Source of the DNA: Xylogone sp. PMI_703
Lineage: Eukaryota; Ascomycota; Leotiomycetes
Length of the DNA stretch: 64,000 nt
Direction of reading: 5' to 3'
Assembly (NCBI GenBank): GCA_021399445.1
Contig: JAJTUQ010000014.1
Location: 294,362 to 358,361 of the forward strand
A program made the position numbers and the translations under genes. Below, piece after piece: positions 1-64,000 of the stretch. Numbering within the stretch: the first letter of the stretch is position 1; each line of letters begins with the position of its first letter. Below the pieces are notes generated by a model, which saw only the letters and a program-made list of their open reading frames with translations, made no database searches and was not told the DNA's origin.

Positions 1-2215
1 ATTATATTATCAAATCAAGTTATATCAACTTTTATGAAGATATCTAAAGTAGAATAATTAATTTGAAACTTCGGACAAGTAATCCTCAAAGAACAAAGAA
101 CGAGTTAGTAATTCATAAACCAAAAGGTTAACCATAAAATGAAGTCATCGAGTCTATATTATTCCCAGATCCGAAAGACTTGAATAACTTCGAAATTATG
201 ATCCTGTCTATTACAAATCCAGTGATAACATGTAATAATTTAATTAACTTAGCCAGTTATTAACATAATCAGGAAAATATAAGTAATCCAAACATAAATG
301 TGTCCCATCCAGGAGAAGATGAGGAAAATAAGGAAAATAAAATTAAGGATCAATCTCAGGCTTAAGCCGAGAACCATGATTCACTACCTGGTGCTAATAT
401 AATATCACTTATCGAATTTCACCTATCCAGCGAGGAAAATCAAGTATCACTAAAACCCATGGAAGTGAGGTATGATCTTCGAAAACAACAGAGACTTAAT
501 GATTCTAATAATGAAGACTATCTTACTAAGATAATTAAAACTATATTTACAATGTTAAAAAATCAAAATTACTAAGACTTAGACAAGATAGCTCTGGCCA
601 GTTTAATAACAGATCTAGATATTATTATTTTAATAACATACAAAAAAACCATTTTAGATTATAGATATAATCAGAAATAGAAGGAAATAATTAACGAAGA
701 GATTATATTATTACAGCAAAATGATATATAAAAAGAAGAAATACCCCCAGAAAGAGCAAACTTGGTCTTTACTAAATAAATATTTATTATTAAGATAAAC
801 TTTAACAAGACATTAAACAGGTTTAAGGTAAGACTAGTTACTCAAGGCTTTTCTCAGAAATATAAGCAGGATTTCACTAAGACATTTGTATTTATAGTTA
901 AAATGAATATTCTTTAAATATTCATAGTTATTGTTATAACAGAAAACCTTAAATATTACTTATATAATATGAAGAATACTTTCACTAAATCATATTTACG
1001 AGAATGAATCTTCCTGTCTTAATTAGACAAAGTACTTAAGTTAAAGAACAGGTACACATTATATATCTTACAGAGTTTGTATAAGCTAAAACAGTTTATA
1101 CAGGACTAGAACTTACTTTATAAGAGTTATCTCATTAAGATTAGATTTATCTAAAGTTTAATTAATCTTTATTTTTATATCCACAAAAAACATATAATCA
1201 TATTACTCATTCACGTAAATAATATCATTATTATTATACCAAAAATATAAGAATTAAAATAGTTTAGAAAAATATTAATAAATCGATTTTATACTAAGAA
1301 CCTGGGGAGATTCAAGTAATTCTTAGTATTTATATTATTAAGAATCGAAAAGAAAAAACATTATTCTTAAATCAAGAATAATACTTGAATAACATTTTGA
1401 ATCAATATAGAATAACTTAAGAGAAACATAAGCTAAAGTCAGTACTAATCTTTAGTTATGACAAACTATACTTAACTTCAGACTTTGACAAGAAGGCAAA
1501 CCTGATCAAGTATCAAGAATGTATAAAAAGCTTAATGTACATAATAATAAACATTAAACTAGATATTATGTTCATTTTAGGTAAGTTTAGCTAATACATG
1601 AGTAATCCTGGAGAATATCATGCCAGTACTGTAAAGAAACTCTTAAGATATACCAGATTAACAATCAAACAGCGTATTTGTTATAAGCTAACTCTAATTC
1701 AAGCTAACCAATCGTCATACCAAAATAATGACAATAACAGACAAGCCGGTAATTTTATATTAATCATATATTCAGATACAGACTAGGCAAGAGACAAGAC
1801 CGACCAAAAGAGTACTTCAGGAAATGTAACCATATTTTATGAAAAGCCTGTTTCCTGGAGGAATAAGAAGCAATGTTCAATAACAACTTCAAACACTGAA
1901 TCAGAATATATTACAATATTAATGTATGTCAAGCAGAGTTAATAGATTACTCAAATACTCCGTGATATAGGATTTCCTCAATATATTAAGTCAGACCCGA
2001 TGACTATACAAATATTAAGAGATAATCAAGGTGTACTCATATTAGTAAAGAACTTATATTTTCACGAACAATCAAAGTATATTAATATCTGTTATTATTA
2101 TATCTATGACTTAAAAGAGCATAAACATATTATCATCAGTTACATTCTTACAACAGATATAGTAACTGATGGTATGACAAAGTTGTTGTAGAAGATAATG
2201 TTCATATAGTTCAAA
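1..2215 (+). pseudogene. Ty1/copia pol remnant (reverse transcriptase and RNase H), 5' end outside window
   Basis: Decayed pol of a copia-type LTR retrotransposon. Around 780-910 the translation reads RFKVRLVTQGFSQKYKQDF, the conserved start of copia reverse transcriptase. Around 1190-1230 a weakened active-site box (HVNNIIII for YVDDIIII) is visible. From 1598 the text MSNPGEYHASTVKKLLRY, then YSDTD, marks the RT/RNase H transition. 1800-2190 shows STSGN, SWRNKKQ, TESEY, DNQG and VTDGMTKLL, the standard RNase H and C-terminal landmarks. Many in-frame stops replace Gln and Trp codons, so it is not functional. No integrase is visible, because the window starts inside the element. Family assignment is secure; exact ends are not. 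Confidence 0.85.
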
Positions 2216-2545
2216 GAACTACTTAGTCTAGCAACAGTAAGAGTAATTAAGAAATAATAAGAATAGTCAGAAGTAATACTGACAAGATGAGACTGACATA
2301 AACTATATTATAGCATTTGTATAATTTGAGTAAGAGTATTAGGAATTATAAGAGCAGAGCATACTAACACTCAGTAATTATGTAATTAGAGTAGAACAAC
2401 TAATAATCCAGTAAGAAAGTATTTAAGGGTGTAACCCCTTAAATACTAGATAGAAGAAAAGCATACAATGTATAAGCCAATATAAGCCTATTCAACCCTA
2501 CAATACTGTAATACTTAGTGAACTAACACTTCTATAATATGAGCT
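2216..2545. other. Copia 3' flank or LTR remnant, no gene
   Basis: AT-rich stretch between the end of copia RNase H and the first sequence that matches the gag of element D. It probably includes 3' untranslated and LTR sequence of the copia element. No second copy lies in the window, so LTR borders cannot be set. A perfect 12-bp inverted repeat lies at 2418-2447. Confidence 0.4.
2418..2447. repeat. Perfect 12-bp inverted repeat (hairpin)
   Basis: Arms AGTATTTAAGGG (2418-2429) and CCCTTAAATACT (2436-2447) are exact reverse complements around a 6-base loop. It survives in a heavily mutated area downstream of copia RNase H and may mark an LTR feature of that element. Confidence 0.7.
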
Positions 2546-3670
2546 TAATGGTCATAATCTTAATATATATTTCCATTTTAATAAAACAAAGTTTAATATT
2601 GAAATTGACTAAATCTTATAAATTATTTTATATTTGGATAATATTACTTTTTATTAATTCTAATTATATTTTTTAAATTATTTAATCATTAACAATAAGA
2701 CTAAATATTAATAAATAATAATAAACATCTTTAGTAATATAAAGAAATTTAGAATAATTTTAAAACAATATTTAAGATTATAAACAAAGTAATTAATGTA
2801 AAACGTAAATTAAAAAAACTTAAACAAAAAAACATTATTATTAATTATATCATTAATTTCCGAAAACTAAAAATAATAATTTAGTATAATAAAAAAGTTA
2901 AAATGAATTTATATTATAATAGACTGAAAAAAGAAATAAAAAACAATATTATTAAAATAAATAAAAAGTTAAAAACTTTCAATGATTTAATCAATAAAGT
3001 CATTATCTTTAATAATCAAAATTTTGAACAAAGATTAAAAAAAAACTCAGGACAAGTTTATTCTGACAAAAAAGAACATAAAGAATTTTACAAAAAGAAA
3101 GAAATAATAAATATAAAAATCGTCGAAAAAAATAAAAAAAACAAAAAGTCTAACAGAAAAAAGAAAAACAAAAGAAAATTTAACCTTATTCTTGAATAAT
3201 ATAAAAAACACAAAGAAAAGAAACTTTATTTTAACTACAGATAAACAAAACATTAAGCTTTAAAGTATAATAATAAAGAAAAAAGGAAACCTAAAGAAGT
3301 TAAAACAGTTTTAATAATATCTTCAGTAAAAGATTATAACTTTTACGACTTAAGTAATATTTTAATAACAGATTAGAATAACTCTGATAAGTTGCCCGAA
3401 AACTTTAAAAATTAGTCAATAAACTAGATCTTATGAGTTTATTCAATAAAAAACTTTATCAAGAAAATCTATTATAACGTTAAAAACATAATATCTTCAG
3501 AAATCTTCTTTCTTACTATAAATAAACTAAATATATTAATATTTATTATAAAAAAAGTAAAATGATGAAACTTAAAAGTTATTAAACTTAATAACTTTTT
3601 TCCAGAAAAATATTAAAACATTATTAATTTACTAAAAAAATTTTTTTAAAACAAGTTAAAAAAGAGTTAA
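2546..3670 (+). pseudogene. Element D gag, first part
   Basis: Gag fragment of a gypsy chromovirus. An open stretch from 2903 reads MNLYYNRLKKEIKNN, then FNDLINKVIIFNNQNFEQR, matching the helical end of the Retrotrans_gag domain where a nearly intact copy at 35.7 kb has TLLKxIKKAKKIDNF. The CCHC knuckle near 3190-3250 has lost its cysteines (KKLYFNYR for KKLCYKCG). Breaks off at 3670 because of the insertion of element A and continues at 17841. Confidence 0.75.
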
Positions 3671-3715
3671 TATCATAATCTCACAAGGTTATGACAAGTA
3701 ACCTAGTTATATAGT
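3671..3715 (+). repeat. Element A 5' LTR, first 45 bp
   Basis: Starts TATCATAATCTCAC, a mutated form of the family start TGTCACGACC. It stops at ATAGT, where B1 inserted, and resumes at 10543 after the duplicate ATAGC (10538-10542). The uninterrupted LTR at 17236 shows the same order of sequence across the junction. Confidence 0.88.
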
Positions 3716-4086
3716 TGTTACGAACCTAAGCCTCTACCTAGGTCTTATAGAGTATACAGGTATATACTAGGTCATAAAGGGGTTGGTAAGAACTCGAGGA
3801 TCAGTGTAATATAATATATGATTATAATTATAATTATATAAATAATAATCTGTATTATAAGTTGAGCACGAGGTTTTTATCCTAAGAACTATCTGAGTTT
3901 ATATACTATATAAAATATTATTAGACTCTTTGGACTCCTTAGGTCCTTCAGGTCCTTGGACCCCTTGGACTCCCCAAGTCCTTTAAGTCTATCATATAAT
4001 CCCTTTATCACAGACCATGTCAGGTTCTCTGTGTAACCTTGTTACTGAGCCTCAGGCCTAGTATTGTCTGTACATACTTTGTGACA
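3716..4086 (-). repeat. B1 3' LTR (371 bp)
   Basis: Begins TGTTACGAACC and ends TTTGTGACA on the plus strand. It contains a GGTCC/GGACC minisatellite (about 3927-3998), which makes it 35 bp longer than the partner LTR at 10202-10537. Copies of this LTR type flank B2 (25432-25827 and 31944-32287). Confidence 0.92.
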
Positions 4087-4176
4087 TTATCCTTTTTCTA
4101 GTTTAGCTTTGTCCTGAAGCTTAAGTTTAAAGTAAGAATAATTTCCTTGTTCTTTAAACCTTTTTTCTTTTTCATC

Positions 4177-4710
4177 ATACTACTCAAACGTCTATACTCT
4201 GGAGAAGGCAAATAAGTAAAAAGAAAAAGATCACGAAAATTACAAAAAGTCATAAATTTTTTTATTTATATCTAGTCTTATAGAATTAAGATATTTCTTT
4301 GTACTTTTTGTACTTATAATAATAAGATTTACAGGATAGTTCCTGAGTCAAATCGTTATAGTAAATATACCTTGTACTATTAGACATACAATAATAAAGA
4401 TATTCTTGTGATTTCCTGGGAAACTTTAGATCAGGAGGAGGCTTGCCTCGAGGCCAAGAAAGAGAAGGCTGCCCAGGCCATGGCTGAAAATGCTGCCTGT
4501 CTGGCTTGTTTAAGGAAATAAAGAAAGTTTTTACAGAAGTATACTAAGGAGATAATTCGTCATAGTTTGAAGACTCTGGATGAGTTGGACGTTGCCGAAA
4601 AGAAGGAACATGCTAAACAAGAGAATTCTGACCATATAGTTATAACTTCTTCAAGTGGCTCTGTCTTCTCGAATTCTCAGATTAACGATTTCCTTGGGTC
4701 TTCTGACTAA
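4177..4710 (+). pseudogene. Antisense Zn2Cys6-like gene of element B1
   Basis: Runs against the direction of B1 gag-pol, between the chromodomain and the 3' LTR. A frame with only four RIP-type stops ends at TAA 4708-4710. At 4300-4389 it has six Cys or Cys-to-Tyr positions spaced C-X2-C-X6-C-X8-C-X2-C-X6-C, the Gal4-type zinc cluster spacing. A charged region follows (DQEEACLEAKKEKAAQ, then HSLKTLDELDVAEKKEHA), a likely coiled coil, then a Ser-rich tail (SSSGSVFSNSQ). A start at 4177 is a guess: ATA there could be a mutated ATG. DNA binding is inferred from spacing alone. I know similar Cys-rich hypothetical proteins in fungi but no assigned function. Confidence 0.7.
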
Positions 4711-4779
4711 ATTTATTCTAGTGACTTAATATTAAATAATCTAACTTAGTATATTTAACCTTAAACTCCTGAACTTTCT

Positions 4780-7700
4780 GTTAGACGTTCTTAAGCTTTT
4801 CTGTTAGTTCTTAAGTATTTTCTGACTCTGGGTACTCTTTCTATTTGATTAGATACTGAATTTTCTTCTTGAAGATTCTTTGTCCTTTTACGCTTTCTAC
4901 TTTGTATTCCTTTTCTGGGTTAAAGTTTTCTGTTTTTAGGTATATGATTATTAATGTTTTTGGTAATATTTGTTTTAGTATAACAATATAGAAAATTAAG
5001 TATATTTTAGTGTCCTTGGGTAATTTTAGTTTATATGTTACTTATCTTAATATTTTGTTGATTTTCAGTAATCTTATTTTTTTGAAATTCAGTGATTTAT
5101 TTAGTTTTTTAGTTTTGATGAATTTTTGTAAGAAATATACTTTATCCTTTTTCTTAAATATAAGTTCTATTTTATATTATTTGTTATAATATTTTTTTAT
5201 TCTTTCTCTGATTTTTTCTAGGTTCTGTTGTATAATTGCTTGAGTTTTTTTAATAAGCTTGATTTTTTCTTTTATTGTTATTATTATATTAGGTATTTTT
5301 TTCCATAAGTATGTTATACTCATTTCTTTTCTGAAATTTGTATAATGAGGTGATATTTGTGTACTGTTGTACTTTACTCTGTTGTATATATACTGTATTG
5401 TTGGTAACAGTTTAACCTAATTATTTTGTAAATAATTAATATATGCCTTAAAGTATTACTTGAGTGTTTGAATCAGTCTTTCAGTACTTCTGTCAGTTTG
5501 GGCCTATCCTTTGGTGGCTATCTTAGTTTTGGTCTTTATTATAGTGGTGAATACTTGCTAAAACTTTAATATAAACAACTTGTCCCTGTCAGAGATGATT
5601 TTCTTTGGAAATCCGAATATCACGAATATTCTGCTCATGAGTATATCTATTAATTGTTCTGTTGTATAAGTACTTTTCCATGGTATAAAGACCTTGTACT
5701 TGATTAGTCTATTTATGATTATTAATACTCTGTCGTAGATCTTGTTGTTTATGTTTAATGATAATAGTAAGTTTATTATAAAGTCTATTGTTATTAACTC
5801 TTATAGTCTTTCTGGTATTTCCAACAGTTGCAGTAATCTATGTATAATTTTTTGTGTTGGTTTTGTTCTATAGCATATGTTATATACTTTGACAATTTCT
5901 TATATTGTTTTCTGTAACTTAAGTATGTAAAATTCCGGGCTAAGAAGTTTGTGTATTTTTGTGATTCCTTGATGCTTATACAGTAGTAAGTCATATATGT
6001 ATTTGATAAACTCCTTGGCTAGTGATTGTGGTATATAGATTCTTTCGTTACAAAACTATATTCCTGGTTCTTTAATAGATTCCTCCTATTTGTCATCTGG
6101 ATTTGGCTCTTGAAATAGTGCCTTAGCTTTCTTGACTTCATGTTTAACAGCCTGGACTATTTTCTTTGTCTATTCTACGTCAAATTCCCAATCTTCAGCC
6201 CCTTGGGCAAGGTGATTATATATTAATGTTTTATTTTCTTCTTCCTTAAATATAACCTTAACTTCTGGTTCAGCCTTTTTTATATAATCTGGTCTTTTAC
6301 TAAATATATTTGCTTTAGTATTCTCAGTTCCTTTGATATGCCTTATTCTGAAGTTATATTGTACAAGTTCTTCTGACTATCTAGTTTGTTTAATGTTCAA
6401 GATCTTAATACTGGTGAAATATTTTAAGTTATAATAATCTATAAGTATTTTTACTTCTGATCCCAGGAGGTATACTCTCTAGGTTTTGAACATGTTCATT
6501 ATAGTTAATAATTCTTTATCATAGATGTTATAATTCCTTTTTGCAGGGGAGAACTTTCTCGAATAAAAGGCTATTAGCCTCTATCTTTTGTCAAAGTATA
6601 ATTAGCTTAAGGCTGCTCTTAAGGCTTTGTTCGATGTATTTACTTCGACTCTCGTTAATAGTCTTGCCTGAAAAATTACTAAGATTATTCTTTCGTCAAA
6701 CTAGTCCTTAAGTTTCTGTTATACTTCCTATTCTCTGTTTTCGAACTTAAATTCCTGATCTTTCTTGGTTAAATCGTTTAATAGTATGACAATATCTGAG
6801 AACTTGTGAATATACTTCTGGTAGAAGTTATATATTCCTTTGAAAGCTTGAATATCCTTAACATTCTTTAAATTAGGCCATTCCTTTATGTTGGCCACTT
6901 TCTGTAGGTCTATTCGAAAACCTTCTCTTGAAATTATGTGTCTTAGGAATTCTACCTCTGTCTAGTAGAATGTACACTTCCAGGGTTAACATTACATATT
7001 ATTGTTCAATAAGATTTGTAAAACCTTTTCCATATATTCTCGGTGTTTCTCTAATGTCTTAAAGTAAATTAGTAAGTCATCAATATAAGCTATGACAAAT
7101 ATGTCCAGGTATAGTACAAGTATGTAATTCATTATCCTTTGGAATATTGTAAGTGAGTTGGTGAGTCTTATTGGTAAGATTAAGTATTCGAACAGTTTAT
7201 AGTATATTCTAAATACTATTTTCTATTCATCTCTTTCTGTGATCTTGACTAAATGAAATCCTGTCCAGAAATCTAACTTCATGAAGTACTTAGTATTTGT
7301 TAATCTTTTTTGTAGGTCTGAGATAAGCAGTATCAGATATTGGTCTTTGATTATGATATCGTTTAGTCCTCGGTAATCTACAACCATTTTCCATTTCTTT
7401 AGTCTTTTTTTTAAAATATATATTATTAATACTTTACATAATATTTCTGAGGGTCTGATATGTCCTTTTGTTAATAACTGGTCTAGTTCCTCTCATAAGA
7501 CTTGTCGTTATTCTTCGTTCATCGTATATAATCAGTAGTATAATAAGTGAGTTCTTTCTTTCAGGTGTATGTGGTAATCTCAAGGTTTCTGTAGTAGTAA
7601 GACCTTTATGTCTGGTAGTTCTTTGAATAATTTCTGATATTTCTGATATTCTATAAGTAATATTGGTGTCGTTTCTGTATTATTTACTTATGTTGGTAGG

Positions 7701-8470
7701 TCAGCTAGTCATAAGTTTCCTGTCTTGCTGAATTTTATTATTTGGTTTGTTTTTTAATTTATTTATAGGTTATAGTTTTTGAACCATAATATTTTTATGA
7801 TTGTTTTATATTTACTTAGTTCTGATACGTCAAACATAATCTTCGTCTTTTCTCTGGATATCTCTATTATTAATAGCTCAATCTCTGTTTTTACTCAAGA
7901 AGAAGTATTTGATCTATTTACTATTCTGATAAAGTAACTCTTTCTTTTAACTTTAGTATTCAGTCTTAGTCGAGTGACTGCTTCAGATGTAATAAGGTTA
8001 ATTATATTATTGTTATCGAACATTATTATTAGGTCTTGTTCTTTTAGCTTGATAGGCATCGTCAAAAGAGAACTTCCAAAAATTATGTTAGTTTTAGTAT
8101 ATTCTTCTTTGTTGTTGTCCTTGTGCCAAAGGTTGATTATCTCGTCGAATTTATATTATCTTCTTATTTTATAACCTTAGTATGATATGTACAGTTTGTA
8201 GTGAAACTTCTTATCATTAGGTATAACTTTAGTCTATATAGTCTTATGTTCTGTTTTTATTTATACTGTTTATATGTCAGGAAGATTCTTCTATATTAGT
8301 GGTGTTATTGTTAGTGGTATAGTAGTGTATAATGCTTTTGTCTATAACAGGTTCAAGCTTAAGTAGTAATAAGACTTAGATATAACTTTTATGATTGTTC
8401 CGAAGTTTGTAATCTTATCTTTAGCTAGATATGGTTTTATTTATTCTTGCTGGTGTTTTACTATAGACTA
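4780..8470 (-). pseudogene. B1 pol: protease, RT, RNase H, integrase, chromodomain
   Basis: Pol of a chromovirus, read from high to low coordinates. Protease remnant near 8000 (FDNNNIINLI). Reverse transcriptase 7530-6950 with KKWKMVVDYRGLND and an intact active-site box AYIDDLLIY near 7070-7090. RNase H about 6750-6200 ([20 protein letters not shown]). Integrase about 5900-5400: TIDFI and IISDRDKLF keep two acidic catalytic positions, and KYKVFIPWKSTYTTEQL lies between them. A C-terminal chromodomain near 4780-4890 reads YLIK-KEYPESENT, with Trp lost to a stop. Numerous stops at former Trp and Gln codons make it inactive, though it is one of the better preserved copies. Confidence 0.85.
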
Positions 8471-10153
8471 TATTCTGTATTGACTTTCTTAGTCTTCCCT
8501 GATTCTTATAAGCATTACTTTTTTGCCTGCCTCAGGGGCTCCTGTGTGTTCAGGGTTTCTTTTCAGCCTATATGACTCTCTAGTCATTGGTGCCGATTCT
8601 GGCTGTTTGCCTTTCGTAGTTTGGCTGGGGCCTGGCTCTATTGGTTCTTTTATCGTTCTGAACCAGTCCTTTATTTCTTCTGGTGTATGTTGTGTAATGT
8701 CCTTTAGTATTCTCATTAGTACTTTATGTCTTAAGGCTTTCTTATTAGGTTTTGGGGCTGAGTCTTCCTTCTTGACTGAGTCTTCTTTAACCTGGGCTTT
8801 AAAAAATGCTTCCTTGAAGTTTAGTATATCAGAGAGTCAAGGTTTAGTCCCTTTTGTTGAGGTATTGTCGTACGCCTCTATATTGCTACCCTCTTGCTCT
8901 CTTTCCAAGTTATCTTTGGTATAAGCTTCCCTTTTTGATTTATATACTGGATACTTGTACAGGATTTGGCTTACTGACAAGTCTTTGTTATCTTCTGGCT
9001 ATGACTTCGATTTGCTAGAGGATACTTGTCTCATGGCTCACTATTTTATCTCGGCTTCTGCCTCAGTTTCTGCTTCTGTAAATGCTTCTTCTTCTTCTGG
9101 AGTGATTGTCATGTTGACTTCTGCGAATATTACTTCTTTACCTTTCCCTTTATACTCAGACTTTAGCTTTGTCTCTTCTGTATTATTAGTCTGTTTACCC
9201 TTGAGCTTACTATCCTTGCTGTACTCATGAGTTATATACTTAGGTAAGTAGCATTTAAAATATAAATTCTTTTCTCTGTATTTCTTCTGTTGTTCTGGTG
9301 TTAAGTTATACTTTCCTCTTTTCTTAGAGTCTCTTTTGGAGGTTATATTTGCTTTTTAGTCCATGGTATCAGGGTCTTTTTTAGATCTTTTCCCTTTTCC
9401 TTCGGAACTTTGCTTCTTGTTGTTCTAGTTTGTTGCTTTATCCTTTTTTATCTAGTGTTTCTCTTATTAGTAATTATTTATCTTAATAACTTCTTTTATG
9501 AGTTCCTCTAGGCTTCTTGGGCCTGGCCTCAGCCAAGTTATTTTGTTTATTACTGTATTCTTAAGGCTTTCTTTGTAATAGTACATCAGGACTTTGTTGT
9601 CCTAGTCTGCTTAAAAGGTTAGTATACAGAACTTTATATTATGATTCTGTACTGATCTTGTCTGCTTAAGCTTATTTAACTACCTGAAAACTTCCTGTTT
9701 CTTGTTTGTGTTATCGAATAGTTAATTTATCTTGTCCTAGAAATTGTTCAGATTTCTAAATAAGTTAGTCGTTTCCTGTTATTTGTCCTTTTTCTTCTTG
9801 ATAATGTTGTAGAAATTCTTTATATATAATAACAGAAGTTTGAATATGTTTTTTTCCAAGTATATGACGACTTAGAATATATAGTCTTGTTTATTCTTAA
9901 AAGTGGTTTTGTTGAATTTCAGGAATAAACGAACTTGTATCTTGAAGACTTTGTACTTAGATTTGTCTCTGTTAAATTTGGCTGGCGTGATTACTTTGGG
10001 TGGTTTAGGTAGTAAGATGACTCGTAGGAATTCTTATTCTTTATCGTTATCGTTGTCCGATAGGGGTGAGTTTGGTGTTGGTATAGGGCCTGGTATAGGG
10101 TCTGGTGCTGTGTGTTTTATCCCTGACATAGGGCTTGCTTGCTGACTTGTCAT
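8471..10153 (-). pseudogene. B1 gag
   Basis: Starts at an intact ATG (10153-10151), MTSQQASPMSGIKHTAPD. The same start is ATA in B2 and B3. The N-terminal half has KFNRDKSKYKVFKIQVRLFL, typical of the capsid of fungal gypsy elements. A CCHC knuckle remnant near 9240-9290 reads YFKCYLPKYITHEYSK. The C-terminal part is acidic, then basic with RESYRLKRNPEHT, in an open stretch 8489-8716 that is unusually little mutated. Long open frames on the plus strand here (8523-8924, 9903-10145) are shadows of this gene. Confidence 0.78.
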
Positions 10154-10201
10154 GGCGTTTTGGGGCACTTGATCCTAATCTCTCTAAGATAGTGTTCAAA
10201 G

Positions 10202-10537
10202 TGTTATAAACTTAAGCCTTTACCTAGGTCTTATAGAATGTACAAATATATACTAAGTCATAAAGGGGTTGGTGAGAGTTCAGGGATCAGTATAATATAG
10301 TATATGATCGTAACTATAATTGTATAAATAATAATCTGTATTATAAGTTAAGCACAAGGCTCCTATCCTAAGAACTATCTGAGTTTATATACTATATGAA
10401 ATACTATTGGACCTTTTGGACCCCCTGGGTCCTCTGGGTCTATCATATAATCCCTTTGTCACAGACCATGTCAAGTTCTCTGTGTAGCCTTGTTACCGAG
10501 CCTCAGGCCTAGCATTGTCCGTGCGTGCTTTGTGACA
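10202..10537 (-). repeat. B1 5' LTR (336 bp)
   Basis: Partner of 3716-4086, with the same TG...CA ends and a shorter GGTCC block. On the minus strand it is followed at once by CTTTGAACAC, the same position and nearly the same sequence that follows the LTRs of A and C and that may serve as a primer binding site. Confidence 0.92.
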
Positions 10538-10542
10538 ATAGC

Positions 10543-11097
10543 CTGTGTAGTTATTGCTCTAGTTAAATAAGTATAAGTTAAGACAGTTATCAGGGACTTA
10601 GTTATAATATCGTTAATATTATCGTATTATTAATACTAACGAAAAGATAATACAAGTTTAACATTAATATTATAAGAAAAATTATATAAGCCATAGGATA
10701 ATATTATCGAAATTATAATATTAATCCTTTGGTTGTATTAACTAAATAATAATACTATCAGAGAAATAATATTACTTTTTTACTTATGTTAACAAATTAC
10801 TTATATATATAAAAAGTTAGTACTAACAATTAAATGAGTACTTAGATTAAATAAGCAAATCTTATAAATCTCATGAATTCCCAGAAAGATTAATAAGATC
10901 AATAAGACTTAAAGAAAATTTACTTTTTATATAAGTAAATAAACTTATAATAAATAAAAGCTTTATACTTAACTTAACTAATTTACAGTATACTTACATT
11001 TCATAATAAAGTTCTATAATCTAAATTTTACTTACTTTCTTGATTTCTCAAGTCTATTATTTGAATAATAATTAATTTCTAACATAAGAACATTATA
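10543..11097 (+). repeat. Element A 5' LTR, remaining 555 bp
   Basis: Continues the LTR begun at 3671 and ends AACATTATA, for AACGTTACA in unmutated copies. Together 600 bp, the same as the 3' LTR. The AGTACT-type palindromes of fresh LTRs are seen here in decayed form such as AATATTATCG. Confidence 0.88.
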
Positions 11098-11137
11098 CTT
11101 TAAGTATTATCTTAGAAGTCCTACAAATTAAGTAAAA

Positions 11138-12500
11138 ATGAGTCATCAAAGAGAATCTTTAGATTTTATCAAACCCAAAGAATTGCCTAAAAAAAATAAC
11201 ATAAACAACAATACTAAAATGAACAACAAAGAGAATAAAAAAGATAAAGACAATAATAATCATTACAAAACCCCGAAAATTCAGTTACCTGACTAATTCA
11301 ATAAAAGTTACTTCAAGTTCATTAAGTACAAGTTATAAACTACTGTATATCTCTATTTCAATAAAGCAAAATTTAATACTGAGATTGACCAAATCTTATA
11401 GATTACCTTATACTTAAACAGTATTGTTTTTAACTAATTTTAATTTTACTTTCTAAATTATTTGATCACAGATGACAAAATCAAATATTAATAAATAATG
11501 ATAAACATTTTCAGCAATATAAAAGAATTCTAGAATAATCTCAAATCAATATTCAGAAATATAAACGAAATAACTAATACAAAACGTAAATTAAAAAAAC
11601 TTAAGTAAAAAAATATTATTGTTGATTATACTATTAACTTTCAGAAATTTAAAATATTAGTTCAGTACAATAAAAAAGCAAAAATGAACCTGTATTATAA
11701 CAGATTAAAAAAAAAAGGATAATATCATGAAGATAAATAAAAAACCAAAAATCTTCAGTAATTTAATCAGTAAAACTATTATCTTTAATAACTGAAACTT
11801 TAAACAAAAACTGAAAAGAAACTCAGGATAAACTTATTCCAATAAGAAAAAACACAAAAAATCTCACAAAAAGAAAAAGATAACAAATATGAAAATTATT
11901 ACTGAAAATAAAAAAAAAATAAAAATCTAATACAAAAAAGAAAAAAAAACAAAAGTTTAACTTTACTCCTGAGTAATATAAAGAACATAAAAAAAAACTT
12001 TATTATTAATGTAAACAAGTAAAACATTAAGCTTTAAAGTATAATGACAAAAATAAAGGAAAGTTTAAGGAAATTAAAATAGTTTTAATAATATCTTCAA
12101 TAAAAGATTATAAGTTTTATAACTTAAGTAATACCTTGATGACAAGTTAAAATAACTCTGACAAACTATTTAAAAATATTAAAGATTAATCAATAAACCA
12201 AATCTTATAAGTTTTTCTAATAAAAAACCTTATCTAAAAAATTTATTATAATACTAAAAGTATAATGTCTTCAAGAATCTTTTTTTTAACCATAAATAAA
12301 CTAAACATATTAATGTTTATTATAAAAAAATAAAAAAATAAAGCTTAAAAACTACTAATCTTGACAACTTCTTTTTAGAAAAATATTAAAACACTACTAA
12401 TCTACTAAATCCTTTTTTCCTAGGACAAGTTAAGGAAAAGCTAATAATCCATGAAAAGTTTTAGGACAGTTTTTATCCAGTTAAATAAGAATCCCTGAAA
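11138..12500 (+). pseudogene. Element A gag
   Basis: Begins at ATG 11138 (MSHQRESLDFIKPKELPKK), 40 bp after the LTR. A gag capsid N-terminus follows near 11280-11420 (KIQLPD, FNKAKFNTEIDQIL). The knuckle region near 11960-12030 has lost its Cys codons, leaving KNIKKNFIINVNK-like text in place of a CCHC box. Homologous along its length to D (2546-3670) and to the better preserved C2 copy at 35.2-36.4 kb. Multiple stops. Confidence 0.75.
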
Positions 12501-15500
12501 AGAAAAAAATATACCAAAATCTTACCAATATATTCTTTATTTATAATGTCTTGAGAGTCAGAATTTAACTAAAGACAAACAGAAGATTTTTTCGAAAAGG
12601 TTTTTTAGGATTCTGAATTCTTTAATCAGATAAAGTATAAGGATTTTATAGTTTAACCTTACTAAACGAATAAACCACAAATAAACAAAAGAATAATACT
12701 AATTAGTATAACTTTCTACTTTAATAAGAATTGTATAAAGACTTAAAGATTAATCAAAAAAAATATTTTTTAGGATATATTACTTTAATAAAACAAACTT
12801 TTCTGGTATAGAATATAAAAGTTAAGAATGATTATTAAAGTCATATGGACTAACTTTAAAAAAATCATTATCAACAATTTGTATCATAATGACTTAATAC
12901 CTTATTCCTTAAGAAAAAACTTATAATTACCTAAATAGAACTCCTTTATATAGGTTATATACCACAAAGACAAAAAAAACACATATTAAGCCAAAAATAA
13001 TATATATCAAAAAATAATATTTTATATAAAATACCGAAAATAATAATATAATTATAAAATAAACCATTATTATGAATTTAACAATAAATGATTATTTCCT
13101 AAAAAGTATATTAATAACCTATATAACATAAACAAGCTTAAGAAATAAGCCTTATCTTAGCTAACCCGAGAAAAGAAATTCAATACTGAATTTGTATTAA
13201 ATATATTTATAACAAAAGAAAAAGACATTATTTGTTTAAATATTGAGTTTAACAATAAAAAACTTAAAACAATAATAAATTCCAAAAACCAAATCAACCT
13301 TATGTCGTCTAAGATCACTAAAGTACTAAAGATATTTACAAAAACTTTTAGCCAATTACTATAAATGGTCAACAGTTTGATTAACAAAAAGAAAATATTT
13401 ATTAAGACTAAACCTTTCGTTATAAAAATTAATAATCATTAAAAGAAAATCTAATTTGAGATTTCAGCTTTAAGAAAAAAAAACATCATCTTAAGATAAC
13501 CTTGGCTAAAGTTCTATGACCTGGACATCAACTGGAAAACTAAAGAATTAATATTTAAATATTATTATAATATTATATCAAAGAAATAATTAATACAAAA
13601 TGTTTTTGCTGTTAAAACGACTCAGGATAATTTCCAAAATTAGTTAAATACTCTTCTTGAAAAGTATTAAAATTATTATAAATTATTCATTTTATGACCA
13701 AAAAATATAACTTTATCTTTATACAAAAAATGAGATCATGAAATTCTTCTTCAAGAAAATATAACCTTTTTGTATAAACCTATTTACAGAACTAATCTTA
13801 CAAAAGATAAAATCTTAAAAAAATGACTAAACAAATAGACTACGAAAAGCTTTTATAAAAAGTTAAGTTCTTCGTGAAGAATATCATTAATATAAATATT
13901 AAAGTCAGATAACCCTTAGGGAAAACTATATAAAATTTACAAAACTTTAAATAATAAAACTATAAAAAACAAATACTTATTACTTTGTATTAATGGTATA
14001 CAAGATATACTTATTAAAACAAGATATTTCACGAAATTAGACTTCGTTATAAGATTTAACTTGATAAGGATCAAAGAAAGATATAAGTAATATATTGTTA
14101 TTTGAATTAAGTATAAACTTTATAAACCATTGATTATATCTTTTAGTCTGATAAACATATTAATAATTATACAAAAAGTGAATAATACAATCTTAAGACT
14201 ATATTTAGATCACTTTGTAATAATATACTTAAATAACATCTTGATTTATTCTAAAACGTTAGAAAAACATAAATAATATATACATATTATACTAAAAACA
14301 TTAATTAATAATAATATAAAATATAAATTAATTAAATATTAGTTTAATATGACAAAAATAAAATTTCTAAATAAATTAATTTCGGATAAAGAATTCTGAA
14401 TAGACCCAGAAAAGGTAAAACTATTAAAGAATAACCTACTTTAAGAATAATCAAGGAAGTCTAACAGTTTAATAAACTCGCTAACTATTATAAATAATAC
14501 ATAATAAGTTATTCAGTGAAAACTGATTTATTAACAAAATTAACAAAAAAAGATATACTTTTTGTTTAAGAAGAAAGATAAAAAAAAACCTTTTAAGAAG
14601 TTAAAAATCAGTATAATAAAAACAAAATACCAACCTATACTAATCCCGAGAAACCATACTAACTAAAAACAAATATTTCAGATAAAGTGTTAAAAAGAGT
14701 TTTATTATAAAAAATAACAAAAAACATTAAAGACTAATAACTTTCTACTCCTAGAAGTTTATTCTAGTTAAATTAAATTATAATATTTACAAGAAAGAAC
14801 TTTTGGCTATCATAAAATACTATAAACACTAAAAAGTTTATTTATATGACATAAAATATTAATTTGAGATTCTATCAGACTACAAAAATCTTACAACTTT
14901 TATGACTATTAAAAATCTTAACAAAAGACAAATATGTTAATATAAAACGTTAATATAATACTATTTCAGAATTTGTTATATTCAAAAAATAAAGAATACT
15001 AAAACCAGTACTTTAAACAAATGACCAGATTACATAAAAAAAAGTTCAAACAAAAACTGATTATATTTAAGAAAAAAAGTAATATCTTATACTTTAATCA
15101 TATATAAATATTAATAATCATATAAGTTATTGACAAAAATTAACTAAAAAAGATTAAATTAATTATTATAAAAAAGAAAAAAATTTCTAAAAATCCTGAG
15201 GTTAACTAACTCAAGAATCAAGAATTTCTAGGCATTTGATTAAAGGATAAAAAAATATTTATCTTATTAACAATTGTCTAAGAATTTGTGAAAAAACAAC
15301 ATAAATTACTTATATATAGTTACTAAAGAATTACTAAAACAAAGAATAAGTTACAACGAGAATTCTTTATCTTTAAACTTTAGCAAAAAGTTACCAAAGT
15401 TATCAATAATTATAATATTTGTCATAAAGCTAAAACATCAAGAAAAAGCTTATAAAACAATTAATATCTCTTCAAATACCAGAAAAACTTTAGACTTCTA

Positions 15501-16580
15501 TTTCATAAGATTTATCACAAGATTACTTTTATCCAGAAATGTTAACAGACTAAATAAAGATTATTATGATTTAATCCTCATTATAATAAATAAACTTATA
15601 AAACACTTTATCATATTATTATAAAAAAAAATATAAACGACTGAAGATTTAACGGAAATCACGATTTCCAGGGTTATAACAAATTATAATATCTTAACAG
15701 AAATTATTTCAAACAAAAATAAACTTTTTATATCAAAATTCTGAAAAATAATCTACAAGAGATTAAACATTAAAAGGAAAATTATTACAAAAAGATAAAC
15801 TCAGACAAATAATCAAATCAAAAGAATAAATTAGATCATAAAAGCTTATTTTTGTTATTATATAAATTATAAACAGTCAAATTAGAAAAATCTTTTACTA
15901 ATAACATAATTAACATATAATAATATAAAAAACAAAACTACTAAAGTTATACTTTTTTTTGCGAATTATGGTTACAAAACCTAAACTTACTTCATAAAAA
16001 CAGAGATAAAAAACATTTCCAAAATAGTTAAACAGTAAGTAAAAGAATTAAAGAAAATCCATAATTACTTAAAGTATAACATTAAATTTACATAAAAACA
16101 TATAAAGAAATACTATAATCAAAAATATAATATAAAACCAAAATTTAAAAAAAAAAATTTATATTATTTATAGATTTATCAAAATAATAAGACTAAACAA
16201 TAAATTAGACTAAAAAAAGATTAGTTTATACAAAATTAAAAAAAAATTAAGAAATTTAATATATAAACTAAAACTCTTTAACATTATACGAATATACTTA
16301 ATATTTTATATAGTTATACTAGAAAAAGTATTACCAAAATTATTACTGACTCTAGACTTAAAACTAAAATAAGACTCAAATATGAAATAAAAAGTTAAAA
16401 AAATCTTAGACAATAAGTTAATAAAGAATAAAAAAACAATATTTAGTCAAATGGAAAAAATAAAAAAAATATAAATAGTTAAATACATAAAAACCTGAAA
16501 AACATTTTATTAACTTTAATAAACTTTTAGAAAAGTATAAATAAACAAAGTAAACCAGGACAGATCAAATAGAATATCAG
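12500..16580 (+). pseudogene. Element A pol: protease to chromodomain
   Basis: Protease remnant about 13180-13460: IKFNNKKLKTIINSKNQINL, where the Asp of the D-S-G triad has become Asn. Reverse transcriptase about 13790-14460 with YLNNILIYSKTLEKH, the YXDD box decayed to YLNN. RNase H about 14640-15060, integrase about 15290-16000 (zinc-binding region KTSRKKL near 15430, then the core), and a chromodomain remnant near 16440-16550 (KPEKHFINFNKLLEKYK). The frame is broken throughout. Orthologous parts of C2 confirm the domain order. Confidence 0.8.
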
Positions 16581-16589
16581 TATAAACAA

Positions 16590-17215
16590 AGAAATCAGTG
16601 TTAAAGAAGAAAATTTCAAAAATCCAGTCTTTATTAACTAAATAGTTTCTGATTATTATAATATTTTTTTTTCTTTCTTTTTCTTGGGTTTCTTTTTCTT
16701 TTTAACAATATTTAGTTTATTTAACAATTTTAGACCTTGACAAAATATTTTTATTATATATATTCTAAACATTTTATGTTATTTGTTAAGGTAAAGGACT
16801 TTTGCCTAAGTTTTGATGACTTTTTGTTAAGTTTTTAATCACAAAAAGTTAGCTTTTTCTTAATCTTCTGAAAGTTTTTGCTCTTTGTGACTAAATACCT
16901 CCTAATCAGCAGCTGAAAGGCCATAAATATCATATTTTGTACTGTTATTTACTTTGATGTATTCTGAGCATTTTAACGAATCTGGAGTAATTTAATATAT
17001 TAGTTTTTTCTTTTTGTATTTATTATAAAAAGATATTTTGATTTCAGTATCTTTAACATAAATTAATAATTTTGGTAAAACTTTTTTTTTCCGTTTTTGT
17101 ACAGTTTTGTTATAATTCTGTTCAAGTTTATGTTTAAAAGATATAATGAAAAGGAAAGAAGGTTTAGATTGTTGTAAAATCTTATATGTTTTATTTATAA
17201 AGCTTTAAGACAAAG
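16590..17215 (-). pseudogene. Antisense Zn2Cys6-like gene of element A
   Basis: Opposite in direction to element A pol. At 17027-16932 (minus strand) six Cys or Tyr-for-Cys positions are spaced C-X2-C-X6-C-X8-C-X2-C-X8-C, including KCSEYIKVNNSTKYD and a basic loop KKKKLI. A charged stretch with GLSAADXEVFSHKEQKLSED follows, probably helical. Stops lie at sites expected from RIP. The spacing fits Gal4-type zinc clusters; function unknown. Confidence 0.65.
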
Positions 17216-17235
17216 CTAAGTTAAGAAAGGAATAA

Positions 17236-17835
17236 TGTCATAACCTTATAAGGTTATAATAAACGACTTAGTTATATAGTTTTTATAGTCATTACCTTAG
17301 TTAAATAAGTATAAATTAAGACAATTATCAGGGATTTAGTTATAGTATCATTAATATTATTGTATTATTAATATTAACAAAAGGATAATATAAGTTCAAT
17401 ATTAGTATTATAAGAAAGATTGTATAAGTTATAAAATAATATTATTGAAATTATAGTATTAACTTTTTGGTTATATTAGCTAAATAGTAATATTATTAGA
17501 GAAATAATATTACTTTTCTGTTTATGTTAACGAATTACTCGTATATGTAAAAAGCTAGTATTAATAGTTAAATGGATATCTGGATTAGATAAGCAAATCT
17601 CATGAATCTTATAAATCTTTAGAAGGATTGATAAGATCAATGAGACTCAAAGGAAATTCATTTTTTATATAAGTAAATAAATTCATAATAAATAAAAGCT
17701 TTATGTTTAACTTAACTGATTTATAACATACCTGCATTTTATAGTAAAATTCTATAATCTAAGTTTCACTTGCTCTCTTGACCTCTTAAGCTTATTATTT
17801 AAGTAATAACCAATCCTCAATGTAGGAATGTTATA
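17236..17835 (+). repeat. Element A 3' LTR (600 bp)
   Basis: Starts TGTCATAACCTTATAAGG and ends GGAATGTTATA. Followed by GTTAA (17836-17840), which duplicates 3666-3670. The LTR is uninterrupted, so it shows what B1 broke in the 5' copy. Confidence 0.92.
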
Positions 17836-17840
17836 GTTAA

Positions 17841-20800
17841 TAATTTATGAAAAGTTTTAAAATAATTTTTATTAAGTTAAATAAGAATCTTCGAAAAGAA
17901 AAGAATATATTAAAATCTTATTAATATATTCTTTATTTATAATATTTAAGAAATCAGAATTTAACCAGAAATAAGCTAAAGATTTTTTCAGAAAAACTTT
18001 TTAAAATTTTAAACTCTTTAATCATATAAAGTATAAGAATTTTATAACCTAATTTTATTAAACAAATAAACCATAAATAAATGAAAAAATAATATTAATT
18101 AATATAACTTTTTACTTTAATAGAAATTATATAAAAACTTGAAGATTAATCAAAAAGAATATTCTTTAGAATATATTATTTAATAAAACAAACTTCTTTA
18201 GTATAAAATGTAAAAATTAAAAATAATAATTAAAATAATATAAATTAACTTCGAAAAAATCATTATTAACAGTTTATACTATGACGATCTAGTATTTTAT
18301 TTTTAGGAGAAAATATATAACTATTTAAACAAGATTTTTCTATATAAGTTATATATTATAAAAACAAAGAAAAAACATATTAAACTAAAAAAGAAATATA
18401 TCAAGAAATGATATTTTATACAGAATATTAAAAACAATATTATAATTATAAAATCAACCATTATTATAAATTTAATAATGAATAAATATTTTCTAAAAAG
18501 TATATTAATAATTTATTTAATATAAACAAGTTTAAAAAACAAGCTTTATTATAACTAACCCAAGAAAAAAAATCAACATTAAGTTCATATTAAATATACT
18601 TATAACAAAAAAAGAAAAAACTATTTACTTGAATATAAAGTTTAATAATAAAAAACTTAAAACAATAATAAACTCTAGAAACCAGATTAACCTTATATTG
18701 CCTAAAGTTACTAAAGTACTGAAGATATTTATGGAAACTTTTAGTTAACTTTTACAAATAATTAATAATTTTATTAATAAAAAAAGAATATTTATTAAAA
18801 TTAAACTCCTTATTATAAAAATTAATAATTATCAAAAGAAGATTTAATTCGAGATTTTAACTTTAAGAAAAGAAAATATTATCTTACAATAACTTTAACT
18901 AAAATTCTATAACCTAGACATTAACTAGAAAACCAAGAAATTAATATTTAAATATTATTATAATATTATACCAAAAAAATAATTAGTATAAAACGTTTTC
19001 ACTGTTAAACAATTTAAGATAACTTCTAAAACCAGTTAAACACTTTTCCTGAAAAGTATCAAAATTATCACAAATTATTTATTCTATAACTAAAGAATAC
19101 AACTTTGCTTTTACATAAAGAATAAGATTACGAAATCTTTCTCCAAAAAGGTATAACTTTTTCGTATAAACCTATTTACAGAACTAATCCTGTAAAGGAT
19201 AAAATCCTGAGGAAATGACTAGACAAACAGATTACGAAAAGTTTTTACAGAAAGTCAAATTCTTCGTAAAAAGTATTATTAATATAAACATCAAAACCAA
19301 ATAATCCCCGGGGAAAATCATATAAAGATTACAGAAATTTAAATAACAAAACCATAAAAAATAAATACTCATTATTTCATATTAATAATATATAAAATAT
19401 ACTTATTAAAGCCAAATATTTCACGAAATTAGACTTTACTGTAAGATTCAACTTAATAAAGATTAAGAAGAAACATAAACATTATATTATTATTCGAACT
19501 AAATATAAACTCTATAAACTATTAATTATACTTTTTGATTTGACAAATATACCGACAATCATACAAAAAATGAATAATACAATTTTGAAACTATATTTAG
19601 ATCATTTTGTAATAATATATTTGAATAATATTTTAATTTATTCTAAGATATTAGAAAAACACAGACAATACATTCGTATTATACTAAAAACATTAATTAA
19701 TAATAATATAAAATGTAAGTTAACTAAATATTAGTTTAATACGACGAAAATAAAATTTTTAAGTAAAATAGTTTTAAATAAAGAATTCTAAATAAATCCA
19801 GAAAAAGTAAAAATCATTAAAGAATAATTTACTCCGAAAACAATCAAAAAAGTTTAATAATTTAATGAATTCGTTAATTATTATAAACAATATATAATAA
19901 GTTATTTAGCAAAAACTAACTTATTAATGAAGTTGACGAAAAAGGATATACTTTTTGTTTGAGAAAAAAAACAAAAGAAATTTTCCAAAAAGTTAAAAAT
20001 CAATATGATAAAGACAAAATACTGACTTATGTTAATCCCGAGAAACTATATTAATTAAAAATAAACACTTCAGACAAAATACTAAAAAAAGTCTTATTAC
20101 AAAAAGATAACAAAAAATATTAAAGACTAATAATCTTTTATTCTCGAAAATTTATTTTAGCTGAGTTAAATTACAATATTTACGAGAAAGAACTCTTGGT
20201 TATCATAAAATATTATAAATATTAAAAAATTTACTTATATAACATTAAATATTAGTTTAAGATTCTGTTAGACTACAAAAATCTTATGACTTTTATAATT
20301 ACTAAAAATTTTAACAAAAAATAAGTATATTAATATAAAACATTAATATAATACAATTTCAGAATTCGTCATATTCAAGGAACTAAGAATACTAAAATAA
20401 ATACTTTGAACAAATAATTAGACTATATAAAGAAAAGTTCAAAACAAGAATTTATTATATTTAAGAAAGAAAATAATATTTTATGTTTCATTTATATACA
20501 AATATTAACAGTTATATAGGTTATTAACGAAGAATAATTAAAGAAAATAAAAATAGTTATTATACAAAAAAAAGAAATTTCTAAAGATTCTGAAACTAAT
20601 TAACTTAAGAATCAGGAATTTTTAAGCATTTAGTTAAAAGATAAAAAAATATTCATCTTACCAGTAATTATTCAAGAATTTATGAAAAAACAATATAAAT
20701 TACTTACATATAATTATCAAAAAATTACTAAAACCAAGAACAAACTATAACAGGAATTCTTTATTTTTAAACTTTAACAAGAAATTACCAAAATTGTCAA

Positions 20801-21960
20801 TAATTATAACGTTTGTTATAAAGCTAAAATATCAAGAAAAAAGCTCATAAGATAATTAATGCTTTTTCAAATACCAGAAAAACTTTAAACTTTTATTTCA
20901 TAAAACTTTATCACAAAATTACTTTTATCAAGAAATGTTAACAGACTAGACAAAAATTATTATAACTCTATCTTCATCATAATGAACAAACTCATGAAAT
21001 ATTTTATTATATTATTATAAAAAGAAATATAAACAACAGAAGACTTAATAGAAATCATAATCTCTAAAGTTATTATAGAATATAATATTCTGTCAGAAAT
21101 CATTTTAGACAAAAACAAATTTTTTACATCAAAATTCTAAGAAATAATCTATAAGAAATTAGTTATTAAGAGGAAAATCATCATAAAAGGATAAACTTAA
21201 ACAGATAACCAGACTAAACAGATTAACCAGATTATAAAAGTTTGTTTTCATTATTATATAAATTATAAATAATCAAATTAGAAAAATCTTTTATTAATAA
21301 TATAATTAACATAAAATAATATAAAGAGTAAAACTACTAAAGTTATATCTTTCTTTGTAAATTATAATTATAAAACCTAAACTTATTTTATAAAAATAAA
21401 AATAAAAAACATTTTCAAGATAATTAAATAATAAACAGACAAATTAGAAAAAATCCATAATCACTTAAAGTATAATATCAAATTCGTACAAAAATATATG
21501 AAAAAATATTATAATTAAAAATATAATATAAAATTTAAACTTAAAGAAAGAGATAAAGTTTATATTATTTGTAGATTTATTAAAACAACAAAACTGAACA
21601 ATAAATTAAACTAAAAAAAGATTAACTTATACAAAATAAAATAAAAACTAAAAAATCTAATATATAAACTAAAATTCTTTAATATTATATAAATATATTT
21701 AGTATTTTATATAACTATACTAGAAAAAATATCATCAAAATCGTTATTAGTTTTAGACTTAAAGCTAAAATAAGATCTAAACATAAAGTAAAAAATTAAA
21801 GAAATCCTAAATGACAAATTAATAAAAAATAAGAAATATTACTTAGTCAGATAAAAGAAATAAAAAAAATACAAATAATTAAATATATAAAAACTAGAAA
21901 AATATTTTACTAACTTTAATAAGTTTCTAGAGAAGTACAAACAAATAAAACAAGTTAGGA
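17841..21960 (+). pseudogene. Element D: rest of gag, then pol
   Basis: Resumes gag after the element A insertion. Protease remnant about 18560-18870 (INSRNQINLILPKVTKVL, catalytic Asp lost). Reverse transcriptase about 19150-19880; the best preserved part is 19540-19734, MTNIPTIIQKMNNTILKLY then IIYLNNILIYSKILEKH. RNase H about 20040-20450, integrase about 20690-21420, chromodomain remnant near 21830-21950. Very many stops. Confidence 0.78.
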
Positions 21961-22500
21961 CAAATCAAACAAAACATTAACATAAACAGAAAAATCAGTG
22001 TCAGAGAAGAAAACCTCAGAAAAGCTAATTTTGGCCTGATGAATAATTTCTGTTTATTATAACATCTTATCTTTTTTTTATTTCTGTTTAATTCTTTTTT
22101 CTTCTTTTTCAATATTTAACTTATCTAAGGAATAAAGACTTTAACAAACCATTTTAACTTTATACTTGTTAAATAAATATTATTATTTTCATAAACAAAG
22201 AATCTTTATTATAATGTTTTCTTTTTCCTTTTTTAACTTCTTACATTATTTATCAATAATTTCTTAACTTTTAATTAAGATAATCTTTATATTATAATTA
22301 GTATACTTTTTTCGAATACACTTTATACACCAAAATGATTTATTAAAATCAACCAAATACTTATAACTCTTAATTTCACAAAGAAAACAAAGAATCATCT
22401 TATCATTAATATTATTAAAATAATAAATTAGATAAATATGTTTATAATCTTTCTTAAACTTTTCAATGTCTGTAAATTCAAGATAACACTTTAGGAACAT
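21940..22500 (-). pseudogene. Antisense Zn2Cys6-like gene of element D
   Basis: Opens at ATG 22500 (MFLKCYLEFTDIEKFKKDY) and stays open for 78 codons; the same start and sequence recur in element E at 61798. The cluster at 22389-22294 reads ILCFLCEIKSYKYLVDF, then WCIKCIRKKYTNYN: C-X2-C-X6-C-X9-C-X2-C-X7-C with two positions now Tyr. The downstream charged part is broken. The conserved Met shared with E supports this start and supports a real coding sequence against the direction of pol. Confidence 0.72.
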
Positions 22501-22587
22501 AATAATAATAAAAAAGTTTAGATTATTATAAAAATTTTTATATCTTAATTATAAATTTTAGAACAAACTAAGTTAGAAAAAGGCTAA

Positions 22588-23215
22588 TATTATAATTTCA
22601 CAAAGTTATAACAAATAACCTGAGTATAAAGTTTTTATAATTATCATTTTAGTTAAATAAGTATAAATTAAGATAATTATCAAAGACCTGGTTATAATAT
22701 CATTAATATTATTATATTATTAATATTAATGAAAAAATAGTATAAGTTTAATATTAATATTATAAAAAAGATTATATAAACTAAAAAATAATATTATCAA
22801 AATTATAATATTAACCCTTTGGTTATATTAACTAGATAATAATACTATCAGGGAAATAATATTACTTTTTTGTTTATATTAATTATTCGTTTATAAATAC
22901 AAAAAGCTAATATTAATAAATAAGCAAACATATAATAAAGAAGACCAAATAAGATCCCTTGAATCCAGGACCAGATAAGATCTCCTGAATCCAGGAACAG
23001 AAAGATCCAGGAAGATCTAATTACTAATATATACTATATAAGTAGATAGTTTTACAATAAATAAAAGTTTCGTGCTTAACTCAATTGATTTACAGCATAC
23101 TTGCATTTCATAGTAAAGTTCTACGTTTTAAAGTTTCACTTGCTCCCTTGACCTCTTAAGCCTATTATTTGAGTAATAGCCAAACCCCAACGTAAGAACG
23201 TTATATAACCATTCT
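22588..23215 (+). repeat. Element D 3' LTR (628 bp)
   Basis: A-type LTR in decayed form, starting TATTATAATTTCAC and ending AACGTTATA. A GATC-rich block at 22951-23020 (repeats of AGATC and CCAGGA) precedes a TATA-like TATATAAGTAGATAG near 23034. The adjoining sequence after 23215 belongs to a MULE transposase. Confidence 0.88.
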
Positions 23216-24383
23216 GTAAATTTAGCTATAACTTATCCTTAGTATAGAATAAGAGTTTTAAACGTTAAACTGAAGACTTAAATTATAGTTTATATATATG
23301 TTAACATGACTAATAACCAGATTATTGATATAATAGTTCTTTAATACTCAGGAACTCTTTTAAAGTTTAATGATATTATTAATATTACACAAAAAGTAGA
23401 TTAAGTGATTTAGGTAGTAAAACGTTAATTCAATAGTTATTATATATTATATTATGTTCCTTGATTTATTATTTATTAACAAACTAGGTCAAAACTTAAG
23501 TAAAGAGGCTTATATGAAGTATATATTATTAATAATAATAATAATCTTCTTTAGCTTTTTTATATTGATTTTACAGTAATAATAATATATTGATAATACT
23601 TTGATATCCTCTTTATAGATTATATTTATAAGATTAATCGATTTTGTTTATTATTATTTAATATATATATTATAACTAGTGGAAATTAAGTTAGTATTCT
23701 TCTTTAACAAGACTAAAGAGTTATATGATTAAGCCTTGGGACAGCTTAAAGATATAATGAATAAGTATAATATTCTAGAGTTATTTTTTATTGTAACTGA
23801 TAAGGAATTAGTTTTAATGAATAATATTGATTTATACTTCGTTGATTTTAATCATTTTTGTATAAATGATATATTAATATAAATGTATTAACAAGAATTA
23901 AAAAGGTTTTTTATCTTTATCTAAAAAGAATGATGTATAACAAAAGTACTCTACGTTTCAGGAGTTTATGAAAGTATAGAGAATATTTCTTGAATCGAAG
24001 ACTTTAGATGTTTATTTATTTAATTTCATTAAACTTTATGCCTTTCTTGATAGAATAGTTAAATATGCTAAGAATATATGGTTAATTCTATGGAAAGAGA
24101 AGTTAATACAGTATTAGATTGATCAACGTTATCATTTTGGGGTAATAGTAATTTCTTCAATCGAAGAGTGTTATAACACTTTAAAGGTATATCTATAATG
24201 TAGAAACGAAGACCTTAATAATGTATTTGAAAAGGTAATTTTGTTTTAGACTATTCAGCAAAGAAGTATATTTACAAATATAGTTCAAGAATAATTCTAA
24301 ACTAAACATTATATTAATATATTATTCTTTGTGATAGTTATTAGTCAAGTTTATGATTATATGTTTTAGAAAATATTAGCTAA
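23216..24383 (+). pseudogene. Mutator-like (MULE) transposase, N-terminal and catalytic part
   Basis: DDE transposase of the fungal MULE/Hop type. DYIYKINRF at 23628 fits the first Asp region of these enzymes. FIVTDKELVLMNNIDLYF with Asp at 23799 is the second Asp, in the same frame. After a frameshift, WLILWKEKLIQY, then DQRYHFGVIVISSIEECY with Glu at 24163, is the block carrying the third acidic residue. The coding sequence breaks at 24383 (FXKILA) where element C1 inserted, and resumes at 46237. The flanks GCTAA and ATTGA can both derive from GCTGA by RIP transitions. Confidence 0.85.
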
Positions 24384-24927
24384 TGTCATGACCCAAGGTT
24401 AACAGCCGAAATTTACCAGTAGAATTATACTTCTATAGGCTAGCATAAACTTTATAACAATAAAACTTAAGATGGCAGTAAGGATATTATTAATGGTAGT
24501 CATGATTAATAATAGTCTATTAACAAGAATTAATTAGAAGAAAAGCATTAATAAGAAGTTTTTGGTAAAATTTTATTGACAGAATCTTATTACTAAATTC
24601 TGGGCAAAAGAATCCTACCAAGCAGTTAGGTCATATGATGAATTATGACTTTTGTAGGATCTTGAGGATCTAGGGATCCAAAAGATCAAACCTCAGGACG
24701 TGATAAATCCGTGGATCCTAGGGATCTAAAGATTTTAACTTAAATTTACTCATTATATAAATAAATAATTTCATAATAAATAAGAGTTTTATGTTTAACT
24801 TAATTAATTTATAGTATATTTACATTTTATAATAACTATCCTGAGATTTTAAAGTTATTCTCTTGCCCTTTACCTTCATCTATCATTTAAGTAATAAATA
24901 ACTTTATACTTTAATAAGAATATTATA
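24384..24927 (+). repeat. C1 5' LTR (544 bp)
   Basis: Starts TGTCATGACCCAAGG and ends GAATATTATA. Followed by CTTTGAGTACC. Homologous to LTRs at 34599-35155 and 41242-41788. Its last 150 bp also resemble A-type LTRs, while its first part differs. Confidence 0.9.
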
Positions 24928-24956
24928 CTTTGAGTACCTTGAAACTTGAAAATATT

Positions 24957-25431
24957 ATGGCCAGAGACTCATCTTTACAACAAAACCCTCAAGCCTCTGA
25001 GGCTAACCTTAACTTAATGATTAACTTCATCAAAAAGAAGTTAGACCTAAAAAAGATTAAAAGTTTCTGAGAAAACAAGTCTAAGCTAAAACTTTTTAGT
25101 TCTAAATTTATTTATATCTAAACTTACATAAGAATAAATTTCAAAATAACTTTTAACGAATTATATAATTGTTTACTTACCTAGAGAAAGAAGTATTATA
25201 ATAGACTTTGTCATACATAAAGAACTTTGAAAACTTCACTGAGAAAGATGAAAAGAGATGACAAGACATTATTAACCTGTTTATATCTTTTAAAAATTTT
25301 GAAAAAGAAATAGAAAAAGTCTTTAGAGACTTTTACGAAATTGATAAAACAGAACAATAATTGTATACTTTAAAGTAAATTGACTTGGTTTTTGTATATA
25401 ATACCAAATTCTGATAACTAGTGTTACGAAC
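24957..25431 (+). pseudogene. C1 gag, N-terminal part
   Basis: ATG 24957 gives MARDSSLQQNPQASEANLNL, similar to the C2 gag start at 35175 (MAGESSV). Continues to ACTAG (25427-25431), where B2 inserted, and resumes after ACTAA at 32288-32292. Confidence 0.75.
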
Positions 25432-25827
25432 CTAAGCCTCTACCTAGGTCTTATAAAGTATACAGGTATATACTAAGTCATAAAGGAGTTAATGAAAACA
25501 TAAGGATCAGTATAATATAATATATGATCATAATTATAATTGTATAAGTAATAATCTGTATTATAAGTTGAACATGAGGTTCTTATCCTAAGAATTATCT
25601 GAGTTTATATACTGTATAAAATACTGTTAGACCCTTTGGACCCCTTAGGTCCTCCAGGTCCTTGGACCCCTTGGACCCCTTAGGTCCTCCAGGTCCTTGG
25701 ACCCCTTGGACCCCCTGGGTCCTCTGGGTCCATCACGTGATCCCTCTGTCACAGACTATGTCAGGTTCTTTGTGTAGTCTTACTACTGAGCCTCAGGCTT
25801 GACATTGTCTGTATATACTTTATAATA
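25432..25827 (-). repeat. B2 3' LTR (396 bp)
   Basis: Begins TGTTACGAACC and ends TATAATA, for TGTGACA. The GGTCC/GGACC minisatellite at about 25630-25735 holds a roughly 35-bp unit twice, making this LTR 52 bp longer than its partner at 31944. Confidence 0.9.
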
Positions 25828-25889
25828 TTATTCTTTTTTTAGTTTAGCTTTGTCCTAAAGCTTAAGTTTAAGGTAAGAATAATCTTATT

Positions 25890-26460
25890 ATCTTTTAAAC
25901 CTTCTTTCTTTTTTATCATACTACTCAAACATTTATATTCTGGAGAGAATAAATAAGTAAAAAGGAAAAAATCACGAAAATTACAAAAAGTTATAAATTT
26001 TTCTGTTTATATCTAATCTTACAGAGTTAAGATATCTCTTTGTGCTTTTTATGCCTATAATGACAAAGTTTGCAAAATAATTCTTAAGTTAAATTATTAT
26101 AATAAGTATATTTTGTACTGTCAGACATACAATAATAAAAATATCCTTATGATTTCTTGGGAAACCTTAAATCAAGAGGAAACTTACCTCGAGGCCGAGG
26201 AAAAGAAGGTCACCCAGGCCATAATTGACAATGTTACTTACCTGGCTCGTTTAAGGAAATAAAGAAAATTTCTACAAAAATATACTAAAAAGATAATTCG
26301 TCATAGTTTAAAGACTTTGAATAAGTTAGACATTGCCGAAAAGAAAGAATATATTAAGTAAAAGAATTCTGACTATATAGTCATAACTTTTCTGAATAAC
26401 TCTATCTTCTCGAATTTCCAGATTAACAACCTTTTTAGGACTTTTGACCAGATTTATTTT
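25890..26460 (+). pseudogene. Antisense Zn2Cys6-like gene of element B2
   Basis: Same position and strand relation as in B1. The cluster at 26041-26130 reads CAFYAYNDKVC, then YYNKYILYCQTY: C-X2-C-X6-C-X8-C-X2-C-X6-C with some Cys now Tyr. The helical part ISWETLNQEETYLEAEEKKV and HSLKTLNKLDIAEKKEY follows. Stops at former Gln codons. Confidence 0.68.
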
Positions 26461-26499
26461 AGTAATTTAATATTAGATAATCTAGTTTAATATATCTGG

Positions 26500-29400
26500 C
26501 CTTAAACTCTCGAACTTTCCGTTAAATGTTCTTAAGTTCTTTTACTAGTTCTTAAGTATTTTCTGACTTTGGGTACCTCTTCCATTTGATCAGATACTGA
26601 ACTTTCTTTTTGAAAATCCTCTATCTTTTTATACTTTTCACTTTATATTCTTTTTCTAGGTTAAGATTTTCTGTTTCTAAGTACATAATTATTAACATTT
26701 CTGGTAATACTTATTTTAGTATAATAACATAAAAAACTAAATGTATTTTAGTATCTTTAGGTAGTTTTAACTTATATATTACTTATCCCAAAACTTTATC
26801 GATTTCTAGTAATTTTATTTTCTTGAAATCTAATGATTTACTTAATTTTTTAGTTTTGATAAATTTTCGTAAGAGATATACTTTATCCTTTTTCTTAAAT
26901 ATAAATTCTATTCTATATTATTTATTATAATATTTTTTCATTCTTTCTCTGACTTCTTCTAGGTTTTGTTGCATAACTACTTATATTTCCTTGATGAACT
27001 TAACTCTTTCTTCTATTATTATTATTATATTAAATATCTTTTTCCACAAGTATATTGTACTCATTTCTTTTCCGAAATTTGTATAATAAGGTAATACTTA
27101 TATATTATTATACTTTACTCTGTTATATGTACATTGTACTGTTAGTAACAACTTAACCTAATTATCCTGTAAGTAATTAATATATACCTTGAAATATTAC
27201 TTAAACATCTAAATTAGTCTTTTAATACTTCTGTCGGTCTATGTTTATCTTTTGGTGACTATCTTAGTTTTAGTCTTTATTATAGTAATAAGTACTTGCC
27301 AAAACTTTGATATAAACAATTTATTTTTATTAAAGATGATTTCTTTTGGAAATCCAAATATTATGAATACTCTGCTTATAAGCATATCTGTTAACTGTTC
27401 TGCTATGTAAGTACTTTTCCATAGTATAAAGATCCTGTACTTGGTTAGTCTATCTATGACTACTAATACCTTGTCATAGATCTCGTTGTTTATATCTAAT
27501 AATAATAATAAGTCTATTATAAAGTCCATTACTATCGACTCCTATAGTCCTTCTAGTATTTCCAACAGTTATAATAATCTATATATAATTTTTCGCATTA
27601 ATTTTGTTCTATAACATATGTTATATACTTTAACAACTTCTTATATTATTTTCTATAACTTAAGTATATAAAACTCTAGACTAAGAAGTTCGTACATCTT
27701 TGTGATTCCTTGATACTCATGCAGTAATGAGTCATGTATATACTTAATAAACTTCTTAGTTAAGGATTGTGATATATAGATTCTCTTGTTACAAAACCAC
27801 ATTCTTGGTTCCTCAATAGATTCTTCTTATTTGTCGTCTGGACTTAACTCCTGAAATAATGCTTTAACCTTCTTGATTTCATACTTAATGGCCTGGACTA
27901 TCTTCTTCGTCCATTTTACATCAAATTCTTATTCTTCAGCTCTTTAAGTTAAGTAATTATATACTAATATTTTATCTTCTTCCTCTTTAAGAATAGCTTT
28001 AACTTCTGGTTCAGCCTTTTTTATATAATCTGGTCTTTTGCTAAATATATCTGTTTTAGTATTCTCAGTTCCTTTGATATGCCTTATTTTGAAGTTATAC
28101 TATATAAGTTCTTCTGACCATTTAACTTGTCTAACATTTAATATTTTGATATTAACAAAATATCTTAAGTTATAATAATCTATAAGTACTTTTACTTCTA
28201 ATCTTAGAAAGTATACTCTCTAGGTTTTGAACATATTTATTATAGTTAATAATTCCTTATCATAAATGTCATAATTCCTTTCTGCAGGAAAAAACTTCCT
28301 TGAGTAAAAAACTATCAGTCTCCATCTCCCATTAAAGTATAACTGACTTAAAACTACTCTTAATAATTCATTCGATACATCCACTTCAATTCTAGTTAAC
28401 AGTCCTGCCTAGAATATTACCAAGATTATTCCTTCATTGAATTAATCCTTAAGCCTTTACCATACTTCTTGTTCCTTATTTTCGAATTTGAATTCCCGAT
28501 CTTTCTTGGTTAAGTCGTTTAATAATACAATAATATCCAAGAATTTATAAACATATTTCCGATAAAAGTTACATATTCCCTTGAATACCTGAACATCTCT
28601 GACATTCTTTGGATCAGGCCATTCTCTTATACTGACTATCTTCTATAAATCCATTCAGAATCCTTCTCTTGATACTATATACTTTAGGAATTCTACTTCT
28701 GTTTGATGGAATATACATTTATATGATTAGCATCATATATTATTATTTATTAAAATCTGTAAAATCTTTTCTACATATTCCCTGTATTCTTCTAACATTC
28801 TAGAATAAATCAATAAATCATCAATATAAATTATGACGAACATATTCAAGTATAACATAAGTATATAGTTTATTATCCTTTGGAATATTACAAATAAGTT
28901 AATAAGTCTTATTAACAAAACCAAATATTCGAACAATCCATAACATATTCTGAATACTATCTTCTATTCATCTCCTTCTGTGATCCTGACTAGATAAAAT
29001 CCTATCCAGAAATCTAACTTCATAAAGTACTTAACACTTGTTAATCTCTTCTGTAAGTCCGAGATAAACAGTATCAGATATTAATCCTTGATTATAATAT
29101 CGTTTAATCCTCAATAATCTACAACCATTCTTCATTTCTTTGGTCCTTTCTTTGGAACATACATTACTAATACCTTACATAATACTTCTGAGAGTCTAAT
29201 ATGTCTTTTTGCTAATAACTAATCTAATTCTTCTCGTAAGACTTGTCGTTGTTCTTCGTTCATCGTATATAGTCAACAATATAATAAGTAAGTTCCTTCT
29301 TTCAAGTATATATAATAATCCTAAGGTTTTCTTAACAGTAAAACTTCCGCGTCCAGTAATTCTTCGAATAACTTCTGATATTTCTGATACTCCATAAGTA

Positions 29401-30150
29401 ACATTAGTACTATTTCCACATTATTTACTTATACTAACAAGTCAGTTAGTCATAAACTACCTGTCTTACCAAATCCCATTATCTAGCCTATTTCCCAATT
29501 TACTTATAAATTATGATTTTTGAACTACAACATCCTTATGATTATTTCATATTTACCTAGATATAATACGTCAAACACAATTTCTGTTTTTTCTCCAGAT
29601 ATCTCCACTATTAGCAACTCAGTCTTTACTTCTACTTGAGAAGAAGTACTCAATCTGTTTACTATTCTGATAAAGTAACTCCTTCTTTTAACTTTGGTAT
29701 TCAGTCCTAATCAAGTAACTACTTCAGGTGTAATAAGGTTGATTGTACTACTGTTATCGAACATTACTGTTAGATCTTGTCCTTTTAACTTAATGAACAT
29801 CGTCAAAAGAGAACTTCTAAAAACTACATTTGTCTCGACATACTCTTCCTTAAAGTCATCTTCGTACCAAGAGTCTATAGTTTTGTCAAACTTATACTGT
29901 CTTCCTATTCTATAACCTTATCACAATATACATATCTCATGGTAAAACTGTTCATTATCAGATATAACTTTGGTCCATATAATCTCGTCCTTTGTTTCTA
30001 TCCATACTGTCCATACGTTTAAGAAATTTTTCCATGTTAGTAGTTCTACTACCAGTAATATAATAATATATTATACTTCTTCTTAGAACAAGTTTAAGCT
30101 TAAGTAATAATAAGACTTAAATATAATCTCTATGATCATTCCGAAGTCCA
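26500..30150 (-). pseudogene. B2 pol
   Basis: Integrase core in an open stretch 27529-27245: MDFIIDLLLLLDINNEIYDK, then VVIDRLTKYRIFILWKSTY, with the second catalytic Asp lost (FNKNKLF where B1 has SDRDKLF). Reverse transcriptase about 29250-28700 with IIYIDDLLIYSRMLEEYREY, the active-site box intact, in an open frame 28936-28733. RNase H about 28500-28000. Protease and chromodomain regions are badly decayed. Confidence 0.82.
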
Positions 30151-30199
30151 CGATTTCGTCTTTAGCTAAGTATAATTCTATCTATTCCTATTGTTATTT

Positions 30200-31894
30200 T
30201 ACTATAAACCATATCTTACATCAACCTTCCCAGTTTTTCCTAATTCTTATAAGTATTATCCTTTCGCTTACTTCAGAGGCTTCTGAATGCTCAAGGTTCT
30301 TATTCAGTCTATATAACTCTTTAGTCATTAGTACTGATTCTGATGTCTTACCCTTTACAGTTTAGCTAAAGCCTGGTTCCATTAATTCTTCTATCATCTT
30401 AAACTAGTCCTTTGCTTTTTTTAATAAATATCGTATAATGTCCTTTAATACTTTTTTTAATATTTCCAGTATATCCTCATATCCGAAAATCTTCTTAGTA
30501 AATTCTGAGGCTAAATCCTTCTTCTCGACTAAATCTTCTTTAACTTTTACTCTAAAAAACACTTCTTTAAAGTCTAATATATTAATAAACCAAAGTCTAG
30601 TCCTTTCTATCAGAACATCATCATACACCTCCATATCACTATTCTCCTGTTCTTTTTCTAAGTTATCCTTTGTATACACAAAATACTTATACAAAATTTA
30701 ACTGACCAACAAATCTTTATCATCCTCTGGCCAAACTTCTGAGCTAAAACGAATTACTTCTTTTACCTCCTTCATTATTTACTATTCTGCTTCAGCCTCT
30801 GCCTTAGCCTTTACTTCTACAAATGCCTTTTTTTCCTCCAGGGTGATAATCATGTTAACTTCTGCGAATATTACTTCCTTACCTTTTCCTTTATACTCCA
30901 GTTTTTGCCTTACCTCTTCTGCATTATTGGTCTGTTTACCCTTAAACTTGCTGTTCTTGTCATATTCATAAGCTATATATTCAGGTAAATAACATTTAAA
31001 ACATAAATTCTTTTCTCTATATTTTTTCCGTTATTTTAATATCAAGTTATATTTTCCTCCTTTCTTGAGATCTCTCTTGAAGATTATATTTACTTCTTAA
31101 TCTATGACGTCGAAATTTCTTTTGGATCCTTTGTTTTTTCCTTCAGAGTTTTACTTCTTGTTGTTCCAGCCTGTTACTTTACCCTTTTTTATCCAGCATC
31201 TTTCTTACTGATAATCGTCTATCTCAACAACTTCTTTCATGAATTCCTCTAGACTTCTTAAGGCCAGTCTTAGCCATGTTATCTTGTTTATTATCATATC
31301 CTTAAAACTTTCCTTATAATAGTACATCAGGACTTCATCGTCCCAGTCTGCTTGAAGGACTAACATACAAAACCTTATATTATGATTCTATACTAATCTT
31401 ACTTACTTAAGCCTATCTAACTACCTGAAAACTTCCTGCTTCTCATTTGTACTATCGAACAGTTAATCTATTTTGTCCCAGAAATTATTCAGACTTCTAA
31501 ATAAGTTAATCGTTTCTTGTTATTTGTCTTTTTTCTTCTTGATAATATTATAAAAATTCTCTATATATAACAATAGAAGTTTAAATATATTTTTTTCTAA
31601 GTATGTAACAACCCAGAATATATAGTCTTATTCATTCCTGAAAATAATTTCGTTAAATTTCAAGAATAAACGAACTTGTATTTTGAAAACTTTATACTTA
31701 GATTTATCTTCGTTGAATTTGGCTGATATTATTATTTTAGATAATTTTAATAATAAAATAACTCGTGGGAATTCTTGTTCTTTATCGTTATCGTTATCCG
31801 ATAAAGGTAAGTTTGGTGCTGGTACAAGGCCTAGCACAAGGTCTGGCGTTATATACTTTATCCTTGACATAGAACCTACTTACTGACTTGTTAT
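30200..31894 (-). pseudogene. B2 gag
   Basis: Open from ATG 31870 (MSRIKYITPDLVLGLVPAP) to 31628, with KYKVFKIQVRLFLKFNE. The B1 start lies eight codons upstream; here that codon is ATA at 31894, a G-to-A change. An acidic C-terminal part is open at 30694-30404. No intact zinc knuckle. Confidence 0.75.
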
Positions 31895-31943
31895 AACGTT
31901 TTAGGAACACTTGATTCTAATCTCTCTTAGATAATACTCAAAG

Positions 31944-32287
31944 TGTTACAAACCTAAGTCTTTACTTAGGTCTTATAGAATATACAGGTATATATTAAGT
32001 CATAAAAAGGTTAATGAAAGTGCAGGGATTAGTATAATATAATATATAATTATAACTATAATTATATAAGTAATAATCTGTATTATAAGTTAAGCACGAA
32101 ACTTTTATCCTAAGAACTATCTGAGTTTATATACTGTATGAAATACTGTTGGACCCTTTGGACCCCCCAGGTCCTCCAGGTCCTCTGGGTCTATCACGTG
32201 ATCCCCCTGTCACAGACATGTCAGATTCTCTGTGTAGTCTTGCTACCGAGCCTCAGGCCTAGCATTGTCCGTGCACACTTTGTGACA
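31944..32287 (-). repeat. B2 5' LTR (344 bp)
   Basis: Starts TGTTACAAACC and ends TTTGTGACA. Followed by ACTAA (32288-32292), the duplicate of ACTAG at 25427-25431. Confidence 0.92.
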
Positions 32288-32292
32288 ACTAA

Positions 32293-34598
32293 GTAATATA
32301 ACTAATTGAAAAAATAGAGTATTGATATTTTAACATTGTCAAAGATTAAAAAAATCAGTCAAAGACGAATTAATACATATCAGGCCTTGTTCTGACATAC
32401 TAGTTAAACAAATGAAAGAAGCTGAGGAAATTAATAACTTTTAATACGAATAACGAATAAAGAAAAAAGAAAGGATTTCTTACTCTTTATAAACAAATAA
32501 GTAGAAAAGTTATATTGATAATCAGGGGGACTCAATAGACCTCGATAAGGTTATAAAAAGAAAAAGACAAAGTCTAAAGAACTGTAACAAAGGATTACTC
32601 AAAGAAAAAAACAAGTATAATCTGACTCTTGAGTAATATAAAGAAAAACGAAAAAAAGAAACTTTGTTATAAATATAGATAAGCCAGATATACTGTCTAA
32701 AAACACAGTAACAAGGACAAAGGAAAGTCAAAGGAGATTAAGACTATATTCATAATATTTTTGGCCAAAGACAACGAATTCTATAGTTTAGATAATATCT
32801 TATTAATAAGATAAAATAACTTTGACGAATTACCAAAAGATGTTAAAGATTAGTCTATAGACCAGATCTTATGAGTTTTTCCGACAAAAAATTTACTGAA
32901 AAAGTTTACTATAACACTAAAAATTTAACATTCTCAGGAGTTTTCTCTCTAACCGTAAATGAACTAAATATATTAATATCTATAACTGAAAAAGTAGAAC
33001 AACAATCCTTTGAAGTTATTGGTTTTGACAACTTCTTGTCAGAAGAATATTAAAATACTATAAACTTACCAGACTTTTTTTTCCTAGGACAAATTAAGAG
33101 AGAACTAATAATCCGTAAAAAGTTTCACCAGGTTAACTAAAAGTCCTCGAAAGGAAAAGAATAAGCCAGAATCTCATTAGTATATTCTTTTTATAATATA
33201 ACAATAAGAGAATTAGAACTAAATCAAGTATTAACAAGAAATTTTTTCTGGATAATCTTTTGAGGCTTTGAACTTTTTAATGATATAATAAAAAAGGACT
33301 TTATACTATAACCTTATTTAACCAACTAGCTGTAAGTAAGAGAAAGGCTAATATTAGTTAATGTGTTAATATCTTTTAGCAGAAATCTTATCGAGACCTG
33401 GAGGATGATCAAGAGGAATATTTTATAGGATATACTTCTTCAAAAAGAAGGATTTCTTTAGTGTAAAATATAGAAAGTAAAAGTAATAATTAAAGTTATG
33501 TAGACTAATTTCGAAAAAATCATTATTAGTAAACTTTATTATTATAACCTAGTGTTTTATGTGTTAGAAGAACATGTATAACTATTATAGCTAGATCTGT
33601 ATATATAGGTTATTTATCATGAAGATGAAGAAAAATCCTATTAGGCAAGAAAAGAATTTTGTCAAGAATCATCTTTTTATGAAGAAGGACAGGAAGAATC
33701 TTATGGTTATAAGATAGGTCATTATTATGAATTTAATAATGAATAAATATTTCTTAAAAGACATATTAATAATCTATTTAACCTAAGGAAAACCTCGACA
33801 AGGAGAGTATTACCTCAGATAACTCAAGAAAAGGAATTTAATATAGAATTTACTTTTAATATATTTATGGCTAGAAAAAGAAAGGTTATCTAACTGAATG
33901 TTAAGTTTGACAACAGAAACCTTAAAGCTTTGGTGGATTCAGGAAGCCAGATTAACCTAATCTTACTATAAGTTGTTAAGACGATAGACATACAGACTGA
34001 AGTTTATAATCAGCTTTTACAAATGACCAATAGCTTATTAGTAAAGAAAAAAGTATTCATTAGAACTAAACCTTTTATTATAAAGATTGGAAATCACCAA
34101 GAACAAATCCAGTTTGAGGTTTCTTTCCTTGGAAAGGAAAATATTATTTTAGGATAATCTTGGTTAGAATTCCATGACTTAAACATTAATTAAAAAATAA
34201 AGAAATTAACATTTAAATGTTATTATAACGTTGAACCAAAGGAATAGTCTGTGTAAGATGTCTTTATTGTTGAACTTATTTAAGATAATTTCCAGAATAA
34301 ACTAAATGTTTTCTTGGAAAAATATTAAGACTATCATGAGTTGTTTATTCTATAATCAAAGGATATAGTTTTATCTTTACATAAAGATTAAGACTACGAA
34401 ATTATTCTTTAAGAAAGTATAATACTTTTATATAGACTTATTTATAAAACAAATCTCGCCAGGGATGAGATCTTGAGAAAGTAACTAAATGAACAAATTG
34501 TGAAGAGTTTTTATAAAAAGTTAAATTTTTCATGAGAAGTATTATTGATATAAACATTAAAGTCAGACAATCTCCGGAGAAGATTATATAAAGATTAT
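32293..34598 (+). pseudogene. C1 gag (rest), protease and start of reverse transcriptase
   Basis: Gag homology to C2 resumes exactly after the B2 insertion. The knuckle region near 32620-32700 reads NLTLEXYKEKRKKETLL. An open stretch 32871-33053 reads MSFSDKKFTEKVYYNTKNL. The protease at about 33900-34200 is the best in the window: LKALVDSGSQINL keeps the Asp-Ser-Gly triad, and FEVSFLGKENIILG follows. The reverse transcriptase N-terminus (near 34540-34598) is cut at ATTAT by the C2 insertion and resumes at 41794. Confidence 0.82.
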
Positions 34599-35155
34599 TA
34601 TCACAACCCAAGGTTGACAGCCGAAATCTACCAGTAGAATTGTACTTCCACAAGCTGGCACAAACTTTATAACAGTAAAACTTAAGATGGCAATAAGGAC
34701 ATTATTAACAGCAGTCATGGCTAGTAATAATCTACTAACAAGAATTGATTAAAAGAAAATTATTAATAAAAAGTTGTTAGTAGAACTTTATTAACAGAAT
34801 CCTGTTACTAGATTCTGGGCAGAAAGACTTTACCAGGCAGTTAAGTTACGTGATGAATCATGACCCTTGTAAAATCTTGAGGATCCGGGGATCCAAGAGA
34901 TCTAGATCTTAGGATATAATAAATCTGTGGATCTTGGGGATCCAAGGATCCTAACTTAAATTTATTCATTATATAAGTAGATAATTTCACAGTAGATAAA
35001 AACCTCATGCTTAACTCAATTGATTTACAGTATATTTGTATTTTATAATAACTACCCTAAAGCCTTGTGAAGCTATTCTCTTGCCCTTTACCTTCATCTA
35101 TTATTTGAATGATAAATAACCTTATACCCTTGTAAGAATATTACACTTTGAGCAC
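34599..35155 (+). repeat. C2 5' LTR (557 bp)
   Basis: Starts TATCACAACCCAAGGTTG (TG changed to TA) and ends AATATTACA. It has GGATCC-type palindromes at about 34870-34952 and a TATA motif at 34970. Confidence 0.92.
34970..34976 (+). promoter_or_regulatory. LTR TATA box (C2)
   Basis: TATATAA followed by GTAGATAA, 18 bp after the last GGATCC palindrome. The same TATATAAGTAGAT string lies at the matching place in A, D, C and solo LTRs, so it is the likely core promoter of these elements. Confidence 0.6.
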
Positions 35156-35174
35156 CTTGAAACTCGAAAGTACT

Positions 35175-36480
35175 ATGGCAGGAGAATCTTCAGTACTTCT
35201 AGCTCCTTCAGTTCTTGAAACAAACCTGATTCTGTAAGTTAACTTCGTGGAAAAGAAGCTTGAGTTAAGAAAGATTAAGAAGTATTGTAGCAAGAAGATT
35301 AAACTAAAGATATTTTTATTTCAAGTCTATTCGTATTTGTCTTTACATAAGTAAACCCTTAAGAGTGACTTTGAAAAGATTATCTAAATAATCTTTTACT
35401 TTGACAGCGAAATATTATAATGAATCTTTCCGTATACTGAGAATACAGAAAAATATTCATTAAAACATAAAAATAAATAATAAGACATTATTAATATTTT
35501 CAAATCTATCGACAACTTTAAAAAAAAATTAAAAAGAGTTTTTGATAATCTTTATGAAATAAATAAAGTAGAACAACAATTGTACGCCTTCAAGTAAACT
35601 GGATCTATAACAACATATAACACCAGATTCAAGTAATTAAGTAATCTGATTAACTAAAAAAATAAAACTCTTATGTTTTAATATCACAAAAGACTTAAGG
35701 AATCAGTCAAAGACAAATTAACTTAAATTAGACTTTGCCCGGACACTTTGCTAAAATAAATAAAAAAGGCTAAAAAAATTGACAATTTTTAATATAAACA
35801 GTATATAGAAAAGAAAGGAAAAATTCCTTATTCTTTACAGATAAATAAACGAAAAAACTATATCAATGATCAAAAAGACTTAATAAATCTCGATAAGATC
35901 ACAGGAGGAAAAAGACAAAGTCTTAAGAACTATAATAAAAAATTACCTAAAGGAAAAAACAAATATAATCTGACTCTTGAGCAATACAAAGAAAAAAGAG
36001 AAAAGAAACTTTACTATAAGTATGGACAAGTCAGACATATTGCCTAAGAACATGGTAACAAGGACAAAAGAAAGCCAAAAAAGGCCAAGACTATATTCAT
36101 GATATCCTCGGCCGAAGATAACGAATCCCACGGTTCAAGTAATGCTTTATTGATAAGATAGAGCAACTTCGACGAATTACTAGAAAATGTTAAAGATTAG
36201 TCCGTAGACTAGATTTTACGAAATTTTCTTACAGAAAACTTTATGATAAAAGTCTATTATAATACCAGGAGTATAATATCTTCAAGAGTCTTTTCCTTTA
36301 TTATTAATGAGTTAGATATATTAATATCTGCCGTGAAGAAAGTGGAAAGACAGGGCCTGGAAATTGTTAACCCCGACAATTTCTCTCCAGAAGAATATTA
36401 AGATATTATTGACTTGTTAGACCTGTTCTTCCCAGGACAAGTTAAAGAAGAACCAATGATCTGGGAAAAGTTTTAAGGCA
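35175..36480 (+). pseudogene. C2 gag
   Basis: ATG 35175 (MAGESSVLLAPSVLETNL). Retrotrans_gag domain: RVFDNLYEINKVEQQLYAFK, TGSITTYNTRF, HKRLKESVKDKLT, CPDTLLK. A CCHC knuckle near 36000-36060 reads LYYKYGQVRHIAXEHGN, clearly C-X2-C-X4-H-X4-C with cysteines turned to Tyr or His. A basic tail DKRKPKKAKTIFMISS follows. Stops at Gln and Trp codons only. Confidence 0.85.
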
Positions 36481-39400
36481 GTTTTAATCAAGTTAATTAA
36501 AAATCCCCGAAAGAAAAAGGACATATTAAAATTTCACTAGTATATTCTTTATATATAATACTCAAGACATCGGAACTTAACCAAAAAATAGCAGAAGAAT
36601 CTTTTCGGCAAATCTTCTGGGGTTCTAAACTCTTTAATTACGTAAAACAAAAGGATTTTATCGTCTAATCTTATTAAACAAATGAACCATAAATAAATAA
36701 AAAAATAATATTGATTAAAACAGCTTTTTACCTTGACAGAAGTTGTGTAAAAACCTGGAGATTAGTCAAAAAAAATATTCTTTAAAATATATTACTTTAA
36801 CAAGATAAACTTCTTTAATACAGAATATAGAAATTAAAAACAATAATTAAGGTCATATAGTCTAACTTCGAAAAAATCACTATCAATAGATTATACTACA
36901 ATGACTTAGTACTTTACTCTCTAAGAGAAAATATATGGCCATCTTAACAAGACTCTTATACTTAGGTTGTATACTATGAAGACCAAGAGAAGATATACTA
37001 GGCCAAGAAGGAAGTATATCAAGAAATAATTTTCCATACAGAGTATCGAGAATAATATTATAGTTATAAAATAGGCTATTATTATAAGTTTAACGACAAA
37101 TAAATATTCTTTAAAAAATATATCAACAACCTATTCAACCTGAGAAAGCCCAGAGCAAAGAGAGTATTGCTTCAGATAACTCAAGAAGAGGAATTCAATA
37201 CAGAATTTGCCTTTAATATATTTATAGCTAGTGAAGAAGAAATTATCCAGTTAAATATTAAGTTTAACAACAGAAACCTTAAAGCTTTAATGAATTCAGG
37301 AAACCAGATTAACCTAATCTTGCCACAAGTTATTAAAATAATAGATATATAGACTGAAGTCTATAATCAGCTTTTATGAATAATTAACAGCTTATTAGTA
37401 AAAAAAAGAATGTTCGCCAGAACTAAACTTCTTATCATGAAGATTGAAAACCACCAAGAATAAATCTGGTTTGAGGTTTCTTTCCTTGAAAAAGAAAATA
37501 TTATCCTGGGATAATTTTAATTAGAATTCCATGACTTAAACATTAATTGAAAAATAAAGAAATTAATATTTAAATATTATTATAACATTAGACCAAAAGA
37601 ATAATTTGCATAAAACATTTTTACTGTTGAACTTACTCAGGATAACCTTTAGAATAAACTGGACATTTTCCTGGAAAAATATTAAGATTATTATAAATTA
37701 TTCACCTTATGACCAAAAGATATAGTTTTACTTTTACATAAAGAATAAAATCACGAAATCATTTTCCAGGAAAATGTAACCTTTTTGTACAGATTTATTT
37801 ATGGAACGAATCCCGCCAGGGATGAGATCCTGAAAAAGTGACTAGATGAGCAAACCACAAAAAGTTTCTATAAGGAGTTAAACTCTTCGTGAAGAGTATC
37901 ATTAATATGAGTATTAAAGCCAGACGACCCCTGGGGAAGACTATATAAAGATTACAGAAATTTAAATAATAAAATCATAAAAAACAAATACTCATTACTT
38001 TGTATTAATAATATACAAAACATGCTCATTAGAGCAAAATATTTCACGAAATTAGACTTTATCACAAAGTTTAACTTAATAAGGATCAAAGAAGGACATA
38101 AGTAGTACATTGCTATTCGAACTAAATATAGACTTTATGAACCATTAATTATATTTTTTGGTCTGACGAATATATCAGTAACTATACAGAAAGTGAATAA
38201 TATGATTTTAAGATTATATTTAGATCATTTTATAATAATATATTTAAATAATATCTTGATTTATTCTAAGATATTGGAAGAACATAAACAACATGTTTGT
38301 ACTATACTAAAAGTATTGATTAATAATGACATAAAGTATAAACTGGCTAAGTGTCAGTTTAATATAACAAAAGTGAAATTTCTAAATGAAATAATTTCAG
38401 ACAAAGGATTCTGAATAAACTCAGAAAAAGTAAAAGCCATTAAAGAATGACTTACTCCAAGAACAGTCAAGGAAGTCCAGCAATTTAATAAACTTACTAA
38501 TTACTATAGATGCTACATAACAGGCTATTCAACAAAGGCAAGCCTGTTAACGGAATTGACGAAAAAAGATATACTTTTTGTCTAGGACAAAAAGTAAGAA
38601 AGAGCTTTTCAAGAGGTTAAGAATTAATACAATATAAGCAAAATACTAGCCTATGTTGATCCCGAAAAACTATACTTACTAAAAACAGATACCTTGAATA
38701 GGGCATTAAAAAGAGTCTTGTTACAAAAAGATAACAAAGGACATTAAAGGCCAATAGCCTTTCACTCCCGAAAGCTTATTCTAACAAAGTTAAATTACGA
38801 CATCTACAATAAAGAACTCTTGACTATTATAAAGTATTATAAACACTAGAAAGTTTATTTATGTAACATTAAATATCAGTTTGAGATTTTGACAGATCAC
38901 AAAAATTTAACAACCTTTATGATCACTAAAAACTTTAACAGAAAATAAGTACACTAATATAAAATGTTAACATAATACAATTTCAGGATTCACTATATCC
39001 AAAGAACAGAGAATACTAAAACAGACACTTTAAGTAAGTGACCAGACTATATGGAAGGAAGTTCAAAGCAAAAACTTACTATATTCAAAAAGAAAAGTAA
39101 TACTTTGTGCTTTAATTATACATAAATATTAATAATCATATAAGTTATTGACGAAGAATAGCTAGAAAAGATTAAGTTAATTACTGCAAAAGAGAAAGAA
39201 ATCTCTAAGAATCTCAAGACCAGTTAACTCGAAAATCAGGAATTTCCAGGCATTTGGCTAAAGGACAGGAGAATATTCATCCTACCATCAATCACCCAGG
39301 AGTTTGTAAAAGAATAACATAAATTGCTTATATATAATCATCAAGGAATTACAAAGACCAAGAACAGACTATAACAAGAATTCTTTATCTTTAAACTTTA

Positions 39401-40585
39401 ACAAGAAATTATTAAAATCGTCAATAACTATAATATTTATTATAGGGCTAGAACATCAAAAAAGAAGTCTATAAGATAATTAATATTTCTTCAAATACCA
39501 GAAAAGTCTTGAACTTTTATTTCATAAGATTTATCATAAGATTACTTCCATCAAGAAATACTAACAAACTAGATGAAGATTACTATGACTTAATCTTTAC
39601 TATAATAAATAAACTTACAAAATACTTTATCATGTTACTATAGAAAGAAACATAAATAGCCAAGGATTTGGCAGAAATCATAATCTCCAGGGTTATAATA
39701 AATTATAATATTTTAACAAAAATTATTTCGGACAAAAATAAGCTCTTTACGTCGAAATTCTGGGAAATAATTTATAAAAGATTAAACATTAAAAGAAAAA
39801 TTTCTACAAAAGAATAGGCTTAAACAGATAGTCAGATCAAACAAGTAAACCAGATCATAAGAACTTATCTTTACTATTATATGGATTATAAGTAGTTAAA
39901 TTGGAAAGATCTTTTACTAATAGTGTAACTAATGTATAATAGCACAAAGAGTAAAACTACTAAAGTTATACCTTTTGTGTGAATTATAGCTATAAAGCCT
40001 AAACCCATTTTATAAAAACAGAAGTAAAAAACATTTTTAAGACAGTTAAACAATAAGTAAACAAATTGGAAAAAATCTATAATTACTTAAATATAATATC
40101 AAATTCATACAAGAACATATGAAGAAATACTATAATCAAAAGTATAATATAAAACTTAAGCTTAAAGAAGAGGATAAAATTTATATTATTCGTAGATTTA
40201 TCAAAATAATAAGACTAAGTGATAAATTGGACTAGAAAAAGATTAACTTATATAAAATCAAAAAGAAATTAAGAAATCTAATATATAAACTAAAACTCTT
40301 TAACATTATGTAAATATACTTAGTATTTTATGTAATTGTACTAGAAAAAGTACCCTCAGGTTTATTACTGGCTTTAGACTTAAAGCTGGAATAAAACCCA
40401 AATATAAAATAGAAAGTCGAAAAGATCCTGGATAATAAGTTAATAAGAAACAAGAAATAATACTTAGTCAAATAGAAAAAATAAAAAGAATATAGATAGT
40501 TAGATACTTGGGAATCAGAGAAATATCTTATTAACTCTAATAAACTCCTGGAGGAGTACGAACAGGTAAAACAATCCAGGATAGA
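36480..40585 (+). pseudogene. C2 pol: protease to chromodomain
   Basis: Protease in the open stretch 37167-37352 (LKALMNSGNQINLILPQV; the triad Asp has become Asn). Reverse transcriptase 37800-38560, with open stretch 38193-38414 IIYLNNILIYSKILEEHKQH (YXDD decayed to YLNN). RNase H 38640-39080 (LLKTDT, then FHSRKLILTKLNYDIYNKEL). Integrase 39290-40000. Chromodomain 40455-40570, ending WESEKYLINSNKLLEEYEQ, the typical W-E-x-E close of retroelement chromodomains. The pol end overlaps the tail of the antisense gene. Confidence 0.85.
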
Positions 40586-41180
40586 TTAAACAGAACATTG
40601 GTATAAGTAAAGAAGTCAGCGTCGGAGGAGAAAGCCTCTGAAGAACCAATTTCTGCTTGAGGGGTAACTTTAGCCTATTATAATAACTCTTTTTCTTTCT
40701 GTTCCTGATCAAGTTTTTCCTTCTTTTCTGCTTTGTCCAGTTTATCGAAAGATTTCAAGCTTTTACGAATCATCTTCTTTATATGTTTACGAAAGAACTT
40801 CTGTTGTTTCTCCAGATGGGCCAGCCAAGTTATATTCTCTGCTAGGATTTGTGTTATTTTCTTCTTCTTAATCTCCAGTCAATCATATTTATGACTATAA
40901 GACTCCCAGGAAAAAATGAAAAGGCTCTCCTTATCACAGGTCAAATCACGAAATATATATTCCTTATAATGACTAAAACTTACTGTCTTTTTACAAGATA
41001 AGGTGTTTTTTTCACAAAACGAACAAAGTATTATTTCAAAATCAAAGTTATTTATAAAATTTCTTAAATTTACTCTTTCTTGGACTTTCTTTGACTTTTT
41101 CTTTTTGACCTTTACTTCAATTTCTGTTATAAGTCTTTTTGAAAGTATAATGATAGAAAAGAAAAAAGAAATTAATTTCT
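40565..41180 (-). pseudogene. Antisense Zn2Cys6-like gene of element C2 (best preserved)
   Basis: About 200 codons on the strand opposite to C2 pol, broken by only three stops, each explained by one G-to-A or C-to-T change. Order: basic N-terminus (KVKKKKSKKVQERVNLRNF); cluster at 41025-40936, CSFCEKNTLSCKKTVSF, then YKEYIFRDLTCDKE, spacing C-X2-C-X6-C-X8-C-X2-C-X6-C with four of six Cys intact; a long charged helix (EKQQKFFRKHIKKMIRKSL, DKLDKAEKKEKLDQEQKEK), likely coiled coil; and a conserved end SSEAFSSDADFFTYTNVLF also visible in E. The protein design resembles a small DNA-binding dimer, but no function is shown. Confidence 0.78.
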
Positions 41181-41241
41181 CAAAAATTATTTTTAGTTAA
41201 GTTATAAACCTCAGGACAACATTAACCTAGGAAAAGGATAA

Positions 41242-41788
41242 TGTTATAACTCAAGGTTAATAACTGAAATCTATCAGTAAAATTGTATTTCCACAAGCTA
41301 GCACAAATTTTATAACAGTAAAACTTAAGACAGTAATAAGGACATTATTAACAATAGTCACAGCTAATAATAATCTACTAACAAGAATTGATTAGAAGAA
41401 AAGTATTAATAAGAAGTTGTTGGTAGAACTTTACTAACAGAATCTTATTACTAGATTCTGGGCAGAAGGACTTTACCAGATAACTAGGTCACATGATGAA
41501 TTATGACCCTTATAAGATCCTGAGGATCCGGGGATCCAAGGGATCCAGACCTCAAGATATAATAGATCTGTGGATCTTGGGGATCCAAGGATCCTAACTT
41601 AAATTCACTCATTATATAAATAAATAGTTTCACAGTAAATAGGAACTTCGTACTCAACTCAATTGATTTACAGTATACCTGCATTTCATAATAATTACTT
41701 TAAAACCTTGTGAAGTTATTCTCTTGCCCTTTACCTTCATCTATCATTTGAGTGATAGATAACCCCATACCCTTGTAGGAACGTTACA
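41242..41788 (+). repeat. C2 3' LTR (547 bp)
   Basis: Starts TGTTATAACTCAAGG and ends GGAACGTTACA. Less mutated than the C1 LTRs. Contains a run of GGATCC/GGATCT palindromes at about 41517-41595. Confidence 0.92.
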
Positions 41789-41793
41789 ATTAT

Positions 41794-44440
41794 AAAAATT
41801 TAAATAACAAAACCATAAAAAACAAATATTTATTATTTTATATTAATGGTATATAAGATATATTTATTAGAGTAAAATATTTTACGAAATTAGACTTTAT
41901 TATAAGGTTTAACTTGATAAGGATCAAGGAAAAACATAAGTAATATATAGTTATTCGAATTAAGTATAAACTTTATAAATTTTTGGTTATATTGTTTAAT
42001 CTGACAAATATATTAGTAATTATGCAAAAAGTGAATAATATGATTTTGAGATTATATTTAGATTACTTTATAGTAATATACTTAGATAATATCTTGATTT
42101 ATTCTAAGATGTTAGAAAAACATAAATAGTATATTTGTATTATACTAAAAACATTAATTGATAATAATATGAAATATAAACTAGTTAAGTATTAGTTTAA
42201 TATGATAAAAATAAAATTTTTAAGTAAAATAGTTTTGGACAAAAAATTTTGAATAAATCTAAAGAAAGTAAAAACTATTAGAAAATAGTTTACTCTAAGA
42301 ATAGTCAAGAAAGTCCAATAGTTTAATGGACTTGTTATTTATTACAGACGTTATGTAATGAGCTATTCAGCAAAAGTTGGCCTGTTAACGGAATTGACAA
42401 AAAAGGATATACTTTTTGTTTAAGATAAAAGACAAGAAAGAGCTTTCCAAGAGGTTAAAGATTAGTATAATGAAGACAAAATATTAGCTTATGTTGATTC
42501 CGAGAAATTATATTAACTAAAGACAGATGTCTTGGACAGGGCATTAAAAAGGGTTTTGTTACAAAAAGATGACAAAGGACGATAGAGGCCAGTAGCCTTT
42601 TATTCCCGAAAGTTTATTTTAGTTAAGTTAAATTATAATATTTATGAAAAAGAACTTTTGGCTATTGTAGAATACTATAAGTACTAGAAGGTTTATTTAT
42701 GTAATATTAAACATCAGTTTGAAATTTTATCAGACTACAAGAATTTAATAACTTTTATGATTACTAAAGATTTTAACAAAAAACAAGTACATTAGTATAA
42801 AACGTTAGTATAATATGATTTCAGAATTTATTATATTTAAAGAACAAAGAATATTAAAGTTAATACTTTGAACAAGCAATTAAACTATATAAAAGGAAGT
42901 TCAAGACAAGAATTTATTATATTTAGGAGAAAAGGTAATACTTTATGTTTTAATTATATACAAATATTAGTGATTATATAAGTTATTGACAAAGAATGGC
43001 TAAAAAAAATTAAGTTAATTATTATAAAAGAGAAAGAAATCTCTAAAGATCTTAAGGCTGATTAGCTCAAAGATCAGGAATTTCTAGGCATTTAGCTAAA
43101 GGACAAAAGAATATTCGTTCTATTAGTAATTATCCAAGAGTTTATGAAAGAATAATACAAATTATTTATATATAATTATCAAGGAATCATTAAGATCAAA
43201 AATAGGTTATAACAAGAATTCTTTATCTTTAAATTTTAGTAAGAAGTTACCAAAATCGTCAATAATTATAATGTTTGTCATAAAGCTAATATATCAAGAA
43301 AGAAGCTTATAAGACAATTAATGTTTTTTTAAATACCAGAAAAGCCTTGGACTTTTATTTCATAAGATTTTATCATAAGATTATCTTTATCAAAAAGTGT
43401 TAACAGACTAGATGAAGATTACTATATCTTAATCTTTATTATAGTAAATAAACTTATGAAATACTTTATTATGTTATTATAGAAGAAAATATAAATAACC
43501 AAAGATTTAGCGGAAATTATAATTTCTAAGATTATAATAAATTATAATATCTTGATAAAAATTATATCGGATAAAGATAAACTCTTTATGTCGAAATTCT
43601 AGGAAGCAATTTACAAAAAATTAAGTATTAAAAAGAAAATTATCACGAAAAAATAGACTTAGATGGATGGTCAGACTGAGTAAATTAACCAGATTATAGA
43701 AGTTTATCTTTGTTATTATATAGATTATAAGTAATCAAATTAGAAAAACTTTTTACTAATAATATAATTAATATATAATAATGTAAAGAGTAAAACTATT
43801 AAAGTTATACTTTTCTTTGTGAACTATAATTATAAAGCCTAAACTCATTTTATAAAAACAGAAGTAAAAAACATTTTTAAGATAGTTGAATAATAAGTAG
43901 ATAAATTGAAAAAAATCTATAATTACTTAAAGTACAATATTAAATTTGTATAAAAATATATAAAGAAATATTATAACTAAAAGTATAATATAAAACTTAA
44001 ACTTAAAAAAAAGGATAAAGTTTATATTATTTATAAATTTATCAAAATAATAAAACTAAATAATAAATTAAACTAGAAAAAGATTAATTTATACAAAATC
44101 AAAAAGAAACTAAGAAATCTGACATATAAACTAAAACTTCTTAATATTATATGAATATATTTAATATTTTATGTAATTATACTAGAAAAAGTATTTTTAA
44201 GTTTATTATCAACTCCAGACTTAAAAGTTAAAATGAGATTCAAACATAAAATAAAAAGTCGAAGAAATCTTAAATAACAAATTAATAAAGAATAAAAAAC
44301 ATTATTTGATCAGATGAAAAGAATAAAAGAAATATAAATAATTAAATACTTAAGAACTAGAGAAGTATCTCATTGATTTTAATAAGTTCTTAAAGGAGTA
44401 TGAACAAATAAAATAAGCCAGGATAAATTAAACAGAATAT
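41794..44440 (+). pseudogene. C1 pol continued: reverse transcriptase, RNase H, integrase, chromodomain
   Basis: Picks up at KFKXQNHKKQIF-like text that matches C2 from 37955. The RT active-site area near 42070-42110 reads VIYLDNILIYSKMLEKH, keeping the first Asp of the YXDD pair. RNase H about 42480-42860 (LKTDVLDRALKRVLLQKDDK, then FYSRKFILVKLNYNIYEKEL). Integrase about 43100-43900. Chromodomain end near 44330-44410. Confidence 0.82.
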
Positions 44441-45055
44441 CAATATAAACAAAGAAATTAGTGTCAAAGGGGAAAACCTCTGAAGAACTAGCCTTTGCTT
44501 GAGGAGTAATTTTAGTTTATTATAATGATATTTTTTTTTTGTTCCTGATTAAGCTTTTCTTTCTTTTCTACTTTGTTCAGTTTATCTAAAGACTTCAAGC
44601 TTTTATGAATCATCTTTTTTATATGTTTACGAAAAAACTTTTGTTATTTCTCTAAATAAACTAGTTAAGTTATATTCTTTACTAAAATTTGTATTATTTT
44701 TTCTTTTTTAGCTTTTAGTCAGTTATATTTATGATTATAAGACTCTCAGGAAGAAATGAAAAGGCTTTCCTTATTATAAATCAAACTACGAAATATATAT
44801 TCTTTATAATAACTAAAACTTATTATCTTTTTATAAAACAAAGTATTTTTTTTACAAAATGAATAAAACATTATTTCGAAACTAAAGTTATTTATAAAAT
44901 TTTTTAGATTTACTTTTTTTTGGACTTTCTTTGACTTTTTCTTTTTAATTTTTAATTTAGTTTTTGTTATAAGTCTTTTTGAGAATATAATAATAAAAAA
45001 GAAAAAGGAAATTAGTTTCCTAAAGATTATTTTTAGTTAAACTATAAGCCTTAGG
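44440..45055 (-). pseudogene. Antisense Zn2Cys6-like gene of element C1
   Basis: Same layout as in C2. The cluster at 44865-44776 reads YSFCKKNTLFYKKIISF, then YKEYIFRSLIYNKE; the spacing is unchanged although five of the six cysteines have become Tyr. The charged helical region after it is recognisable but more broken. Confidence 0.66.
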
Positions 45056-45080
45056 ATAATATTAACCTAAGAAGGGATAA

Positions 45081-45094
45081 TGTTATAATCTAAG
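45081..45094 (+). repeat. C1 3' LTR, first 14 bp
   Basis: TGTTATAATCTAAG, cut by the solo LTR. The last five bases CTAAG are repeated at 45701-45705, where the LTR continues. Confidence 0.85.
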
Positions 45095-45700
45095 TGTAAC
45101 GTTCCTACAAGGGTAAGGGGTTATCTATCACTCAAATGATAGATGAAGGTAAAGGGCAAGAGAATATCTTCACAAGGCTTTAGGGTAGTTACTATGAAAT
45201 GCAGGTATGCTGTAAATCAATTGAATTGAGCACGAAGCTCCTATCTACTGTGAGTTCATCTACTTATATAGAGAGTGAATTTCCTTTGAGTCCCATGGAT
45301 CCCATCGATCCTCCTGGGGATTCATGGGATCCATGGGATCCGCTTATCTAATCCAGGTGCTCGCTTAACTGCTAGTACTAGCTTTTTACACGTACGAGCA
45401 AATCGCTAGCACAAGCGGAAAGGTAGTACTATTTCTCCGATAGTGCTACCACCTAGCTAGTACAACCAAAGGGTTAGTACTATAATTTCGATAGTACTAT
45501 CCTTTAGCTTGTACAACCCTTTTTATAGTACTAGTGTTGAACTTGTACTATCCTTTCGCTAGTACTAGTAATGCGATAGTACTAGCGATACCATAACCAA
45601 GTCCCTGATAGCCGTCTTAACTTATACTTATTTAACTAAGGCGACGGCTATAGAGGCCCTATACTTAGGTCGCTTGTCACAACCCTGCGGGGTCGTGACA
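45095..45700 (-). repeat. Barely mutated solo A-type LTR (606 bp)
   Basis: TGTAACGTTCC...GGGGTCGTGACA with exact flanking CTAAG duplications. No internal element sequence, so it is a solo LTR left by LTR-LTR recombination. GC content is far above its surroundings and CpA sites are intact. It carries AGTACT palindromes (about 45375-45590), a GGATCC/ATCGAT block (45281-45341), and TATATAAGTAGAT in minus orientation at 45258-45270. Confidence 0.95.
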
Positions 45701-45705
45701 CTAAG

Positions 45706-46236
45706 GTTAATAGCCGAAATTTATCAGTAGAATTGTATTTTTATAGACTAGTATAAACTTTATAATAATAAAATTTAAGACAATAATAAAGATATTATTA
45801 ACAATAGTTATAATTAATAATAATTCATTAACAAAAATTAATTAGAAAAAAGACATTAATAAGAAGTTTTTAGTAAAACTTTATTGACAGAATCTTGTTA
45901 TTAGATTCTGGGCAGAAAGATTTTACTAAATAACTAAGTCATGTAATGAATTATGACCTTTGTAGGATTTTGAGGATCCGGGGATTTAAGGAATCTAAAC
46001 TTTAGGACATAATAGATCTGTAAATCTTAGGGATCCGAGGATCTTAACTTAAATTTACTTATTATATAAGTAAATAGTTTCATAGTAAATAAAAGCCTCG
46101 TGCTTAACTCAATTGATTTATAGTATACTTGTATTTTATAGTAACTATCCTGAGATTGTGAAACTATTCTCTTGCCCTTTACCTTCATCTATCATTTGAG
46201 TGATAGATAACCTTATACCCTAGTAAGAACGTTATA
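45706..46236 (+). repeat. C1 3' LTR, remaining 531 bp
   Basis: Resumes GTTAATAGCCGAAATTT, as in other C LTRs, and ends GAACGTTATA. After it, MULE coding sequence resumes. Confidence 0.88.
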
Positions 46237-46640
46237 ATTGAATAGACTAAAATTCTCAGGAATTATATTATTAACCTTTTGGAGAGTTGTGATTGTGCAA
46301 TTCAAGACTTTATGGGCTTCTTTTGTTATTATATTATATGAAGACGTCAATAGAGCAAGGATATGATTTTGTTAAAAGATATATATACTTATTGATATTA
46401 TAACAGAAAGAATATATGTATTACAGTTAATTATAATATTCAAGAGTTTATATTAAACCTTCAAGTCATTCAAGGGAAAAGAAGGCCAAGGAAAGCCTTT
46501 GGTGGTAATAAGACTTTTAAGTTAATTATAGCTAGTATAAAGTGTTTACTTTCGGCTTTTGAGTTCTTAATTAGCTCTGTACCTCTAATTATGGAGAATT
46601 CAACTTCAAGAACATGTCCTACAATCTTGGAAACTGTTGT
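46237..46640 (+). pseudogene. MULE transposase, C-terminal part with SWIM-type zinc motif
   Basis: Continuation of 23216-24383 after the C1 insertion. CDCAIQDFMGFFCYYII near 46295-46345 is a SWIM motif (C-X-C-Xn-C-X-H) with the His codon now Tyr. GKRRPRKAFGGNKTFK and a Ser-rich tail near 46460-46640 resemble MULE C-termini. Stops become rarer towards the right. Confidence 0.78.
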
Positions 46641-46940
46641 TAAAGCATCTGTTGAACGGAGGAGTACTTTAAGCCGTTAACAATATATTACTAGATATGG
46701 TTGTGTAGTCATTAGGATTGGCCTTCAGAGAATCAACGATATTGGGGATACGTATGAGCCTAGCATAGCACGCGAAAGAGGTTATCAAGTTGGGATATCG
46801 TCAATTTATCATACTGATTCAATTAAGGAGACAGCAACTCTAGTTAACCTGGCAATTCAGAGTGGTCGAAGTGTGGAAGCGGTAGATTTGGAGGAAGATT
46901 CACAGGTTACACAAGATTGTATTGAAGTTATAGCGTAGTA
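46591..46940 (+). pseudogene. Coding-like tail after the MULE, unrecognised
   Basis: From ATG 46591 (MENSTSRTCPTILETVVKAS) a single frame runs about 115 codons to two stops near 46936, with one in-frame TAA where CAA would be expected. It may be the C-terminal extension of the MULE transposase, whose frame enters it directly, or a separate gene. No family recognised. Base composition rises here to that of the island. Confidence 0.4.
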
Positions 46941-47106
46941 GAATAGCTAGATTTAGTACTGAAAGTTGTACAGATGGACTGATTTAATAAAAAGAATTTC
47001 ATTGCTCAGTCTCTTCCCGCAGTACAAAATTGTATGGGAGCGCGAGGCGCTGTTGTGCCTGGGGTGTGTCCGGTTATCGGATGTTCGCAAGTGGATTTAG
47101 GTGAGA

Positions 47107-47310
47107 CCTACTATTTCTGAGATAGTACTACCACCTAGCTAGTACAACCAAAGGGGGAGTACTATCTTTCCGATAGTACTACCACCCAGCTTGTACGATC
47201 CTTTCCATAGTACTAGTGTTGAACTTGTACTATCCCTTTGCTAGTACTAGTAATGCGATAGTACTAGCGAGACCATAACCAGGTCCCTGATAGCCGTCTT
47301 AACTTATACC
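47107..47310 (-). repeat. Truncated, unmutated A-type LTR fragment (about 204 bp)
   Basis: Matches 45430-45625 of the solo LTR, including CGATAGTACTA and CTAGTACTAGTAATGCG, then CCCTGATAGCCGTCTTAAC. Both LTR ends are missing and no target duplication is visible. Sits at the edge of the GC-normal island; it may be too short to be recognised by RIP. Confidence 0.85.
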
Positions 47311-48025
47311 TTTTAAAATGTAGGTTTAAGGAACGGATTATATTTATGCCTAGCTGGAAACATTTTCTGGGGAAAGCTAGAAAAACATTTTCGGAAAATC
47401 GCCAAGAACGGATCGAAGAAAGGCCGAAAGGCACTCGCTCTCTCTCTCTCTTCGAATCACCTTCTCTCTGAGCTTATCAGCTCATTTCGAAGGCATTGAC
47501 GACCCGGTTTACCCAAGTAAGACATATATGGAAGTGCCACTGATGCGCGTGATGCCGATCCTCGCGACTCGCTTTTACTCGGAGACCGACAGTTCTTGCG
47601 AGGCCAACAGGATTTATCCAGATTTATCTATCAGAAACCCGGCAGAAGTCTGCCTTTCACTAAGCTGACCGGAGGGGTTCAGTCTCAGGGATCACGCGTA
47701 GTCGCGCGTGAAAATTTCCTTTACCCGTTTGATGCCTTGGTCACTTGGCCTTGCGTCCTGGCCACGCCTCTCCCCTGCTGGTCCATCAGTTGGCAAATGT
47801 ATATTCAGCGGGCTGTAGATTCAAGATATTGGAACAATTAATGAGATCCTGGTAACAAGTAGAAATTTAGTTATAGTTGACTATCACAAATGGCTAGTTG
47901 AAGTTAAGTTTAACATCAAAAATGTGGGCAGATCTATGAGGCTCAATTGAGCCAAACAGAGTGTTCGTTACCGTGTAGTTAACTCCCCAGAAACAGCTAT
48001 AGAACGTTAGAGCCACGAGAGATAT
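47311..48025. other. Intergenic, no supported gene
   Basis: Normal base composition. A CT microsatellite lies at 47436-47452. An 81-codon open frame (47596-47841, plus) has no recognisable family and no supporting context, so it is not called. The stretch next to 48025 is the 3' flank of the decarboxylase-like gene. Confidence 0.5.
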
Positions 48026-49169
48026 TCAATTCTCGAGAGGCAGCTTGAGAAGATGAATTGCATTTCCCCTCCCAATTCTCTCTTTCTGATCAACTGGTAG
48101 ATCTACAGATTCCCACCAGTCTTGCCCGTCCTCAATGGTCTCGAGAGGGAAATCTATGCACGATTAGTTTACTCTTAATGGTTGTTACAGAGTTAAGAAG
48201 TCGAGGAGTACCGGGTGTCTCACATACCAATGCTGTAGAGGCAACGATCTGCTCCAATTTCCTGTATGCAGAACTTCAGGCTTCTAGTTGAAAAAAACCC
48301 TGAAGTTGTAATGTAGATATTATGTTTAAAGTAGAATGAATAATCCTGCTTAGCCGGCCTTGCTGGCTTGCGAGCTGGATTATTAGACCAGTGGTCCGAA
48401 CGCCAGAGGCTGAATGGATTACTGTAAACTAGTCAGAACGGTATAGATATCTGAGAGACGTAAAGGCGCACCTTTCCCCAAGGTGTCCTATAATAAGCTG
48501 AACGCCAGGAAACTTATCGAATACACCTGATATACACAGAGCCTGGATGTGGAAAGAGAGCTGTTGAGAGAATTGTCCATCAGGCCCGATCAGAAGAGGC
48601 CTCGTACGGTATCTGTCCGCCATGTCACTAGGTGGTGGGGGGCGAGGATGTAGATAGACAGGAACACCGAGGTCTTGCACCACCCGCCAGAAAGGATCAA
48701 AATCAGGTGTATCGTAGTATATCTTTGTGTTCCCATCTTCACCGGCGCTTTGAAAATCGTTTATCATGGCCCCGAGCAAGCCAAGGTCCTTCACGGCCCT
48801 AGTGAGCTCTTGAGCAGCTTGTTGAGGTCGATGCATTGACAAAGATGCAAAAGCGCCAAACCGTTTTGGATTGAGCGAAACTTGGTGGCTAAGATAGTCG
48901 TTGACAGTCCTAGCATTGGCTTCTGCTTCCTCGACGTTTGCAATGCCCTGTGGCCCCGGCGCCAGCAAGGATAGAATCATGAATTCTACCCCTTTGGAAT
49001 CCATGCGGCGAAGACGATCCTGGTGAATATCGAGAAGCTGATCTCGAAGACTGAGCTCACCTTTAGCTGTGGGCGATGCGTGGGGCAGCATGATAGGTAT
49101 GACATTGTCGATAGATGCAGTGTCTCCAGGTAGCAAGAGTGCTTCTTCCAATGCTATTGTGCCTTTCAT
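48026..49169 (-). CDS. Intact three-exon amidohydrolase, 2,3-dihydroxybenzoate decarboxylase-like (339 aa)
   Basis: Exons 49169-48472, 48421-48228 and 48153-48026; introns of 50 bp (GTGCGC...TTACAG, branch-like CTGAC) and 74 bp (GTATGT...CATAG). The exons total 1020 nt, exactly 339 codons plus TGA, the usual family length. An A lies at -3 of the ATG. The family decarboxylates aromatic acids such as 2,3-dihydroxybenzoate in a metal-dependent TIM barrel, in the cytosol. Seen: IALEE with Glu8, YLHPR with His174, GHLGE with His229, the TTSGFFST block (271-278) and SID with Asp298, so metal and catalytic positions are present. Without splicing it would look like a 246-residue truncated protein. 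The exact substrate cannot be told; related enzymes act on salicylate or resorcylates. No RIP-type stops. Confidence 0.93.
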
Positions 49170-50331
49170 GCTGAATGGACTGCCTTCAGGGATTTCTTGG
49201 CGTGTTTTTTCTGTTTTGCCTTTGGTGCTTATTCTTATTTTTGAGAAGGGCAGGATTGCTTAATGCTAGCTATAGATGCTATATATACTTGGATTATAGT
49301 GGGTTTTCTCCATTCACAACCTGGGCCTTCTCTCCGGACCAACCTCTATGCTTCTAATCACACATTCATTATCCGATATAAAGTGTATGTCTGGCCGTTG
49401 TGCTCGGAAGGCGAATGTCCGATCTGCCGATCGGTGCCTAATATACTCAGATAGGTTAGTGAAACAGGTTCTGCTGAAGAGATTTACGAAGGTGTCTGCA
49501 CTATTCGCACAGCATTGTCGGTGGTCGGGTAGTAGCGCGTCCGTCGAGGCGCCCAGATTTATTCGTCGATGTGATGAGCGTGTCACAAGCGTTAGGCGTT
49601 GGCCACAGATAGTTAGGTGTATTGATTGAAGAGTGCGATTTCGTATAAGTAGTACCAGGATTCTACATCGTCCTTTCTGAATAACTGAACGTTGTAGTCC
49701 TTTCCCCTTGGGGGATTCAAGTCAATTTGGGGTAAATTTCAGTATCGCGGTCGATCCGGAGTTTCGTTAAACCTATAGGATAGTTACCTGAAAATAATAG
49801 TACCCTTAATTACGCTCGTGCATATCACATGTTTGATACCAAACAGGGAATGCCAACTTGCCGTCCCTTGCTGGGTGAGAGTGTAATACGGAATATCCGG
49901 CAATGTCTCAAGCGCCACAAGATTTGGTGCTAGCCTTTACCTAATGGAGGCTGAGATTTGGAATCAATATTCAGCATGGGAAGAGGTATGCAGTCAAAAT
50001 CAGCAACTTTGGTCATACTACAATACTTTATACCATAATGAATACCTTATACTATGCTTCATAAAGAAGGCAGAAAGTTGGCTTTTCCGCGATGTTAACT
50101 GAAATGCTTCCAAGGATGTCTACAAGTTTCTCAGTTATGCTGTATTGCATTTCGTTTGAATCAGTGACCATGTATACTGTACTGCTAGACGATCTCCACT
50201 CAATCAGTAGATAAATAATTATAGGGGGACTTAAATCCACTTGGGCGCGTTCTTATTTTTAGGCCCTGGCAAAATCGACACGCAAACGCCGATACCGGCT
50301 CAACCTCAGGCATATCAGGTACATCAAGTCG
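49170..50331. other. Upstream region of the decarboxylase-like gene, no supported gene
   Basis: Ordinary base composition. Open frames of 60-93 codons overlap each other on both strands (49314-49629) and resemble no known family, so they are treated as chance. It contains the probable promoter of the minus-strand gene. Confidence 0.5.
49280..49287 (-). promoter_or_regulatory. TATA-like box upstream of the decarboxylase-like gene
   Basis: TATATATA about 110 bp upstream of the ATG at 49169, a plausible core promoter distance for a fungal gene. Judged on position and sequence only. Confidence 0.35.
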
Positions 50332-51210
50332 CAGTTAAATTAGTACTGTTATCAGTAAAACCCCGTTAGTACGATATTCGATTAGCTGATAACCCCGTTT
50401 GCACGATATTTTTTCTTATACCAATTCAAATCACAGCCAACACCCGATATTCACGATATCGGTGGTTTGAAGCTAAATATCGTCTTATCGAACTGTAATT
50501 ATGCCTCAGAAATATGCTATTACCGTCGATCAGCGAAAAGCTCTTCGCGAATAGGCTCAAAAGCAATATCCTAAACCATCTCAAAAAGCTTGTGTAGAGT
50601 GGTTTCAACAACAATTTGGCCATCGGCTTAGTCAATCAACTGTTTCTGAATCTTTAAGTAGTCATTTTGACTCAATTGACAACCAATCAAAGGGTGCAAC
50701 TGCTCGAATTCGTGAAGGCAATTGGCCAGAACTCGAGGCTATAGTAATTGATTGACAACACCGTATTGAAGCTATTAAAGGTGTTACAACTGGCGAATTG
50801 ATTCAAGAGAAAGCACGTCAAGTGTGGCCATTAATTCCTTAATATTCTGGCCAACCGTACCCTGACTTTAGCAACGGCTGGCTTAATCGAGGAGAATATA
50901 TATAATATGGACGAAACAGGCTTATTCTGGAAGATAACTCCTTCTCGAGGATTATCGGCCTCCTCACAACCAGGGAAAAAGAAAATAAAAACTCGAATAT
51001 CAATTGTTCTCTGTACAAATACGTCAAGTACAGATCGTTGTCAAATATAGTTAATTAGCAAAGCTAAAACTCCTCGCGCACTTCAAAATATCAGTGTTCC
51101 TACTATAAGAGTATAGTAGAGGCATAATTCGAAGGCTTGGATGAACACTCTGATCATAGTCGAATGACTTCAAGCCTTTTGTCGTTATATAAGTAATACT
51201 CATGATATAT
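50332..51210 (+). pseudogene. Pogo-like DDE transposase, internally deleted
   Basis: ATG 50501 gives MPQKYAITVDQRKALRE, a pogo/Fot-type N-terminal helix-turn-helix, followed by a CENP-B-type second domain (ELIQEKARQVWPLIP, NGWLNR near 50885). The next recognisable text is MDETGLFWKITPSRGLSASS at 50907 in a different frame, the start of the DDE core, so the linker and much of the domain between them are missing. RHNSKAWMNTLIIVE at about 51120-51165 is the second core block. Stops fit CAG-to-TAG and TGG-to-TGA. Before the ATG, two direct repeats of AACCCCGTT-G-ACGATATT lie at 50359-50378 and 50391-50410, likely subterminal. No 3' inverted repeat seen. Confidence 0.8.
50359..50462. repeat. Subterminal repeats of the pogo-like element
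   Basis: Two 20-bp direct repeats 32 bp apart (AACCCCGTTAGTACGATATT and AACCCCGTTTGCACGATATT), then a 7-bp inverted repeat CCGATAT/ATATCGG (50444-50462). They are placed where a transposase would bind near the left end. Confidence 0.6.
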
Positions 51211-51819
51211 TGTTATATACAGAGGTATAACAGATAAGGATTTGTATAACACTAATAAGGATAAAGCCTTATTATTCTATATTAAGTAATAACCTTAAAA
51301 TACTATAATATTATAATATTACTCTTTAAGTATTTACATTGTTTCCTTATGATTTTATTATTATAAATAACGTTTTATTTTAACTCTAATATAATAAATT
51401 TAAAACTTTTTCTTAACTTAAGTTTAATTCCGATTTTAGCTTTAATTCTAACTTTAATTCTTACTTTAATATTATCTTTACCTAAAAGGTTTAAATCGAA
51501 TAACTATATCCAAGATTAAAGATATAATATATAATTACTTTATAATATTAATTAATCTTATTCTTAAATCTAATAATATACATATTATACTATTAACTAA
51601 ATATAACATTCTTACTAAAGTATAAAGTTTATTTATTACTTGAATACAGAATTATAAATTTAGATATCTAAATTAAATATTATGTTAACTAAATAAATAT
51701 CTATATAATAATATAAATAAATATTTAACTAAATAAATTTATTTATTTAGATATTTATTTAAATATCCTCAATTCTAGTTAATCAAAAAGTTCTTATTTA
51801 ATTAATTAAATTAATACTT
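51211..51819. other. AT-rich filler, no gene
   Basis: Degenerate 12-bp tandem repeats of CTTTAATTCTAA type at about 51440-51480 and an AT hairpin CTAAATAAAT/ATTTATTTAG at 51729-51750. Nothing recognisable as coding. Confidence 0.5.
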
Positions 51820-52460
51820 TATAACATTCTTACTAAGATATAAAGTTATTTATTACTCAAATAATAAATAAAAGTAAAAAGTAAAAGAATAACTTTACAA
51901 AGCCTAAGACAATTCCTATAAAATATAGATATTCTGTAAATCAATTAAATTAAATACAAAGTTTTTATTTATTGTTAATTATATTCTTTATATAATAACT
52001 ATAAAGAAAGTATCAGTCTTAGATCAGTTTGAGTTTAACTAATCATGGGATCAGTATAATCAGTACTGATCTTACTGATTCTTCTGGGTCATAATGATCA
52101 ACACTGATCTGACTGATTATTTTAGTTAATCTAAGTATTTATTTAATTATTAATATTAGTTTTTCATTTATACAAGCAAATAATTAGTATAAATAGAAAA
52201 ATAATATTATTTCTCTGATAATATTGTTACTAAATTAATATAATTCAAGGATTAATATTATATTCTTGATAATATTATTTTATAGTTTGTATAATTCTTT
52301 TTATAATACTAATGTTAAACTTATATTATTTTTTATTAATATTAATGATATTATAATTAAGTCTTTGATAACTATTTTAACTTATACTTATTTAATCAAG
52401 ATAATGACTATAAAGGCTATAAAACTTAGTTACTTGTTATAATCTTATAAAATTATAAAA
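51820..52460 (-). repeat. Element F 3' LTR (641 bp)
   Basis: Strongly decayed A-type LTR in minus orientation, from TATAACATTC (for TGTAACGTTC) to a degraded end. A block of GATCAGTACTGATC-type palindromes lies at 52020-52130, matching the solo LTR at 57350-57470 and unlike the blocks of D or E. Confidence 0.82.
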
Positions 52461-52569
52461 TTATTCTTTTCTTAATTTAGCTTTATCCTAAAACTTATAA
52501 CTAAAATATAAAAAATCTTATAGAAATCTAAATTTCTTTTCTTTTTTATTATATCCTTAAAGTGTTTAA
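52461..52569 (+). pseudogene. Element F 3' internal end and start of its antisense gene
   Basis: Between the F LTR and the B3 insertion. The final codons ATA TCC TTA AAG TGT match the start MFLKC of the antisense genes in D and E with ATG mutated to ATA. B3 therefore inserted about five codons into that gene. Confidence 0.6.
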
Positions 52570-52927
52570 TGTCACGAACCTACCAGGGGCACGGAAGGCC
52601 TGAGGCTCGGCAGGCGAGTTCCTGTACAGAGAACCTGACGTGAGGACCAAGGTCACGTGACAAGGATCATTCAGATCATTAGGATCATTATGATGATCCA
52701 GAGGATCTAGATAATCTAAGATAAATTCATAATCTATATAAACACAAATAATTACCAAGTAGATAAAAGCTTCATACTTAACTTATAATACAGATTATTA
52801 TTTATATAATTATAATTATGATCATATACTATATTACACTAATTCCTGAGCTTTTATTAACCCCTTTATGACTTAATATATACCTGTATACTTTATAAGA
52901 CCTAAGTAAAGGCTTAGGTTCATAATA
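52570..52927 (+). repeat. B3 5' LTR (358 bp)
   Basis: Starts TGTCACGAACCTACCAGGGG and ends TTCATAATA. The 3' half equals that of B1 and B2 (ACTTATAATACAGATTATT), but where those have GGTCC repeats this has GATCATTA-type repeats (52665-52712). Confidence 0.92.
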
Positions 52928-52976
52928 CTTTAAGCACTATTTTAAAAAGATTAAGATCAAGTACCCTTAAAACATT

Positions 52977-54640
52977 ATAACAAGTCAGCAAACAGGCCTT
53001 ATGTCAGGGATAAAGTATATAACACTAGACCCTGTACCAGGCCTTGTACTAGCACCAAACCCACCTCTATCAAATAATGATAACAATAAAGAACAAGAAT
53101 TCCCACGAGTCATCTTATTACCTAAATCACTTAAAGTAATAACATTAACCAAATTCAACAGAGATAAATCCAAGTACAAAGTTTTCAAGATATAAACTTG
53201 TTTATTCCTGAAATTCAATAAAATCATTTTCAAGAATAAATAAGATTATATATTCTAGGTTATTATATATTTAAAAAAAGATATATTCAAACTTTTGTTA
53301 TTATATATAAAAAATTTCTACAATATTATCAAGAAGAAAAAAGACAGATAACAAAAAACAACTAATCTATTTGAAAGTCTAAGTAATTTCTAAGACAAGA
53401 TAAATTAACTGTTTGATAATATAAATAAGAAGCAGAAAACTTCCAGGCAGCTAGATAAGCTCAAGTAAGCAGGATTAGTACAAAATCATAATATAAGGTT
53501 TTGCATACTAACTCTTCAAGTAGACTAGGACGACGAAGTCCTGATGTACTATTATAAAGAAAATCTTAAAGATACAGTAATAAACAAGATAACTTAGCTA
53601 AGACTGGCCCTAGGAAACTTAAAGAAATTCATGAAAGAAATTACTGAAATAAATAATTATTAGTAAAAAAGACATCAGATAAAAAAGGATAAAACGATAG
53701 ACTAGAACAACAAGAAACGAAACTCCAAAGGAAAAGGAAAAAGATCTAAGAAAAACTTTGACACCATAGACTAAGAAGCAAATGTAACTTCCAAGGAAGA
53801 CTTCAAGAAAGGAAGAAAGTATAATTTAACACCAGAACAATAAAAGAAACATAAAGAAAAAAATTTATATTTCAAATACTATTTACCTAGACATATAACT
53901 CATAAGTACAACAAGGACAGCAAACTCAAGGCAAATAAGCCAACAATGCAGAAGAGACAAAGCCAAAGTCTGAGCATAAGGGGAAAGGTAAAAAAATAAC
54001 ATTCGTGGAAATCAATATAACAATCACTCTAGAAGAAGAAGAAACATTTACAAAAACAGAAACTGAGACAGAAGCTAAAATAGAATAACAAGTTATGAGA
54101 CAAGCATCCTCTAACAATTCAAAGTCATGGCCAGAAGACGACAAAGATTTATTAGTCAGCCAAATCTTATACAAGTATCTTGTATACACAAAGAATGACT
54201 TGGAAGAAGAGCAGGAAAGTAATAATACAGAAGTATATGGTAATGCCCCAGAAGAAAGGACTAAACCCTAGCTCTCTGAGATACTAAATTTCAAAGAAAC
54301 ATTCTTTAGAGCCCAGATTGAGGAAGACCTAGCCAAGAAAGAAAATCTAGCCCTAAAATTTACCAAAAAAGGTTTCAGACATAAAATACTAATAAAGACA
54401 TTAAAAGATATTATACAATATTCACCAGAAGAAATAAAAGACTAGTTCAGAACAACAGAGCTAAGTCTTAGCTAAAACACAAAAAGTAAACAACCAGAAT
54501 CAATGTTAATAACAAGAAAGTCATATAAGCTGAAAAGAAACCCTGAGTACACAGAAGCCCTTAAAGCAGGCAAAAAAGTAATATTTATAAAAATTAAGGA
54601 AGACCAGGAAAGTCAACATAAAATATAATCTATAATAAAA
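52977..54640 (+). pseudogene. B3 gag
   Basis: The expected start codon is ATA at 52977 (ATG in B1). The next Met, 53001, opens 64 codons (MSGIKYITLDPVPGLVLAP, then KFNRDKSKYKVFKI). A knuckle remnant lies near 53860-53900. The acidic and basic C-terminal parts are as in B1 (SYKLKRNPEYTEALKAGKK near 54525-54585). Stops at Gln and Trp codons. Confidence 0.78.
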
Positions 54641-56990
54641 CATCAGCAAGAATAAGTAAAACTATATTTAGTTAAAGATAAGATTACAGACTTTAGAACA
54701 ATCATAGAAGTCATATCCAAGTCTTATTATTACTTAAGCCTAAATCTGTTATAGACAAGAGTACTATATATTACTATATTATTAATAATGATATTATTAA
54801 CATAAAAGAATCTTCTTGACATATGAATAATATGGATGAAAACAGAGCATAAGATTATATAAACTAAAATTATACCTAATAATGAGAAGTTTTACCATGA
54901 ACTATATACATTATACTAAAGTTATAAAATAAGAAAACAATATAAATTCGATGAAACAATCGACTTTTGGTACAAAGATGACAATAAGGAAAAATATGCT
55001 AAAACTAACATAATTTTTGGAAATTTTCTTTTAACAATACTCATTAAGCTAAAAAGACAAAACTTAACAATAATATTCGATAACAATAATACAATCAACT
55101 TTATTATGCCTAAAACAATCACTTAATTAAGACTGAATACCAGAGTTAAAAGAAGGAGTTACCCTATCAGAATAGTAAACAGATCAAATACCTCTTCTCA
55201 AGTAAAAATGGAGACCAAGCCATTAACAATAAAGATATCCAGAGAAAAAACGGAAATTGTGTTTGATATATCATATTTAAGTAAATATAAGGCAATCATA
55301 AGAATATCATAGTTCAAGAACCATAACCCATAAATAAATTAAGAAACAGACCAGATAATGGAATTCAGTAAAACAAGTAACTTATGACTAACTAACTCAT
55401 CAGCACAAGTAAATAATGCAGAAACAGCACTAACGTTACTTGAGAAGTATCAAAAGTATTAAAAACTATTCAAGGAATCACTAAATACAAAGGCACTACT
55501 ACTACAAAAACTTTAAGATTATTATATATACTTAAAAAAAAAATTCACCTACTGTATTACTAACTATATATAATGAACAAAGAACAACAACAAGTCTTAC
55601 AAGAAGAACTAAATCAGTTATTAACAAAAAAACATATCAGACCCTCAGAAACATCATATAAGGCATTAATAATATATATTCCGAAAAAAAGACCCAAGAA
55701 ATGGAGAATAATAATAGATTACCGAAGACTAAATGATATTATCATCAAAGACTAGTATCCAATACTGTTTATCTCAGACTTACAGGAAAAGTTAATAAGC
55801 ATTAAATATTTTATAAAATTAAACTTCTGGACAGGATTCCACTTAGTTAAGATCACAGAGAATAATAAATAGAAGATAGTATTTAGCACATGTTATAGAC
55901 TATTCAAATACCTAGTCTTACCAATGAAACTCACTAATTCACTTACAACATTCCAAAAAATAATAAATCATATACTCATGCCATACTTAGACATATTTGT
56001 CATAACTTACATCAATAACTTACTAATTTATTCCAAAACACTGGAAGAACACCAGGAATATGTAGAAAAAGTTCTACAGATTTTACTAAATAATGACATA
56101 TAATACCAACCATACAAATACACATTCCACTAAACAGAAGTGAAATTCCTAAGACATATAATATCAGGAGAAAAATTCTGAATAAATCTACAGAAAATAA
56201 CTAATATAAAAGAATAATTTAACCCAAAGAATGTCAAGGATATTCAAGCATTCAAAAGAATATACAATTTTTATCAAAAATATGTTCATAAATTCTCGGA
56301 TATTATCACATTATTAGACAACTTAACCAAGAAAAATCAAAAATTCAAATTCGAAAATAAAGAACAAAAAATATAACAAAGACTTAAGGACCAGTTTAAT
56401 AAAAGAATAATCTTGGTAATATTCCAGGCAAGACTGCTGACTAAAGTCAAAATAAACACATTAAACGAAACTTTAAGAATAGCCTTAAGCTAGTTATATC
56501 CTAATGAAAGATAGAAATTGATAACCTTTTATTCGAGGAAGTTTTCCCCTGCAAAAAGAAATTACAATATTTATAATAAAAAACTATTAGCCATAATAAA
56601 TATATTCAAAACCTAGAAAATATACTTCCTAAGATTAAAAGTAAAAATACTTATAGATTACTATAACCTAAAGTACTTCGTTAACACCAAAATATTAAAC
56701 ATTAGACAAGTTAGATAATCAGAAGAATTTATATAATACAACTTTAAGATAAAATATATCAAGAAGACCGAAAATGTTAAAACAGACATACTTAACAGAA
56801 AACCAGATTACATAAAGAAAGTAGAACCAGAAACCAAAGCTATCCTCAAGGAAAAAGAAGATAAAACATTAATATACAATTACTTAGCCCAAGAGGCTGA
56901 AGATTAAGAGTTCGACATAGAATAAACAAAAAAAATAATTCAGGCCATCAAACATAAAATCAAGGAAATTAAGGCCTTATTCTAGGAACC
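54640..56990 (+). pseudogene. B3 pol, first part: protease, RT, RNase H
   Basis: Protease remnant about 55010-55110. Reverse transcriptase from 55573 (MNKEQQQVLQEELNQLLTKK, KKWRIIIDYRRLNDIIIKD) to about 56110, with the active-site box decayed to TYINNLLIY near 56006. RNase H about 56430-56830. Cut at GAACC (56986-56990) by the solo LTR and continues at 57653. Confidence 0.83.
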
Positions 56991-57647
56991 TGTCACGACC
57001 CCGCAAGGTTGTGACAAGCGACCTGATTATAGGGCCTCCATAGCCGTTGCCTTAGTTAAATAAGTATAAGTTAAGACGGCTATCGGGGACCTGGTTATAG
57101 CATCGCTAGTACAATCACATTACTAGTACTAGCGAAAGGATAGTACAAGTTCAACACTAGTATTATAAAAAGGGTTGTACAAGCTAAAGGATAGTACTAT
57201 CGAAATTATAGTACTAACCCTTTGGATGCACTAACTAGTTGGTAGTACTATCGGAGAAATAGTACTACCTTTCCGTTTGTGCTAACTATTTGCTTGTGCG
57301 AGCAGAAGGCTAGTACTAGCAATTAAGCGAGCATCTGGATTAGTTAAGACGATCAGTTGGATTAGTGCTGATCGACATGACCCGGAGGGATCAGGAGGAT
57401 CAGTACTGATCGTACTGATTCCACGATCAGTTGAGCTCGAACTGATCCATCTGATCCCAAGGTTCGTTCACTTTATAAGTAGATAGTTTTACAGTAGATA
57501 GGAGCCTTGTGTTCAACTCAATTGATTTACAGCATACTTGCATTTCATAGTAACTATCCTAAACCTTCATGAAGTTATTCTCTTGCCCTTTACCTTCATC
57601 TATCATTTGAGTGATAGATAACCCCAAACCCTTGTAAGAACGTTACA
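56991..57647 (+). repeat. Barely mutated solo A-type LTR (657 bp)
   Basis: TGTCACGACCCCGC...GAACGTTACA with exact GAACC duplications on both sides. AGTACT palindromes occur about ten times at 57105-57330 (CTAGTACTAG, ATAGTACTAT). A GATCAGT/ACTGATC block lies at 57351-57470, then TATAAGTAGATAG. It interrupts pol of B3 between RNase H and integrase. Confidence 0.95.
57474..57479 (+). promoter_or_regulatory. TATA box of the fresh solo LTR
   Basis: TATAAG followed by TAGATAG, directly after the palindrome block. As this LTR is hardly mutated, it is the best candidate in the window for a still active retroelement promoter. Confidence 0.5.
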
Positions 57648-57652
57648 GAACC

Positions 57653-58985
57653 AAATCCAGACGACAAATAGGAAAAATCCATGGAAGAACCAGGAATGTG
57701 GTTTTATAACGAAAAAATCTATATACCATAATCCTTAACCAAGAAGTTTGTCAAGTACATATATAACTCATTATTATATAAACATCAAGAAATTATTAAA
57801 ATGTATAAACTTCTTAGTCCAGAGTTTTATATACTTAAGTTACAGAAAATGATATAAAAGGTCATCAAAGCGTATAATATATACTATAAAACAAAACTAA
57901 CACAAAGAATTATATATAAATTATTATAACCATTAAAAGTACCAGAAAGATTATAAGAATCAATAATAATAGACTTTATAATAGACTTATTACTATCATT
58001 GAACATAAATAACAAGATCTACGATAAAGTATTGATAGTCATAGACAGGCTAACCAAATACAAAGTCTTCATACTATGGAAAAGTACTTATACAATAAAA
58101 CAGTTAACAAATATGCTTATGAACAAAGTATTCACAATATTCGGATTTCCGAAAGAAATCATCTTTAATAAAGACAAACTATTTATATCAAAGTTTTGGC
58201 AAACACTTATTACCATAATAAAGACCAAGACTAAAATAATCACTAAAAGATAAGCACAAACTGACAGAAGTACTGAAAGATTAATTCAGACATTCAAACA
58301 ATACTTCAGAATATATGTCAATTATTTACAAAATAATTAAGTTAAACTATTATCAATAGCATAATATATATACAACAGAGCAAGATATGATAATACATAA
58401 GTATTACTTTATTACACAAATTTCAGAAAAAAAATAAATACAATATACTTATGGAAAAAAACACTTAATATAATAATAATAATAAAAGAAAGAGTCAAGC
58501 TCATTAAGGAAACATAAATAATTATATAACAAAACTTGGAAAAAGTCAGAGAAAAAATAAAAAAATACTATAATAAATAATATAAAATAAAACTTATATT
58601 TAAGAAAAAGGATAAAATATACTTTTTACAAAAATTCATCAAAACTAAAAAACTAAATGAATTATTGGATTTCAAGAAAATAAGATTATTAAAAATTGAT
58701 GAAGTTTTAAGACAAATAATATATAAGTTAAAATTACCCAAAAATACTAAAATATATTTAATCTTTTATGTCATTATACTAGAACAAATATTACCAGAAA
58801 CATTAATAATCATATATCTAAAAGCAGAAAATCTTAACTTAGAAAAAGAATACAAAATGAAAAACGTAAAAAGACAAAAGATCTTCAGAAAAAAAGTTCA
58901 GTATCTGATTAAATGGAAAGAGTACCCAGAGTCAGAAAATACTTAAGAATCAGTAAAAAAACTCAAGAATACTTAATAAAAGATT
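57653..58985 (+). pseudogene. B3 pol, second part: integrase and chromodomain
   Basis: Integrase zinc-binding region about 57750-57900, then the core in the open stretch 57999-58253 (YDKVLIVIDRLTKYKVFILW, FGFPKEIIFNKDKLFISKFW; the second Asp is altered to Asn). The C-terminal region from 58665 (DFKKIRLLKIDEVLRQIIYK) runs into a chromodomain at 58885-58985: VQYLIKWKEYPESENT, stop, ESVKKL, with the Trp after NT lost to a stop. Confidence 0.85.
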
Positions 58986-59039
58986 CAGGAGTTTGAGACC
59001 AGATATACTAAACTAAGTTGTTCAATGTTAAATCATTAA

Positions 59040-59575
59040 ACAAGTCATTAAACTGAGAATCCGAGAAAACGGGGTCATCTGAGGAAGTTATAACTATATG
59101 GTCAAAACTCTTTTATTCAGTATGCTCCTTCTCTTTGACAGTGTCAAACTTCTCTAAACTGTTCAAACCTTTCTTTAACATTTCAATACTACATATTTTT
59201 AGTTACTTCTGGAGTTTTCGTAAATATATTCAATAAGCAAAGATTTCCTGCTCAGCCAAGGTTATAATCTTCTTCTCGGCTTCTAGGTAAGTTTCCTTGG
59301 CCTTTAGCTTTTCTTACTCCTCAGGAAAAAAGCTATAAATATTGTACTTCATATTATTACTTACAATAATATACTCAGAATAACATAAAAAATAAGAAAC
59401 AATAATATATTTCTTGTCTAAATACTTATAATGATTATACTAAAACATTTTTATGCTTTTGGATTTTATTTACTCTGATAATTTTATTTTGTTTTTTTTC
59501 TTTTTTTCTTTTACTGATTCTTAGTATTTTTGTGTTATAAAATACTTAAGTAGTATAATGAAAAAAAGGAAAATT
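59040..59575 (-). pseudogene. Antisense Zn2Cys6-like gene of element B3
   Basis: Opposite to B3 pol. At 59439-59344 all six expected Cys codons have become Tyr (TAT/TAC) but the spacing is exact: C-X2-C-X6-C-X8-C-X2-C-X8-C (YNHYKYLDKKY, then YSEYIIVSNNMKYN). Charged helix EKLKAKETYLEAEKKIITLA and LNSLEKFDTVKEKEH follow, then a Ser/Asp-rich tail as in B1. Confidence 0.68.
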
Positions 59576-59645
59576 TAAAGAATAATGAGATTATTCTTAC
59601 TTTAGCTTTAAGCTTCAGGATGAAGCTAGGTTAAAAGGGGGATAA

Positions 59646-60003
59646 TATCATGAACTTACCAAGGGCACAGAAGGCCTAAGACTCGGCAAGCAAGTTCCTG
59701 CACAAAGAACCTGACATGAGGACCAGGGTCACGTGACAGGGATCATTCAGATCATTAAGATCATTGTGATAATCCAGAGGATCTAGATGATCTAAGATAA
59801 ATTTATAATCTATATAAATACAAATAATTACTAAGTAAATAAAAACTTTGTACTTAACTTATAATACAGATTATTATTCATATAATTATAATTATAATCA
59901 TATACTATATTACACTGATCCCTGAACTCTTACCAACCCTTTTATGACCTAGTATATACCTGTACACTCTATAAGACCTAGGTAGAAGCTTAGGTTCATA
60001 ACA
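59646..60003 (+). repeat. B3 3' LTR (358 bp)
   Basis: Starts TATCATGAACTTACC and ends TTCATAACA, the same length as its partner. Followed by TTTAA. Confidence 0.92.
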
Positions 60004-60008
60004 TTTAA

Positions 60009-60540
60009 TTAATGAAGAGTTTATTAACTTAGAAAAGTAAAAGGTTCTAATAACCAAAAATCGTAATAGGTTATATTCTTAAATTAAATTTATAAGAATT
60101 TTAATGTTATTCTTATATTCTTTTTGTGAAAAAAAGAAATTAGATTATGGTATAACGAAAAGTTCTTGTTATATAGAATATGTGAAAGCCAGGGGTTATA
60201 CGAAATATGATATTCTTTTTCTGAGTCCTGAGGAATAAAACAGGATAACTCATGAAGAGGCTTAGCTAAAGGCTAATTATAAAAAGGTTTTAGTTAAATT
60301 TTTTAAGCTTAATATATAACAATAATAACTTTATTCTTGTGTTAGTGAAATATTCTAAAGAAGACTTACTATTTTAGACAAATTAAATATTAAAGAGGAA
60401 AAAGAAAGACTTAAACAAGAACAGGAAAAAAAGGAAATACTTTAACAGACAAAAGTTATTCAACAGATAAAGATTAATCTTTCTGAGGCTTTTTTCTTTG
60501 ACATTAATTTTTTGTTTATATTGATGTTTTATTTAATTTA
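60009..60540 (+). pseudogene. Antisense Zn2Cys6-like gene of element F, rest
   Basis: Continues from 52569 after the B3 insertion. The cluster at 60116-60208 reads YSFCEKKKLDYGITKSSC, then YIEYVKARGYTKYD: C-X2-C-X6-C-X7-C-X2-C-X8-C. The downstream charged helix LDKLNIKEEKERLKQEQEK and a tail SEAFFFDINFLF resemble C2 and E. Element F pol lies on the minus strand, so this gene is again antisense to pol. Confidence 0.7.
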
Positions 60541-61079
60541 TCCTGACTGACTTTGTCTTTATACATTTTTAGAGATTCATTAAAATTAATAAAAGACTTT
60601 TTTGGTTTTTATATATTTAATTATTTATACTTTTCTTATTCTTTTTATCTGACCAAATAATACTTTTTGTTCTTTATTAACTTATTATTTAAAATTTCTT
60701 TTATTTTTTATTTTTTATTTAGATTTTATTCTAGTTTTAAATCTAGAGTTAATAATAATCTTAAGAATACTTTTTCTAGTATAATTATATAAAATATAAA
60801 ATATATTTATATAATATTAAAAAGTTTGAATTTATATATCAGATTTCTTAATTTCTTTTTGATTTTGTATAAGTCAATCTTTTTCTAATCTAATTTATTA
60901 TTTAGTTTTGTTATTTTGATAAATCTATAAATAATATAAACTTTATTTCCTTCTTTAAGCTTAAGTTTTATATTATATTTTTGATTATAGTATTTTTATA
61001 TATATTCTTGTATAAACTTGATATTATACTTTAAGTAGTTATAGATTTTTTTAATTTGTTTACTTATTGTTTAACTGTT
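60541..61079 (-). pseudogene. Element F pol 3' end (chromodomain, integrase C-terminus)
   Basis: Homologous to 62340-62860 of element E and, in reverse, to 43950-44440 of C1. Very AT-rich, with no open frame. Interrupted at 61079 by element E, so the rest of F lies beyond the window. Confidence 0.65.
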
Positions 61080-61697
61080 TATAACGTTCTTACGTTAAGA
61101 TTTGGCTATTACTCAAATAATAAGCTTAAGAGATCAAGGAAGTAAGTAAAACTGTAAATTATAGAACTTTACTATAAAATGCAAGTATATTATAAATCAA
61201 TTGAGTTAAATACAAGACTTTTATCTATCGTAAAATTATTTACTTATATAATATATATTAATGACTAGATCTTTTTAGATCTTTTTGCTCCTAGATCCAG
61301 GAGATCTTATCTGGTCCTAGATCCAAGAGATCTTATCTAGTCCTCTTTGTTATATACTTATTTATTTGTTAATATTAACTTTTTGTACATATAAACAAAT
61401 AGTTAATATAAACAGAAAAGTAATATTATTTCCTTAATAATATTATTACCTAATTAATATAACCAAAGAATTAATACTATAACTTTGATAATATTATCTT
61501 TTAACTTATATATCTCTTTTCATAATACTAATATTAAATTTATATTATCTTTTTGTTAATATTAATAATATAATAATATTAATAATATTATAACTAAGTT
61601 CTTGATAATTGTTTTAAGTTATACTTATTTAATTAAAGTAATAATTATAAAAGCTTTATACTTAAGTCATTTGTCATAATCTTACAAAGTCATAATA
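61080..61697 (-). repeat. Element E 3' LTR (618 bp)
   Basis: A-type LTR from TATAACGTTCTTACG to GTCATAATA. The palindrome block (about 61268-61345) is built from AGATCT and CTAGATCCAGGAG repeats, like that of element D and unlike F. Confidence 0.88.
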
Positions 61698-61797
61698 CTA
61701 TCCTTTTTTTAACTTAACTTTGTTTTAAAATTTATAACTAAAATATAAAAAATCTTATAATAATTCAAACCTTCTTTCTTTCTTATTATGTTCTTAA

Positions 61798-62340
61798 AGT
61801 ATTATCTTGAATCTATAAACACTAAAAAATTTAAGAAGAATTATAAACATATCCATCTGATTTGTTATCTTGATAACGTTAATAACAAAATGATTCTTTG
61901 TTCTTTTTATAAAACTGAGAATTATAAGTATTTAGTTAATTTTGACAGATTATCTTAATATATAAAGTATATTCGACAAAAGTGTATTAGTTATAATATA
62001 AAGGTTATCTTAACTAAGAATTAAAAAATTATTAATAAATAATATAAAAGTTGAAAAAGGAAAAAGAAAATATTATAATAAAGATTTTCTGTCTATAAAA
62101 GTAATAATATCTGTTTGACGAGTATAAAGTCAAAATAGTTCACCAAGGTCTTTATTCCCTGGATAAGTTAGACATTAAGGAGGAAAAAGAGAGAATCGAA
62201 CAAAAGTAAAAAGAAAACAAAAATATTATAATAAGCAGAAATTACTTATTAAGCCAAGGTTAGTCCTCCTGAGGTTTTCCTTTTTGATACTAATTTCTTT
62301 ACTTATGTTAATGTTCTGTTCGATTTGTCTTAACTTATTT
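61798..62340 (+). pseudogene. Antisense Zn2Cys6-like gene of element E
   Basis: ATG 61798 (MFLKYYLESINTKKFKKNY), the same start as in D. The cluster at 61909-62004 has the D spacing C-X2-C-X6-C-X9-C-X2-C-X7-C (ILCSFYKTENYKYLVNF, then YIKYIRQKCISYN). After a frameshift near 62090: GLYSLDKLDIKEEKERIEQ, then SPPEVFLFDTNFFTYVNVLF, the conserved C-terminal signature. Stops at former Trp and Gln codons. Confidence 0.72.
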
Positions 62341-64000
62341 TACTTATTTATACCTTTTTAGAAATTTATTAAAATTAATAAGATATTCTTTTAGTTTTCA
62401 CATATCTAATTATCTATATTCTTTTTATTCTTTCTATCTGATTAAGTAATATTTCTTATTTCTTATTAACTTGTTATTTAAGATTTCTTTAACTTTCTAT
62501 TTTATATTTAAATCTTACTTTAATTTTAAGTCTAAAGTTAATAATAATCTTAATAATACTTTTTCTAATATAATTATATAAAATACTAAATATATTTATA
62601 TAATATTAAAAAGTTTTAGTTTATATATTAGATTTCTTAGTTTCTTTTTGATTTTGTATAAACTAATCTTTTTCTAATTTAATTTATTGTTCAATCTTAT
62701 TGTTTTAATAAATCTATAAATAATATAAACTTTATTTCTTTCTTTAAGCTTAAGTTTTATATTATACTTTTGATTATAATATTTTTTTATATATTCTTGT
62801 ACAAATTTGATATTATACTTCAAATAATTATAGATTTTTTCTAATTTGTTTACTTGTTATTTAATTATCTTAAAAATATTTTTTATCTTTACTTTTATGA
62901 AATGAATTTAAACTTTATAACTATAATTTGTAAAAAAAAGTATAACTTTAATAGTTTTATTCTTTATATTATTAATAAAAGATTTTTCTAATTTGACTAT
63001 TTATAATTTATATAACAATAAAGATAAACTTCTATAATTTAGTTAACTTACTTGATTTAGTTATTTGTCTAAATTTATCCTTTTGTAATAATTTTCTTCT
63101 TGATATTTAATCTTTTGTAAATTGTTTCTTAAAATTTTGACATAAAAAGTTTATCTTTGTCCAAAATGATTTCTGATAAAATATCATGTTCTATAATAAC
63201 TTTAGAGATTATAATTTCTGCTAAATTCTTAATTATTTATATTACTTTTTATAATAATATAATAAAGTATTTCATAAATTTATTCATTATAGTAAAAATT
63301 AAGTCATAATGATTTTCATCTAGCTTATTGATGTCTTTTGACAAAAATAATTTTATGATAAAATCTTATGAAATAAAAGTTTAAGGTTTTTTTAATATTT
63401 AAAGAAACATCAATTATTTTATAAGTTTTTTTCTTAAAGTTCTAGCTTTATAATAAATGTTATAATTATTAATGATTTTGGTAATTTCTTACTAAAGTTT
63501 AAAGATAAAAAATTCTTATTATAATCTATTCTTGGTTTTGATAATTCTTTGATGATTATACATAAGTAATTTATGTTATTCTTTCATAAACTCTTAAACA
63601 ATTATTGATAAAATGAATATTCTCTTATCTTTTAGCTAAATGTCTAAAAATTCCTGATCCTCAAGTTAGTTAACCTCAGAATTCTTAGAAATTTCCTTTT
63701 TATATACAGTAATTGTTTTTATCTTCTTTAATTATTCTTCGTCAATAATCTATATAATCATTAATACTTATATATAGTTAAAGTATAAAGTATTATATTC
63801 TTTCTTGAATATAATAAGTTCTTACTTCGAATTTCTTTTTATATAATCTGATTATTTGTTTAAAGTATTTACTTTAGTATTCTTAGTTCCTTAAATATAA
63901 TGACTTCTGAAATCGTATTATATTAATGTTTCATATTAATATATTTATTTTCTGTTAAAATCTTCAATGATTATGAAAATCATAAGATTTTTATAATCTA
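62341..64000 (-). pseudogene. Element E pol: chromodomain, integrase, RNase H (partial)
   Basis: Reverse complement of the pol 3' half of C/D elements. Chromodomain remnant near 62400-62470, integrase about 62740-63700, RNase H end from about 63820 to the window edge. Heavily mutated throughout. Confidence 0.75.

What the first reader, a model, noticed from the sequence alone, without database searches (positions are those of the whole stretch)
4177..62340. A conserved antisense gene with Gal4-type Zn2Cys6 spacing in nine retrotransposon copies
Seen: between the chromodomain and the 3' LTR, on the strand opposite to pol, the nine copies (clusters at 4300, 16932, 22294, 26041, 40936, 44776, 59344, 60116, 61909) keep six Cys or Cys-to-Tyr positions spaced C-X2-C-X6-C-X7to9-C-X2-C-X6to8-C, followed by a charged helix and a shared tail. 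Known: Zn2Cys6 clusters of fungal regulators are C-X2-C-X6-C-X5to12-C-X2-C-X6to8-C. The spacing persists in two families whose LTRs and gag differ, which is hard to get by chance from antisense drift. Inference: these chromoviruses carried their own dimeric DNA-binding regulator, transcribed towards gag-pol from the 3' end. I know of no description of this arrangement.
Basis: partly seen in the sequence, partly recalled or inferred. Interest (0 to 1): 0.92.

Follow-up and report, generated by a model that had tools for sequence, protein, structure and literature searches.

The report
Swappable antisense zinc-cluster gene in retrotransposons
Fungal virus-like jumping elements carry, on the strand opposite to their main genes, a real protein gene that resembles fungal gene-switch proteins and seems to be traded between otherwise near-identical elements; a gene in this position was described before, its zinc-cluster look and the trading appear to be new.

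Summary
Four unmutated copies elsewhere in the genome have an open 209-codon antisense frame with all six Cys. In 67 of 67 distinct copies examined the gene lies antisense to the end of pol. Of 56 natural sequences aligned, 49 keep all six Cys. Transversions, which RIP does not make, show purifying selection on the antisense frame (Ka/Ks 0.17, one independent comparison). The Zn2Cys6 resemblance is consistent but weak: Pfam Zn_clus is matched by 34 of 58 proteins, over its cut-off by 1 of 58. DNA binding is inferred.

The arrangement is not new: brtn, an antisense gene of Boty-like elements of Botrytis, was published in 2011, and this is very probably its family. New here, as far as my searches show: the zinc-cluster reading, and exchange of the gene as a cassette. 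Elements whose pol differs by 0.4-0.6% in transversions carry antisense genes that differ by 14%, assorting independently of gag. I read it as a dimeric regulator of the element's own LTR or life cycle (0.6).

The parts
4225..4656 (+). antisense gene, RIP-mutated copy 1 (pol group 1); Cys/Tyr cluster 4300-4389
   Evidence: HMM of natural proteins 55.0 bits; pattern; antisense to pol
16665..17099 (-). antisense gene, copy 2; same antisense type as the four unmutated copies; cluster 16932-17027
   Evidence: 59.3 bits
22060..22458 (-). antisense gene, copy 3 (type of L048); cluster 22294-22389
   Evidence: 19.1 bits
26041..26361 (+). antisense gene, copy 4 (type of copy 1); cluster 26041-26130
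   Evidence: 31.8 bits over 26152-26361
40675..41103 (-). antisense gene, copy 5; cluster 40936-41025 with four Cys left
   Evidence: 71.5 bits
44533..44865 (-). antisense gene, copy 6 (type of copy 5); cluster 44776-44865
   Evidence: 28.7 bits over 44533-44778
59023..59514 (-). antisense gene, copy 7 (pol group 1, other antisense type than copies 1 and 4); cluster 59344-59439
   Evidence: 43.9 bits
60053..60445 (+). antisense gene, copy 8 (own antisense group and own pol group); cluster 60116-60208
   Evidence: 27.4 bits
61899..62221 (+). antisense gene, copy 9 (type of copy 3); cluster 61899-61994
   Evidence: 17.9 bits over 62045-62221
4721..5389 (-). pol C-terminus (SH3 + chromodomain region), sense strand, of copy 1
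   Evidence: tblastn of a natural pol piece
15913..16613 (+). pol C-terminus, sense strand, of copy 2
21324..22025 (+). pol C-terminus, sense strand, of copy 3
26573..27130 (-). pol C-terminus, sense strand, of copy 4
39935..40649 (+). pol C-terminus, sense strand, of copy 5
43771..44506 (+). pol C-terminus, sense strand, of copy 6
58368..59090 (+). pol C-terminus, sense strand, of copy 7
60489..61064 (-). pol C-terminus, sense strand, of copy 8
62269..62973 (-). pol C-terminus, sense strand, of copy 9
3716..4093 (-). 3' LTR of the element that holds copy 1 (approximate; its partner is at 10202-10544)
   Evidence: self-comparison of the window, pair 79.4% identical

Best explanation
Each element is a Ty3/gypsy chromovirus that carries an accessory gene on the opposite strand, starting about 90 nt inside the 3' LTR and running into the end of pol: a brtn-like antisense gene. 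Its product of about 200 residues has a basic N-terminus, a six-Cys Zn2Cys6-like cluster, a long helix that could form a coiled coil, a conserved RAAEMLRRGLKSLDELD helix and an acidic/aromatic tail. Most likely it is transcribed from the 3' LTR, enters the nucleus, dimerises through the helix, binds DNA and regulates its own element in trans (most simply LTR transcription, as activator or brake). Divergent versions of the gene are traded between elements by recombination. Shown by computation: coding, conservation, purifying selection, antisense position, and antisense types that do not follow pol or gag. Inferred: zinc and DNA binding, dimer, promoter, regulatory target, recombination as the cause.
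For: Open frame of 209 codons in four unmutated copies; in three of them both LTRs are identical over 607-610 aligned nt and the printed flanks show 5-bp direct repeats. 67 of 67 distinct copies antisense to pol. 49 of 56 natural sequences have all six Cys. Ka/Ks on transversions 0.16-0.20 between two antisense types, ten copies of one type. 96 of 96 in-frame stops in 11 copies of type A are reachable by C>T/G>A from the natural codon. Pfam Zn_clus is matched by 34 of 58 natural proteins and is the only family of which any of them passes the cut-off (P0020, 21.8 of 21 bits). Best PDB profile match PUT3, with HAP1 and CYP1 among the first seven rows; Cys-on-Cys alignment with host Zn2Cys6 domains, E 2.4e-4. 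AlphaFold mean pLDDT 82.3 with a short helix at each CxxC and helix 67-125; 7 of 8 Foldseek PDB rows are Pho7, HAP1 or PUT3. Cassette pattern.
Confidence: 0.6

Rival explanations
1. The protein is real but not a transcription factor: it works on the particle or the RNA, for example as a trans-acting copy-number brake or assembly partner of Gag, with the Cys cluster as an RNA-binding or structural zinc module.
For: Gag is the other part that varies strongly while pol stays nearly constant (4-12% transversions). Zinc and helical modules are compatible with RNA or protein binding. 57 of 58 proteins are below the Zn_clus cut-off.
Against: Antisense type and gag type assort independently: L042 and w16932 share the antisense gene (0.2%) but differ in gag (10.5%), L048 and L046b share gag (0.1%) but differ in the antisense gene (14.9%). 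The recurrent weak relatives are DNA-binding Zn2Cys6 proteins.
Confidence: 0.22
2. The antisense RNA is what matters: antisense transcription from the 3' LTR makes double-stranded RNA or interferes with the sense transcript, and the reading frame is secondary.
For: PMC8365987 reports many small RNAs from BcGypsy1, 3 and 4 of Botrytis (passages); PMC7264820 raises this for antisense ORFs (passages).
Against: Transversion Ka/Ks 0.17 with p 2e-12, codon-position bias 23/7/35 and six Cys kept in 49 of 56 natural sequences show selection on the protein.
Confidence: 0.07
3. Chance: a non-coding antisense frame kept open by composition or by the overlapping sense gene.
For: The last 131 nt do overlap pol, so the tail is under double constraint.
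Against: The only sense ORFs of 40 codons or more in the first 499 nt have 58 and 65 codons, and that part alone carries the selection signal. Natural proteins of other fungi match.
Confidence: 0.01
4. A host Zn2Cys6 gene captured recently by a few elements (transduction).
For: The host genome is rich in Zn2Cys6 domains (150 scored matches among 740 candidates).
Against: All 67 distinct copies examined sit antisense beside pol, on three pol groups; relatives in four named Helotiales species; similarity to host domains is remote. An old capture is not excluded.
Confidence: 0.05

Closest known systems
brtn, the antisense gene of Boty-like retrotransposons of Botrytis cinerea (Zhao et al. 2011, Virology 417:248; paper not held, title and citing passages seen)
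   Same: Antisense to gag-pol, between pol and 3' LTR, chromodomain Ty3/gypsy element, Helotiales; PMC7264820 also names Sclerotinia sclerotiorum. Family members found here include two Botrytis cinerea proteins.
   Different: The citing passages I saw mention no zinc cluster and no exchange between elements.
HBZ of HTLV-1 (as described in passages of PMC11963269 and PMC7264820; its bZIP nature is recalled)
   Same: Antisense gene driven from the 3' LTR whose product acts in the nucleus.
   Different: bZIP instead of a zinc cluster; animal retrovirus; no sequence relation was tested.
TRP28 antisense ORFs of Retand elements, gene23 of Grande, RIRE2 (plants; PMC11963269 and PMC7264820, abstract and passages)
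   Same: Antisense ORF between pol and 3' LTR; for TRP28, DNA binding and a regulatory role were proposed from sequence.
   Different: Other domain; Retand is a non-chromovirus plant lineage.
Fungal Zn2Cys6 regulators (PUT3, HAP1, CYP1, Pho7; PF00172)
   Same: Six Cys with mostly compatible spacing, helix at each CxxC, helical region C-terminal to the cluster.
   Different: 57 of 58 proteins below the Pfam cut-off; about 200 residues; encoded in a retrotransposon.

Membership tests
   49 of 56 sequences of A4 have all six Cys; of the other seven, six have Tyr for one or more and one has a gap. In A1, 26 of 28 rows that span the cluster have all six; 23 of 28 fit the spacing, the other five have 7, 8 or 12 residues in the second gap.
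Fungal Zn2Cys6 binuclear cluster (PF00172) | Score above the curated Pfam cut-off (21 bits) | tested here: inconclusive
   1 of 58 natural proteins (P0001-P0058) passes: P0020, 21.8 bits. 34 of 58 are matched at all, 11.8-21.8 bits; limits were E 10, 0.5 and 0.1 in different calls. UniRef names P0037 and P0051 Zn(2)-C6 fungal-type, though these score 13.6 and 17.8 here.
Fungal Zn2Cys6 binuclear cluster (PF00172) | Fold: two CxxC-helix halves around two zinc ions | tested here: inconclusive
Fungal Zn2Cys6 binuclear cluster (PF00172) | Binds zinc and specific DNA as regulator | not testable with these tools
brtn (antisense gene of Boty-like elements) | Antisense to gag-pol between pol and the 3' LTR of a chromodomain Ty3/gypsy element | tested here: met
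   Order RT, RNase H, integrase, SH3_Tf2-1, Chromo, antisense ORF 4613-5242 of L042 and LTR 3916-4526; 67 of 67 copies antisense.
brtn (antisense gene of Boty-like elements) | Sequence homology to BRTN | not tested
   BRTN sequence not held; two Botrytis cinerea proteins of the family found (P0027, P0055).
Ty3/gypsy chromovirus | LTRs with target-site duplication; RT-RNaseH-IN-chromodomain order | tested here: met
   for domains; for LTR ends; 5-bp flanking repeats read from its flanks in three of four young copies, not clear in the C9 copy.

The most novel reading that the evidence does not exclude
The antisense gene is a self-identity cassette of competing retrotransposons: a zinc-cluster, coiled-coil regulator that exists in many deeply diverged versions, is moved between element lineages by recombination while pol stays the same, and sets which elements can activate or suppress one another in the same nucleus.
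Probability: 0.25. Interest if true: 0.88.

Novelty: new variant of a known kind. Interest (0 to 1): 0.62.

Why it matters
Antisense genes of LTR retrotransposons are known from plants and Botrytis, but the two papers on them that I saw in passages (PMC7264820, PMC11963269) call their function unknown. A zinc-cluster identity would give a testable function: DNA binding to the element's own LTR. The cassette pattern points to selection for diverse versions of a regulator on a constant pol, a form of competition between mobile elements that my searches did not show described. Two UniRef Zn(2)-C6 names in the family show that such genes can be counted as host regulators.

Tried and rejected
Chance pattern: rejected. 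Non-coding frame: rejected. Host-gene status: none of the 67 copies lies away from pol. Relatives in viral contigs: 600 pattern matches, none confirmed. The first protein search, with the mutated window copy, found nothing; the natural frame found 30 proteins, the alignment 73. CGG/CCG half-sites in LTR plus leader: 5 CGG and 6 CCG, no array that stands out by eye; no statistical test was run. Structural search in viral models: best E 2.2. The list of VIA-align held no Gal4; this excludes nothing. Transversion Ka/Ks of two further antisense types against L042 is not significant (0.63, p 0.11 for L048; 0.59, p 0.079 for L049), probably because divergence and gaps make the alignment poor; I rest the selection claim on the A/B split, one independent comparison seen in ten copies. 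In the zinc-cluster codons alone the position bias is not significant (3/2/6 columns, p 0.31). Zinc cluster against helix: nonsynonymous transversions 5 of 203 against 14 of 267 (L059), too few to say that the helix evolves faster. Rows dropped: one search used 24 of 25 copies (L050 fell out). One search used 55 of 58 prepared segments (L015, L017, L035 had no anchor), drew on 18 of the 30 loci L011-L040 and on one of the four identical young copies, and counts L036/L046a and L012/L051 twice (53 distinct); L014 holds two neighbouring elements, so its group of one is unsure. Group limits (3% in pol, 6% in the antisense gene) were my choice; 3 of 63 sources (L024, L031, L037) had no HMM hit over 10 bits. 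One search used five of the nine host Zn2Cys6 loci first asked for. One search left out 21 of the 77 proteins held. In one search only the 7993 candidates sharing most words were scored.
Full report
What is there. The window (G000:C6:294362-358361 of a 50-Mb genome) is largely repeated, A+T-rich DNA. Nine such patterns compare with 0.5 (sd 0.7) in shuffles. A profile built from natural proteins finds these nine places and no others, all antisense to the C-terminal part of pol (9 of 9).

Unmutated copies. Searches of the genome gave 124 matching stretches with the natural frame as query and 91 with the window copy; some copies give two stretches. Four places (on C9, C12, C21 and C25) are identical in protein and open over 209 codons from ATG, with all six Cys. 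Their elements are 99.90-99.98% identical over 6 kb. In three of the four both LTRs are identical over 607-610 aligned nt with 5-bp flanking repeats; the C9 copy has 23 differences in its 5' LTR, 22 of them transitions, and no clear repeat. ORF pieces of L042 carry protease, RT, RNase H, integrase, SH3_Tf2-1 and chromodomain. The antisense ORF starts about 90 nt inside the 3' LTR (L042 4613; LTR match 3916-4526), and its last 131 nt overlap the end of pol (5112) and 29 nt of the chromodomain match. In 67 of 67 distinct copies from 63 sources the gene is antisense to pol; 3 sources gave no hit.

It is a protein. Database searches gave 30 and 73 relatives, 76 distinct proteins; 8 bear a species name, from four species, all Helotiales. 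In an alignment of 56 sequences, 49 have all six Cys; six of the other seven have Tyr for one or more Cys, one has a gap. All six Cys columns are at least 90% conserved. RIP makes transitions only (established knowledge), so I counted transversions. Between antisense type A (L042) and type B (L059) they fall 23/7/35 on codon positions 1/2/3 of the part that does not overlap pol; 33 are synonymous and 32 not, out of 151 and 845 possible: ratio 0.17, p 2e-12; nine further B-type copies give 0.16-0.20. These share one split, so this is one comparison. Types C and D give 0.63 and 0.59, not significant. Over 24 copies, 35/18/51 distinct columns hold a transversion (p 0.0004); within the zinc cluster alone 3/2/6, not significant. 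All 96 in-frame stops of 11 type-A copies are explained by C>T or G>A. The sense ORFs of 40 codons or more across the non-overlapping part have 58 and 65 codons.

Exchange of the gene. In pol group 0 (36 segments, 35 distinct copies) there are seven antisense groups, two of them of one copy; in pol group 1 (18, 17 distinct) there are three, one of them of one copy. Pairs with different antisense genes differ by a median of 13.9% (500 pairs) and 13.8% (69 pairs) in transversions in that gene but by 0.6% and 0.4% in pol; pairs with the same antisense gene differ by 0.0% and 2.5% in it. This is not only stronger constraint on pol: synonymous transversions are 2 of 152 possible in a pol piece against 33 of 151 in the antisense gene for the same pair (L059). 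Along the element, divergence from L042 peaks over the antisense gene and gag and is 0-2.9% in the windows from 5416 to 8115; parts of the LTR vary too. Antisense type and gag assort independently: L042 and w16932 share the antisense gene (0.2%) but not gag (10.5%); L048 and L046b share gag (0.1%) and pol (0.3%) but not the antisense gene (14.9%); L049 and w40936 share gag (0.7%) and pol (0.4%) but not the antisense gene (16.2%). One element beside a young copy has nearly the same LTR (0.8%) and overlap (0%) but a different antisense gene (12.2%); only 53 pol sites could be compared there (L044b). Recombination, for instance template switching between co-packaged RNAs, is the simplest cause (inference). 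In the database, 5 of 406 protein pairs show a tail at least 0.15 more identical than the body, led by P0025/P0027 (body 41%, tail 86%), as expected if the tail is tied to pol in other fungi too; in 292 of 406 pairs the body is the more similar part by as much, so the mosaic shows only among a few close pairs.

What is known. Zhao et al. 2011 reported 'the additional antisense gene brtn' in Boty-like elements; I saw the title and citing passages only, the paper is not held. PMC7264820 (abstract and passages) lists Boty of B. cinerea and S. sclerotiorum among antisense additional ORFs of unknown function. PMC11963269 (abstract and passages) proposes DNA binding and a regulatory role for antisense TRP28 proteins of plant Retand elements and compares them with antisense genes of retroviruses such as HBZ. 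My seven searches listed no paper on a zinc cluster in brtn or on exchange of antisense genes; I saw titles and the starts of abstracts in the listings, and passages of six papers. Zhao et al. may contain more. PMC5987419 (passages) reports a Monilinia transcript similar to Pol and BRTN, a hint of transcription without strand.

Mechanism. Shown: coding antisense gene, selection, conserved Cys, position, and decoupling of the antisense type from pol and gag. Inferred: 3' LTR promoter, nuclear entry, zinc and DNA binding, dimer, acidic/aromatic tail as activation region, target in the LTR. That elements with the same LTR carry different antisense genes suggests either one shared DNA site with differing dimer partners, or a target outside the LTR.

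Noticed in passing
L042 8416-9881 and related loci: Gag is a second variable part of these elements (about 4-12% transversions) while the stretch from protease to chromodomain stays nearly constant; in L042 gag-protease (7941-9881) and RT-integrase-chromodomain (5112-7880) are two separate ORFs.
   Followed up: partly
window 48429-49169: An open frame of 246 codons in a G+C-rich island (47-50 kb, 46-47% G+C) amid A+T-rich repeats; looks like an amidohydrolase-type host gene (recalled, not searched).
   Followed up: no
window 1-2550: Remains that look like a Ty1/copia-type element beside the gypsy elements (by eye, not searched).
   Followed up: no
G000 C9:144010-144620 (L053): The 5' LTR of one young copy has 23 differences from its 3' LTR, 22 of them transitions, while the other three young copies have identical LTRs: mutation seems to have hit one end only.
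   Followed up: partly
P0037, P0051: Two family members are named Zn(2)-C6 fungal-type domain proteins by UniRef, so antisense retrotransposon genes may sit in counts of host regulators.
   Followed up: partly
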